Assembly: GCA_022575985.1 (NCBI GenBank)
Contig: JAKSXM010000246.1
Span: 11,612,001 to 11,676,000, forward strand
Direction: 5' to 3'
From: Anagrus nilaparvatae
Lineage: Eukaryota > Arthropoda > Insecta > Hymenoptera > Mymaridae
Length of the DNA stretch: 64,000 bases
Shown: piece after piece, positions 1 through 64,000 of the stretch
Position numbering within the stretch: the first letter of the stretch is position 1
Layout: every line of letters starts with the position of its first letter
Translations under genes and position numbers: made by a program
Notes under the pieces: model-generated
What the model was told of the DNA's origin: nothing
The model's database searches: none
Seen by the model: the letters and a program-made list of their open reading frames with translations, nothing else

Positions 1-217
1 TTAATTGAACTATAATTGAAAATTTCAAAAAAATACCATCCTTAGTCAAATTTAACACGTTAATTTTATTTATAAAAAAAAGTTTTTACATATTATTTTA
101 TAAAATTTGCATCTGAATAATATAAAGATTCAATTAAAAATATAACAATTTTATAGAAATGTAAATTATGTTTATCCTCTGATTTTTAACAATTAAAAAT
201 TCTATGAAAATACAAGA

Positions 218-1060
218 TCATCTATCTATAGGAATCCCATATCCTCCTCCTCCAGGAGTCTCAAGCAGAAAAATATCCTAAAAATAATGTTTGTTTTTAA
301 GTTATAAAAATTTGTCAATAATTTATGAATAAACCAAAAAAAATTCTAACCCCAGAGTCTACTGGAATGGCAGCTTTTGGACCTAAATTTATTTTTCTTC
401 CATTAGTTTTTATAAGAGTATTTTTACCCCTTTTTCCTGGTAATCCACCATCTAATCCGGGTGGACAATTAACTCGTCGTTCAGTTAATACTGATAGCAT
501 GATTGGTTCTCTTTAAAGTTATTTATTTATTAAGTTAAACAAATTTTTAATATTTCGAAAGTAAAACGATAAAAGTAAATCATACCGGAATAACATTTCT
601 CGTATTACTCCATCGCCTCCTTGATATGCTCCCTTACCTCCACTTTCTGAACGCAAAGAAAACTTTTGTAATATGAGTGGATATCGTATTTCCAGAATTT
701 CGGGATCTGTTATTCTTGTGTTTGTCATATGTGTGTGTATTCCACCTCTACCATTCCAAGAAGGACCCTTTATATGGACAAAAATTTAAGATTGCGTAAA
801 TAAATTAAATTTTGGACACGCCATTTGCTACTTACGGCTCCACTACCACCAGCAACGGTTTCATAATAACCCCATTGACTTGTACCAAGGGTAATATTGT
901 ACATGCAACCTTGTGATGCTGCACATATTCTAAATGCAGAAAGTATTTCATCTACTATCCTTTGTGATGTTAGTACATTTCCTCCAACAACTGCTGCTTC
1001 GTCTAATGGATCTAAAATACTGGCTTTTGGAATTATTACAATTACAGGTGCTAAACATCC
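218..1060 (-). CDS. OPLAH: 5-oxoprolinase (hydantoinase B-type domain), four C-terminal exons
   Basis: Cytosolic 5-oxoprolinase opens 5-oxoproline to glutamate using ATP in the gamma-glutamyl (glutathione) cycle. Four minus-strand exons are readable: 1060-836, 767-586, 510-351 and 277-218. Splice sites are GT-AG and the phases fit (0, 2, 0). They encode about 208 residues. Family motifs occur in order: [73 protein letters not shown] and the terminal ETPGGGGYG, followed by TGA at 220-218. The preceding exon (the family's VGHDxPLNQ region) was not found between 1,061 and 3,687. The rest therefore lies further away or is missing, and this may be a partial duplicate of the gene. The four exons themselves have no stop or frameshift. 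Identification rests on motif order. Confidence 0.85.
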
Positions 1061-1154
1061 CTACAAAAATTTACGTGCTGTCCGTGTAGGCACTTAAAAT
1101 AATCTTTCGAGGAACAAAAAAAAATTTTTTTTCAAAGACAATCTGCTTTAACCT

Positions 1155-1596
1155 GTGACAATTATTTCATAAGCGCTGTTTAATAGGCTATAATTTTGGT
1201 TGGAATTAGTATTTTTTGACGAAACTTGGCATGAATCATCAGTAGGGTTGTAAAAATGAAAGAGAAACTGCGTTTTCGAAAAAATCGCTATATATCAATT
1301 TCCGCAGCTTTTTTTTTTTTAAATCAGGATTTCCTGAATTTCCTAAGCAACCAGGGACTTCCTGAAAGCTAAGCGATCAGGATTTTCCTGGACTCTGAGC
1401 AATCAGAGTTTTCATGAATGCTAAGCAATCAGGATTTTTCTGAATGCTTAGAAATCAGGATTTCCTGAATGCTAGGCAATCAGGGATTTCCTGAATGATG
1501 AACAATCAGGATTTTCCTGAACGCTAAGCAACCAGGATTTTCAATTCCATCCAAAATTATAGCCTATCAAACAGCGCTCATGAACTAATTGTCACA
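1155..1596. mobile_element. Non-autonomous TIR element carrying a minisatellite
   Basis: The element is bounded by near-identical inverted repeats of about 53 bp that start TGTGACAATTA and include TAGGCTATAATTTTGG. The interior is largely a 26-bp minisatellite. It codes for nothing. It lies in the oxoprolinase intron or 5' flank and is absent at the matching place in the second duplication copy, so it inserted after the duplication or was lost there. No clear target duplication was found. Confidence 0.75.
1322..1545. repeat. 26-bp minisatellite, about 8 units
   Basis: The consensus unit has the form AATCAGGATTTTCCTGAAT followed by GCTAAGC. Each unit contains the short palindrome ATCAGGA..TCCTGAT. 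Units differ by a few substitutions. One or two related units also occur at 30,585-30,620 and 62,290-62,325 inside the long TIRs of the giant element. Confidence 0.85.
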
Positions 1597-1599
1597 TAG

Positions 1600-3687
1600 T
1601 ATTACATCTGGAAATTTCATTTAAAATGAAGAACTAATTAAATAAAAGAAAAGTATGATTATACGAAAAATATGATTTTTTTGTAATTTCTTTTTGATGA
1701 AAATTTAATTACTTATTGTTTATGTATTTTATAAAATATACATGATTATTATTTTTTTTTTTTTTAAATGAATTTATTCGAATTCATGCCGAATTCATAG
1801 CAAATTCGATGTGAATACGAAAGCGCTTCGTTTTTCGAGTTCCTGACGAATTCGGCAAAAAAATATAGGCCAATTGGGAATACAAATATACGCCTTTTTC
1901 CTTCGGGGTAAAAAAAGTTTAAAATCTAATAAGATTGCTTAAAAGATTTTTTTTTTAAAAAAGCGATATTTAAATTTTGACCTCAAAAAAAAAAATAAGA
2001 AATTCATTATGAATTTTTAAATAATTCTCTATATCATAAAAAAGAAAAATATAGTTTGTGTGCGAAAACGAGCTTACTTAAATTACTTAACTTAGTAAGT
2101 CGATAGTAATGTTTAAAAATAAGTTTATTTATTTTCTTATAGTACATAAAAATGGAAAAGTCAATAGTTTTACGAAAATAAAAATTTTATTATTGCTTTG
2201 AATTGTCCAGTTCTTTTGAGTATGTTAAAAAAACATTACTAGAATTTTCTCCTGAGTGCATAAATAAAAGTTTACTATTTAATTTTGTAATTTTTAGTTA
2301 AGTTTAAGTTTAAGTTTAAGTTTAAGTTTGTCTTTTTTTTTAAGTTTACTATTTAATTTCGTTTTTTTTAGCTTCTAACTACGACATACGAATTCTTTGA
2401 GACCCTGTGTGTATGTGAAAAAAAGTAGTCCTCTTGAATTGGTATAAAATCTACTCGTTTACGTAAAAATATTTTTGTGGTGATTTTTAAATTTTGAATA
2501 GACATAAAAAGTTTTGTTTCGAGAATTTTTACCTGCAGTACCCCGAAACTAAAGGGAGAAAAAAAAACTAAAGTCCACTACTCATCACAAAAAGTAATAT
2601 GGGTAATATTAAACGATTAATGTCTTTTTTCATTACGTATTAGAATTTCTGTAATATCAATGAGTAATGGAAAATTACGAGTTCTTTGATCTCTGTTTTC
2701 AAGTATTCGCTTGAATTTTCAAGCAATTCAAGAAAATTCAATTGCGGAAACCTGAAAGTAGAGTTTTTTTTGCATCTATTTTTAGTTTCTTTTTAAATTT
2801 AAGGGTACTTTTCCCCTCCCTTGGGGAGGAAAAATTTTATGTATTGCAATCTACGAAATGCTTGAAAACAAAAGTTCATAAACACTATAAGTATTTTTAA
2901 TTAAGGGATAGTTTTAATGATCCTCTGAGGATTTAAACAATTTTTGAAACTGTAATTGTTGTTACTCATACGTTTTCAAAATAAAAAAGTTAAAAAAATT
3001 TTTTTTAATTAAGGGGTAGTTTTTACCTGTTTTTCCTCATGGGAAGTGGTTAATATATAATGTAATGTTAAAATTCGATAAAACAGTTTCAAAGACTTGA
3101 TTAAAATAAGTAAAAAAAAAGTATTAAATATTGTTTCAGTTCCTATAATAATTAGCCTTATATCCCAATTTGGGTTTATAATAATTAAATTGCAATATTT
3201 TCTTGTCTTCTTTTCAAAAAATGCAATTTTAATTTAAGCTCTACTTTCGAAATGTTGCAAAAAAATCCGCAGTTTTTGTTGATTTAAAGCTGCTCCAGCC
3301 ACCTTAAATACTCAGATTTGGTTTCAGCGACTCAAAAAATTTGTAATTTAGACCTATTTTTTATTTGGTTCCCGATTCCATTATCTACTTCCTATAAACC
3401 GCATTTTGACTGGAGAAAGTATTAAAATAATAAAATTAAAACTGTTAAATGTAATTTGAATAATTACAGAAGAAATAAAATAAAGATTTGTGAAAGAACT
3501 TTTTTTACATAATATGAGGTAATTTTTATGTAGTTAAGAAAATTTCATTTGTACTTTGTAAAAATAACTCTAATTTACTATAAAGTCAGTAAAATAGAGG
3601 CCAGTAATTTTTGCAGGGTATTATTATTTTTGTATTTTTATATAATATATAGATTTATTAATAATGTAAGCATAAATTTTTAAGGTC
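1600..3687. other. Intergenic stretch between oxoprolinase exons and odorant receptor
   Basis: I find no supported gene here. It holds a TTAAGT-type microsatellite at 2,296-2,331 and AT-rich sequence shared with the second duplication copy. The promoter of the odorant receptor should lie here, but no specific element was recognised. Confidence 0.6.
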
Positions 3688-6600
3688 ATGGCTAATTCTT
3701 ATTATTTTAACAAATTTTTCAAATCATTAAGATATTTATTTCTTTTTCTTGGTGTTTGGCCATACGAAAATGGAAAAGTATCTAAAGTTATTCGATATAT
3801 TTTTATTCTCCATGGTGTTATTGTATTAATTTTGCTGGTAAATATTTTATCTTACTACTATAAGGGTGCTTTTCACAGAAACAGTATAAATTGACCCTTC
3901 CCCACTTATTTTGCACCTTTTTTTCTTTTAAAAAGTTAATTAATAATATTTTTTCAAAGTCCAAATCAACTACGCATGTATTGTTAAGTTAACGAAAATA
4001 TTTGCTTGAGCCTACGTGTTCAAAATGTCAAAAACGTCCGCTGTCTTTTTGCTTAACTATAAACTTTGAGTATTAACATAAGGCTTAAAATTTGAATTTA
4101 AATTTTTCTGTAGGGTGTATATGACGTATTTAGGTTCCAAAAATTCATTTTTTTCATCGAATCAAATTTTAATGCAGTCCTCTTAGCGTATCGTCGTATT
4201 CAAGTCTGTCCCTGAATTTTAGCTGTTTTAAAAACTCTGCCTTAACTTTTTTTTTACTTAACTTCTCATATATGAACCGAAAAAAACTTAAAGTTAGGAT
4301 AATAAAAGGTTTATCAACGAAAACTTGCAATTTAAAATTTTTAAAACGCTCATACAAAATAAAAATGTCAAAAACGTCCAGGTCGTTTTCTCAAAGTGTA
4401 TGCAATATTTTTACATAATTAACGAGAAGTACAAGTTAGACCCCCCATTCCAAAATTTTAAGGTCATTTTTTTAGCAAATTTTTTGTAATCTGATTCAAA
4501 TGACCCCCCTAAAACATTTTCTACATCCGTCACTGCTGAATGCATCTGGTTCAGTGACGTGTTTTGATGAAAAAATATGGTACCCAAATCAAGATGGCTC
4601 CAATCAAGAGCTATTTAATATTAGTCTCAAAATGTCAAAAACGTCAGCATAAATAATAAAAAATTCCATAAGAATAACCCGTAGAATTTATTTTTACGTT
4701 TGTAGTATAGTACCATTGAAAATTGTAGGTTATTTAGACCTTGAAAAGCATAAAAATAAAAAAAATTTTGAAAAAAAAAATACTAAGTGTTGTTTCGCAA
4801 GTGATAGAAAAATATACTGTTTTTGTGAAAAGCACCCATTCATTTGAAAATTCATTTATGCGTGTGTGTGTGTGTTAGCGAGATCTAGTCTTAAATAATA
4901 GCTTAAATTTTTTTTTTTCTATTTGATTTTCATAGTAACAAGCTTGTTATATAAAAAGGAAAAAGAGAGAAAGTATCAATAAAAATACTTTTTTCTGTCT
5001 ATTTAAATTTTAATAACAAAATAACTATAGGACTAATTTTATGTTTTTAGATTATAAGAATATATAAAGATAGGAATAAATCAGATATTTTAATTGAAGA
5101 AATAGCAGCTTTATTTTTGTTCTTAATTGTAGCTACTGTCTATGCACATTTTATCCTAAAAAAAGAAGAGGTAATTTATTAAAAATTTTTTACGTTAAAT
5201 TGTATAATTTAGATTCAAAGTTATTTATTTTTCTTGCAAAAATGCAACAGAAAAAATTTTTTTTCTTCACAAATTATGGTTTTTAATTTTGATGATCCTT
5301 TTAATTATTTTTATTACAGATAAAATCTATTTTCGATGATTATGACCGTGAATGGAAAAAATTAATAGATAAAAATGAATTTAAAATTTTAATAAAAGCA
5401 GCAAAAACAGGAAACACTATTAGCATTTTTTATACAGGTAATTTGATATTTGAATTATAAGTAGCCTAATAATTAAGTTATGATTTTTTTAGTTTTGCTT
5501 TTAGTTGCATTGGTCATAGGAGTATCAACTCCAATGATAACACCAGTAATGGATATTTTATACCCTTTGAATGAATCAAGGGTAAAATATCAGCTATTTG
5601 CAATGGAACGTTTTGTTGATGAACAAGAACACTTCTATAAAATATATTTTCACTCAATTATTGTTATTGCCTTAGCTATTTTAACAATTTTGGCAATAGC
5701 TAGTTTTTTTGCAAATTTATCTAACCAAGCATCTGGATTAATTGAAGTTCTTAGGTTTCGTAAAATTTATTATTTTCATATTATTAATATAATAATAATT
5801 AAATAAATATTTTTTTAGCTATCGCATAAAAATGTCTTTAGATAATTCAAACGCAAAAGAAGCAAAATACAAAAAACTAAAAGATTGTGTTATTTTTCAT
5901 CAAAATATTCTTAGGTAAGAATATTTTTTTAATAACATTTAAGAATTATTTTAAATAGTACTATATTATGACCCGTAGCCATACGAAGGACCATTATTAT
6001 TTTATGGTCAAAGATATTTTAGAGACATTTCTTGTATTTATATAATTTTGTGTCTGATTTCTGATTGCTGGCTCTTCTTTGGTCCTAATAAATACGTATA
6101 AATTACATGTTTTGGGTGAGGAGGGTGTATCTTACTACCTAAAACTCATGATCCCCTCTCTCATGACTTTTCTCATCGAATTATTCGTGATTTGATTGGT
6201 CGCGCTGATTTTGTCATCCGCGTGATTTATATCAGAAGTTCTGCGGTCACTTGCTCGCCCGTTATTTAGTTTTTATTAGTTTTTAAAAATTTATAATTAT
6301 AACATATTAAAAAAAATAAAGTTAGCAATAAAATAAATTTCTTATTTTATTGTTCATTCAACTTATTAATGATAATATGCGAAAACTCATTGGAGTATTT
6401 CGTCATCCAATTGTAAAATTTCGCCGTCCAGGACAAAAGAAAAATTTATTTAGAGGGATAGTAAACAATAATTGCATTCAGATACGATATTAAATATTTT
6501 TTTCTTGAGGTAAATTTCTATCTCTAAAAAACTCATGTAACATAATTTTTCGTCTAAATTATTCGTGTTGCTATTGGTTGCGCTGATTTTTTCATTATTT

Positions 6601-9600
6601 ATTTCATTAGTTCTAATTTTTATTATCTTTTAAAATACTTGACTATTAATAAAATTTTGTCTGAAAAATACGGAAATAAGGAATACAAAAATTATTTGAT
6701 TTTACAATCTTCTAAGAATTTCGTCATCTTTATCTAATTGGCGGTTTCATTGATGCATTGTAGTGTTAGCGGCGCACTGTATACAGCACTTAGACTATTG
6801 AAACGTTGTTTACTTTACTTATCTAATGAACTGAGTGCGCAAATACAGAGACTCTCAAACTCAGAGATACGGTACATATTTGGTTTAAGACGGCAAGAAC
6901 ACATAGCACCATTTAGAAGAAGACTAAATTGGATGCGTAATACAACTCGCACCAATTACTTCGCTGCCCTAACAATGTACAGACTAGTACGCATGAAGGA
7001 GCCACCACTCCTTCTACCACTCTTTGAACCCAATAAATCAGACAAACCTTCTTGTGGTCCTCGTAAGGATTTAAAGATCCCTACTTCTATAAAAACTGAC
7101 TGATTTACTGATTGACTAAATTGACTTATTGACTGATTATACTGAACAGATTGTTGTTATATATTCTCTCTTTAACCAGAGTTTTAATTAGTTTTATTTA
7201 TTTAGTATTATATTCGTTTTCTATTATTTTATTTTATTTTGCATTTTGTATTTAAAATTTTATTGTATATGTTACCGTTAATGTACCTCCAACCGATAAA
7301 GTTAGATTTAGCTGGTTAAAGTTAACTTTAGCGAAGCGTTTTTGTTAAAGTCCACGAAGACGATTAAAATGAATAAAAATATAACTTTAACGGCTTTATG
7401 TAAGTTAAAGTTAACTTTAACCAATCCTTGTTAGTTAAAGTCCATGAAAGTGGTTTCATATAAGTGCGTTTGAGTTTGTATTATATATTATATACGACTC
7501 TCGCTATAAGGCTACTCTATTAAAAACAAAGATACTTTACTACGTAAGTAAAGTATCTTTGATTAAAAATGCCTTTCTTAGGACCAGTAACCATCCCGAT
7601 CAGAAGTCGAAACATGGGGTCAGCAGGGTCCGAGGTGGGTGAGCCATGTTCCCAGCACCGGTACCAGGTAAGCTGCGTCACGCGGGGCGAGCTGGGTACC
7701 CGCTTGGCATGCCCTGTTCGTATTCTGCGCAAGCGCATTCAAATGAATATTTTCATTATTTCTGTTTATATTTCTGTTGTTTATTTAGTTTACAGAATTT
7801 CTTTAAATATTTAAAAAAGATTAAAATAATAAATGATGTTCTGAATGACCATTAAAAAAAAACTTGACATCAAAATATATATATAGACATAAAATTTCAT
7901 AAATTTAATTAATTATGACTTAGTGGATGGGTGCATACTTTGATATTAAATTAAAATTTATAGGTTATAAAAAAAGAATTTTTATTTTTGAATTACGTTG
8001 AGTAAAATAATTTTTATTTAATTTATTATAAATTTTATGGTAGAATATATTTAGAGCCAATCAACATGGATTTTTCTGATAGATTTTGCTTTAATTGTTG
8101 AACTATTGTTTAATATCATTAATTATATTTCTTTTTGTTTTTTTGATTTCAAGTGAGATTTCTAAGATTTCTTGATTATTTAGAATTAACTCGTTAAATA
8201 CTTTTATTTTTTTAGATTCAATTATGTTTTCAGGAAAAACAATTAGGTCCGTTACTGGTACGTTGTCCATATGTTTTCTATGTTTTCTAATCTCTCATTT
8301 TTAGGAGCAGAGAATTAAAATAACTGTTATCGACTAAATTTAATTAAGCTTAAATTTCATTCCTTAATCTTAATAATATTTATTTTGTTTGTAAATCTAG
8401 TTTTTTAAAAATTTACCTTGTTTTGAATTTATCTTGGAATTATCTTACTAATCTACCAGTATAAAATGGGCAAAATTAAATATATGCAATTACAAATATA
8501 GAAATATAATAATATATTTATTACTTTATAATAATATATTTATTTATTTTACATAATATAGGGCTATGATGTAAATAACCATCAAAAAATAATCATCTTT
8601 GCGCTTGCGTATTTATTCAACAGGGCTAGCCTACCTAGTACCCAGCTTGCCCCGCGTGACTCGCCAACCTTGGTTCCAGAATGGTCACCAAGCTCGGCCC
8701 CTCAAAGCAACTGGGAAAAACCTCGCTCGTCTTCCGATCGGGGCAATCCTAGTTAAAAGACATCCCTAGGGTTAGGTTAGGCTATTTTTTTTAAAGGCAT
8801 TGTTACAGTATGGTGCAGCATTTGCTTCAAAACTTGCGCATGGGTTCTTCAGCCCACCTTGCCCTAATTCTAGGAAATGCCTTACTGTGATAATGGCTTT
8901 AAAAAAAAAATATCCCAACATAACCCTAGGGGCGTGTTATAGCTAGGATTTTTATGATTTTTAAAGGAGTAGCCTAACCTAAGCCCTTGGGGTGCCTTAT
9001 AGCAAGAGTCGTATATAATATATAACACAAATTTTTTTTTATTATGCGAAAACGTTTTAATGGACTTTAACTGACAAGGATTGGTTAAAGTTAACTTTAT
9101 CGTATACACGCCCGTTAATGTTGTATTTTTATTCATTTTAATCGTCTTCGTGGACTTTAGCGAAAACGCTTCGCTAAAGTTAACTTAAACCAGTTAAAGC
9201 TAACTTTATCGGGAGAGCGGACTTTGACGGTAACATATATATTGTATATATTAATCTATATATTGTATATATTAATCATGTATGTAAAAAGTGTATCATA
9301 TTTTTGCCTGGCAGAATAAAGAACATAGTAATAATAATAATAATACATTATACATAATTTATTTCTTATGGAAATTGAGTCCCGGTCAAATTCGCTAAAT
9401 TTTTGATATGTGATAGAGTTCATCATGCTAATCAATTGTCTCAATGGCCACAAAGCTCAAAAATGGATAGTTTGACCGGTACAGAGCTTTAAAGCTCCGT
9501 GTTTCCTCCACGGATTTATGCATATGCGCAGTGTATATAGACTTTTGAAATAGCCTATTTTATTTTTTTTTTATTTAGGTTTATATTTTTGAGGTTCCTG

Positions 9601-12600
9601 AATTCAGATCTGTTGTTAGATTTTCAAAATTGACAGTTTTTTTATGTTTCATCTTACTTTTTGGTAAAATGATAAAAAAAATAGCAAATTCGGATTGTAC
9701 TGGAAAAATTACTCTTTAATACGTCTTTAAATCCAGTTTATAGCATCCTTTGAATCTGATAGGAAAATCTCAAGTCTGTGAATTTTTTAAAAAATCCAAT
9801 ATTTAACATTTGAGTTGCTCTAAGACCTTGAAAATTGAAAATTTGTATTTTTTGGTCCTAAATAAACTTATTTTAGTAAATTATAATTACAAAACAATTG
9901 AGAAAACATAAATCCATCATTAAAAATAATTTTAGTTTATTTAAAAAATTTCAGAAATTGGTTTTTTTCAAATATTGAAAAAATATGATTTTGAGCCTTC
10001 CAACTCAAAAAAAACTATGGAGCGAGCAAAATTTTTTGTGTCACTTGCTCGTCACTTTTTATGGTCTAAAATCAAGTAAAAAATGTTAATTTATAAAAAA
10101 AATTTGTTTTTATTTACCCCCCAACAACCCCCAAATTGGGGCGGTTCTCCCCGAGAGCTACGGTTTTAATTTTAGGACAAGCATTTCCTGCCTCAGGAGA
10201 CCATATTATAGAATCAGAAAATACCAGAGATTTTTTGTATAATCGTGGTGAAACTTTTTTCGTGTTCCAGACCACTGTGATACTACCCTAAAGTGGCTTA
10301 ATTTGAATTTTGAGACTTTGTTAATATCCACATTAAACATTGTCATCAGTTTCAATCGATTAAAATAGATGATACTTGAACAAGAATTAAAAAACGCGAA
10401 AAAATAGAAAAAAACGCCTATTTTTGGTAAAAATGTCTTTCAACTAATTTCATGTGCCTGGGTCATAAACTTAATCTTCATACCTTAATCTAATTTTCTA
10501 GCCAATAAAATCAGATGGAGCAAAAATTTCGTGATTTCCAATTTTTTTAAATTATTTCTAATAAATTTATCTATTTTAATTTCTTATTTTCTCGCAAGAG
10601 CTTTGCCTCTGTACCCCCACGGAAGACTTTCGGCTTTTACTAAAAAAGGTCAAAAGAAAACTTTATGATATTAATTATGCGCGGTTTTATCGACATTTTT
10701 TTTATTTATATGTTTGAGAAAGAATATCGAATATTAAAAAAAAAAAATAATCCACTTTTGTTTATCACGAGCAAGCTATGCACTTCCTAAAAATATCTAT
10801 TTGTTCAACAAGGGGAAAAAAATAGGATTTGGCTTTCAATGCATTGAAAGTAAAATTTCCTACATTTTTTCCCGTGTTCAACACATAGTTTTTCATTAAA
10901 AGCGAAAAAAAGATCGCCCGAAAGTAAGAAAGTAGATCTTTTTTGCAGCGTGTAATGAAAAGTGAATATCATATTTATGTGTTCACCAATTCCAAAAATA
11001 AAACTTATAGATGAAGATGTCGTAAATATTGCAAAAAATAATTTTAAGTTTGCTATATTATGAACAACGGGACCATTCCCAGAGAAAACGGATATCCTGT
11101 TCATATTATAAAATTCAGATTTCTCATAATTTTAATTACTAATATAAATTTCTGACAATTTTTTTGATAGATAAACAATTATTATTTATTAATTATTAAG
11201 TTTTTAGTCAAAAAATATATATGAGGATCCTAGTTTTTCTCACCAAAAAAAACTTCCAAACATTTTTTTCACATTTAATGTACCTTATTTATTATTATTA
11301 TTTAGTTATTAAAAATTTATCTATTTAATATACTATATTTAATTATGATTAATATATTTTTTTAGTTTATTGGATAATTTTACTAGTTGCCACACAATAG
11401 TTTTGGGATTTATGATGTTCCTTTCGCTTATATTGACAAGTTTTTGTGGAGTTGCTGTAAGTTAAACAATTAATATTAAGGCCCCCGTTCCGGGAGTCAT
11501 AAACTTATAAGCAATTTGTGTAAACACAACCTAAATGTATGGAACATGTTTACTTTCAGCTGAGGGCTAGTTATAATGCAAATGTTACGCAACGTTACAA
11601 TACAATTTTCTAATTTTATAATTTGTAATTATCACCTTACTAGATGTTCAGATTCTAAACCAAAACTATTCTGATTCCCTAAACCCGAATTATTCCAAGT
11701 CCCTAAATTGAAATTGTTCTAAGTCTCATTTGACCCCCCCATTAAACCGGACAAATTTCACCCCCCCCCCCTTAATTTTCAAGTTCTTGAGGTACCCCCT
11801 CCTTATAAACATGTTCCATGTTCAAATTTTCTTAGCAAAAAAATTTTTTTTTAATGAGCTTTTAGAACCCTTACAGTCCGGCCACACTATGACTTGAAAT
11901 TGAAATTAAAAATGAAATTGAAAAAAAAAAATCGGTAGAAGGGGCAGCCGCGCTTTTAAAAATTTATTTACTTATTTACTTATTTATTAAAAATAAATAA
12001 AAATTAACAATTTATTATTTATTTACGTGTTTATAAGTCAATTAACTAACAAGAGGTAAATATTTCATTTATTACCTCATTTTTAATTGATTTTTATTAA
12101 ATAAATAAATATTTTTAAAAAGCGCGGATTCCCCTTCAACTAATTTTTTTTCAATGTCTGGACTGTTAAGAATTGATAAAAAATAAATTTTTTTTAATAT
12201 CCCCTCTTTAACAAAAAACGCTACTTTTGTGCATACCCATATACACTTGTACCAAAACTTTAAACGCTTTTTTCACGAAACACAATTTTTGAATTTGGCG
12301 AGCACGATAACTCAAAATCTCTAGTTAATGGAATTGACTAAAATCTTTTTTGCATGTTTATGTATATATCACCGACGGGATGGAAAAACGTTTTAAAAAA
12401 AAAGTTATCTAATTTATATCCTTTCATTTTCGGTAAAAAAAATTTTGAAACAAATATATTTTGAAATACATCATTAGACCGGAGAATATTCTGAAATTTT
12501 GAGTACACAGGCACAAAAATATATACATACACACATACACACCTCCGAGTTCACTAGCATCAAAAAAAAAATTGAAAATTAAAATTTTCCTCCTTAAGGA

Positions 12601-15600
12601 GCCAATACCTCATTTTAGTCAAAAAATGTGCATTTTCTTTATTAACTAGCACGGTAATTAGTGATGAAAAATTCGAGGTTATGAGGCTTGCAAGATGATT
12701 TGTGAAATAAATTGATGTTGTTTACATAATTTGTGTGTGGTTGGAGCGTTCGTTTGATATATTGCTTACCAATTATTATAATTATACTGATCTGTATTTA
12801 TAAGCCCAAGAGGCCTATTGGAATATAAACAGAGGATATCGAAAATATTTTTTTCTGGACAGTAGCCATAAATAAAGAATTCCCCAAATCGCAGTGTACC
12901 ATCCTTAGCTTCGCCTCGGAAGGTAGGTTACGTGTGATTTGGGCCGTTCTTTACTTTTCTGGACACGAGCCGTGAATATACTATTTAACGTAATAAAAGC
13001 TGATTCAAAAGTAGTAATCTCCCTGTGTAAACTTTTTTAGTAAATAAATTTGTTACTTTATAGCAAATTACAAAGGAATAATAAGAAAAATAATTTATTT
13101 TAAATAGATAATTGTTAAAGATGACTTTCAAATGGCACTCAAATGTTCAGCATTTCTCTTGGGTACAGCAGTCATGACATTATTACTTTATCTACATGGC
13201 CAACAAGTGACTGATGCTAATGAGGATCTGTTTCGTAATATGTAAGACTTTAATGTTATAATTACACAATGATAATTATAAAATAAAATTTATAATTTAT
13301 TATCCTTCTATTTACAATTTTAAATCATTTAAAAATCATTTAAGTTATCTCTTAATGTTCTAATCCTGACTGTAGTACATTTCAGCTCACAGGCTACTGG
13401 GGATTATGACATTCTTTAGAGAATTATCGCTTAATTGCTGCCGGCTTTGAGGCCTCTGTTAGTAACCTTATTCAATACTTCTCTGAGGAATTGAGTTTTC
13501 CCTACAGCGTGGGAAAAACCTCTCTTGGTTGCGATTAAAAAAACATCTACTCCTACACCTACTTCTGACTTTAGACCAATCGCGCTCCTATGTTTCTTAT
13601 CTAAAGTCATTGAAAAACTAGCTCATGACCAGATCACATCATTCCTAAAAAAACAGCAACTTACTTGATCCTCTTCAAACAGGCTATAGACAATTTAGCA
13701 GCACTTAAACTGCACTTATAAAGCTGACGGATTATTTTACACGCCGCATAGAAAACAGGCTGATGACGTTTTTGTTTCAGTTTGATTTCAGTTAGGCGTT
13801 TGATTCTATCTCGCCCTGTAAACTTCTAATATAAGTTAAGAGATACACTTCCAGACCAAAAGAATTTTTTCTTAACCAAAAAAGAATTTTGGAGCTATTT
13901 CGATCGTTTAAAACGAATTTTTGACATAAAAAATTCGTTTGACAAAATATTGTTCCGACAAAGAATTTTTTAACGATATAATTCTTTTTAAGTAAATTTC
14001 TAACAAAAAATATCCTTACTAAATTTGGTTATATATAGTTAATTTATAAATAAATTTTATTACCAACAAAATATACATTTATTATAATGTATAACAATAA
14101 TTCAAATGATTATTTTAATATCTTAAATTTAAAAAAAATTTCAAATTATTTTAAATAATTGTATTAAGTTTTACTTTCGAATGAAAAATTAAAAACAAGA
14201 CCAGTAATAATTTTTGCAGTAAGCGATGAAGAAAAGAAAGGCCAATTTTACTTGCGAGCAGAAAACAGAATAATGGCACTAGGAGACTGTTTTCTAAAAA
14301 ACGTGGAAATTTTAGTTAAATTTTTTCTTGTCATGCTAGAAGTGACACTCTCAGAATTACAAGATTTTTACGACTTTACGCTGCATTGCATATTTAAGAA
14401 AAAAGCTCTAAGTGCTCGCAATAAATGTTTACTTAATTTGTTAGAAAAAATTAGTTTGTAAATTTACATTTGCTGCATTTAAATTAAAATCTTAATTTTC
14501 ATTTTTGAACTTTATTGTTTATCAATCTTAATTTTTTGTTTCTCTAAGAGTTTCAATAAAGAACTTAATAAAATTATTTAAAATAATTTGACATAATCAT
14601 TTGAATTATTGTTTTACATTATAATAAATGTATATTTTGTTGGTAATAAATTTATTTATCTAAAATAAAAATTATTTAATTAAATGATATTAACATAAGC
14701 AAAATTAGTTATTATATATAACCAAATTACTTATTAGTATCCTTGGTGTACCTTAAGGGGGAGTGATTGAGCCATTGCTTTTTTGTCTTTACATCAATGA
14801 TCTACAAATTTATCTCTCTATGGGTTTTTTTTCACTTGCTCTACGCTGATGAAATTCAGGTATACATACATGCTCCTCCTGAAGACATAAATGCACCAAT
14901 AACAACTCTTAAAATAATTGCTGACAAGGTATTAATTTGGCCTAATAGCGTTTCACTATACGCCTAAATCACAAAAAGACTATGGCTATTTATTTCAGAA
15001 ACATACTTTTAATGCGTTGAACCTTGAAATTGACTTAGCTGAAGACACAAAAAATCTGTTCTTTGACAATGTTAAAAGCTTATAGTTGTAATCCTCGACA
15101 GTAAACTATCGTGAGATTTTCAAATAAAATCCATTGAAAACAAAGTAAACAGGATTTTATATTCTGATCTCCGTTTTATAAGGCATTGCACCGCTGAGGA
15201 CTTACGCACATAACTCGTACTTTATTTACAATACTTTATTTACGGCTCGCGTCCAGAAAAGTTAAGAATGTCCCAAATCACACGTAAATTACCTTCCGAA
15301 GCGGAGCCGAGGATGGTAAACTGCGATTTGGGTCATTTTTTATTTATGGACAAGGGTCGTATAAAATTTTTCTGTGTCTGTTTCTGGGAGAAAACGCGAC
15401 ATTGCCGGACGCGTAGCGTCCGGGCAATACGTGCTTTCTGGCCGCAGACCAGAAAATATGTTTATTAAACCTTATTTTGTTATTTAATTTGATATGCCTC
15501 TTATATTTTCTATATTTGTAAAAGACTGCTATAAATTGTATAAATAAATAAATGTATATATATATATGTATAAATGTATATATACAATTTTGTTACATTA

Positions 15601-16062
15601 AAAAATAATAACTATTTCTATTCTATTCTATTCATTTTTATCCACAAAACTAACACTAAAAAGTAGGCTACGAAATACATTGCTGGTTGCACGAGTAATT
15701 TTAAAATAAAATTGCACACGTTTGATTTGAATTTTTTACCTGCTCTTTACAGTTTATCAGCGAACTTTAAAGCTTAAAATAACTAAAACAAATTTCAGAT
15801 ACTTTGAAAATTGGGAAGATGCTTCTATTAAAACGCAAAAATTAATCCTGATGATGTTACAAAAATGTTCAAGAACTCTTAAAGTTGATGCATTTTTTAT
15901 ACCGGTGAACATGGAAACTTATACTCAGGTAAATTTATTATTAATTTTTTTTTTAAATAATAAATATTAATAAATATTTATTTTAATGAAGTAATTATTT
16001 TTTTTTTGCAGGTCATGAAAACATCAGGAACATATTTTACCTTTTTAAAAAGAACTCGATAA
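3688..16062 (+). CDS. Insect odorant receptor (7tm_6 family), complete, nine exons
   Basis: Ligand-binding olfactory receptor subunit, expected to act in the dendrite membrane of olfactory neurons with the co-receptor Orco as a ligand-gated channel. Exons: 3688-3837, 5051-5170, 5320-5437, 5493-5754, 5819-5914, 11366-11456, 13108-13241, 15799-15928, 16012-16062. Every boundary is GT-AG, the phases agree (0,0,1,2,2,0,2,0), and the sum is 1,152 nt (383 residues plus TAA), a normal length for the family. Family hallmarks: several hydrophobic helices (such as VIVLILLIIRIY and LFLFLIVATVYAHFIL), FVDEQEHFYKIYFHS, GLIEVLSYRIK, LHGQQVTDANEDLF, IYFENW, KTQKLILMMLQK and the C-terminal VMKTSGTYFTFLK. The exon 1 donor follows LILL; the longer open frame beyond it is intronic. 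Intron 5 (5.45 kb) and the next two are swollen by transposons. No inactivating mutation was seen. The ligand cannot be told from sequence. Confidence 0.93.
3864..4837. mobile_element. TIR element in odorant-receptor intron 1
   Basis: The stretch is bounded by inverted repeats GGGTGCTTTTCACA (left) and TGTGAAAAGCACCC (right), and the similarity continues to about 25 bp. It is about 974 bp long and non-coding. The motif AAAATGTCAAAAACGTC recurs near 4,021, 4,364 and 4,631. Its left part is also present in the second duplication copy at about 26,795-27,050, so it was there before the duplication. No clear target duplication. Confidence 0.65.
6130..6540 (+). mobile_element. Helitron-like repeat, truncated copy
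   Basis: This begins TCTTACTACCTAAAACTCATG after an A and matches the left two thirds of the repeat at 51,186-51,849, including the block GATTTGATTGGTCG and the later TTTCGTCATCC. The 3' hairpin end found in the other copy is absent. A shorter, more diverged copy seems to follow at about 6,510-6,690. Non-coding; inside odorant-receptor intron 5. Confidence 0.55.
6738..7103 (+). pseudogene. Non-LTR retrotransposon, C-terminal fragment of the reverse-transcriptase ORF
   Basis: The open frame ends in a conserved stretch typical of the C-terminus of LINE-type polyproteins: QIQRLSNSEIRYIFGLR, then EHIAPFRRRLNWM, then a Leu/Tyr-rich helix and PPLLLPLF. No catalytic RT motif or endonuclease is present, so this is a 5'-truncated dead copy, as is usual for such elements. 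It may belong to the same family as the RT pieces at 13,380 and 14,745. It lies in odorant-receptor intron 5 on the same strand. Confidence 0.7.
7269..9238. mobile_element. Foldback-type element with long TIRs, about 2 kb
   Basis: Outer arms (7,269 to about 7,460 and 9,060-9,238) are inverted copies that share GTTACCGT, TTAAAGTTAACTTTAGCGAA, TCGTCTTCGTGGAC and CCAATCCTTG. A second, weaker inverted pair lies inside: 7,610-7,745 against 8,590-8,720, with GC-rich CCAGCTTGCCCCGCGTGAC-like sequence. The centre (7,860-8,580) is plain AT-rich DNA with no gene. It lies in odorant-receptor intron 5. Confidence 0.7.
9240..9654. other. Gene-free stretch with a 90-bp hairpin
   Basis: Short tandem TATTGTATATATTAATC units and an AAT microsatellite (about 9,329-9,345) are followed by an inverted repeat at 9,381-9,470 ending in CCGGTCAAA/TTTGACCGG. 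No gene is visible. Confidence 0.5.
9655..10080 (+). repeat. Partial copy of the long-hairpin repeat at 42.5-45.0 kb
   Basis: This corresponds to one arm of the large hairpin: the blocks GGAAAAATTACT, TGAATCTG, AATATTTAACATTTGA and GAGCCTTCCAACTCAAAAAA occur in the same order as in 44,205-44,900. Only one arm is present, so this copy cannot fold on itself. Confidence 0.7.
10080..11365. other. Gene-free part of odorant-receptor intron 5
   Basis: AT-rich sequence with scattered short repeats. A 99-codon open frame on the minus strand (10,805-11,104) has no recognisable family and probably arises by chance. Nothing else supported. Confidence 0.5.
11510..11825 (-). repeat. AACATGTT-bounded repeat, copy 1
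   Basis: This is bounded by GTATGGAACATGTTTA on the left and TAAACATGTTCCATG on the right, with C-rich tracts and a repeated CTAAATC/CTAAACC motif between. Related copies in the other orientation lie at 45,565-45,950 and 55,977-56,345, and an isolated terminus at 42,370. It lies between odorant-receptor exons 6 and 7 (intron 6). Confidence 0.65.
11826..13107. other. Gene-free part of odorant-receptor intron 6
   Basis: Non-coding and AT-rich. It contains inverted AT-rich blocks around 11,940-12,130 (AAAAATTTATTTACTTATT and its complement) and the hairpin MITE at 12,868-12,990. No gene was supported. Confidence 0.5.
12868..12990 (+). mobile_element. Hairpin MITE, GGCTTCGCCTCGG-loop family, copy 1
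   Basis: The short palindromic unit has arms CCCAAATCGCAGT..ACCATCCT and AGGTAGGTTACGTGTGATTTGGG around the loop AGCTTCGCCTCGG. Flanks resemble TTCTGGACA..CCATAAAT. Other copies lie at 15,240-15,355 (inverted) and 20,865-21,010. Confidence 0.7.
13380..13845 (+). pseudogene. Non-LTR reverse transcriptase relic, N-terminal RT part
   Basis: The decayed reading frame contains RT-domain motifs: PTPTSDFRPIALLCFLSKVIEKL, then HDQITSFLKKQQL and an AFDSI-like block (about 13,540-13,825), interrupted by stops and frame changes. It is part of a LINE-type element broken by the insertion at 14,015-14,735 and continues at about 14,745. Inactive. It lies in odorant-receptor intron 7 on the sense strand. 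Confidence 0.75.
14015..14735. mobile_element. TIR element inserted in the LINE relic
   Basis: Arms of roughly 150 bp are inverted copies. They share TTTGGTTATATATA with its complement TATATATAACCAAA, and AATTCAAATGATTAT with its complement. They surround a coding-looking centre at 14,187-14,461. The element separates the two halves of the LINE reverse transcriptase, which supports insertion after the LINE. End coordinates are approximate. Confidence 0.65.
14187..14461 (+). CDS. Unrecognised ORF fragment inside the TIR element
   Basis: An open frame of about 91 codons fills the centre of the small TIR element. The first ATG of the frame is at 14,252, but the frame runs upstream in readable protein-like sequence (KTRPVIIFAVSDEEKKGQFY). 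Later parts include NRIMALGDCFLKNVEILVKF and ELQDFYDFTLHCIFKKK. I do not recognise the family with confidence. The pattern resembles C-terminal tails of hypothetical proteins that travel with insect DNA transposons, which is inference only. No catalytic motif is visible. It may be the leftover end of the parent element's protein. Confidence 0.4.
14745..15235 (+). pseudogene. Non-LTR reverse transcriptase relic, palm/thumb part
   Basis: This continues the relic at 13,380. A GVPQG-like motif is mutated to contain a stop at about 14,745-14,765. It is followed by FHLLYADEIQVYIHAPPED, in which YADE corresponds to the catalytic YADD box, and then ALKIIADKVLIWP-like sequence. Several frameshifts and stops. 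Dead LINE-type copy in odorant-receptor intron 7. Confidence 0.75.
15240..15355 (-). mobile_element. Hairpin MITE, GGCTTCGCCTCGG-loop family, copy 2
   Basis: Inverted relative to the copy at 12,868. The arms are CCCAAATCACACGTAAATTACC and GGTAAACTGCGATTTGGG around TTCCGAAGCGGAGCCGAGG. Outer flank TCCAGAAAAGTTAAGAATG is complementary to the other copy's flank. Confidence 0.7.
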
Positions 16063-17055
16063 AAAATAAGTATAAGAACAAAAACGTTTTTTGGTTACAT
16101 ATTTTCAAAAAGAAGAAGATATAGAACGTTTTTATAATTTTTAGAGTTTATTATATGTCTCAGTTTCAACCTCAATTTCAACCAAACCGGGATAATATGC
16201 ATGGTAAGCTCTTCAAATTGGTTAAAAAGTATTTTTTTTCTGAAAATACTATTAAAAATAAGCTTCCAAATCATTTTTTAGCTCATGAGGTTCAGTCCTC
16301 AATTTTTGGCAGCCAATTTTGTGTTTTGGAATCTTATAAAAAAATAGTAAGAAAAATGAGAAATAATTTTTTTTATTCTTTCTTTAAAAAACTTTCATTA
16401 ACATATTTTTACAATTAATTTAGTATATAATTTAAAAAATAAAAAAAATTCTTAAAAACAAGAGATAAATGATATTTTTTTCTTTAAATTTAAATTTTCG
16501 CTGTTTTATGTAATAAGCTCTTAAAATAAAAACCTAAAAATATATATTATATCCTGATTTAAAATTTTCTGCTAAATCTAAATTTTTGCTCAGATTTTTA
16601 ATTGGTCACAAATGTGAAATTTGTAAAAAATGAAATTATATTTTTTCATCTATTTATGAATATTATAATATTAATTGTGTTTTTGTGGCTATTTATAATG
16701 CACTAATTTATAGAAGCTATAACTTACATAAATTTAAGGGAAAATAGCCTTCCCTTTGCTTTGAAAGATCATTCAAACAATGAAATATTTATTGCATTTA
16801 CGAAAAATACTATCTTCAAAGGCGATAAATTTTTCTTTTTTTTTGTTATCTATTACCAAATGTTCAAAATTTATAAATCTAATAAATATAATGATTATTA
16901 GTCTTAAATTTTGATTTTTTCTACTTATTATTAATTAATATAATTACTTAAGTGTCTAATAAATGTTAACTTTATAATATTTTTAATTAATTAAATCAAA
17001 ACATATTTATTTTAATTTATTTATTGATCCTTCTTTTTACAACTTGTTTTTGTAT
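16063..17055 (+). other. 3' flank of odorant receptor
   Basis: AT-rich sequence directly after the receptor stop codon. AATAAA-like signals occur near 16,438 and the 3' UTR probably ends in this area. An 87-codon open frame at 16,155-16,418 has no recognisable family. No other feature. Confidence 0.45.
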
Positions 17056-17059
17056 AATA

Positions 17060-17101
17060 ATTAGACGACTAGTTTCAGGAATAAATTCCCATCATCAGGT
17101 C
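17060..17101 (-). ncRNA. Hammerhead ribozyme-like motif (Penelope-type)
   Basis: Read on the minus strand, the strict core is present: CTGATGA, then a stem with arms GGGAAT and ATTCCT, then GAAAC, a tiny stem III (AC-TA-GT), the cleavage-site C, and GTCT able to pair with upstream AGAC. Hammerheads with minimal stem III are known from Penelope-like elements, and fragments of such elements lie at 19,577 and 29,180. Activity is inferred, not shown. Confidence 0.5.
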
Positions 17102-19576
17102 TGTATTATAATTAAACTAAATTTATTGAAAACATTTGAATATGATATTGTAACTTTAGATTCTGTCTGTATAGACTCACAATTATTTTATGACTAAATG
17201 AAAATTTTTTTGAATATTTATTTATTCATGTATACATATGAAGATTTTATATTATGAAGATTTTTAAATTATTTCTAGTTTTATAATGTAATAAAGAATT
17301 TTAAAAAATTTTTTACAAGTGTTTGAAATCACATCTGTTTTTTCTAATGTACAAGTGCTCCATAGGAGTAAGTTAATATATAAAATATGTTTTTTAATTC
17401 GTTTATTCTATTTCCAATTCTTTTTATTTTTTATTTTTTATTTTTGCTTTTTCTTATTTTTTATTATATAATATGTTTTTTTATTATTTTATCAAATAAT
17501 ACGTTTTTTTTATTTAGTAACTTATCATTAATTAGTTTATTTGCATTTATTTGTGTAATATTTTGGATAAATTAATTTGGAAATATAGGAAATTTGGGTT
17601 TTAGGTAAAATGAATGAATTCACACTTGATTAAATTAAATAACATTAATTATTTAAGTCACTTGTTGGTTATTACATATAAAAATAAAATAATATAGTAG
17701 AATAGCGGACTGTATAAATTAATTACGAGCTGGCGTTTAAAAAATATAAATAAAAATATTTAATGAAATTGACTAATTTTACTTGAATTTGAATTAAGTT
17801 TAACACGCTGGGTGGTTTATGATTTGAATTGACTTACGAGCGCGACCGCCGACCACAGAATGAGAGCGATTTATGCGCATGAATCGGTTTTATAGAACCG
17901 GTGAAAGTTTAACGTGAGAGAAGGGGCCCTAAAACGGGGGGCAGATAAATCAAATAATTACAATATCACTTAAGGGCGAGTCAGATCAGATTAGTCAAAC
18001 ATACGACAGTCATGTCTACTCGTAATGACTTGGTCACTAAAATAAAAAAAAATTCAACTTACGCGCTAAATTTGATTTTTTAAAACATGCTTGTGAAATA
18101 TTGAAATGGTAATCAAAAAAATATTGTCTTTCCCAAAGTATTTAGTAAAATTTTTGCATTTAGCAATTAAATTAGAAATCAAGCATTCTAAAAAAGCAAT
18201 TTTTTTCAGATCATTATTGAATTTTATTCTGATCTTTTTTTTTTATTTTATATTATTATTTTCTAAAAATAAGAAAATAAAAAAAATTTTTTTTGTTTTT
18301 AAACAAAAGTAATTTTGCAAAAAAAATACATAAGTATCCTTTTTTTAAATACTTGCAAAATATTTTTATTAAAGCAAATCAGTCTTTATTAATCCATGCA
18401 CCAAATAAATAATTAATTTTTTTTTAATTTATGCAAGTATTAAAATACTTTATTTTAAAGCAATATCATCTAGCATGCATTGCTTTTTTATACTCGCAAC
18501 GAGTAAAAAATGCCAAAAAATTTTATATAAATATACGTACATGCACAATAAAAAAATATACACAAGATTGTCAATAATTTATAAACTGAACATGCCAATA
18601 CTAAAACAAATCTGTATAATTATATAAATATGATATGCATATAAAATATTAACATTTTTTTCAAACACACTAAAGAACGCATAATAAAATTATTTCACAG
18701 GTTATTATACGAAAAGTGCATATTTTAATAAATCCTTATTTTTAAAGATACTAGTTTTTAGGAATAAAATATTTTACTAAACCATTCAGAATGATTTAAA
18801 AATTGTATTTATTTATTTAATAAATATTTTTTTAAATGCACAAGTTAATATTTACACGTGTTCCTTATACTAGTTTTATACTATACAGTGTAGTATGGCA
18901 TATCCTGTACTAACACAATCTCATATGATTTTAGTGCATATATACACCACACTATACATAATTACTAACACATCCTTGCATAAAATTTAAGTGTCCTCAT
19001 AGAGAGTGTTTAGAAAATAAAATCGAGGAGGACACTAAAAGTCGCAGTCAGTACCAGAAATTGTCATGTTACTCTTATCGTCATAACCCACTAATGAACA
19101 TTACTTTTGTAAATAAAAAATTATTCGCTTAAAATTTTCAAAAACTCCCAAAAGGAAAACATAAAAAAATGATTTACGAATCGATTGGCACCGTTTTAAA
19201 TACTTTTTTGTAGACTTATTTGTAAAATTTTTGTTTGGAAAATTTGATCATGCTTGGATTTATTTTTTCAAACAAAAATTTTTGCATATAAATCTGCAAA
19301 ATAATACATCAAATCTACTATTGTATTTACAAACCATTTTATAATGTTTTCCTTTTTTTAGAATTTTGATTATCGGCGGTAATTCGGAGAAAAATGCAAT
19401 TTTCTGCAGCAAAACGATGAAAAGTCGGTAATGGGATCTGACTTGTCCTTAAGACTTTACTTACCGCGAATATTTAAATGAAAAAATATAAAAATATGAT
19501 TTGTAAGCTATTGGCCGCAACAATTTGTGTATTTTTATAAATTTCAAATTCCTCTAGTGTATCCAAAATTTTACCT
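17102..19576. other. Gene-free AT-rich stretch
   Basis: No gene supported; hydrophobic low-complexity frames occur at 17,387 and 18,106. A GC-rich patch at 17,810-17,945 stands out against the background and may be an inserted element. A foldback of about 210 bp spans 19,150-19,365, with arms containing ACAAATAAGTCTAC-like and AAAACATTATAAAATGG-like inverted matches. Confidence 0.45.
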
Positions 19577-20790
19577 TTATTGCAAAAGTATGTTCTTTTT
19601 ATGTGGATTTATATCGTTAAATATGTATTTATTTTCGAAATCATTCATGAAAATATCTGCCAAAAGTGAGCTTAATGGGGATCCCATTGCTAAGCCTTCT
19701 TTTTGCAAATAATATTCATTATTGAAACAAAAATAATTTTGGCTTAATATTGTTTTTAAAATAGAAATTATTTCATTTATTTCCAAATTATTTAATTTTA
19801 ATGATTCTTTCAATCTAGTATTTAATATTTCTATTGTTTCCTCTTTAGGTATATTTGTATACATGCTTTTTATGTCGAATGTTACCAATTTATAATCAGG
19901 TTTTACTTCTAAATTCTTAATTTTGTTTACAAACTCAATATTATTTTTAATACTATAATTTTTATCAATTTTTAAGTTATTTTTTATGATATTATTTAAT
20001 TTTTTAGAAATTTTGTAACTTGGAGCTGTTTTATGATTTATAAGGGGTCTACCAGGCATACCTTGTTTTTGTAGTTTTATGAGTGCATTGGATTCCGGTG
20101 CTTTTGCTTTTATTTGTTTTAATGCAAGTTTTTGATTATCTGGTATTATTTTGGTACACTTATTTATTTTATTATTTATATCTTTTACATATTCATCTGT
20201 TGGATCTTTATTTATTTTTTCAATATTATTTTCATTTATGAAATCATACGATTTTTTCATTAATTCATTTTCGCCTATTATGACCACCGTTTGACCTTTA
20301 TCTGCTTTTACAATTAGAGCATTATTATTATTTAACTTATTTTATATATTTTTTATGTTTATTATATCTTTTTTAAATTTATTCAGTTTTTTACTTTTTT
20401 TATCAATTTTAAAAATATTCTTTTTTGATAAATTATTAATTTTGCTGTTTATTACCGTTCTAATTTCATTTTGTAAATCTTGTGACTCTATAGATTTTAT
20501 TGTTGTTTCTGCATTAATTATTTCTTTAAAATCTAAGGTTTTCTTATTATATTCAGGTAAATTATAACTTAATAGTTTTTCTAATAAATCGATTTCCGTA
20601 TTTTCAAATTCTATATTTGTTAAATTTATTAATCTTGGATAAAATTCATGCGTGACGGCTATTTTTTCTTTTCTGTCATTGTGTTTTTTAAATAACTTTT
20701 TAAATTTATTTTCTTTCGTTTTGAGTATTTTTTTAATTTGCTCTTCTAAATTGTAATTAATGTTACATATGACTTCGTTAACTATTGTTT
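19577..20790 (-). pseudogene. Penelope-like element reverse transcriptase, partial
   Basis: Penelope-like retroelements encode an RT joined to a GIY-YIG endonuclease. The minus-strand frame at 20,287-19,577 shows GRPLINHKTAPSYKISKKL, LVTFDIKSMYTNIPKEE (catalytic motif A with D) and EGLAMGSPLSSLLADIFM. Upstream, to about 20,790, a frame reads LIVKADKGQTVVIIGENE and a Lys-rich N-terminal part, broken by an in-frame stop near 20,341. The copy ends soon after the MGSPLSS motif, so the YxDD box, thumb and GIY-YIG domains are missing. Truncated and probably dead. The interrupted element flanking the giant transposon is a separate copy. Confidence 0.85.
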
Positions 20791-20864
20791 ATTAAATTTT
20801 TCTTCCTAGCGGGCCGAAAACACTTTTTTCGCCCCGCAACGAGATCGAAAAAAACGCGTTTTCA

Positions 20865-21010
20865 CCCCACTGAAAAAGAAAAATTTCGTTTTGTCCATGG
20901 GAACAAAAAAAAAACCCTAGATCGCAGTTTACCATCCTCGGCTTCGCCTCGGATGCTAATTAACGTGCGATCTGGGCCATTCTTTTTTTTTGCTCCCTTG
21001 GTTAAAAATG
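20865..21010 (+). mobile_element. Hairpin MITE, GGCTTCGCCTCGG-loop family, copy 3
   Basis: Arms ATCGCAGTTTACCATCC and GATGCTAATTAACGTGCGAT surround the loop TCGGCTTCGCCTCGG. Outer flanks TTGTCCATGGGAAC and GCTCCCTTGGTT differ from the other copies. Confidence 0.65.
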
Positions 21011-21298
21011 TACTATTGTATTATGTACAATGTACTTATATATTATAATATTTGTATAATATATTTTATCACGTTGCATAAATAAATAAAATAAAACCAA
21101 TTTTATGTAAAATTAATTTGTAAAATTAATAACTCATTATTAATTCACACAATTCTGCATCTAGAGGACTTAAAACGTGTTCAAATACAAAAAAATAAAA
21201 AATCAAAATAATTGTATGCATATACTTAATAATGGTTCCTTAATTTTACAGAGTAACTTTTTAAGAATTTGAAGTCAGATTTCTTATTTAGCCTTTTG

Positions 21299-21386
21299 GG
21301 AAGTCAGTACAGCGGGTCAATAACATAATATTCAAAGTAGCCATCATTTTGGACAAATTGACCTTGGTGTACTGACTTGCCAAAAA
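21299..21386. repeat. Short inverted repeat with AGTCAGTACA ends
   Basis: GGAAGTCAGTACAGCGGGTCAA is mirrored by TTGACCTTGGTGTACTGACTTGCC, making an imperfect hairpin of about 88 bp. It resembles a miniature TIR element; no target duplication was checked. Confidence 0.5.
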
Positions 21387-21756
21387 ACAAAATCAAAAAT
21401 ATGGGTTTAAATTCTTAAATAGCAACTCTTCTAACTTAGGGAGTCAGTATTTTATTTCAAATTTTCTCGCATAAAATACTTTTTTGTTGTGGTTTACAAA
21501 TCAATACGTAATTAAGGCCTTCGGACTTAAAGGGTTCATGATCTTATTTATATAATTTGCCATTATATAGTTTTAATTTTTTCAGTGTTATTTCTAGGAT
21601 TTTGCCTCTACTTGACTGTATCTCTTTGAGGTATCCTAACAAACATCCTAACACGATACAATCAAGTAAATTAATTTTCCACAGAAAAAAAAACCAATTG
21701 TATTCTTGCTGTCTTAACTACTGAGCTATCGGTCGCTTGAGTTAATACACTATTTC

Positions 21757-21898
21757 GTGGGGTCCTATTAAAAACTGGCTATGTTGTTTTTTTTTTCTAA
21801 GAATGGCACCGACATAATATACGTTGTATAAATATAGTAAGATTTCAGGGTCTTTGTTTGTGAAAAAAGATACACAGCCAGTTTTTAATAGGACCCGA
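21757..21898. mobile_element. MITE with 24-bp TIRs
   Basis: GGGTCCTATTAAAAACTGGCT at the left is inverted at the right as AGCCAGTTTTTAATAGGACCC. The unit is about 140 bp and non-coding, immediately before the second duplication copy. Confidence 0.75.
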
Positions 21899-22115
21899 CA
21901 ATTTGAAGTATATTTGAATATTTCAAAAAAATACCATCCTTAGTCAAATTTAACAAATTATTTTTATTTATAAAAAAAAGTTTTTACATTATTTTATAAA
22001 ATTTGCATCTGAATAATATGAAGATTCAATTAAAAATATAACAATTTTATTGAAATGAAAATTATATTTATACACTGATTTTTAACAATTAAAAATTATA
22101 TGAAAATAAAAGAGA

Positions 22116-22830
22116 TCATCTATCTACAGGAATCCCATATCCTCCTCCTCCAGGAGTCTCAAGCAGAAAAATATCCTAAAAATAATTTTTGTTTTTAAGT
22201 TATAAAAATTTGTCAATAATTTATAAATAAAGCAAAACAAATTCTAACCCCAGAGTGTACTAGAATAGTAGCTTTTGGACCCAAATTTATTTTTCTTCCA
22301 TTAGTTTTTTAAGAGTATTTTTACCCCTTTTTCCTGATAATCCACCATCTAATCTGGGTGGACAATTAACTCGTCGTTCAGTTAATACTGATAGCATGAT
22401 TGGTTATCTTTAAGAGTTATTTATTTATTGAGTTAAAAAATTTTTTTATATTTGAAAAATAAAACGATAAAAGTAAATCATACCGGAATAACATTTCTCG
22501 TATTACTGCATCGCCTCCCTTATATGCTCCTTCACCTCCACTTTCTGAATGCAAAGAAAACTTCTGTAATATGACCGAATATCGTATTTCCAGAATTTCA
22601 GGATTTGTTATTCTTGTGTTTGTCATATACGTGTGTATTCCACCTCTACCATTCCAAGAAGGACTCTTTATATGGAGAAAAATTTAAGATTGCGTAAATA
22701 AATTAAATTTTCGACACGAAATTTGCTACCAACGGCTCCCTCATTGACTGGTACAAGGAATAATATTGTTCATGCAACCTTGTGATGCTGCACATATTCT
22801 AAATGCAGAAAATATTACATCTACTATCCT
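22116..22830 (-). pseudogene. 5-oxoprolinase 3' exons, decayed duplicate
   Basis: The same four exon blocks as at 218-1,060 are recognisable on the minus strand: about 22830-22740 (remnant), 22665-22484, a middle exon at 22410-22250, and the last at 22175-22116 with ETPGGGGYG and TGA. A one-base loss near 22,306-22,310 shifts the frame in the third block. The first block has lost the GYYETVAGG segment and is cut off near 22,838. The [16 protein letters not shown] block is still open. Non-functional. Confidence 0.85.
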
Positions 22831-22837
22831 TCGTGAA

Positions 22838-25800
22838 GGTCCAAATCAAAGGTCAAAATCCTTGGAGCTGGAGACTTTTTATGACCAAAAAATCACAAAA
22901 AAAATCGGGGAGCAAAGGTTTTCTACAAAGTCCAAAATTAGGTCCACTCTGGTGCTTACATGTCAAAAAATCAAAATTTTACCTAAAACAATGGTTCCTC
23001 TATGAGAACCAAAAATTTTACTTTCTAGTTCTAGGTAGATATTTGATAAAATTGATAAATTTTTAGACTTATCTTTTAACCTATTAACGCCTAACCATCT
23101 TTCTTGGGCACTTGCATTTTTCTGTAATATAAACTTCATATTTTAGGCTGAAAAACTCTCTAAATAGGTAATTTGTATCGCTCTTTTTATTTATGGAGCC
23201 CGTTTTTTGCTACAACCCCTACGAAATGAGATATCAACCCCTAAAGTGGGGAAATTTTCAAATAATTCTTAAAGAAACTTAAGTTCTTGCCAAATGCAAA
23301 AAAGTTTTTATTTAGCATAAAAAATTATGACTAGGACTCCCAAGAAAAGGTTAAAAGTTACATACGTATGTATTAGACATTGCAACCCTCCCTGGGAGTG
23401 TCTTTAGTAAGCAAAGGGGTGAGTTTTATAAATATATGAAAGATTGAATATTTTGGGCCAAAAAACTCACCAAGAAAGTATTTTGTGTCGCTCTTTTCAT
23501 TTCTCGAGCTAATTACTAGAATTTCTGGAATCAATTAAATTAAAAATAATATAAGTATATTTTGAGAGATCGAAAATTAAATCTGTTTAACATAGTATCC
23601 CTCCAAAATGCAAATAATGCAGAAAAAAGTATTATTTTATGAAAAATATGATTTTTTTGTAATTTCTTTTTTATTAAAATTTAATTACTTATTGTTTATG
23701 TATTTTATGAAATATACATGATTATAACGAATTCATAGCGAATTCGATGCGAATACGAAAGTACTCCGGTTTTTCGAATTTGGAACGAATTTGGCAAAAA
23801 AATATGTCCCAATTGGAAATGCAAATATACGCCTTTTCCCTTCGAGGTACCAAAAGTTTAAAATCTTTTTAAAAAGTAGTTATATTTAACACTTGACTTA
23901 AAAAAAAAGAAGAAAATTACGTTAATATAATAGTTCATTATGAAATTTTAAATAACTCTCTATATTATTTTAGTTCTTGTGCGAAAATGAGCTTACTTAA
24001 ATTACTAAACGTAGTAAGTCGATAGTAGTGTTTAAAAATAAGTTTACTTAATTTTCTTATAGTACATAAAAATGGAAAAGTCAATAGTTTTACGAAAATA
24101 AGAATTTTATTATTGCTTTATACTGCCCAGTTCTTGTGAGTACAATAAACAGACATTACTAGAATTTTCTCCATGAGTCCATAAATAAAAGTTTACTATT
24201 TAATTACATAATTAATATTTTGTGTTTTGTTTTTTAAATTTTTGAATATTTTTTTACCTAGAAAATACAAATTATTCAAATAAAAAAATGCTGAAGTGAA
24301 GTGTGCGTAGTAAAAAATTTTTAAAGTAACAGAAGTAAGTACGTTTTATATCATGTTTAGTGCAGTCAAATGACGGTTTTCAGTACGTAATCGTAGTTTT
24401 GCTTTGGAAAATTGAGGAATCACTTTTAATTAAAACCCTTTAAGGGCTTTCTCTTGCAAAATTCACAAACCGTAATGAGATTTAGCCTGCTAACTACGTT
24501 TTTTTTGCTTCTAACTACGACATACAAATTATCTGGGACCCTGTATGCATTTGAAAAAAAGTAGCTGAATGAATTGGTAAAAATCTACCCGTTTACGTAA
24601 AAATATTTTTGTTGGGAGTTTTAAATTTTGAATAAGCATAAAAAGTTTTGTTTCGAAAATTTTTTACATGCATTACCCCGAAACTCGTGATCTGTGACAT
24701 AAAATTCATGATTACGGAAAACTACAAAATCACCCAAACAAAAGTTTATATTTTTCAACAATTTCCATGTACAGGACTCCAAAACTCGTAAAATAGCTAA
24801 CACCCAAAACGTATACAATAAATTAAATCTCGATCGCACTGGTTTTTGTGAACATTGCAAAAATACGTTAAATCAGTGACCCAATATAAGGTAAACATTT
24901 AAAAAAAAATAATAATAATATTATATATAATAAATTGCGTTTTTTAATTATCAGATAAGAAAATTTTGCGATTAGATAATTATAAACCTATAAATTAAAA
25001 TATAATGGATGACCAAAATAAGGAAAAAAATGAAAAAACAAGATTTAATTTATTCTTTTTTTTTTTTTTGTCTTTGAAACTTTTTTTATCGTATTTTATT
25101 TATAAACCCTTCTTTAGGGGGGAAGCTGATATTAGGTAAAAACTACTCTTGAATTTGAGCTAATATTGAATAACTTTATCAAAATTGTTTTTCAATCTTT
25201 CCCTTTTGCAACCGTAAAAGTAACAACACTTGTGATACAAAAATTGTTTTAACACTCAGAGGATTAAAAATATCCCTAAATTAAACATATTAGACAGATT
25301 AAAAAAAGTCATTAAACTTCTCTTTTTGCAACCGATATTTACGGTGACCCTGTAAATATAAGGCGCGCTTGTACGAGTCGTCGCGTCGTTCATTAAATAA
25401 AACACTTTTAGGCTGCTACACTTGAATTGCTTGAATTTTCAATCAAATATTTGTGTATCATTAAAAAATTATTATTTTTTTGTATAGATGATTAAATCCT
25501 GAAATTTTGTATGATGATTTGCATATTTTTTTGAAATTTTAATTAATTTTTGAACATATAAGTATTATAATAAAAAATATAAGTAAAAATTTTTTTATTT
25601 TTAACGACGTTTCGATCGATTAAGATCCTATTACCACATCTTATTAAAACTTTACAACGAGTAATAACTTCTTATTATTTTATTAAAATGATTATTTTTA
25701 AGTATTTACTTGAATTTTCAGTTCAAGAAAATTTAAGCGAGGGAACCCGATCATGAAGTTTTTTTGCATATGTTTTTAGTTTTTTTTCAAATTTAAAGGT

Positions 25801-26604
25801 AATTTTGGTAATTCCCCCTTCCCTGGGGGAGAATCAATTTTATGTATTGCTTTTTCTTGGGCCAAAACGAAAAATTTGAAAACAAAATGTACCTTATAAG
25901 ATTAAATTTTTTTTTTTTAATTTAGGGTTAGTTTTAGTTATAGATAGTGTTTTTACCTAATGGGAAGGGGTTAATATATATTATAACTGTTAAAATTCGA
26001 TAAAACAATTTCAAAGACTTGATTAAAAAATAGTAAAAAAAAAAAAGAATTAAATAATGTTTCAGTTCCTATAATAATTAGCCTTATATCTCAATTTGGG
26101 TTTATAATAATTAAATCGCAATATTTTCTTGTCTTCTTTTCAAAAAATGCAGTTTATTAGATAATTTTAGCTCTACTTTTGAAATATTGCGAAAGAATCC
26201 GCAGTTTTTGTTGATTTAAAGCTGCTCGAGCCACCTTAGAAACCCGGATTTGGATTCAGCGACCCAAAAAATTTGTAATTTATAATTTTTTATTTGGTCC
26301 CCGATTCCATTTACCCAGGCCACTTCTTAACCCGCATTTTGATTGGAGTAAGTATTAAAATAATACAATTAAAACTGTTAAATTTAATTTAAATAGTTAT
26401 TTACAGAAGTAATAAAATAATTTACATAAAATGAGGCAATCCTTATACAGTTAAAAAAATTTAATTTGTACTTTGTAAAAATAACTCTAATTTACTATAA
26501 CGTCAGTAAAATAGAGGCCGATAATTTTTGCAGGGTATTATTATTTTTGTATTTTTATATAATCTATCGATTTATTAATAACATAAGCATATATTTTTAA
26601 GGTC
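22838..26604. other. Gene-free part of duplication copy 2
   Basis: A mix of sequence matching 1,650-3,687 and copy-specific insertions. The block 22,838-23,610 has no counterpart in copy 1. A Penelope-type ACGACGTTTCGATCG string occurs at about 25,603, but its hammerhead core is degraded. No coding gene supported. Confidence 0.5.
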
Positions 26605-26759
26605 ATGGCTACTTCCTATTATTTTAATAAATTTTTCAAATCATTAAGATATTTATTACTTTATCTTGGTATTTGACCATAGGAAACGGAAAATGCAAAA
26701 ATATCTAGTTATTAGAAATATATTTATTCTCCATGGTGTTATCGTATTAATTTTGCTGG
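26605..26759 (+). pseudogene. Odorant receptor exon 1 relic
   Basis: The exon starts ATGGCTACTTCC and reads MATSYYFNKFFKSLRYLLLYLG, close to exon 1 at 3,688. The codon for the Trp after LGV is TGA here, and the length differs by 5 nt, shifting the frame. The donor GGTAAAT is kept at about 26,759. No later receptor exon follows, because the duplication ends at about 27,054. Confidence 0.88.
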
Positions 26760-27054
26760 TAAATATTTTATCTTATATATTGTTATATATATGTGCATGC
26801 TTTTCACAGGAACAGAATAATTACCCCCCCCCCACCTCACTTATTTTGCACCTTTTTTTCTTTTAAAAAGTTAATTAATAATATTTTTTCAAAGTCCAAA
26901 TCAACTGAGCATGTATTGGTAAGTTAACGAGCCTATGTGTTCAAAATGACAAAGACGTCCGCTGTCCTTTTGCTCAACTATAAACTTTGAGTGTTAACAT
27001 ACGGCTTAAAATGTGAATTTAAATTTTTCTGTAGGGTGCATATGACGTTTCTCA

Positions 27055-27630
27055 AAATTTTGAGAAAATCTCGTGTGCTATTAAAATCGATTTTTCGGTA
27101 TACCTACTCTATACCGATTACTAAAAATTCTTTTAATTACATTGTGATGCTTTAATAAATGAAGGGATAGGATTATATTCACTTATTTATTGTAAAATTA
27201 TTTTAAATTGGTACACAATAGGTTTTCGATATTTTCATTAATATTAAACTTTTTTTTTATTTAAACGATACTTTTTAAATTGTAATACATTAAATTTGTC
27301 ATAAATATTTTGTTTATACTATATTTCACAACAATTGACAAAATATTTACTAAATTTTCACATAAAAACACAATTTTTAAGTATTTATATACTTATGTAT
27401 CACTTTGATTAGAGCAACATAAACTTGCAATAAACGCTTCGATTTTTATAAGAAATACGTACACACACTTTTAAATTGGAAAAAAATCTTTATTTTAATA
27501 TAAAAACTACTTTAAAATTACATTCTAACACTTATTTTATAAAATTTATGTCTTTTTTACTTTTAAATAAACAAATAAATAAAGAAGTAAATAAATGCGA
27601 TTTGTTTATAAAAAAGTCGTGCGCGGATTA
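27055..27630. other. Gene-free AT-rich stretch
   Basis: No gene, RNA or clear repeat seen beyond a CTCAAAATTTTGAG palindrome at 27,050-27,066. Confidence 0.5.
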
Positions 27631-27639
27631 AAAATTAGA

Positions 27640-28397
27640 GCAGTATCTCGATTTCGAGACGAGACCGAGACGAGAGCATTTGCAGAAAATTCGGGACGAG
27701 ACAAGACATTCACATCGAGACTCTCGGGAAGTCTCGTCTCGAAAAAAAATAGTTATTAATACATTTAGTTAATTTAAATTTTTTTTTATTAGTCAGTTAA
27801 ATTTAAATTTTTACATATTTTTTATGAGTATTTATGAGAGAATATTCTTATTAAGGCTGTATACTTGCAACATAGTTATAATTATAGTTTTCTTTGATTT
27901 ATCATTGCATAAATTTTCTTAATTTAAATACACTAAATTAATAAATACAATTTACAGATAAAGTTATATATTTACTTCATATGTTTCTTTTCTCAATTAT
28001 GATTTCATACACATATTTGTACATAAAAGAGCTCTTGCTGAATCATCCCTTAAACTTGATCTTTTTTTTGTAATCTCTGTTACAACTCCATGACTAGTAA
28101 TTAAGTGCCTTCTTAACTCACTTGTATTCGATTGACTTCTTTTAATTTTTATTTTTTCATCTTTTTCTTTGCATAGTTTACAAACCCCATATTTTTGTCC
28201 TGTTTGTTCAATGAACTAAAAATAATTGGAATATAAATTTTTCTTTATTTAATTCTAAAGATTTATTACAGCTTTCACTAGGAGCTTGAAAAAGAATACT
28301 ATCATCTTCATCTCTAATCGCAAAATTTCGAAATTTCCGATACCGTGACGAGACAAACCTAAAGCCTCGGAATCGTCACGTATCGTCCATCTCTACT
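27640..28397 (-). pseudogene. BED-type zinc finger fragment of a probable hAT-like element
   Basis: On the minus strand, 28,220-28,025 reads GQKYGVCKLCKEKD, then SNTSELRRHLITSHGV. This is the C-x2-C...H-x4-H arrangement of a BED finger, the N-terminal DNA-binding domain of hAT transposases and derived host genes. An upstream frame (about 28,320-28,225, AIRDEDDSILFQAPS) may be part of the same ORF. The outer edge on the minus strand, CAGTAGAGATGGACGATA, resembles a hAT terminus. GAGACGAGACC-rich sequence at 27,640-27,760 may be the other end. No transposase catalytic domain is present, so this is a relic. The hAT assignment is inference. Confidence 0.55.
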
Positions 28398-28654
28398 GAA
28401 AATAGGTCATTGACACGGGTCACACGGCGTCTATTTTGTTTTCTTGAGTTTTGAAAAACATTATATCAACTATTATCTTTCATTAATTAAAATTAAAAAG
28501 CAAATTTTAATAAATAAATGTTTAAAATACATGATTATACAAGTTTATAGTTCATCTGTCTTTTACTATATTTTATTCTTATTATAGGTGTTATACCAAA
28601 AAAAAACAGAAAAAAAAGAGTGAAGAGGAAGTTAAGAAGTAGGTATATTATGGA

Positions 28655-28740
28655 AGCGTCTAACCGCCACAGGCCACAGCGTTCCCGCTCGCTGGCGCGC
28701 GCGATATTTGGTCCCGCGGCGCCGCGGGGAAAATTTTTTT
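28655..28740. other. GC-rich island
   Basis: An isolated GC-rich patch (GCTGGCGCGCGCGATATTTG then GTCCCGCGGCGCCGCGGG) lies in AT-rich surroundings, just outside the Penelope-like 3' region. The end forms a strong GC palindrome. Function unknown; possibly a terminal structure of an inserted repeat. Confidence 0.4.
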
Positions 28741-28854
28741 TTAATTTTTATTAAAATAAATAAAATAAAAATATTATAAAAGGATTGAGTTTTTATTGAC
28801 CAATACTGGGCATAAATGAAACAAATTAGTTGTTTGTCATAAAAAAGATGTTAT

Positions 28855-28905
28855 TATTAGACGTTTCGCCTATTTAGTTTATAGGCCTTATCAATAATGT
28901 CTAAA
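28855..28905 (-). ncRNA. Degenerate Penelope-type hammerhead-like motif
   Basis: Minus strand: TTGATAA, a stem with arms GCCTAT and ATAGGC, then GAAACGTC. This is the layout of a Penelope hammerhead, but the CTGATGA core is changed to TTGATAA, so cleavage is unlikely. Position downstream of the GIY-YIG ORF fits the terminal repeat of a Penelope-like element. Confidence 0.4.
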
Positions 28906-29179
28906 AAAATATACAAAAAAATTAATCAATACATTTGATAGATAAAAATAAAAAATGAAAAAATACCTATAATAATTTTATATAAACATGATAATAAAAT
29001 GAGAAGTCATTCTTATTATTAAAAATTTAAATAAAAAGTTTAAAAAAATGTTTATAACAATAATTTAACACATAACAAAAAACATGAAAATAACTAGAGT
29101 TTATGGTGCCAAGAAAATGTATTGAAAAAGTACGATATTGAAACTTTAAATGATGATTTTTGAGCTAAATTTGTTGAAA

Positions 29180-29499
29180 CTATTGTAGAGGGAGTTGTTG
29201 ATTGAGGGTATTGATGGTATTGATGTAAGATGGGTTTAGGTTATCAGTATCTTCTTTTTTATTTATTGTAGGGTGGGCAAGTTGGATGTGTAGACTTTCT
29301 GATACTTTCCGTTTACCCCATGTAGCTTCTTCATCGAGCACCTGTGGTTTATCAAAATTAAAAGTATGTCTATTTAGGTTGCAATGAGTTGCAATAACTG
29401 ATGTTTTAACTCTCTGGTGTTCGTCGAGTCTCATATAAAGAGATCTTTTGGATTCACCTATATATATGCTGTCACAGTCATTGCAAGTTAGTTTGTATA
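29180..29499 (-). pseudogene. Penelope-like element, C-terminal GIY-YIG endonuclease part
   Basis: From the insertion junction the minus-strand frame reads VYKLTCNDCDSIYIGESKRS, then LYMRLDEHQRVK, HCNLNRHTFNFD, VLDEEATWGKRKVSESLHIQ and INKKEDTDNLNPSY, ending in TAG at 29,180. This is the linker Cys motif and GIY-YIG nuclease (YIYIG) typical of Penelope-like elements. Its RT half lies at 63,482-64,000. The two halves join in frame if 29,500-63,479 and one TA are removed. Intact on its own, disabled by the insertion. Confidence 0.85.
29498..29499. other. TA target duplication, left
   Basis: The flank reads GTTTGTATA directly before CAGAGCTGC. The partner TA is at 63,480-63,481. The reconstructed empty site keeps a single copy. 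Confidence 0.8.
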
Positions 29500-31905
29500 C
29501 AGAGCTGCAAGTCAGGGACCGACCAGCAGGTTTTTAAGGATTTGTGATAATAAAAAAATTATTTTATGGGGTGGTTCGTAGTAATTTTTTGCGCTGATTT
29601 TAATGGTGCATTCAGTTTTTCCCGAAAATATTCGGGAGTGCCCGAAATGAGCAAAAAAAAGCCGAATTTTTCTGTAAAGTTTTTGTAAAGTTATTTTTTG
29701 GATTCTACGGTGAAAAATAAGTTCAGAAATGCTTTTGTATCATAAAAAAAGTCGATCCTGAATTATTTATCTCAATTAGAAAATCAAGAAAATTTTAAAA
29801 TTTATTCGACTACGCAATATTACGCAAATATTACGCAACCGTCAAATGTTTTCTAACAAAAATATTTATTTATACTTTTTTTGGTTATAAAATTTTAAAT
29901 TCTTATTTACATGGGTTTTTGGAGATTTTGGAGTTAAGAAAAAAGTGTTTATATCTGTTAAGGTTAGATTGATTAGTTTATTGATATAAGTCAAGTTATC
30001 TACAGCTGTGCTGCGGTTAAAAATAATAACGGCAGTCAAAATAATGAATTTAAGAGATTATATTCAAATTAATAATTAAAGGAAAACATCTTTAAAACTA
30101 AAGTCATTATTTAAATTTCTTTTTTTTTTTTTAAACGGCAAACAAACAAATATTTTATATGCTATGTTCTACTAGAAAAAAAAATTAAAAAATAGATTGT
30201 TTATTTAAAATGAAGTTAATTTTAACGTTATTTTTAAAAATAAAGATAAAAGTTGCTGTTTTGCAATAAAATTGTAAAATATGCATAACATTTTCAGATG
30301 ATTTCTCAGAAGAGATTTAAGGGACAAAACTAGTCTTTATTTGTAGATTAAAATGAGGAAATTGTCAACATATTATCTAACTAAAGATTATGTTTCACTA
30401 AAATCTTTAAAAATTATTATTCAAAAGGTAGTCCCGCTTGCTATATTTAGAAAGCTCTACCGCTTGCATTATCTAAGCGGGAATCCCGCCTGCATTATTT
30501 TCCGCTTGGATAATCCAAGAGAGAGTCCTGCTTGCAATGTTCAAAGGGTCTCCCGCTTGCATTATCCAAGCGAGACTTCCATTAATGCTTAGCAATCAGG
30601 GTTTTCCTTAATGATAAGCAGGCCATATCCAATTCAGGCAGCCATACCGCTTGCATCGTGCATACGGCTCAAGCACTTGCATAATGCAGGTGGCCATAGC
30701 CCTTGCACCGTGCAGTCGGCCATAGCGCTTGCATCTTGCAGGCGTCTCAAATACTTGCATCTTGCAGCCGGCTCAAGCGCTTGCAACTTGCAGGTGGCCA
30801 TAGAACTTGCATCTTGCAGGCGCCTCAAGCGCTTGCAACTTGCAGGCGCCTCAAACATTTGCATCATGCAGGCGGTCAAACGCTTGCAACTTGCAGGCGG
30901 CCATAGAACTTGCATCTTGCAGGCGGCTCAAGCGCTTGCAACTTGCAGGCGGCCATAGAACTTGCATCTTGCAGGCGCCTCAAGTGCTTGCATGTTGCAG
31001 GCGCCTCAAACACTTGCATCTTGCAGGCGGCTCAAGCGCTTGCAACTTGTAGGCTGCCTTACCGCTTGCATCTTGACAGGCGGCCTTACCACTTGCATTG
31101 TGCAGGCGGCCATAGAACTTGCATCTTGCAGGCGCCTCAAGCGTTTGCATCTTGCAGGCGGCTCAAGCTCTTGCATCTTACAGGTGGCTCAAGCGCATGC
31201 ATCTTGCAGGCGGCTCAAGCGCTTGCATCCTGCAGGCGGCTCAAATGCTTGCATCATGCAGGCGGCCATAAGGCTTGTATTATGCAGGCGGTGAAGCGCT
31301 TGCATCTTACAGGCGGCTCAAGCGCTTGCATCTTGCAGGTGGCTCAAGTGCTTGCATGGCGCTGGCGCCTTAAACACTTGCATCTTGCAGGCGGCTCAAG
31401 CGCTTGAAACTTGCAGGCGGCCTTACCGCTTGCACCGTGCAGGCGGCCATAGAACTTCCATCTTGCAGGAAGCCCAAGCGCTTGCATCTTGCAGGCGGCC
31501 CAAGCGCTTGCATCGTGCAAGCGCTTGCACTGTGCAGACGGCCATAACGCTTGCATCTTGCAGGCGGCCATAGCGCTTGCATCGTGCAGGCGGCTCAAGT
31601 GCTTGCTTTATGCAGGCGGTCAAGCGCTTGCATCTTGCTGGCGGTGAAGTGCTTGCATTTTACAGGCGGCTCACGCGCTTGCATCTTACAGGTGGCTCAG
31701 GCGCTTGCATCTTGCCGGTGGCTCAAGCGCTTGCATGGTGCAGGCGCCTCAAACACTTGCATCTTGCAGACAGTCTTGCATTCACATTATCTCCCGCTTG
31801 GCTAATCCAAGAGGGACTCCGCATGCATTATCCAAGAGAGTCTCCAGCTTCAAAAATCACAGAGGGTCTCAATTTGTAATATCTAGAAGGGTCTCTCGCT
31901 TGCAT
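29500..31905. repeat. Long terminal inverted repeat, left
   Basis: Matches the reverse complement of 60,735-63,479. The outer 1.1 kb (29,500-30,600) is single-copy-like sequence with very few differences between arms. The inner part is the 26-bp minisatellite, with different unit numbers in the two arms. High arm identity suggests a fairly recent insertion or ongoing gene conversion. Confidence 0.88.
30585..31795. repeat. 26-bp GC-rich minisatellite in left TIR
   Basis: About 44 units of the form CTTGCATCTTGCA + GGCGGCTCAAGCG (13 + 13 bp), diverged by a few per cent or more. Because 26 is not a multiple of 3 and stops are rare, long frames are open on both strands (for example 30,910-31,407). 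These encode repeats such as LASCRRLKRLHLAGGSSACI and are not credible genes. Confidence 0.9.
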
Positions 31906-32440
31906 TATCCAAGCGGGCCTCCCGCCTGAATTATTTCCCGCTTGGATTATCCAAAAGGTAGTCCCGCTTGCTATATTTAAAATGGTCTCCCGCCTGCATT
32001 ATTTACCGCTTGGAAAATCCAAGAGGGATTCCCGCTTGCAATATTCAAAGGGTCTCCCGCTTGCATTATCCAAGCGGGAGTCCCACCTGAGTTATTTCCC
32101 GCTTGGATAATCCAAGAGGGAGTCCCGCTTGTAATATCTAAATGGGTCTTCCGCCTGCATTATTTACTGTTTGGAAAATCCAAGAGGGATTCCCGCTTGC
32201 AATATTCAAAGGGTCTCCCGCTTGCATTATCCAAGTGGGACTACCGCCTGAATTATTTACCGCTTGGATTATCCAAAGGTAGTCCCGCTTGCTATATCTC
32301 AAAGGGTCTCACGCTAGCATTATCCAAGCGGGACTCTCACCTGCGTTATTTCCCGCTTGGATAATCCAAGAGGGTGTCCTGCTTGCAGTATTTAAAAGTG
32401 GCTTCCGCTTGCATTATCCAGGTGGAATTCCCGCCAGCAT
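31796..32440. repeat. CCCGCTTG...CAAGCGGG repeat array
   Basis: Units contain CCCGCTTGCATTATCCAAGC and TTATTTCCCGCTTGGATAAT with AAGGGTCTCCCGC spacers. Each is a near-palindrome. The outer few units are shared with the right arm (60,735-60,860) and with 62,330-62,550. Non-coding. Confidence 0.8.
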
Positions 32441-32990
32441 TTTCGCTATGAAATTCCATACGGCAAAATCCAATACTGGAGCCGTATAAAATTGTCCATT
32501 AATACGGCATATTACTTACGGATCCCGTATTTATTTATGCCGTATGAAAAACCGTACAACAAAAAAGAGTAGAAAACCACTTATTTTTACGGCATAAGAA
32601 TATACTCGCATATTTTTCTCATACGGGCCAGTGTGCATATAGGACCTGGATAATTTCATAATGCCCACGGACCCGTATGCGTATTGGAGAGGGCATTTTC
32701 ATAATGCCCACGGCTCAGTATACATATGAGACCTAGGAAATTTCATTACACCAACGGACCCGAATGGGTATAGCTCTAGGGTATTTTCATAATGCTAACA
32801 GATCCGTGAGCATTAAAACACCCAAGTCATATACGCATACGGTCCCGTATGCATATGAGATTTGGGTATTATCATACTGCTGACGGATCCGTGGGCAGTA
32901 TACATTCAAACTTTAACATACTATCAACGGATCCGTATAGTTATAAAAACAAAGTATTGACAGACTGGGCACGTATCATTATACTGCTTA
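32441..32990. repeat. Degenerate tandem repeat with CCCACGGACCCGTATG units
   Basis: Units of about 40-60 bp contain TTTCATAATGCCCACGGACC and CGTATGCATATGAGACCT-like parts; at least five are visible. Non-coding, and adjacent to ATACGGCATA-rich sequence. Confidence 0.65.
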
Positions 32991-34297
32991 GCCATATATA
33001 AGGCTGTTCCGTACCCAAAATGCCTCTGATTTAAATCGAAATCCCTGACTTTCTAGTTTTCCAGACAGAGTGGCAACCCTGTAAAACTTGCATTCATATC
33101 CTACATTCCTAGCAAGTAAAATACACCGAAAAATAAAAATTTTCAAAATGTTACTGTATCCATAACCGTAAGAAATCCATGGTAAAATATGTTCCTACAT
33201 TTTCAAATATTTAGATTCCTGATTTTTTATCTTTAAAAAAAAAAAAAATAATGTAATTATTCTGAACAAGCATAAAAAAACAAACAAATGCAATCAATGT
33301 GCTTATACAAAAACCATTAGTTTACTTTATTCATATTTAGCTATTATATTTCAACCTAATTTAAAATTTATTTGGATTTAGGGACTCAAAATTTTCCATA
33401 TTTAGGGACTTAGAATTATATATTGCATTACAAAAAAAGTCTTAGTTGTAAGAATTCATATACAGAAAATTTTTTTTCTTACAATTTTCCTAAATTACTT
33501 TGATTTTTTTATTTGAATGAGAAATATTAAGAGATAATTTTTATTATAAGATTTAAATTTTTTAATTATTTCTTATAACAAATTCGGCAAAGTGCGTTAA
33601 AATAATTGGAAATATAATCTTTGGATACTTATATTTTATTAACTTTCATCTATCTCTGCCTTTATTAACCTCATTTTTTTTAAAACTTTACATTTTTATT
33701 ATTCTGTACCTAATAATAATAAATAAAATTTTTAACAATTTATTTTTCCAGAGCCTATATTATAAGTGCATACAAGAATTTAGAAATTTTTTATTTTTTC
33801 GAGACTAGTGTCAAGAAATTTTTGCGAATACTCAAATTTTAAAATAATGACTAAAATTAATTATATTTTAGTGATAATACAAGATGCTTTGAATCGTACG
33901 CATTGTTCTTAAAAATAAATGCATATATTAATTTTTTAAATGCAACTTACTATTCATTTATTATTAATAATAAAAAATGCACTCTTAACAATAAATTCAA
34001 ATTAATTTATTTAAATATTATATGCAAAAAATAATTACAATCTTTTGTATATTTTATATTTTAATAATACTAAATTTTTTTATAATAATGAAGACAAAAA
34101 ACGCGTACTTTATTTATATTAGCAGTTAATAAAATATTTTAATTATTAAAACGTTAATTATAGAACTTATTTTATTAAATAAAAAATTAAAAAATAACTC
34201 ATTTAAAATAAAATTTTTTTTAAGGTTTAATGTTTATAAATATAAACACTGCGAGAATTGCATTTAAAATTACTAACATGTAAAAAACAAATTAACA
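32991..34297. other. Gene-free stretch inside the giant element
   Basis: AT-rich sequence in which I see no gene, RNA or clear repeat. Confidence 0.5.
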
Positions 34298-34493
34298 TGT
34301 TAAGGCTTACACACAAACTCATGGGCACGAGCAAAAAGCAAACGAGCACGAGCAAAGCTAGTATATAGTGGGAGTTAGAATGGAGGAGAAATTAAAAATA
34401 TTAATCCCACTTTGTTCAATATTGCTCGTGCTCGTGTTTTTTTTGCTCGTGCCCATGAGTTTGTGTGTGAGGTTATCTCAAAATTTTATAAAA
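34298..34493. mobile_element. Hairpin MITE, CATGGGCACGAGC arms
   Basis: Arms of about 50 bp: ACACACAAACTCATGGGCAC with GAGCAAA and GAGCACGAGCAA, inverted as TTGCTCGTGCTCGTG and GCTCGTGCCCATGAGTTTGT. Total about 196 bp, directly 3' of the transposase gene. Confidence 0.75.
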
Positions 34494-34642
34494 TTTTGAG
34501 AAATTAATTTTCTTTTAACGAGTTTGTAAATTTACTAACATGTTAATAAGCTTTGTACCTGTTAATAATTTTTAATGTAAAGATTTTAACAGTGTTTTTT
34601 TTAATACTTTCATTACTTTTGAATTAAAAAGAAAAAGTAAAA

Positions 34643-37174
34643 TTAGCGCCTTAAATAATTACATCCTACACATTTTATCATGTGTTCTACATGACCACCT
34701 TCCATGTCAGCGCATAAACGAATCCGTTCTACAATGGACCTTTGAACATTGCGCAATTGATGTGGCGTTATGCTTCGGAAAGCTTCTTCAACTAACTGCC
34801 TAGCATGCTGAGCATTTTCTGGCCTTCTTGCAAAAACGTAATCCTTCACATAGCCCCATAAGAAAAAATCACAGGGTGTTAGATCAGGAGAATAAGGAGG
34901 CCAGAATTGAGGTCCCCCTATCCCAATCCAACGTCTTGGGAACATTTCATTTAAAACATCAACTACATTTCGAGCTCTGTGTGGACTGGCACCATCCTGT
35001 TGGAAAATCATTCTATTTCTTAGGTTTTCTGGCAGCACCTCTAATAAATTTGGTAATGTTTCTTCAATGAAATTTAAATAGCTACGTTGGTTTACATTTC
35101 CTTCAAAGAAAAAAGGTCCTATGAGAAAAAAATAATTATTATAAATACACTTATAGTAAGAAAATTAAAGATGAAAACTGAAATACCTATGACTCTTTCT
35201 CCAATTATTCCACCCCAAACCATTATTGACCAGGTTCCTTGAGCTTCGACCGGAGCAATCCAGTGAGGGTTATATGGCTCCCATCTTCTTACATTATGTC
35301 TGTTAAATAGACCTCTCCCAGTTATCAACATCTCATCGCTGAAAAGAATATTTTCAAATATTCTCCTATTCAAATCTGAAAATTTTTTAAAAATGATTGT
35401 AAAAATGAATTTGTTATTTGAAATAGTTGACAATACAAAAATAGTTTTTATAGAATTTTTGTTTTTTATATTTGAAATTTTATTTTAAAACAAATTTTCT
35501 AATATATTATCACAAATATCAAAATTTTCTTACTAAACCTGCCCAAAGCCCATATACAGAAAACCAAGCGTGCCCACATTTTTCGATTATTAAGTTCCTG
35601 ATGTTTGCTGCTCATGTATGGGTACAGTCGGAGCCGTCTTCTTGCGACTAGTCTAACGGTTTCCCTATTGAATCCTATAAAAACAAAGCAATCAGGTATG
35701 CATTTTTTTCAAAGAAATTAAATAAATGCTAGAAGATTTCGCCATCTGACCCTCGATCAGTTTCAAATTTTAGAACACAGTAATTATAAAAATGGGTTTC
35801 TTAAGTTATCTTTGCAATATCACTATATTCTTGTTCCTTAACTTAACAAATAACAGGTTGCCTTAGCTTTCTATGCAAGGGTCTACTTTAGAATACCATA
35901 AACTGCATATTTTAATCTTTAGCTATTACTCCAGTCAAAATACTGATTTAGTTGTATTGTTATTGACAACCACCAAATTTGGTCTTGTATAGGTTTTTTT
36001 GGATCGCTGATCACAAATTTATTTATTATTTTTTATGAAAAATTGATGTTTTACCTTTAAATTAGCAAAATTTGCTAATATAGAGAAAATACCCCGTTCA
36101 GGTGTGTTAGTTGCTAATTTAAGGGTGAAGCCTCAATTTATCATAGAAAATAACCTAATATTCGTGATCAGCGACTCAAAAACCCGACTAGACCAAATCT
36201 GATGAGAGCCATTGCAAACGTAATGAAAAACCTCTAATAGGGGTAGTTTAAGCTAATTGAATGGTGAAATATTAATTTTAGCTACATAAATTACAACAAT
36301 TATTGATCAGCGTCCCAAAAAACCCCCATGTACTACATCTTGGCAAAAATATCAAAAATGCATCATTTTGGGAATAGTTTTAGCTAATTTAAGGGTGAAG
36401 CTCCAATTTCTTTACAAAATGACACCGAAATTCGTGATCAGCGACCCTAAAAACCTAAACTAGGCCTAATCTGATGGTAGGCAGTAACAACAGCACCTCT
36501 CTCCGTATTTTTACTGGATTATATTCTCTTCATGATATTCAAATAACAAACTATTCAAGTTTCTAGTTATGGAAAGCTAATTCAAGAGAAAAACATAACG
36601 AAGAAAAAAAATCCGGTAACCGTAACCGAGAATTTTCATGTGCCAGTTTTTTCCTAACAAAATCCTGAAACTTTGAAACAAATCGAGGTCATAACGCCGT
36701 AAATACTCCTTATGAATTTTAAATAGGCTATTTATAATGATAATAATAATAAAATTACCAATTTCCATTGCAAACTTAACCATACTAATTTCTGTAGTTT
36801 CCTGCAGCCTATTTTGTAATAATGGAACAATAGCATCTGCTATTGGCCTTTCTCTCTGTTGAACTGGACGAGAAAATAAACCAAAATCCAAGTATTTTTG
36901 ATACATGCTAAAAACGAACAATAATTTTTAGTTCTTGGTTTGAAAATCTGGCAATGTAATATTGAAATTAAAAAATATGAATTTCTCACTCTATGAATGT
37001 GGTGTGTGAGGGAACTATTTCATTTGGGTATACTAGAGAGTATATCCTTTGGGCTTGTCGAGGTGAATAGTCGGTTAGAATAAAAACTTCAAACATTTTC
37101 AAATGTCGGCGTAACAAATTATCATCTCTTTCCTTTTTTGCAATAGCTCTAGCTTGAGCACGGTTATTGAGCAT
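34643..37174 (-). CDS. IS630/Tc1/mariner-superfamily transposase, intact, five exons
   Basis: Cut-and-paste DDD/E transposase. Minus-strand exons: 37174-36990, 36907-36759, 35674-35534, 35375-35187, 35118-34643. All boundaries are GT-AG, phases 2,1,1,1 agree, and the sum is 1,140 nt (379 residues plus stop), a usual length for the family. The N-terminal part (about residues 1-160) has helix-turn-helix character. The catalytic acidic motifs are ILFSDE, IFQQDGASPHRA and PPYSPDLTPCDFFLWG. NRHNVRRWEPYNPHW, GTWSIMVWGGI and PFFFEGNVNQRSYLNFIEE are hallmarks of insect Tc3/SETMAR-annotated transposases. No stop or frameshift was seen, which suggests recent activity or retained function. Introns are 76 to 1,084 bp, unlike most intronless Tc1/mariner genes. 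I saw no short TIR pair of its own around it, which favours its belonging to the giant element. Confidence 0.88.
35675..36758. repeat. Transposase intron 2 with GATCAGCGACCC repeats
   Basis: This 1.1 kb intron contains several units with GATCAGCGACTCAAAAACCC or its complement GGATCGCTGATCAC (near 36,003, 36,165, 36,305 and 36,437) spaced 130-160 bp apart. The units resemble the 133-bp array at 58,490-59,330, and ACTCCAGTCA and CAACCACCAAATTTGG resemble 39,550 and 53,250. Confidence 0.6.
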
Positions 37175-37272
37175 TATAAAATTTAATAGTAAAACCTAAA
37201 TGAAAAATTAAATACTATAAATAATTAAATTAAAGTAATATTATATTTATTAATTTAAGAGTTCAAAATATG

Positions 37273-37311
<39 letters not shown>

Positions 37312-38265
37312 AGTCATATAAATAAGGTTATTTATTAGGTTTTTTATTGGGTATAATGTACCAAGATATGTTTGTACTTACCAATAGATTTCTTATGTTA
37401 TTTTTTTTTTAAATAAGAATAAAATTAACAATAGACGTATTTCAATGTTATATTATTTTAATAAATTTACTGTAATTAATAATATTGAAGGAAATTTTCA
37501 AGATAAATATAACCCTAAAAAATTACCATATTTGTTTTATATTTGTTTTGTTTTGTTTACGTTTTTTAAAAATGTATAAAAACTTTAAAATTTTACCAAT
37601 TTATTATTTTTTATTTTTTTGATCTCACAAATAATATTAACATAATAAAAAAAAATTTTCAATTAATTTTTGTAAAAAAATTTGTAAATTATATTTTGTA
37701 CATTACAGTACCTATATAACACAAAATATTTTTAAAAATTAAAATTTTTTCATTTTTACGTTTTAAAAGTAACAATTTTTAATTTGTTCTATTTTGATTT
37801 GGCAAATTTGAATTGCTAAAATTAATAAGACTTATTTTAAATTTGTTAATTTGTTAACATTTCGATAGTTTACAAAATTACGGTTTGGAGAGATAACTTT
37901 AAACATAGATTTTTTATTGAAATAAAAAAATTTTTTAAGTATTGGTTTTATGCTAATTTAAATTTTTTTTAAATTCAATTAAAATTTTTAATATAAAAAC
38001 GGTCAATCTGTTGGTTACATCTACATAATCTGCACTAAATTTCATTATCTTAATTAAAAATTCATCCACGTAGTTCAACCCCAAAGATATACTCCGGTTC
38101 AACCCTAAATTTTTTAATGTCGCATAATGATATTACAAACAAAGGCTATACCCGGATCTATAAAGTGAATCAGTCCACGAATGATATTTAAAAAATAATT
38201 GTATTAGGTCAAAGTAGACGTAAAAAAATTTGGATCCTGAGGTTTATAGACCTCCAGGTGCCTTC
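37175..38265. other. Gene-free stretch upstream of the transposase, with poly(A)
   Basis: A run of 34 A residues at 37,273-37,306 is followed by AT-rich DNA. The transposase promoter should lie here; no specific signal was recognised. Confidence 0.5.
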
Positions 38266-38274
38266 GGGCTCTGA

Positions 38275-39400
38275 TTAGCAAGTTTGATTTTCAACCTTGG
38301 TTAGCAAGCTTGAATTTCAACCTTGATTAGCAAGCTTGATTAGCAAGGTTGCTTAGCAAGGTTTAATATCAAGCTTGAATTTCAACCTTGAATATCAATC
38401 TTGATTAGCAAGCTTGCTTAGTAAGGTTGTTTAGCAAGGTTGAATATCAATCTTGAATTTCAATCTTGATTAGCAAGTTTGATTTTCAACCTTGATTAGC
38501 AAGCTTGATTAGTAAGGTTGTTTAGCAAGGTTGAATATCAAGTTTGATTTTCAACCTTGATTAGCAAGCTTGATTAGCAAGGTTGAATATCAAGCTTGAA
38601 TTTCAATCTTGATTAGCAAGTTTAAATTTCAACCTTGATTAGCAATGTTGTTTAGCAAGGTTGAATAGCAAGGTTATTCAGCAAGCTTGAATTTCAATCT
38701 TGAATTTCATCCTTGATTAGCAAGGTTGTTTAGCAAGGTTGAATATCAAGCTTGAATTTCAATCTTGATTAGCAAGTTTGATTTTCAACCTTGATTAGCA
38801 AGCTTGAATTTCAACCTTGATTAGTAAGCTTGATTAGCAAGGTTGCTTAGCAAGGTTGTATATCAAGATTGATTTTCAACCTTGATTAGCAAGCTTGATT
38901 AGCGAGGTTGTTTAGCAAGGTTGAATATCAAGCTTAATTTCAACCTTGAATTTCAATCTTGATTAGCAAGGTTGATTAACAAGGTTGTTTAGCAAGGTTG
39001 AATATCAAGCTTGAATTTCAATCTTGATTAGCAAATTTGATTTTCAAGCTTGATTAGCAAGCTTGAATTTCAACCTTGATTAGCAAGCTTGATTAGCAAG
39101 GTTGCTTAGCAAGGTTAAATATCAAGATTGATTTTCAACCTTGATTAGCAAGCTTGAATTTCAACCTTGATTAGCAAGCTTGATTAGCGAGGTTGTTTAG
39201 CAAGGTTGAATATCAAGTTTGATTTTCAACCTTGATTAGCAAGCTTGAATTTCAACATTGAATATCAAGCTTGTTTATCAGCCTTTAATAGCAAGCTCTA
39301 ATTTCAACCTTGAATAGCAAGGTTGAATATTAAGCTTGAATTTCAACATTTAATAGCAAGCTTAAGTAGCAAGCTTGAATAGCAAGCTTTAGTAGGTAAA
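38275..39400. repeat. 13-bp minisatellite, left array
   Basis: About 87 units of 13 bp in clean register: AAGCTTGATTAGC, AACCTTGATTAGC, AAGGTTGAATATC and AAGCTTGAATTTC are the main types, arranged in higher-order groups. The array is the reverse complement of those at 51,915-52,945 and 53,465-55,845. The following 190 bp (39,400-39,590) is also inverted at 53,275-53,465. Confidence 0.9.
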
Positions 39401-39607
39401 TATCAATAAATGTCTAATATGTTTAGGAATATACTTAATTTAAAAATTTTTTCCGGGTGTGGCATATTAATCAACGTGCTTTAGACAGATTCTGAGAAAA
39501 ATATTAAGGCATTTAGATGTTTAAATAAAATGTGTATACCCTTCATACTCCAGTCATAGTACGGGTTTTGCTGTATAATTATAGTTACTGGAAATAATTA
39601 TAGTTAC

Positions 39608-40604
39608 CGCCATTTTTTTTTTTTTAATTTTTTTCAACCGAAATTCCATCGATCTGTATGAAAAAAAATTTTGATTTTGGCCATTAAGGTCGATTTTAGC
39701 CTGTTTCAGAATAATTTCACATTTTCAATACTTCTTTATTTAATTTTCCGTAAGGGGTTAAAATAATTGACTTTTTTGCTTTCAGAATCGAATAGCCAGG
39801 GAAAAAGTAGTCCTAAATAAAAAAAAAAATTACTATTTTCGATGAAAATTAACCAAGTTATGGACAAGTAAAGATACTGTCAAAAACTACCAATTTTATA
39901 CTAATTCCAATTTTAGGCTCTAAAACGACATTATAACTTGAAAAATGCATAACTCACTTAAATTTTATCGTAAAAAGAAAAGTTTTGGATTATTATCGAG
40001 TGTTTTTTCTTTGGCTATTCGTTTATCCAATAAAAAAATTAATTTTATTGACAGAAATTTATTTTTTTTGTTAAAAAATGATAATAATCAAAAACAGTTT
40101 TTAACATGTTACATTAGTTTTTTACAAAAAAAAAAACTTTTTAACGACTAAACTAATTTTTTTCTTGCATAAAAGAATAGCCAAGGAAAAAACACTCGAT
40201 AATAATCCAAAACTTTTCTTTTTACGATAAAATTTAAGCGAGTTATGCATTTTTCAAGTTATAATGTCGTTTTAGAGCCTAAAATTGGAATTAGTATAAA
40301 ATTGGTAGTTTTTGACAGTATCTTTACTTGTCCATAACTTGGTTAATTTTCATCGAAAATAGTAATTTTTTTTTTTATTTAGGACTACTTTTTCCCTGGC
40401 TATTCGATTCTGAAAGCAAAAAAGTCAATTATTTTAACCCCTTATGGAAAATTAAATAAAGAAGTATTAAAAATGTGAAATTATTCTAAAACAGGCTAAA
40501 ATCGACCTTAATGGCCGAAATCAAAATTTTTTTTCATACAGATCGATGGGATTTCGGTTGAAAAAAATTTTCAAAAAAAAATTTTCAAAAAAAAAATGGC
40601 GGCA
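39608..40604. repeat. Long perfect-type hairpin, about 1 kb
   Basis: Arms of about 410-490 bp with a loop of roughly 100 bp centred near 40,106. Outer edges are CCGCCATTTTT and AAAAATGGCGG. Arms share TTTTAGGCTCTAAAACGAC/GTCGTTTTAGAGCCTAAAA and CTGGCTATTCGATTC. Non-coding. A transcript could fold into a long double-stranded RNA. Confidence 0.88.
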
Positions 40605-40964
40605 AATGAGATATTGCGATTTTTCTTTAAACGCATTTTCCCATTTTCCGGAATTTACCGGGGTTTTTCCGAAAAACTAATGGCAGAAATGGATTTACTG
40701 AAGGTTTCCCAACATATATACTCTTTCAGAATTTTTTTTCAAGCTTATATTTATGATTTTTAACCATTTTCCCGAAAAGCACTAACGCTGGTCGAGAGCT
40801 GCCTAATGAGTTTGATTGGCCATAACTCGGGCTGTTTAAGACCTAGAAGGCAAAAAATTTCAGGATTTTCCTATCTTTATGTTATAAAAACATGGGCAAA
40901 ATTTGAGGCTGATCCGATGACCCGACCTGCCCACCACTGCTGTTTTGGCAAAGAAAGACTCTTA

Positions 40965-41118
40965 TTGAGTCCGACCCTTCCCCACTCTAAAGAAATTTTT
41001 ATCGTTCTCTCATTGGCAGATTTAAATCCCGGACCTAAAGTTACAGAAATTTCCGTTAACAGCGCTAATTTTTAACTTCTGTCATTGGTGCCGGACCTAC
41101 ATTTAAACAAGGAGTGGG
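40965..41118. mobile_element. MITE with TGACCCTTCCCCACTC arms
   Basis: ATTGAGTCCGACCCTTCCCC at the left is inverted as GGGGAAGGGTCAGACTCAAT at the right, unit about 150 bp. A related GACCCTTCCCCAC string lies at 3,892 inside the receptor intron 1 element. Confidence 0.75.
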
Positions 41119-41852
41119 GAAGGGTCAGACTCAATATAAATAAATTTTTTATACTTTTATACTTATAAAATTAAATAAATTAAATTTTAAAAAATTTATT
41201 TAAAATAGACAGAAAATAAAAAAAAATATTTGCAATTTTGATTTTAAAGAGTTTGAATACTATTTTCACATTATCAAGTACTATAAATTTTTTTTAAAAT
41301 TCTTAGGTCTCATAATTAAAGTATGTGCAAAAGTAAGGTAATTTCAATTGAAAAAATAGCGTAAATGAGGGGACAAGTTTTTGTAATTCTTAATCTTTTT
41401 TTATTTTTTTTTTTATAAACAATTTATCGAAAAACTGAACCAAATTTTGTGGTAAACTATACTAGAATGAGAAATGTTGACCTTGCAATCAGTAGGTTTA
41501 AGTCATTTTAAATAGCTTATCAATTTCATTGCATGGGTCGAAATTCAATAATTTTTTTGCATAATTTAAAACTACATAAAAAAATATTATAAACGTATTT
41601 TTTTATTTTTCAAAAAAATTAATGACATCACATTTTTAAATTAAACGGATAGTAATCGTGGTCCGCACTTGCTGTTACTGCGGTCGCTTGTCGCAAACGT
41701 TGTTTTGCATATTTAAAAAAAAAAAAAAAAATACGTGTCTAATATTTTTTCTAGTATAGTTTAAGATCATGTAAAAAAATTCTTCAAATTCCGACTCATG
41801 CAAACCAATAAAAAAAAATAAAATAAATTTTTAAATATCAAAAAATTCTAAC
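41119..41852. other. Gene-free stretch downstream of the BTB exon
   Basis: Later BTB exons would be expected here on the minus strand, but none was recognised. Only AT-rich sequence is seen. Confidence 0.4.
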
Positions 41853-42032
41853 ATTGAAAATGTTTTTAAAGAAATTACTACTTGTGGATAATATAACTTT
41901 ATGAGCATTCAAAGTTTTGCCGTCACTAACTATTGAAACATCTATTAGATCTTTATTACTCAGTAGATTTTGAATATTTGACATGTAGTTGGCGTAGATC
42001 GTTTGATCTTTTTGATCAATTTTAAAGGTCAT
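41853..42032 (-). CDS. BTB/POZ domain first exon (partial gene)
   Basis: Sixty codons from an ATG at 42,032 to a possible donor (AAT|GTTAGA) at 41,853. The protein contains NYMSNIQNLLSNKDLIDVSI, then VSDGKTLNAHKVILST and SSNFFKNIFN, matching the first half of the BTB/POZ fold (conserved LxDVxxxxDGKxxxAHKxxLxxxSxxF). In insects this exon type starts BTB zinc-finger/HTH transcription regulators, where the BTB dimerises. The second half of the BTB domain and any DNA-binding part were not found nearby, so the gene is partial, has a long intron, or is a captured exon. It lies within the giant element and has no stop. Confidence 0.75.
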
Positions 42033-42501
42033 TATAATGCTTCGAATACAATGAAATATCTTGCGTTAATTTATTAAGACAATATAACCTACAATATAAC
42101 CTTTTTTTAAAGAAAAAAGCAATCATCATTAAAAAAAAAATTGAAAAATTGTTGCAATATACATTGAGTTTTTCATATATCAAAATAGGTTAGGCATAAA
42201 AAATTAATAAATTGTTTACTTTTTTAATGATAATTTTTATTATTTTTTTTATCAAATAACATAAATTAATTAGAAAAAAATTTTTAAATTAAGTGACATA
42301 AGGTGAGTTTATACATAGAATTAACTTTTTAGCAAGATAAATAAAATATTTTTTATATTAAAATATTAGCATGGAACATGTTTATAGGGTGGGGCATGCA
42401 TCATTCTTTAAAAAAAAAAATATTATAATAAATCTTATGATATAAGGGTGAAAAAAGGGTAGGGAGGGGGTAGGAGATTGGTTGGATATTAAGTTAATGC
42501 A
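42033..42501. other. Gene-free stretch
   Basis: AT-rich sequence with an isolated AACATGTTTATAGGG terminus at 42,374, like the ends of the repeats at 45,565 and 55,977. Confidence 0.5.
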
Positions 42502-45033
42502 TATGAGAAATTCCACCAAAAGATTGCGGTTATTATGGTCAACCTTTTGAAAAAAAAAAATTTGTAGGCACACCTTGCTAGTACGTTTTTTTGAGTTCCT
42601 TATATCATATATAGTTACAAAAAAGTGATGAACAGAAAAAATGTTGCGTGTACAATAGTTTTTTTTTAGTTGGAAGGCTCAAAATCACGTTTTTCTGATT
42701 TAAAAAAATCAATTTTTGAAACTTTTTTTTAATCAATTAAAATCATTCTAAACGATATATTTCTGTTTTATAACTTATTTTGTACTCATAATTTACTAAA
42801 AAAATCGTTTTTATAAAGAAATAAGACAAATTTTTAATTATTAGCGTCTTAAAGCAGCTCAAAAATTAAAAAAACGTTTTTAAAAATAAAGACTGCTTAT
42901 TTAGCTTTTAAAACTTCTTTTAGTGGAATTATTATTAAAAGATAATGATAAAAAGTTGAATTAAATATAACTCATAAGTTAAGAGCCTTAGAAATTACCT
43001 AAAACAGCTGAAAAAAACTCCAAAGCTAAATTATCCAATTTTGGATTATTTTTAAAATAGCAAAATCAGTCTCGTTTTCAATGATTTTGTTTAAAATAAG
43101 TTTTTTACAGATTTTTTTATTATTTACTTTAATTATAAATATTTTAAAGTATTATCTTTCTGTTGAAAATAATTTTTCTTTTAATTTTTAACCTCTTAAA
43201 GAAGTTCAAATGTTAAATATTGGGTTTTTTAAAAATTCATAGACTTGGGTTCTTTCTAGCAGATTCAAATAATATTACAAAATGGACTAAAAGACGCATT
43301 TCCTAGTAATTTTTCCCGTATAATTCGAACTCACTATTTATTTTAACATTTTACTACACTTTACAGGAGAAAAATTCATTTTTTTAGTTTTTTAGGGTAT
43401 CAATTATGGGGGACCAATTTTTAAAAGTTTCGCAGTCTTTCGTTTCGCAAATTTTCTGAATAGTATTTGCAAGAGTTATTTATATATTTTTTCCTCAGGA
43501 ATTCGATGAAACCACTAGTTTTTTCATCTGGGGTTTTCCTTAGCCATAAAATCTTATGTTTCTATTTTTACTGGTTTTGTCCAGTCTTTTATATTTTGCA
43601 TTAGTAGCCCATTTGAGCCTAAAGGGTTTGAAATATGTAAAATTATCTTTAATAAATAAATAGACAGTGAAAAACTACTTGATAAAATACTAAAACTTTT
43701 TGTTTTTTAATAGTCGAGTTAATTAATAATTTATTATTTTGCAATAATTCTCCTATAATCTCAATTTCACGTTACTTGAAGTTCAATAATTTAAAAATTT
43801 GATAAGTCAGTGAATTTTCATCATAAAACTAAACGATTTCGTATTTTATTGAACAGTTTTTTCCTGTCTATTTATTTATTAAAGATAATTTTACATATTT
43901 CAAACCCTTTAGGCTCAAATGAGCTGCTAATGCAAAATATAAAAGACTGGACAAAACCAGTAAAAATAGAAACATAAGATTTTACGGCTAAGGAAAACCC
44001 CAGATGAAAAAACTAGTGGTTTCATCGAATTCCTGAGGAAAAAATATATAAATAACTCTTGCAAATACTATTTAGAAAATTTTTTCTTGAAGACTGCGAA
44101 ACTTTTAAAAATTGGTCCCCCATAATTGGTACCCTAAAAAACTAAAAAAATGAATTTTTCTCCTGTAAAGTGTAGTAAAATGTTAAAATAAATAGTGAGT
44201 TCGAATTATACGGGAAAAATTACTAGGAAATGCGTCTTTTAGTCCAATTTGTAATATTATTTGAATCTGCTAGAAAGAACCCAAGTCTATGAATTTTTAA
44301 AAAACCCAATATTTAACATTTGAACTTCTTTAAGAGGTTAAAAATTAAAAGAAAAATTATTTTCAACAGAAAGATAATACTTCAAAATATGTAAAATTAT
44401 AGTAAATAATGAAAAAATCTGTAAAAAACTTAGTATTAAACAAAATCATTGAAAACGAGACTGATTTTGCTATTTTAAAAATGATCCAAAATTGGTTAAT
44501 TTAGCTTTGGAGTTTTTTTCAGCTGTTTTAGGTAATTTCTAAGGCTCTTAACTTATGAGTTATATTTAATTCAACTTTTTATCATTATCTTTTAATAATA
44601 ATTCCACTAAAAGAAGTTTTAAAAGCTAAATAAGCAGTCTTTATTTTTAAAAACGTTTTTTTAATTTTTGAGCTGCTTTAAGACGCTAATAATTAAAAAT
44701 TTGTCTTACTTCTTTATAAAAACGATTTTTTTAGTAAATTATGAGTACAAAATAAGTTATAAAACAGAAATATATCGTTTAGAATGATTTTAATTGATTA
44801 AAAAAAAGTTTCCAAAATTGGTTTTTTTAAATATCGGAAAAACGTAATTTTGAGCCTTCCAACTCAAAAAAAACTATTGTACTCGCAACATTTTTTCTGT
44901 TCATCACTTTTTTGTGACTATATATGATCTAAGGAACTCAAAAAAACGTACTAGCAAGGTGTGCCTTCAAATTTTTTTTTTTCAAAAGGTTGACCATAAT
45001 AAGCGCAATCTTTTGGTGGAATTTCTCATATAT
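42502..45033. repeat. Very long hairpin, arms about 1.2 kb
   Basis: Outer edges GAGAAATTCCACCAAAAGAT and ATCTTTTGGTGGAATTTCTC are perfect inverses. Similarity runs inward to about 43,690 and 43,840, leaving a loop of about 150 bp. Arms share TACTAGCAAGGTGTGCC/GGCACACCTTGCTAGTA, GGTTTTCCTTAGCC and ACTGGTTTTGTCCAGTC with only scattered differences. No ORF. A single-arm relative lies at 9,655-10,080, so the unit is a dispersed foldback repeat. Confidence 0.92.
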
Positions 45034-45564
45034 AATGTTTTTTATAAATTAATCAGTACTCTTGAAATTTACTTATATAATTTTGTGTAATATATAAAAT
45101 AGTAATAATAATAATAATTATTATAATTAATTTTTTTCAAAAAATTTGAGTAAGAATTAAAATGTGGACAAATCTTATATTAATTGGATTAATTTTTTTG
45201 TTGAAAATCTTTTTAATCGATGCGGCACTGAAAATTTACGCATTGGGTTAAATTTTCGTGTAGAACGGAATTATACTAACAGGTCCATCGTATAACAAAT
45301 AAAAGACAAGAAATTTTCAGCGCATGGAGACAAAAGATATTTTACGTAAACCTGTAATAGTAATTCTTTTCAAAAGACTTGATATTTTTATTATTTGCAC
45401 CCGATCTAAACTGAAAGCTAAATATTATTTTGAATTATTTTTAATAAATATATTTTTAATTAATAAAAGAAGTTCGCTTTAAAGTTTCAACATTGAATTT
45501 GCAAAATAATAGTAAATATCTGGAAAAGATTTTTTACAGCGTATATATCTATAAAAATTATTAT
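45034..45564. other. Gene-free stretch
   Basis: AT-rich; contains an AAT microsatellite at about 45,102-45,118. Nothing else supported. Confidence 0.5.
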
Positions 45565-45950
45565 TGAACATATTTATAGGGAGGGGTCCTTAAAAAACCT
45601 GAAAATCAAGGGGTGGGGCAAAAACGTCTAATTTAGGGGATCAAAGGGTTTTTTTAATGTGTCCAGTTTAAAGGGGGAAGGGGGTTCAAATGGACTAAGA
45701 ATAATTTCATTAAGGGACTTAGAATAATTTGATCTTAGGGACTTATAATAATTCTTATTTATGGACTTAGAATAATTTTGATTAATGTATTTAGAATATT
45801 TTCGATTTAAGGACTTAGAAAAAAAAAAATTTTGTTTTAACCCGGGATGTTCTATTTTGATGTAAGGAATAATTTAACTTTAAGAATGTAATATATTCAT
45901 CATTTAGTTTTAGTAAACATGTTCCATACATATTGGTTGTGTTTACACAA
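45565..45950 (+). repeat. AACATGTT-bounded repeat, copy 2
   Basis: Starts TTGAACATATTTATAGGGAG and ends AAACATGTTCCATACATA. Contains G-rich tracts and repeated GGACTTAGAATAATTT units. Same family as 11,510 and 55,977. Confidence 0.7.
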
Positions 45951-46110
45951 AAACCTATTATAAATTTTTGTTATCCTTTTTCAATTATTTAGGATCAACA
46001 AATTGATAATAAATAATAAACAAACAAACAAATATAAAATGGGTGATGCATTTAAATCAAGGAATGGCCCAGGATTTAACTATATTTTATATAGATGATG
46101 CATTTATCAG

Positions 46111-49100
46111 CTTTGCGAATTGACACCTAATTGGAAAATTATTCAAGATGAAACAATAAAAGATAGTCAGAAAAAAATAATATTATGGGATTCAAAAAAC
46201 ATTGAAAATGAATTTTACAGAGCAGTATACGCAGACGGTTGCTTAACAACACATGAATCTACATTCAGAGATTTCTTTTCAACATTCTATTCAAATATCT
46301 TGGATGACTACAAAAAAATAAATGGTATAATATTTTAAATTTTATTCATTTCATGCTAATTTTTATTTTATTTTTATCTAACAATTTGTATAATTGTTCT
46401 TACTATTTAGAGTCTATTAACCCACATAATTTTTATATTTATAATAAAAATTAAAAATTGTTTCAATATTAGACTTTAGAGACTATGTATTACAGACTTT
46501 ATACCCTAACAAAAATAAACGGCCGGTTTTGGCCAGTTTCGGCTGGTTTCATCTGGTTTCACCTGATTTTATCTGGTTTCAATGAGTCTTAAACAGAAAA
46601 ATAGTTATCGTTGTTAAAAAAAGAAAATTTCCGGGGAAAATAAAGAAATTTCAATACTGAATAAGCTTAATATCATTATAATGTTTTTATCATATGATTT
46701 AATCATATTTTATCCAACTAAGCTGTGAATTTCTTTTTAACAATACTTGTTTGCCCGGAAAAACTTTTTGATCGTGTTGAAAACTTGGAAAATTCCGGAA
46801 AAACTTTATAACATTCTTTTAACCAATAAACATCAAAAAGAAACTTTATACATTACCAGGGGGTTTTCAAGGTTGAGAAAAACGTTTTTATGAGGGAAAA
46901 TTTAAATATTTTCACCCCAGCATATTTTCCGATTTTCCAAGATGGCGACCAATAAACATCTTTAAAAAAACTTTATACCTTACCAGGGGGTTTTCGAGGA
47001 CGAGAAAAATATTTTTATAAGTGAAAATTTTCATATTTTCCGATTTTCCAAGATAGCGGACCATTGAAAGTCCAAAAAGAAATTTGGTACATTACCAGGG
47101 GGTTTTCGAGGTTGAAAAAAACGTTTTTATGAGAGAAAAATTTCATCCACCATCTTATAGACTTTAATATCATTTGCTATGAATCATAAATAATCGATAC
47201 ATTTATTAAATTTTTTGTTTGTTTTTTAGATGCAAAGAATTACAATTTACTGAGTGAACTGATTCCACCAGGATTATTAAAGGATTTGAAAAGCATAAGA
47301 TCTTTTGTTAAATTTTTATTTATTGCAGTAGATGAAGAAATGAAAGATCAGAATAAATCAGACCTTAAAAATGAAATCATGGAATATTTTAATAATGAAT
47401 CAATCAAAAGTTTTAGCAAAACACATATTGATAAAGCTTTGAAGCATATGATTACTGGTTATAGCAAAATGTTAGTCAAAGAAAAAAATAAGTTTAAATC
47501 AAGGTAAAACTTACAGTTTACTTAAGTCTAAAGTTTCCCAACGATGAAAAATCTCTGTAGATCTCCCCGGATTGCTTTAGATCTCCAGAGATCTTTAGGG
47601 ACAAAAAAGCTAGAGCAAAATTCAGAAATAATAAGTAGCTATAAAAAGTATAAACAAATAAATTTTATAGTTTTTTGTTGATTATTAACGTTATTTAAAT
47701 ACAAAAAAAGTATTGTAAAAAGTCTAGCTGATTTTTAGATATTTATAGGGCTCCGGAAATAACTGGAGATCTAATGAGATCCAGGGAAATATAGAGAGAT
47801 TTAAAAAAGATTTCAACAATTCGTTGAGTTATTTAGAGTTTATACAAATTATTTCAAAATTAATTCAAAAAATTTCTATATTGCTAATATTATGCTTACT
47901 AAACTTAATTTTAGATATCAGAGTAAGATGAATAGCCAAAGGAAAATATTTCAATTTGAAATAAAGAGGGTATTACATCCAGAGAAATTTGAAGACCTAT
48001 CGAAATATCCAAATTTTAGTAATTTCAATCCAGCATATTTTAAAGGTATAGGTTACAATACATAATTCTATGGTAGTACTACACCTCCTATTCAATGTAA
48101 TGTAAAGTATAAAAAATAACACGTCATTTTTTAAGCCATAGGTGTACTACCATAATATTATATAATATATCATGGTATAGATAATCAATAATTTTCTTCA
48201 ATTATTTGCTATAATGGTTCAATAAAATCTGAAAAAAAATAGATATAAATAATACAACATTTGAATGAATTAATTAAAAACCTTTTACATGATAACTGAT
48301 TTCGTTCCACCTAGTTTTGTTTCAAATTTTCAAAAATCTTGAAATTCATGTTGTTTTGATTTCTAAAATTTTTCAAAGCGTAAATTTTAATGTTCACAAT
48401 AATTATTTTAGTGAAAGATTTAGTACCAAAAAGTAGCTAAAAAAGAAGTAAATTTTTTTTTAGTCCCAATTAAAGTAAAATAAGTTTTATTAACTAAAAG
48501 TTGCATTTTTTTCCTTTTAGCTATTTTTTGGTACTAAAATAGAAATTAAAATAAAAATTATAATTTGCATACATTGAGGATTCACATTCTTAAAATTTAA
48601 GGGGATTAAAATAGCATAAATACCAAAATTCAAACAAATTTGGAGCAAAATTAAAAAAAGTGAAGTCAATTTTGGTTATAAAAAAAAAAACACAAGTAAT
48701 AATTTAATTCTTAAAATCTGCAGTTGACAACTCATCTTCTGAAGCTTCAAGCAACTTAACTATCGACAACTCAGATGAATACTCATCTTCAGATGACTAC
48801 TCATCTTCAGATGATTTAAGCATCAAGTCTTTTAAAAAATTAACAGATGAAAAGCAAAAATATAAATCACAGTCATGCACAAGTTACCAAAACTTAACAT
48901 GTGATGATTCTATTAAAATTCAAAAAGTATCCAAAAAAAATTATCTTAAAAATATACGCATACAAAAAGTTATTATAGATGAGTCACCAGACATTAGTTT
49001 CTCAGATGAATCATCTACTACTTTAGATAACACACAAATACCTCACACTAGGTCTACTCCTTTAACAGAAGAAATTTTAGGTATCTTAAATTTATTTACA

Positions 49101-51019
49101 TTTCTATTTAATTAAAAATATAATATTTTACAAAAAAGTACTTTTATTTTTATAACAGAAGAAAAAATTGATAATGAAAAAGTCTCTAGTCATGAGAATT
49201 TACTTGAAAGATTCAGCGAGTTATGTGCATCATATAAATTCATAAAAAACACCTCAAATGGTATTAAAAAATTTTTTTATATGACGGGTTCCATTCCAAC
49301 TGGGCCCAAAATTACCTTTATTTTTAAGAAAATGTCTAAAAAACGAAAATAGCTACCAAAAATCGAGAACACAACCTAAAGGGATATAAATTATTGGAAA
49401 GGCTAATTATAAGTTACATATTAGGAAAAAAATATTTTTGTCTGATTTTCGGTACCCTTGAGTCAAATTTGTGCCCAGTTTGCGTGGAATCCCTCATATA
49501 TTAATTGCAAATTATTGTACAAAAACTATTTTCTCTCTTTACTTTTAATTTAGATTATTTTACATTATTTAACATATTAATTGTAATTTTTAGATAATAA
49601 AAAAAAAACACCTACTAAAGATGATAAAATTGAATCCAGGCGTCATCGGAGAGGTGATCTATCGCTAATTTTAAAAGATAATTACAATATATTAGAAACT
49701 TCTAATTTAAGATATGGCAAAAAAAGGATTCGATAACATAAACTATACGTTCCTAATTATTTTTTTGCTTAAAAATATATGTTACATTATGTTATATTTT
49801 ATAATTATTTTTATATTGAATTATTGAATTATTATATTTATAAAATTAATAAAATTAAGAATATTTTTACTTTATTCTAATAGTTTTCTTAATTAAAATA
49901 GATTGATTTTTAAAAAGGCAATCACTTCTTGATTAATAATTTTTTTATTTCTGCATCAGTTTTTGACAAAAGTTTTAGAACCAGAAAATTACATGTAGCA
50001 ATTAATGATTTAAAAACAAATGCTTGCTGAATTTTAAATTCCTTTCAATTATTAAATAATTAAATAAAATGTTTTATAGTGTGTCAATATAATCTAACTT
50101 TTTTAGATGGATTAATTTTTTATTTAATTAAAGTTTTGAAAATAATTTTCATAAAAAATAATAAAATTTTAATAAATTATAATAAAGAAATAAATAAATA
50201 AATAATGTATAGCCACGATTTCAGTAAAAATTTGTTTCTAAACAAATAATTTATAAATTTATTTTTTTGTGATTTAATTTTATTGTCATTTATGTTTTAG
50301 CTGATTTTTTTGATAAAATTGAATATAAATAGAAAAATAGAGTAATAGACAAGAGTTTTTTTTAATTTTTACTAAATTTTATCTTCGGTGGGTACTAGTA
50401 CTTTATGCGTGCAATTACATCTTATGCCTTGGGTATTATATTTGGTAGGGTATTCTTAGGAAAATTCTTAATAATCGACAATAATTTTTCTCGAAATATA
50501 TTAAAAATTATTTTCTAGCTACATATAATATTAAAGCTTAGAAAATATTAAAAGTCTATATTTTTTACAGATTTATTGAGAGAGTTAGATAATAAAAAAA
50601 GTATTCAAAAATCATTTTTGAAAATGCCATTAATTGAAAGGAAGAGACAAATCTTAAAATGGCTGAAAATATCCGACACCATTATAAAAAATGCTTTGAC
50701 AAATAGGTACAAAATAACTCAAACAGATTTAAAAGTAACTAAACAAAATTTATCTGCATCATTTTATGATACTAAAGTTACTATTCGTATTGTGAAAGAC
50801 ATTTTTGAAAAAACTGCATTTAAATATTTGAAAAATATTATTAATCATTTCAAAAAGACTTGCTGGCATTGTTTTATTTGTCAAAAACAAACATCCATCA
50901 CAAACAAGAGTAACATTTCCATCTGCTGCGATAAATGCATGTGCTGGTCACATTTGGAGTGCAATGATATTAACGGTTATGTACCTGAAAATGAGTGGTT
51001 TTGTACCCACTGCAAATAA
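46111..51019 (+). CDS. PHD-finger protein gene, multi-exon, 5' end not found
   Basis: Exons 46111-46324, 47230-47503, 47915-48045, 48724-49080 and 49159-49260 have GT-AG borders and matching phases (1,2,1,1,1). A terminal exon follows at 50571-51019. Exon 49595-49735 can end the protein itself (TAA after YGKKRIR) or, through a weaker donor GAGAG|GTGATC, lead into the last exon. The N-terminal 250 residues (LTPNWKIIQDE, STFRDFFSTFYSNIL, ELIPPGLLKDLKSIRSFVKF) belong to no family I recognise. A Ser/Asp-rich acidic stretch (SDEYSSSDDYSSSDD) follows. The last 50 residues form a C4HC3 PHD finger: CFIC, CDKC, HLEC, CTHC. PHD fingers read histone tails, so a nuclear chromatin role is inferred. A TGA at 46,096 blocks extension to the ATG at 46,039; the 46,111 start assumes an acceptor at TTTATCAG, with the first exon further upstream. 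Confidence 0.8.
46790..47165 (+). repeat. Tandem repeat in PHD-gene intron 1, three units
   Basis: Units of about 110-130 bp contain TTACCAGGGGGTTTTCGAGG, AACGTTTTTATGAG and TTTTCCGATTTTCCAAGATG. Clear starts lie near 46,855, 46,982 and 47,093. Just before it (46,520-46,575) lies a short GGTTTCATCTGGTTTCACCT run. Confidence 0.75.
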
Positions 51020-51185
51020 ATATTTTACAAAATTTTAAGAATTAGCATTTAAAAAAAAGAAGACATTATTTAATAACATTTATATTTTTTGAAAAGAATT
51101 TATTTATAAAATAAAAGAGAAATTCGTAGTTTTTAAAAATTTACAACTCTTGGTGTTTTTCATTTTCATACAATTACTTTAAGAA

Positions 51186-51849
51186 TCTTACTACCTAAAA
51201 CTCATGATTCCCTCTCTCATAACTTTTATCATCGAATTATTCATGATTTGATTGGTCGTGCTGATTTTGTCATGCGCGAGATTTATATCAGAAGTACTGC
51301 GGTCACATCGATCAAGCGTTATTTAATTTTTATTAGTTTTTTAAAATTTGTAATTATAAATTATTTAAAAAAAAATAAAATTAGCAATAAAATAATTCTC
51401 TTATTTTATTGTACATTCTACTCAAAATTTCGCCATCAATTTTAAATATTACTTTTTGAATTTATTTTTATAAATTGTGAAAATAATTATAAAATATAAT
51501 AAAATATGTTTAAACTAAAATAAAACACTACATCTAAACTCATTCGAGTATTTCGTCATCCTATTGTAAAATTTCGCCGACCAGGACAAAAGAAAAATTT
51601 ATCTCAAGGGATAGTAATCAATAATTGCATTAGAGACAATATTGCAATATTTTTTTCTTGAGATAAATTTTAATAATAAAAATAATAATGGTTTATTAGA
51701 ATTCTAGAAAAAGTTCATTATTTTAAATCGACATCTCACGTTACAATTGTTTTTATTCATGAATGAAATCATATTTTTATTCCCATTAAACATGAAATAA
51801 GATCTGAAAGGGTTGGCGTGCTTCAGGGCGCAGGGGGCTTGCCCCCTAG
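51186..51849 (+). mobile_element. Non-autonomous Helitron-like element
   Basis: Begins TCTTACTACC after an A and ends in a strong hairpin GGGGGCTTGCCCCC followed by CTAG and then T. TC start, 3' hairpin with CTAG end, and A/T flanks fit rolling-circle Helitron insertion between A and T. The hairpin sits closer to the CTAG than in many Helitrons. About 664 bp, no Rep/helicase. A truncated relative lies at 6,130. Confidence 0.5.
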
Positions 51850-51914
51850 TATTTTTAAAAAATATACTAGTTTTCAAGAATCATGAACTCAAAAGAAAAA
51901 TTCTCTATTGATAG

Positions 51915-52945
51915 TCAAGCTTGCTTTTAAAAATGCTGTTCAAGCTTGATATACAACATCGCTCATCGCTATTCAAGGTTCAAATTCAAGCTTGATATTC
52001 AAACTTGCTAAACAATCTTGCTATTCAAGCTTCCTAGACAAGCTTATTATTCAAGCTTGCTATTTATGGTTGAAATTCAAGCTTGCTATGAAAGATTGAT
52101 AAACAAACTTGAATATTAAATTTAAACTTGCTAAAGTTGCTATTCAAGATTGAAATTCAAACTCGCTAATCAAGATTAAAATTCAAGCTTCATATTCAAC
52201 CTTGCTAAACAACCTTGGTAATCAAGCTTGCTAATCCAGGTTGAAATTCAAGCTTGCTAATCAAGGTTGAAAATCAAACTTGCTAATCAAGATTGAAATT
52301 CAAGCTTGATATTCAACCTTGCTATACTACCTTGCTAAGCAACCTTGCTAATCAAGATCTAAAGTCAAGGTTTAAATTCAAGCTTGCTAATCAAGGTTGA
52401 AAATCAAACTTGCTAATCAAGGTTGAAAATCAAACTTGCTAATTAAGATTGAAATTCAAGCATGATATTCAACCTTGCTAATCAAGAATGAAATTAAAGG
52501 TTGAAATTCAAGCTTGCTAATCAAGGTTGAAAATCAAACTTGCTATTCAAGCTTGCTAATCAAGATCTAAAGTCAAGGTTTAAATTCAAGCTTGCTAATC
52601 AAGGTTGAAAATCAAACTTGCTAATCAAGATTGAAATTGAAGCTTGATATTCAACCTTGCTAAACTACCTTGCTATTCAAGGTTGAAATTCAAGCTTGAT
52701 ATTCAACCTTGCTAATCAAGCTTGATATTCAACCTTGCTAATCAAGCTTGCTAATCAAGATCTAAAGTCAAGATTGAAATTCAAGCTTGCTAATGAAGGT
52801 TGAAAATCAAACTTGCTAATCAAGATTGAAATTAAAGCTTGATATTCAACCTTGCTAAACTACCTTGCTATTCAAGGTTGAAATTCAAGATTGATATTCA
52901 ACCTTGCTAATCAAGCTTGCTAATCAAGGTTGAAATTCAAGGTTG
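51915..52945. repeat. 13-bp minisatellite, right array 1
   Basis: Units such as GCTAATCAAGGTT, GAAATTCAAGCTT and GATATTCAACCTT, about 79 in all. Reverse complement of the array at 38,275-39,400. Separated from the next array by about 500 bp of non-repetitive sequence. Confidence 0.9.
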
Positions 52946-53464
52946 ATATAAAATTGGTTCTAGTGTACGTAATACCAAAAATAAAGAGTTTATTAAAATT
53001 ATTCAATCTATTACTGCTGTGGCGAACAAAACATTATTTTTATACCAAATCTTGTTTATTGAAAATTAATTATTATTTTTTGCTCTAAATTTATATCCGG
53101 ATATATTTGAGGTTACTATAGTACTGGATGTGGGTACACAAAGTGTGAATATATTAAAAATAACCCATTTTGAGGGTATTTAATAAGTTGAAGGTGAAGC
53201 CCCAATTTCTTTTCTAAATGACTCCAATCTCGTAATTAGCAACCCAAAATCGTTGTTAGCCCAATTCTGGTGGTCAGTAACTATAATTATACAGCAAAAC
53301 CCGTATTATGACTGGAGTATGAAGGGTTTACACATTTTTATATTTAAACATCTAAATGCCTTAATATTTTTCTCAGAATCTGTCTAAAGCACGTTGATTA
53401 ATATGCCATACCCGGAAAAATTTTTTAAATTAAGTATAACATATTTGACACTTAATTGATATTT
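52946..53464. repeat. Inverted partner of 39,400-39,590, between minisatellite arrays
   Basis: 53,275-53,465 (CAGTAACTATAATTATACAG, ACTGGAGTATGAAG, ATCTAAATGCCTTAATATTT) is the inverse of 39,400-39,590 and ends exactly at the AGTTACTG edge. The part before (52,950-53,270) has a CCAATTTCTTTTCTAAATGA block resembling the transposase intron repeat. No gene. Confidence 0.75.
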
Positions 53465-55845
53465 ACCTACTCAAGCTTGCTATTCAAGGTTGAAATTAAA
53501 GCTTGCTATTAAAGGCCGATAAAAAAGCTTGATATTCAATGTTGAAATTCAAGCTTGCTAATCAAGGTTGAAATTCCAGCTTGATATTCAACCTTGCATA
53601 AACAACCTTGCTATTCAAGCTTGCTAATAGAGCTTTCTAATCAAGCTTGATATTCTACCCTGCTAAACATCATTGCTATTCAAGTTTCCTAAACAAGCTT
53701 GTTATTTAAGCTTTCTTTTTAAGGTTGCTACTCAAGTTGAAATTTAAACTTGCTAATCAAGATTGAAATTCAAGCTTGATATTCAATCTTGCTAAACAAC
53801 CTTGCTAATCAACCTTGCTAATCAAGATTGAAATTCAAGCTTGATATTCAACCTTGCTAAGCAACCTTGCTAATCAAGCTTGCTAATCTAGGTTGAAATT
53901 CAAGCTTGCTAATCAAGGTTGAAATTCAAACTTGCTAATCAAGATTGAAATTCAAGCTTGATATTCAACCTTGCTAAACAACCTTGCTAATCAAGCTTGC
54001 TAATCAAGGTTGAAATTCAAGCTTGCTAATCAAGGTTGAATTTCAAATTTGCTAATCTGGATTGAAATTCAAGCTTGATATTCAATCTTGCTAAACAACC
54101 TTGCTAATCAACCATGCTAATCTAGGTTGAAATTCAAGCTTGCTAATCAAGGTTGAAAATCAATCTTGATATTCAACCTTGCTAAGCAACCTTGCTAATC
54201 AAGCTTGCTAATCAAGGTTGAAATTCAAGGTTGAAATTCAAGCTTGATATTCAACCTTGCTAATCAAGGTTGAAATTCAAGATTGAAATTCAAGCTTGAT
54301 ATTCAACCTTGCTAATCAAGCTTGCTAATCAAGGTTGAAATTCAAGGTTGAAAATCAAACTTGATATTCAACCTTGCTAAGCAACCTTGCTAATCAAGCT
54401 TGCTAATCAAGGTTGAAATTCAAGCTTGCTAATCAAGGTTGAAAATCAAACTTGATATTCAACCTTGCTAAACAACCTTGGTAATCAAGCTTGCTAATCA
54501 AGGTTGAAATTCAAGCTTGCTAATCAAGGTTGAAAATCAAACTTGCTAATCAAGATTGAAATTCAAGCTTGATATTCAACCTTGCTATACTACCTTGCTA
54601 AGCAACCTTGCTAATCAAGCTTGCTAATCAAGGTTGAAATTCAAGGTTGAAAATCAAACTTGATATTCAACCTTGCTAAGCAACCTTGCTAATCAACCTT
54701 GCTAATCAAGGTTGAAATTCAAGCTTGCTAATCAAGGTTGAAAAACAATCTTGATATTCAACCTTGCTAAGCAACCTTGCTAATCAAGCTTGCTAATCAA
54801 GGTTGAAATTCAAGGTTGAAATTCAAGCTTGATATTCAACCTTGCTAATCAAGCTTGCTAATCAAGGTTGAAATTCAAGGTTGAAAATCAAACTTGATAT
54901 TCAACCTCGCTAAGCAAGGTTGAAATTCAAGATTGAAATTCAAGCTTGATATTCAACCTTGCTAATCAAGCTTGCTAATCAAGGTTGAAATTCAAGCTTG
55001 CTAATCAAGGTTGAAAATCAAACTTGATATTCAACCTTGCTAAACAACCTTGGTAATCAAGCTTGCTAATCCAGGTTGAAATTCAAGCTTGCTAATCAAG
55101 GTTGAAAATCAAACTTGCTAATCAAGATTGAAATTCAAGCTTGATATTCAACCTTGCTATACTACCTTGCTAAGCAACCTTGCTAATCAAGCTTGCTAAT
55201 CAAGGTTGAAATTCAAGCTTGCTAATCAAGGTTGAAAATCAATCTTGATATTCAAGATTGAAATTCAAGCTTGATATCCAAGGTTGAATTTCAAATTTGC
55301 TAATCTGGATTGAAATTCAAGCTTGATATTCAATCTTGCTAAACAACCTTGCTAATCAACCTTGCTAATCAAGGTTGAAATTCAAGCTTGCTAATTAAGG
55401 TTGAAAATCAATCTTGATATTCAACCTTGCTTAGCAACCTTGCTAATCAAGCTTGCTAATCAAGGTTGAAATTCAAGATTTAAATTCAAGCTTGATATTC
55501 AACCTTGCTAATAAAGCTTGCTAATCAAGGTTGAAATTCAAGCTTGCTAATCAAGGTTGAAATTCAAGCTTGCTAATCAAGGTTGAAAATCAAACTTGAT
55601 ATTCAACCTTGCTAAACAACCTTGGTAATCAATCTTTCTAATCAAGGTTGAAATTCAAGCTTGCTAATCAAGGTTGAAAATCAAACTTGCTAATCAAGAT
55701 TGAAATTCATGCTTGATATTCAACCTTGCTAAAGAACCTTACTATTCAAGCTTGCAATTAAAGCTTCATATTCAACCTTGTCAAACAACCTTTCTATTCA
55801 AGCTTGCTATTCAAGCTTGTTAAGCAAGCTTGTTATTAAAGATAA
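53465..55845. repeat. 13-bp minisatellite, right array 2
   Basis: About 183 units of the same 13-bp family, with longer higher-order repeats (blocks of roughly 100-200 bp recur, for example around 54,340, 54,640 and 54,880). Inverse orientation to 38,275-39,400. Confidence 0.9.
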
Positions 55846-55976
55846 GTTTTATTATAAAAGTTTTAGATATCTATAATAAATGTTTTGGTCAAGTTTACTT
55901 CTAGGTTATGATAAATTATATAAAGATAAAGCAATCAATAAAAGCAAGTATTTTTAAAAGAATTGTAGACATTTTA

Positions 55977-56345
55977 ACATGGAACATGTTTATAGGGAGG
56001 GGGTACTTCGAAACTGGAAAATTAAGGGGGGGGTCAAATATGTCCCATTTAAGGGGGGGGGGGGTCAAATTTGTCCCATTTAAGGGGGGGTCAAATTTGT
56101 CCCATTTAAGGTGGGGGGGTCAAATGGGACTTGGAATAATTTCAATTTTGAGACTTAGAATATTTTTGATTTATGGACCTAATAATACTCGTTTAGGAAA
56201 TCATAATAGTTTGGGTTTAGAATTTTAACATTTAGCAAAGGTGATAATTACAAATTATAAAAATAGGAAATTGTATTGTTTTTTGTGTGTCTATGCTGTA
56301 AGATTACATATTTAAGTAAACATGTTCCATGCATTTTGGTTGTGT
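55977..56345 (+). repeat. AACATGTT-bounded repeat, copy 3
   Basis: Starts CATGGAACATGTTTATAGGG and ends AAACATGTTCCATGCATT. The interior has three long G runs (GGGGGTCAAATTTGTCCCAT repeats), so the open frame at 55,908-56,228 is a repeat artefact. Confidence 0.7.
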
Positions 56346-57000
56346 GTACACAAACCGGTTATAAGTTTTTATATTGAAAGAGTAAATTCATTTTAGATCA
56401 TTTTTAAAATTTAATTTTTTTTTTTTAATTAGTAACTTTTTTGACATTTATCTCAATAAATAAAATTTTAAAAAAATCATCGATTTCCTTTCTCCAAAAT
56501 CTTTTATGTTGCAGCGCAGCACTACTAAAATTTTATAGCAAATTTGGGTGGTATGCTTAGGTTAAGTTTAGAAGCAGCAAGAACGTATGCGCATACATTT
56601 AGAAGTTATGATCTATTTTTAATTTAATATATCTAAATATTTTCTCCTACAAGTTGTATTCCGCTGTCACATAACTGATGAATCACCCTGTATATTAATT
56701 ACCTAGTATGAAATAATTAGAGGCTTAGATTAGATTTTATTTTATTAGATTTTATTTATTTTATTTATTTTATTTATTTTATTAGATTTTATTTTTTAAA
56801 GATTTATTATACTAATTAAATGGTTTCTTTCATAAAATTATTTTGATAACATATATTTAATTTTTAAATGCAATAATGTAAAACAATTAATTTAACTCTT
56901 AATATGTCTTGTTTTAGGTTGTTAAGTTTTTGCTCTGTCAAAAAAGTTTTATTAGCTATTGTTATTTATTTATTTTTATAAATGTATAAGTAAAAAGTTA
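56346..57000. other. Gene-free stretch
   Basis: AT-rich; a simple repeat of TTTTATTAGATT/TTATTTATTT type spans about 56,735-56,800. No gene. Confidence 0.5.
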
Positions 57001-57002
57001 AT

Positions 57003-57761
57003 TTATTCAATAAAATGTTTCTTTAAGTATTTCATCATATTTGCGCTTCTGAAAGAATCAACACCAAATACTTTTTTTAATTCTTGATCGCATATTATTA
57101 TATTTTCATCAGTTGAATCCTAAAAGAAAAAAAAAATTATGTAAAAAATGTTCCAATTTTAGCTTTAAAATAATAAACTGCAAACCTGTAATTTTTTGTT
57201 GTTGATTTTAGCCCATATTCTAGAAATAACCTGGCTTTTTGATGCTTCTTTTAAGTTTATATATTTTGATAATTCCGGCGACAACTTAAAAATTAATTTT
57301 TCACACTGCTTTGATTTATTTTTATAATCTATTTTCTGTTTATCAGCCAGTCCCTTATTTTTTCTAACCTTTGCATTCTTATCATATGTTACTGAAAAAA
57401 TTAAAATTCTTTTTATAACCTCTTTTTGTTATAAATTTATATTATATAAAATTATAAAAGTTAATTTTGAATTTAAGTGGTTTAATGTTTTTAATAATTA
57501 TCTCTCTTAATTACATCCAATCACAATTGAATAAATCTACTTACACATTTTTTCTTTAATTAAATAATTTTTACATGGTAGAGAAACAGGCATTAGATCA
57601 TCAACAAAATCATCATCAGATAACGGCAGTACATTATCTGTTTTTAATTTTTTATTTGTTGTTTGTTCTTCTTCAGAACTAGAACTTTCTGATAACTCCA
57701 ATAAATCAGCGTACTTTTCAATCCAACCATCTTACATTTCCCCTTCACTTAAATTATCCAT
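57003..57761 (-). CDS. SWIB/MDM2-domain protein gene, three exons, stop codon in exon 1
   Basis: Exons on the minus strand: 57761-57545, 57391-57186, 57119-57003, with GT-AG borders and phases 1 and 0. The last two exons form a SWIB domain: LSPELSKYINLKEASKSQVI, SRIWAKINNKKLQ, IIICDQELKKVFGVDSF and the end MMKYLKKHFIE. SWIB domains occur in BAF60-type chromatin remodelling subunits and short eukaryotic relatives. Exon 1 encodes an acidic Ser/Glu/Asp-rich region (LELSESSSSEEEQ, LSDDDFVDDL). Codon 10 of exon 1 is TAA (57,734-57,732), so translation from the first ATG would stop after MDNLSEGEM. Either a later in-frame ATG (MPVSLPCKN, in exon 1) is used or the copy is recently inactivated. Otherwise the frame is clean. 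It lies inside the giant element. Confidence 0.82.
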
Positions 57762-58489
57762 TTTTTTAAGAATATTTTATTTTGAAAAGACAAGTTTGAC
57801 CTGTTTGACTGAGTTCACTATCTATAGTGATTTTGAGGTTATAAGTAGTTTAAAAAATAGAGTAAATTCACTTGTATACACTATATAGTTAACGCACCAG
57901 CAATGTTAAATGCATCCAAAAATTTTATCAGCACTAGAATGGATGCACCTCAGTGAAACGTATGTATTTTTACTCGCTGAAACCGATTTTGAAGGTTTCA
58001 TCCATTTTCGGATGGCCAGTTTTGAGTAATGGATGCTATATAATAAAAAATCGGCGAATAATTAGCAAGATTGGTAATATCTTTAAAACAATTGCTAATT
58101 GAGCCTATTTTTGGTACCCCAATAAGGTTTTCGGGGTCGCTGATCACGATTTTGAAAATAGATTTATAAAAACCAAAATGCCAGACTTAAAATGGCGTAT
58201 TTCTAATCTTAGAAATGGCGATTTATGCTGTTTTAAGCACAAGCCAGCATTTTTAGTCGTTTTGAAAGCATGTGCGAGGCAAGTACTTACACAAATTTTT
58301 AAAAAAAATTAATTTTATAATTTTAATATTTTTTGTTTTTTAAATAATTAAACGGTGTCTAGATAAGGTGTATTAGGAGTCTACTGACGAGCCAACCTAA
58401 TACACTATGGCGAAACACTGTTACGTACCTATTAGTTTAAAATTAACCAATTTATTGGTTAAATTAATAAGAATATCATAATTACGTTG
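57762..58489. other. Upstream region of the SWIB gene
   Basis: Non-coding; probable promoter side of the SWIB gene. Contains degenerate GGTCGCTGATCACGATTTTG at 58,130, an outlying unit of the following array. Confidence 0.5.
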
Positions 58490-59335
58490 CCTAATAAGTT
58501 TTTCGGACCAGTTATAACGATTTTGAGGTCAGATTTTTAATTTTCAAAATAGCGGGCTAAAAATGGCGGATTCCTAACCTCAAAATCGACAATAAATGCT
58601 AATTTAAGCATTTAAACGTGTTGCATTTTAAGTTTTTGGGGTCGGTAATCACGATTCTGAGGTCAGATTTTTAATTTTCAAAATATCGGGCTAAAAATGG
58701 CGGATTCCTAACCTCAAAATCGACAATAAATGCTAATTTAAGCATTTAAACTTTTTGCATTTTAAGTTTTTGTGGTCGATGATCACGATGCTGAGGTCAG
58801 ATTTTTAATTTTAAAAATAGAGGGCTAAAAACGGTGGATTCCTAACCTTAAAATTGTCAATAAAAGCTATTTTAAGCATTTTAACGTGTTGCATTTTAAA
58901 TTTTTGGGGTCCGTGATCACGATTCTGAGGTCATATTTTAAATTTTCAAAATAGAGGGCTAAAATGGTGTATTCCTAACCTGAAAATCGTCAATAAATGA
59001 TATTTTAAACATTTAAACGTGTTGCATTTTAATTTTTTGCGGTCGGTGAACACGATTCTGAGGGCAGATTTTTATTAATCAAAATATCGGGCTAAAAATA
59101 GTGTATTCCTAACCTCGAAATCGTCAATAAATGCTACTTTAAGCATTTATCGTGTTGAATTTTAAGTTTTTGGGGTCGGTGATCACGATTCTGAGGTCGT
59201 ATTTTTAATAATCAAAATAGTAAGCTCAAATAGTGGATTCCTAACTTCAAAATCGTCAATAAATGCTATTTTGACGTGTTGCATTATAAATTTTTGGGGT
59301 CGCTGATCACGATTTAGTTAGCCATTTAAGGTACA
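58490..59335. repeat. 133-bp tandem repeat, about 7 units
   Basis: Units start TTTTGGGGTCGGTGATCACG and continue ATTCTGAGGTCAGATTTTTA, CGGATTCCTAACCTCAAAAT and AAGCATTTAAACGTGTTGCA. Spacings are 138, 131, 136, 133, 133 and 125 bp. An inverted partial unit lies at 59,368-59,420. Related units occur in the transposase intron. Confidence 0.85.
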
Positions 59336-59424
59336 TGAACGTATTTACTTGTAAGTGTTTTCAAAATCTGACCTCAGAATCGTGATCACCGATCCCAAAA
59401 ACTTAAAATGAAACACGCTAAAAT

Positions 59425-60194
59425 ACTTAAAATAGCATTTAGTGAAAGCTCTTTATTCTTACTTTTACATAAACAATATGTTTTAGTATTCTTTCTATGA
59501 TTCTTCTTACATTAAATTAATTTAATAAGATAAGATTTTATAAGATTTTATTTTTTTTTGTTTCAACCTAAACTGCTAAATTTTAAATAAATTTTTTTTA
59601 AAATTCTTTTATTGCATATCATATTTTTTGCAATATACAACGTGACCACGAAATCATGGAGTTGTGATTATAAGCCAAAGTGTAGGTAGAAAAAGCGAAA
59701 AATAAATTATGGGATTTTAATGATTTTATGCGTTCTCTCGATTGGTAAGTTCAAAATTTTGGTACGGCTAAACTAAATCTATGAATAAATTATACACACC
59801 TGCGAATAAAAATTACTATATTGTTTTGCAAGCACACTATTATTACGTATATGTAAGCTAAAAATAATATACTTACGTTGATACAGTGCTTTTTCGTCAA
59901 AACCAAGTTTAATTTTAAAAATATGCATTTAAATTTTGCAACATTGATATTGATTTCTTAACTATAAAAAATTCTAAAAATATATTAGCTTAATATATAT
60001 ATTTCAAAGCTTCGATCGAGAAACTACAATGGAGCAACTTCTCGGATTCTCCCGTGCATTAAGCTTGCGGATGCATATATGCTACTTGCTCGCGGAACCT
60101 CGCGTGCAAGCTGGGACATCTTCTTGCTTTACTATCACGGTTTCTCGATTGCATCAAGCAAGAGATCTTTTCGCGCCATGCTCGCGAAAGAGCC
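59425..60194. other. Gene-free stretch with GC-rich edge
   Basis: AT-rich to about 60,000, then a GC-richer stretch (CTTGCTCGCGGAACCTCGCG) leading into the MITE. Frames open here on both strands look like by-products of that composition. Confidence 0.45.
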
Positions 60195-60392
60195 GAATGC
60201 CTTAGGTCCCATCTACAGAAACCGTAAAACCGAGGCGCACCGCAAACGCAAGCGCATCGCAATGCGCAGAAACCAATTTTGGCTCCTGCGCAACTCGAAA
60301 TACACAAAATCTTATTCTGCGCATTGCGTTGCGCTCACGCTTGCGGTGCGCCTCAGATTTACGGTTTCTGTAGATGGGGCCTTAGGCTGGTT
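60195..60392. mobile_element. Hairpin MITE, CCCATCTACAGAAACCGTAA arms
   Basis: Left arm CTTAGGTCCCATCTACAGAA then CGAGGCGCACCGCAA, inverted at the right as GGTGCGCCTCAGATTTACGG and TCTGTAGATGGGGCCTTAG. About 198 bp, rich in GCGCATTGCGTTGCGC. A further GCATTGCGTTGCGTGTACGC piece lies at 60,472-60,492. Confidence 0.8.
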
Positions 60393-60958
60393 CTACGAAC
60401 GCCTTATAAGGGGGTCGCAACCGTAAACAAAGCCGCTGCGGCGCATTGCGCAGAGCAAATCACGTTGTTCGCATTGCGTTGCGTGTACGCTTCACATACA
60501 GCACAAAACGTTTCTAAACGTTTCTAATGTTAACTAAAACGCAAATAGAAACATTTTCAAAACGTTCAAGAAACATTTTTTAGGTCAGCTTTTTATTGGT
60601 CCAACAAATTTAATTTTTTTTGCTAAGTGATTATGTATAAAAAAAAATGTGAAAAAAAAATTATAAAAAATATTAAATGTAAACAAAATTATTTTACATG
60701 GAAATGTTTTTAAAACGGGAAATAATGGAATAATGGATAATGCAAGCGAGAGGCCCTTCTAGATATTACAAATTGAGACCCTCTGTGATTTTTGAAGCTG
60801 GAGACTCTCTTGGATAATGCATGCGGAGTCCCTCTTGGATTAGCCAAGCGGGAGATAATGCGAATGCAAGACTGTCTGCAAGATGCAAGTGTTTGAGGCG
60901 CCTGCACCATGCAAGCGCTTGAGCCACCTGCAAGATGCAAGCGCCTGAGCCGCCTGTA

Positions 60959-61545
60959 CTGCCGTCCAGGAGAAAAAAGGCAATATCTCACTTTTAACTA
61001 ATTTCGAGATATTTAAAGAAACGCGTTTCGGTTAATTTTGATAAGTTTATATACAATTAAAAAGATATTTATATGTTTCTAAGGTAATTAAGATATGCTC
61101 TTTTCATTGGTGAAAAAATTTTTCCAAAATTTCCACTCCTTATATGAAAAACAAGAGATATGCAAAAATAGCAGCGCCAAATCAGCTTATAATACAGGAG
61201 AAGAAAAGCAATATCTTTTATTCCTATACTCATATAAAGAGATATTGCTTTTCTTTCCTGTATTGAAATATTTTTTTCCATGCGCGCTGCTCTGCCGTAC
61301 AGGAGAAGAAAAGCAATATCTCGAGATATGCATTTATTTCATGTATTTTTTTTTTTATTCCATGTTAAATTTTATCAAATACATGAAACCTTCGAGATAT
61401 GCAGTGCTAACTTTTTTGTTATCAGTGATATGAAAATAATTTTTGCACCACTGGATAGATTTTTTTTTCACGATTATGCACATATAAAAATCTCATTTTT
61501 CATAAAATCTCGAGATATTGCCTTTTTTCTCCTGTACGGCAGTGT
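60959..61545. mobile_element. TIR element inserted in right-arm minisatellite
   Basis: Left end CTGCCGTCCAGGAGAAAAAA, right end TTTTTTCTCCTGTACGGCAG. The broken minisatellite unit CCTGTAAGATGC shows TGTA on both sides, a 4-bp target duplication. Internal copies of ACAGGAGAAGAAAAGCAATA at 61,193 and 61,299 suggest nested insertion of the same family. No transposase. Absent from the left arm. Confidence 0.75.
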
Positions 61546-62280
61546 AAGATGCAAGCGCTTCACCGCCAGCAAGATGCAAGCGCTTGACCGCCTGCATAAA
61601 GCAAGCACTTGAGCCGCCTGCACGATGCAAGCGCTATGTCCGCCTGCAAAATGCAAGCGATAAGGCCGCCTGTCAAGATGCAAGCGGTAAGGCAGCCTGC
61701 AAGTTGCAAGCGCTTGAGCCGCCTGCAAGATGCAAGTGTTTGAGGCGCCTGCAAGATGCAAGTTCTATGGCCGCCTGCAAGTTGCAAGCGCTTGAGCCGG
61801 CTGCAAGATGCAAGTATTTGAGACGCCTGCAACATGCAAGCGCTTGAGGCGCATGCAAGATGCAAGTTCTATGGCCGCCTGAAAGTTGCAAGCGCTTGAG
61901 CCGGCTGCAAGATGCAAGTATTTGAGACGCCTGCAAGATGCAAGTGTTTGAGGCGCCTGCAACATGCAAGCGCTTGAGGCGCCTGCAAGATGCAAGTTCT
62001 ATGGCCGCCTGCAAGTTGCAAGCGCTTGACCGCCTGCATGATGCAAGTGTTTGAGGCGCCTGTAACATGCAAGCGCTTGAGGCGCCTGCAAGATGCAAGT
62101 TCTATGGCCGCCTGAAAGTTGCAAGCGCTTGAGCCGGCTGCAAGATGCAAGTATTTGAGACGCCTGCAAGATGCAAGCGCTATGGCCGACTGCACGGTGC
62201 AAGGGCTATGGCCACCTGCATTATGCAAGTGCTTGAGCCGCATGCACAATGCAAGCGGTATGGCTGCCTGAATTGGATAT
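61546..62280. repeat. 26-bp GC-rich minisatellite in right TIR
   Basis: About 28 units, inverse of the left array: CGCTTGAGCCGCC then TGCAAGATGCAAG. A few more units lie at 60,860-60,958 on the other side of the insertion. Open frames across it are artefacts. Confidence 0.9.
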
Positions 62281-63479
62281 GGCCTGCTTAGCATTAAGGA
62301 AAACCCTGATTTCTAAGCATTAATGGAAGTCTCGCTTGGATAATGCAAGCGGGAGACCCTTTGAACATTGCAAGCAGGACTCTCTCTTGGATTATTATCC
62401 GAGCCTGAAATAATGCAGGCGAGAGTTCCGCCTGGATTATGCAAGCGGGAGACCCTTTTTAATTATTACAAGCGGGAAATAATGCAGGCAGAATTCCCGC
62501 TTGGATAATGCAAGCAGTAGAGCTTTTTAAATATAGAAAGCGGGACTACCTTTTGAATAATAATTTTTAAAGATTTTAGTGAAACATAATCTTTAGTTAG
62601 ATAATATGTTGACAATTTCCTCATTTTAATCTACAAATAAAGACTAGCTTTGTCCCTTAAATCTCTTCTGAGAAATCATCTGAAAATGTTATGCATATTT
62701 TACAATTTTATTGCAAAACAGCAACTTTTATCTTTATTTTTAAAAATAACGTTAAAATTAACTTCATTTTAAATAAACAATCTATTTTTTAATTTTTTTT
62801 TCTAGTAGAACATATAGCATATAAAATATTTGTTTGTTTGCCGTTTAAAAAAAAAAAAAGAAATTTAAATAATGACTTTAATTTTAAAGATGTTTTCCTT
62901 TAATTATAAATTTGAATATAATCTCTTAAATTCATTATTTTGACTGCCGTTATTATTTTTAACCGCAGCACAGCTGTAGATAACTTGACTTATATCAATA
63001 AACTAATCAATATAATCTTAACAGATATAAACACTTTTTTCTTAACTCCAAAATCTCCAAAAACCCATGTAAATAAGAATTTAAAATTTTATAACCAAAA
63101 AAAGTATAAATAAATATTTTTGTTAGAAAACATTTGACGGTTGCGTAATATTTGCGTAATATTGCGTAGTCGAATAAATTTTAAAATTTTCTTGATTTTC
63201 TAATTGAGATAAATAATTCAGGATCGACTTTTTTTATGATACAAAAGCATTTCTGAACTTATTTTTCACCGTAGAATCCAAAAAATAACTTTACAAAAAC
63301 TTTACAGAAAAATTCGGCTTTTTTTTGCTCATTTCGGGCACTCCCGAATATTTTCGGGAAAAACTGAATGCACCATTAAAATCAGCGCAAAAAATTACTA
63401 CGAACCACCCCATAAAATAATTTTTTTATTATCACAAATCCTTAAAAACCTGCTGGTCGGTCCCTGACTTGCAGCTCTG

Positions 63480-63481
63480 TA
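63480..63481. other. TA target duplication, right
   Basis: The element end GCAGCTCTG is followed by TA and then CAATACCAG, the continuation of the Penelope-like ORF on the minus strand. Confidence 0.8.
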
Positions 63482-64000
63482 CAATACCAGTTTTGTTTTG
63501 TATGCTGTCAATCTTGCCTTTTCTGATGATTTTTGTCATGTCCTTGTTGAGTTGCGGAATAACATGAAATGTGTTGTCATCAATAATTTCTTTAATTTTT
63601 TGATATAATCCAAATCTAAATGGGATTTTGATGAGTATTTTGTCTCTGTAATTATTATTAATTGGAATATTGTTCCTAGTAATGTTATAATTGCAATTCT
63701 TTAATAGATTCCACCTCTTATTAATGAATTTATTGACAAAATGAATGGGATATTTATTAGCTATTAAGATGTCCTTCACAATCTTGATGTTGTTATTGTG
63801 GTAAGCTTTGTCAGACAGAATTAGGCTTCGATCGACGAGGTTGTATACCATGGCAATTTTATGATGCAGTAGGTGGTTAGAATCAAAATGCAGAATTCTA
63901 CCAGAAAAGGTGCTTTTTTGGTACCAATTGGTTGTGATTATGTTTCGATCGACGAGGTTGTATACCATGGCAATTTTATGATGCAGTAGGTGGTTAGAAT
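63482..64000 (-). pseudogene. Penelope-like element, RT thumb/linker part, cut by window end
   Basis: The minus-strand frame contains NWYQKSTFSGRILHFDSNHL, HHKIAMVYNLVDRSLILSDK, YPIHFVNKFINKRWNLLK and IPFRFGLYQKIK, the conserved thumb and linker of Penelope-like RTs. It runs to TGIV at the junction with the giant element. Its GIY-YIG half is at 29,180-29,499. A 117-bp in-frame duplication (63,829 and 63,946) repeats the MVYNLVDR block. The catalytic RT core lies outside the window. Disabled by the insertion. Confidence 0.85.

Follow-up and report, generated by a model that had tools for sequence, protein, structure and literature searches.

Extent of the element and its insertion site

A segment with long inverted ends splits a Penelope sequence in the window, the whole stretch of 64,000 nucleotides analysed here, which raises the questions of whether this segment is a single mobile element and which enzyme could move it. 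Positions 29500–63479 form one transposon of 34.0 kb, and this copy is labelled C161 below. CAGAGCTGCAAGTCAGGGAC starts at 29500, and its reverse complement ends at 63479. The features of the terminal inverted repeats (TIRs) and of the flanks are as follows.

29180–29499, minus strand: Penelope half with GIY-YIG motif, host DNA (GIY-YIG 22.0 bits, cut-off 22.6)
29498–29499, no strand: TA target-site duplication, left (from the sequence)
29500–31911, plus strand: left TIR, unique 1.04 kb, then tandem-array part (arm alignment)
30648–31769, plus strand: 26-bp tandem array of the left TIR, 43.6 copies
60734–63479, minus strand: right TIR, interrupted by an insert at about 60959–61545 (arm alignment)
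61546–62257, minus strand: 26-bp tandem array of the right TIR, 27.5 copies
63480–63481, no strand: TA target-site duplication, right (from the sequence)
63482–64000, minus strand: second Penelope half, host DNA (flank joining)

The two arms align in three stretches, 29498–30536 with 62440–63481 (97.8% over 1042 columns), 30432–31357 with 61549–62477 (87%, tandem array), and 31687–31911 with 60734–60958 (98.2%), and the total inverted repeat length is approximately 2.4 kb. The insert in the right arm is read as a MITE.

When the flanks of the element are joined with one TA, they form a single open frame (...NKTGIVYKLTCNDC...). Four Penelope copies at other places in the genome match the joined flanks of 300 bases at 100% over 1–300, and at least 17 further Penelope copies match them at 95–99% over 1–298 or 1–300, where 40 of 169 candidates were scored. 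The sequence-only reading of this locus had proposed an insertion into one Penelope ORF; this proposal holds, because the flanks rejoin in frame and the joined sequence is present intact elsewhere, which also argues against two halves derived from different Penelope copies.

Copies of the element in the genome

The genome searched gives 147 matches to the odorant-receptor family PF02949 (127 of 1210 candidates scored) and 14 control genomes give none; as this family is known as insect-specific, the host is probably an insect. Full-length units were found at three loci, with lengths of 34.0 kb (C161), 44.4 kb (C157) and 39.1 kb (C342). C157 and C342, which are the further inverted TIR pairs with TA for which a genome search had been suggested, carry ends, TA flanks and genes as in the window copy. 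The three units sit in different flanks, each with TA on both sides, in line with the proposed TA duplication. Thus, the ends pair into full-length units instead of belonging to separate short elements, and the earlier reading of the locus as one transposon bounded by long inverted repeats is confirmed by the arms of about 2.4 kb and by their pairing at three loci.

With up to three mismatches allowed, a 22-mer consisting of TA and the element end was found at 18 places in the 488.7 Mb searched and the reversed control pattern at none, which indicates that the end matches are beyond chance. TA precedes 17 of these 18 ends, where the search pattern itself contains TA. Over the first 920 bases, the identity between the ends is 99.46, 100 and 99.56% within the three full copies, the first value being that of the window copy (918 aligned bases, two gap runs). 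The near-identical ends within copies, together with the empty site identical to four Penelope copies, suggest that the element has recently been active.

The 26-bp arrays are rich in CTTGCAG, a 7-mer from the element end, which occurs 20 times in the left array (mean of 200 shuffles, 0.165) and 12 times in the right array (shuffles, 0.1). Since the array units often share this 7-mer with the element end, the arrays are possible binding sites of the transposase. However, such binding is at most hinted at, because 26-bp-array matches also occur at loci without a listed end match (for example, C342:23.77 Mb, C62:26.14 Mb and C213:3.91 Mb) and because CTTGCAG is absent from the internal 13-bp arrays. 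In the TIR and array search, 40 of 93 candidates were scored, and the statements made here cover the matches listed.

Transposase gene in the left arm

The enzyme, which the sequence-only reading had left unnamed, is predicted to be encoded by a gene in the left arm on the minus strand (37174–34643), whose five exons yield a protein of 379 aa under the predicted splice.

36990–37174, minus strand: transposase exon 1 (GT-AG boundaries, open frame)
36759–36907, minus strand: transposase exon 2 (splice model)
35534–35674, minus strand: transposase exon 3 (splice model)
35187–35375, minus strand: transposase exon 4, first catalytic Asp D172 (splice model)
34643–35118, minus strand: transposase exon 5, D263 and D305 of DD41D (splice model and homologue alignment)

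All four introns are GT-AG, the frame is unbroken in the window copy, and the same exons are present stop-free in C157 and C342 (tblastn). The triad consists of D172, D263 and D305, with 41 residues from the second to the third Asp. The homologue search returned 1214 proteins at E ≤ 0.001; few of the 120 listed are named, one of them as Tc3 transposase-like. DDD is found at the catalytic columns in all 120, and the spacing between the second and third Asp is 41 in 111 of them, 42 in seven, 43 in one and 58 in one. The Pfam score for DDE_3 is 26.4 bits, just below the cut-off of 28.6, and the N-terminus has a weak match to the DUF4817 HTH (E 0.056, below cut-off), while PF16087 is present in many of the 120 homologues. 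As judged from the sequence, the predicted product is an IS630-Tc1-mariner transposase with a DD41D triad, and the TA target is consistent with this enzyme group.

When the genome was searched with exon 5, scoring of 150 among 180 candidates gave 150 matches, 147 of them outside the full copies; the top four are the elements C161, C157, C342 and C337. C337 is an older sister copy whose transposase has decayed, with stops and an N replacing the first catalytic D. The fifth match, C95, shows 57% identity and has a PHD exon of the same family at a distance of 11 kb and a SWIB match at about 27 kb; against C95, transposase residues 161–378 give a dN of 0.362 with dS saturated. The other matches outside the elements are weaker families and short fragments (up to 66% over 44 residues).

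Internal repeats and accessory genes

Between the arms, the element carries further repeats, nested insertions and exons with PHD, SWIB and BTB domains.

38272–39590, plus strand: left arm of the internal inverted repeat, with 13-bp array and 200 unique bases
41838–42065, minus strand: BTB-domain exon, accessory gene (Pfam E 2.4e-9)
42505–45080, no strand: nested insertion not found in C157 or C342, borders approximate (C342 resumes at 45027)
46503–47146, no strand: nested MITE-like dispersed repeat, in all three full copies and many other places
47190–47507, plus strand: conserved exon upstream, probably belonging to the PHD gene, borders inexact
50552–51019, plus strand: last exon of the PHD gene, containing the PHD finger, splice acceptor placed by eye, probably near 50573
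53275–55832, minus strand: right arm of the internal inverted repeat, with 200 unique bases and 13-bp array
57165–57428, minus strand: SWIB-domain exon, accessory gene (Pfam E 1.7e-7)
57537–57731, minus strand: acidic frame, a probable N-terminal portion of the SWIB gene

The acidic frame has an in-frame stop in the window copy and is open in C157 and C342. The dN/dS values of the PHD exon against four relatives are 0.262, 0.295, 0.325 and 0.284, and these ratios indicate that the PHD-finger gene is under purifying selection. The exon at 47190–47507 gives a weak signal, with a dN/dS of 0.636 against C95, and a codon-position test of the frames at 45.9–51.1 kb against the C95 copy left the upstream PHD exons unsettled. 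No outside homologue of the hand-joined five-frame PHD model (last 152 residues) was found among 208 candidates at E ≤ 0.01. By their domains, the PHD, SWIB and BTB products look like chromatin regulators and may have accessory functions.

The PHD and transposase genes do not always diverge together. At C95, the PHD exon is close to the window copy (dS 0.21) while the transposase is saturated, and at C337, the transposase is 95% identical but the PHD exon 30 kb off is only 57% identical. This discordance, at C95 (11.79–11.83 Mb) and C337 (6.47–6.52 and 5.74–5.76 Mb), implies either that modules have been exchanged or that some neighbouring matches belong to separate elements. A DD41D match lies within 40 kb at four of 24 PHD loci, where uniform placement would predict 0.35. 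This comparison used 90 of the 147 transposase matches, and 30 PHD matches minus three full copies and three second fragments; it carries little weight because repeat clustering could inflate it.

Proposed mechanism and alternative origins

The element is very probably an autonomous, giant IS630-Tc1-mariner member with a DD41D transposase, and the best reading of the locus is that of a giant, recently active, gene-carrying Tc1/mariner-type element. The spliced left-arm gene would produce the transposase, which would bind the TIR ends (CAGAGCTGCAAG) and possibly the subterminal 26-bp arrays, excise the unit of 34–44 kb and reinsert it at TA. The PHD, SWIB and BTB genes would be passengers that aid the element, most likely via host chromatin or silencing.

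A composite history, in which the core at about 38.3–55.8 kb with the BTB and PHD exons was once a separate mobile element inside a smaller DD41D element, is rather unlikely but has several points in its favor. The 13-bp arrays with their 200 unique bases form an inverted pair flanking the core, PHD and BTB exons occur on C337 at 5.74–5.76 Mb, where the matches listed include neither a TIR nor an element end, and the divergences on C95 and C337 are discordant. In addition, a further locus (L040) follows the left arm to 38280, and a segment like 56691–56854 comes next at a distance of no more than 1.1 kb, without the core. However, the outer array ends show no clear termini or target duplication by eye, the core is at the same position in all three full copies, and at C1:3003487 a PHD remnant shares a stretch of 6 kb with a TIR (94%), 26-bp arrays and one 13-bp array. 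A composite origin is compatible with the best reading given above.

It is quite improbable that the DD41D gene is a nested mariner and that a different enzyme, such as a relative of the MULE/ZSWIM transposases, mobilizes the giant transposon. DD41D-type transposases are common in the genome (150 matches), and the C-terminus of a MULE-ZSWIM profile aligns with the final 140 residues of the PHD exon (E 8.6e-23). This profile was built from six sequences, P0001–P0004 and frames of L047 and L048, and was applied to frames of at least 20 aa from eight other loci as well as from the window and the full copies C157 and C342. MULE-ZSWIM-type proteins (P0001; P0004 with PF10551) share this C-terminal region with the PHD gene; PF10551 is present in three of the four examined, and their ends are PHD-like by eye. 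In contrast to these proteins, the three full copies gave no significant frame for the MULE catalytic domain (PF10551) or SWIM in the profile search, where the C-terminal PHD region alone was significant, and a MULE as the mover was dropped on this result. MULE target duplications are 8–9 bp, whereas the TA duplication found here suits IS630-Tc1-mariner. As for a nested mariner, no convincing TIRs were found around the transposase gene among the matches listed, where the inverted matches are short and AT-rich; the best has an E of 0.004 unmasked and 0.41 masked, with a slightly different span. Among the 150 scored matches, those outside the elements include no close copy of the gene apart from C95 and short fragments. 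With neither convincing TIRs of its own nor close independent copies, a nested mariner was dropped as the main reading.

An integrated large DNA virus or Polinton-like element has a negligible probability. The size of 34–44 kb, the long TIRs and the animal host are shared with Polinton/Maverick elements, but these have target duplications of 6 bp instead of TA. None of the 20 selected translated frames inside the element scored above the Pfam cut-off for DNA polymerase B (or any other polymerase), integrase, ATPase or capsid families, which agrees with the earlier remark that no Polinton genes are visible. Two scans of viral contigs, sensitive to close relatives only, found no relative of the SWIB frame or of the transposase exon, and a viral origin was dropped. 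It is equally hard to credit that the locus was misassembled or that it consists of two independent short elements whose ends are inverted. The element is full of tandem arrays, which complicate assembly, but three full units with TA at both ends sit in different flanks, an exact empty site exists in the genome and the window contains no N.

Comparison with known elements

The DD41D-type elements described in passages of two reports are 1.0–2.4 kb long (PMC5490172, PMC8472432). Among the aphid LTIR elements described in the former, Apismar5.1 (DD41D) is 2307 bp with a TIR of 466 bp, and Apismar5.2 (DD40D) is 2423 bp with a TIR of 460 bp; its descriptions report TA duplications for the aphid elements, except that one rosa lineage, Apismar4.2, lacks them (PMC5490172). 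From these descriptions, the present element resembles Apismar5.1 and Apismar5.2 in having a DD41D or DD40D triad and TIRs far above the classical mariner length, and differs from them in its size of 34–44 kb, its array-bearing TIRs of about 2.4 kb, its five-exon transposase and its accessory genes. The descriptions of rosa elements in aphids give a transposase of 361–362 aa, a length of 1299–1355 bp and TIRs of 27–32 bp (PMC5490172), and those of VS elements with complete ORFs in bees give 1024–2258 bp (PMC8472432). A DD41D transposase is thus common to rosa, VS and the present element, with 361–362 aa in the rosa elements so described against 379 aa here. By Asp spacing alone, the predicted transposase would be placed in the DD41D lineage (rosa, VS or LTIR).

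The target of Teratorn is TTAA. The present element differs in its TA target and in having no piggyBac transposase or herpesvirus genes in the 20 frames scanned. In the accounts that two articles give of it, Teratorn is a piggyBac-type enzyme fused to a herpesvirus, 41–182 kb in length (PMC6431247, PMC10175614), and it resembles the present element, so far as these accounts go, in its giant size and in pairing a single transposase with numerous additional genes.

Significance

Tc1/mariner-type elements are the textbook example of compact transposons, and the giant elements in fungi or fish that carry cargo use other enzymes. The element described here is far longer than related elements in print, and it combines an intron-split mariner-type enzyme with extra genes. 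Among the open-licence PubMed Central papers that literature searches listed, no titles or abstract starts describe a giant Tc1/mariner-type element, and neither 'mariner' nor 'Tc1' appears in the main text of a review devoted to giant transposons of eukaryotes (PMC6431247). The close copies and the exact empty site make the activity of the element, the function of its cargo and its silencing directly testable.

Tentatively, a giant Tc1/mariner lineage may persist in this insect as a modular vehicle, in which transposase arms with array-filled TIRs would be combined with a set of chromatin-type genes (PHD, SWIB, BTB) kept by selection and acting against host silencing, and element families would exchange modules. 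If the element has recently been mobile at 34–44 kb, the Tc1/mariner enzyme class would be able to move such lengths and keep cargo genes.

Structure, Copies and Insertion Site of the Element

The window is part of contig C161, in a genome that probably belongs to an insect, with at least 147 matches to the odorant-receptor family. The unit at window 29500–63479 is 33,980 bases long, carries CAGAGCTGCAAGTCAGGGAC at both termini in inverted orientation, and has TA directly outside its left and right ends. The inverted arms (terminal inverted repeats, TIRs) are approximately 2.4 kb each and consist, from the end inward, of 1.04 kb of near-identical unique sequence, a 26-bp tandem array and a 225-bp block (98%). 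A genome search with the TIR gave at least 172 matches (40 of 93 candidates scored), many of which are array pieces, some at places without an end match among the matches listed. Two further full copies, which the sequence-only reading had proposed to look for, were found on other contigs:

C157:5438144–5482541, plus/minus end pair, TA-flanked full copy of 44.4 kb
C342:6616150–6655234, plus/minus end pair, TA-flanked full copy of 39.1 kb

The long arms, the TA on both sides and these full copies bear out the proposal of one transposon with inverted repeats of over 2 kb and a TA duplication. The aligned pieces of both copies are 95–99.8% identical to the window, where pieces below 95% identity or shorter than 150 bases were excluded. 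When the two ends of one copy are compared over their first 920 bases, identity is 99.46, 100 and 99.56% in the three full copies. A 22-base end pattern, which itself includes the TA, with up to three mismatches occurs 18 times in the 488.7-Mb genome, with TA in 17 of the 18, and its reversed control occurs 0 times under the same conditions. C273 carries a derivative of 3.5 kb that is bordered by TA on each side, one of its ends being without the first base. The C342 copy contains a 3.4-kb insert at window position 46072–46080, whose 9-base junction overlap resembles a 9-bp target duplication.

When the unit is taken out of the sequence together with a single TA, the Penelope frame is open again. 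The 300 joined flank bases are matched identically at four other genome places, and 17 further places match at 95–99%, spanning 1–298 or 1–300. These matches are the exact empty site within a young, repeated retroelement, and the unit does split one Penelope ORF, as had been read from the rejoining halves. Five successive junction matches at C171:1018163–1030491, spaced by approximately 3008 bases, suggest a tandem array of Penelope copies. In the right flank, at least 57 bases form a direct repeat by eye (63827–63883 and 63944–64000), the second copy of which reaches the end of the window.

Transposase and Arrays

Transposase motifs lie in minus-strand frames at 37174–34643, interrupted by introns. 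The predicted splice model joins five exons at GT-AG sites to give 379 residues, with the catalytic residues D172, D263 and D305 (DD41D). Among the best 120 of 1214 protein homologues, DDD is present at the aligned columns in all 120 and the spacing is 41 in 111. The best near-full-length relatives show 38–42% identity across 87–91% of the length, and the closest partial relative shows 58% over 58%. In a genome search with exon 5, in which 150 of 180 candidates were scored, the three full copies rank first together with C337, an older decayed sister copy, and the next match, on C95, is at 57%. Later long matches are at 41%, less or similar, up to 45%; among shorter fragments, identity is as high as 49% across 104 residues and 66% across 44. 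A nested mariner was considered, and a search for TIRs bracketing the DD41D gene gave none that were convincing. The gene is present in all three full copies, with a decayed version in C337. Because it is in all full copies, has no close copies outside these elements among the candidates scored and lacks convincing TIRs of its own, the predicted gene is taken to be the element's own transposase.

CTTGCAG, a 7-mer of the element end, occurs 20 and 12 times in the 26-bp arrays of the two arms, compared with 0.165 and 0.1 in shuffles for the respective arms. These arrays could be extra transposase-binding sites, a reading kept conditional because such an excess is expected for any tandem repeat having the 7-mer once, the internal 13-bp arrays contain zero CTTGCAG, and similar arrays are present elsewhere without ends among the matches listed. 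The 13-bp arrays with 200 unique bases form a second inverted pair around the gene core; this core may once have been an element in its own right. A 134-bp satellite (6.2 copies, 58495–59314) lies in the right part of the element.

Cargo Genes

PHD, SWIB and BTB are domains characteristic of proteins that act on chromatin or in regulation; any role of these genes in the element is putative. The PHD gene lies on the plus strand. Its last exon has 30 genome matches, namely the three full copies and 27 others, which we count as 24 loci and which range in identity from 95% to 28%; those at the low end may be other PHD proteins. The exon at 47190–47507 has 14, namely the full copies and 11 others at 10 loci (30–94%). 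The PHD exon dN/dS is 0.262–0.325 across four comparisons. Searched alone, the PHD gene matched no protein outside this genome at E ≤ 0.01 among 208 candidates; in their C-terminal regions, its product and MULE-ZSWIM-type proteins are similar. SWIB has five genome matches: the three full copies, the window one being broken by a stop, C337 (with stops) and C95 (50% over 50 residues). BTB has 23, comprising the full copies, two on C337 (5.74–5.75 Mb) and 18 weaker BTB matches.

At locus L048 (C175:5748500–5751500), a frame related to Hydra and pea aphid proteins matches SWIM above the cut-off and PHD just below it; it looks like a transposase of the MULE-ZSWIM type that ends in a PHD region. At locus L047 (C206:37000–40500), a PHD-end-related frame lies just upstream of one that looks, by eye, like part of a Polinton-type DNA polymerase B. 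A dispersed MITE-like repeat (46503–47146), situated in each of the three full copies where the PHD gene lies, is the source of most matches listed in one genome search.

On both C95 and C337, the transposase divergence differs from that of the PHD gene, and these unequal divergences argue against a simple history; they may reflect either module exchange or neighbouring elements confusing the picture.

Placement of the Element

In the papers examined, aphid rosa elements are about 1.3 kb and aphid LTIR elements 2.3–2.4 kb (PMC5490172), and bee VS elements are 1024–2258 bp (PMC8472432). These published DD41D-type elements thus span 1.0–2.4 kb, whereas those described here are 33,980 bases, 44.4 kb and 39.1 kb. 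In a review of giant transposons (PMC6431247), 'mariner' and 'Tc1' are absent from the main text. In the transposase, a match to the DUF4817 helix-turn-helix is weak (E 0.056) and falls below the cut-off, while many of the homologues listed carry PF16087. Since both the TA target and the transposase agree with IS630-Tc1-mariner membership, we place the element, on its predicted features, as a variant of this group that would be new, compared with known DD41D-type elements, in its size, in a transposase gene divided by introns, in TIRs that contain tandem arrays and in its cargo.
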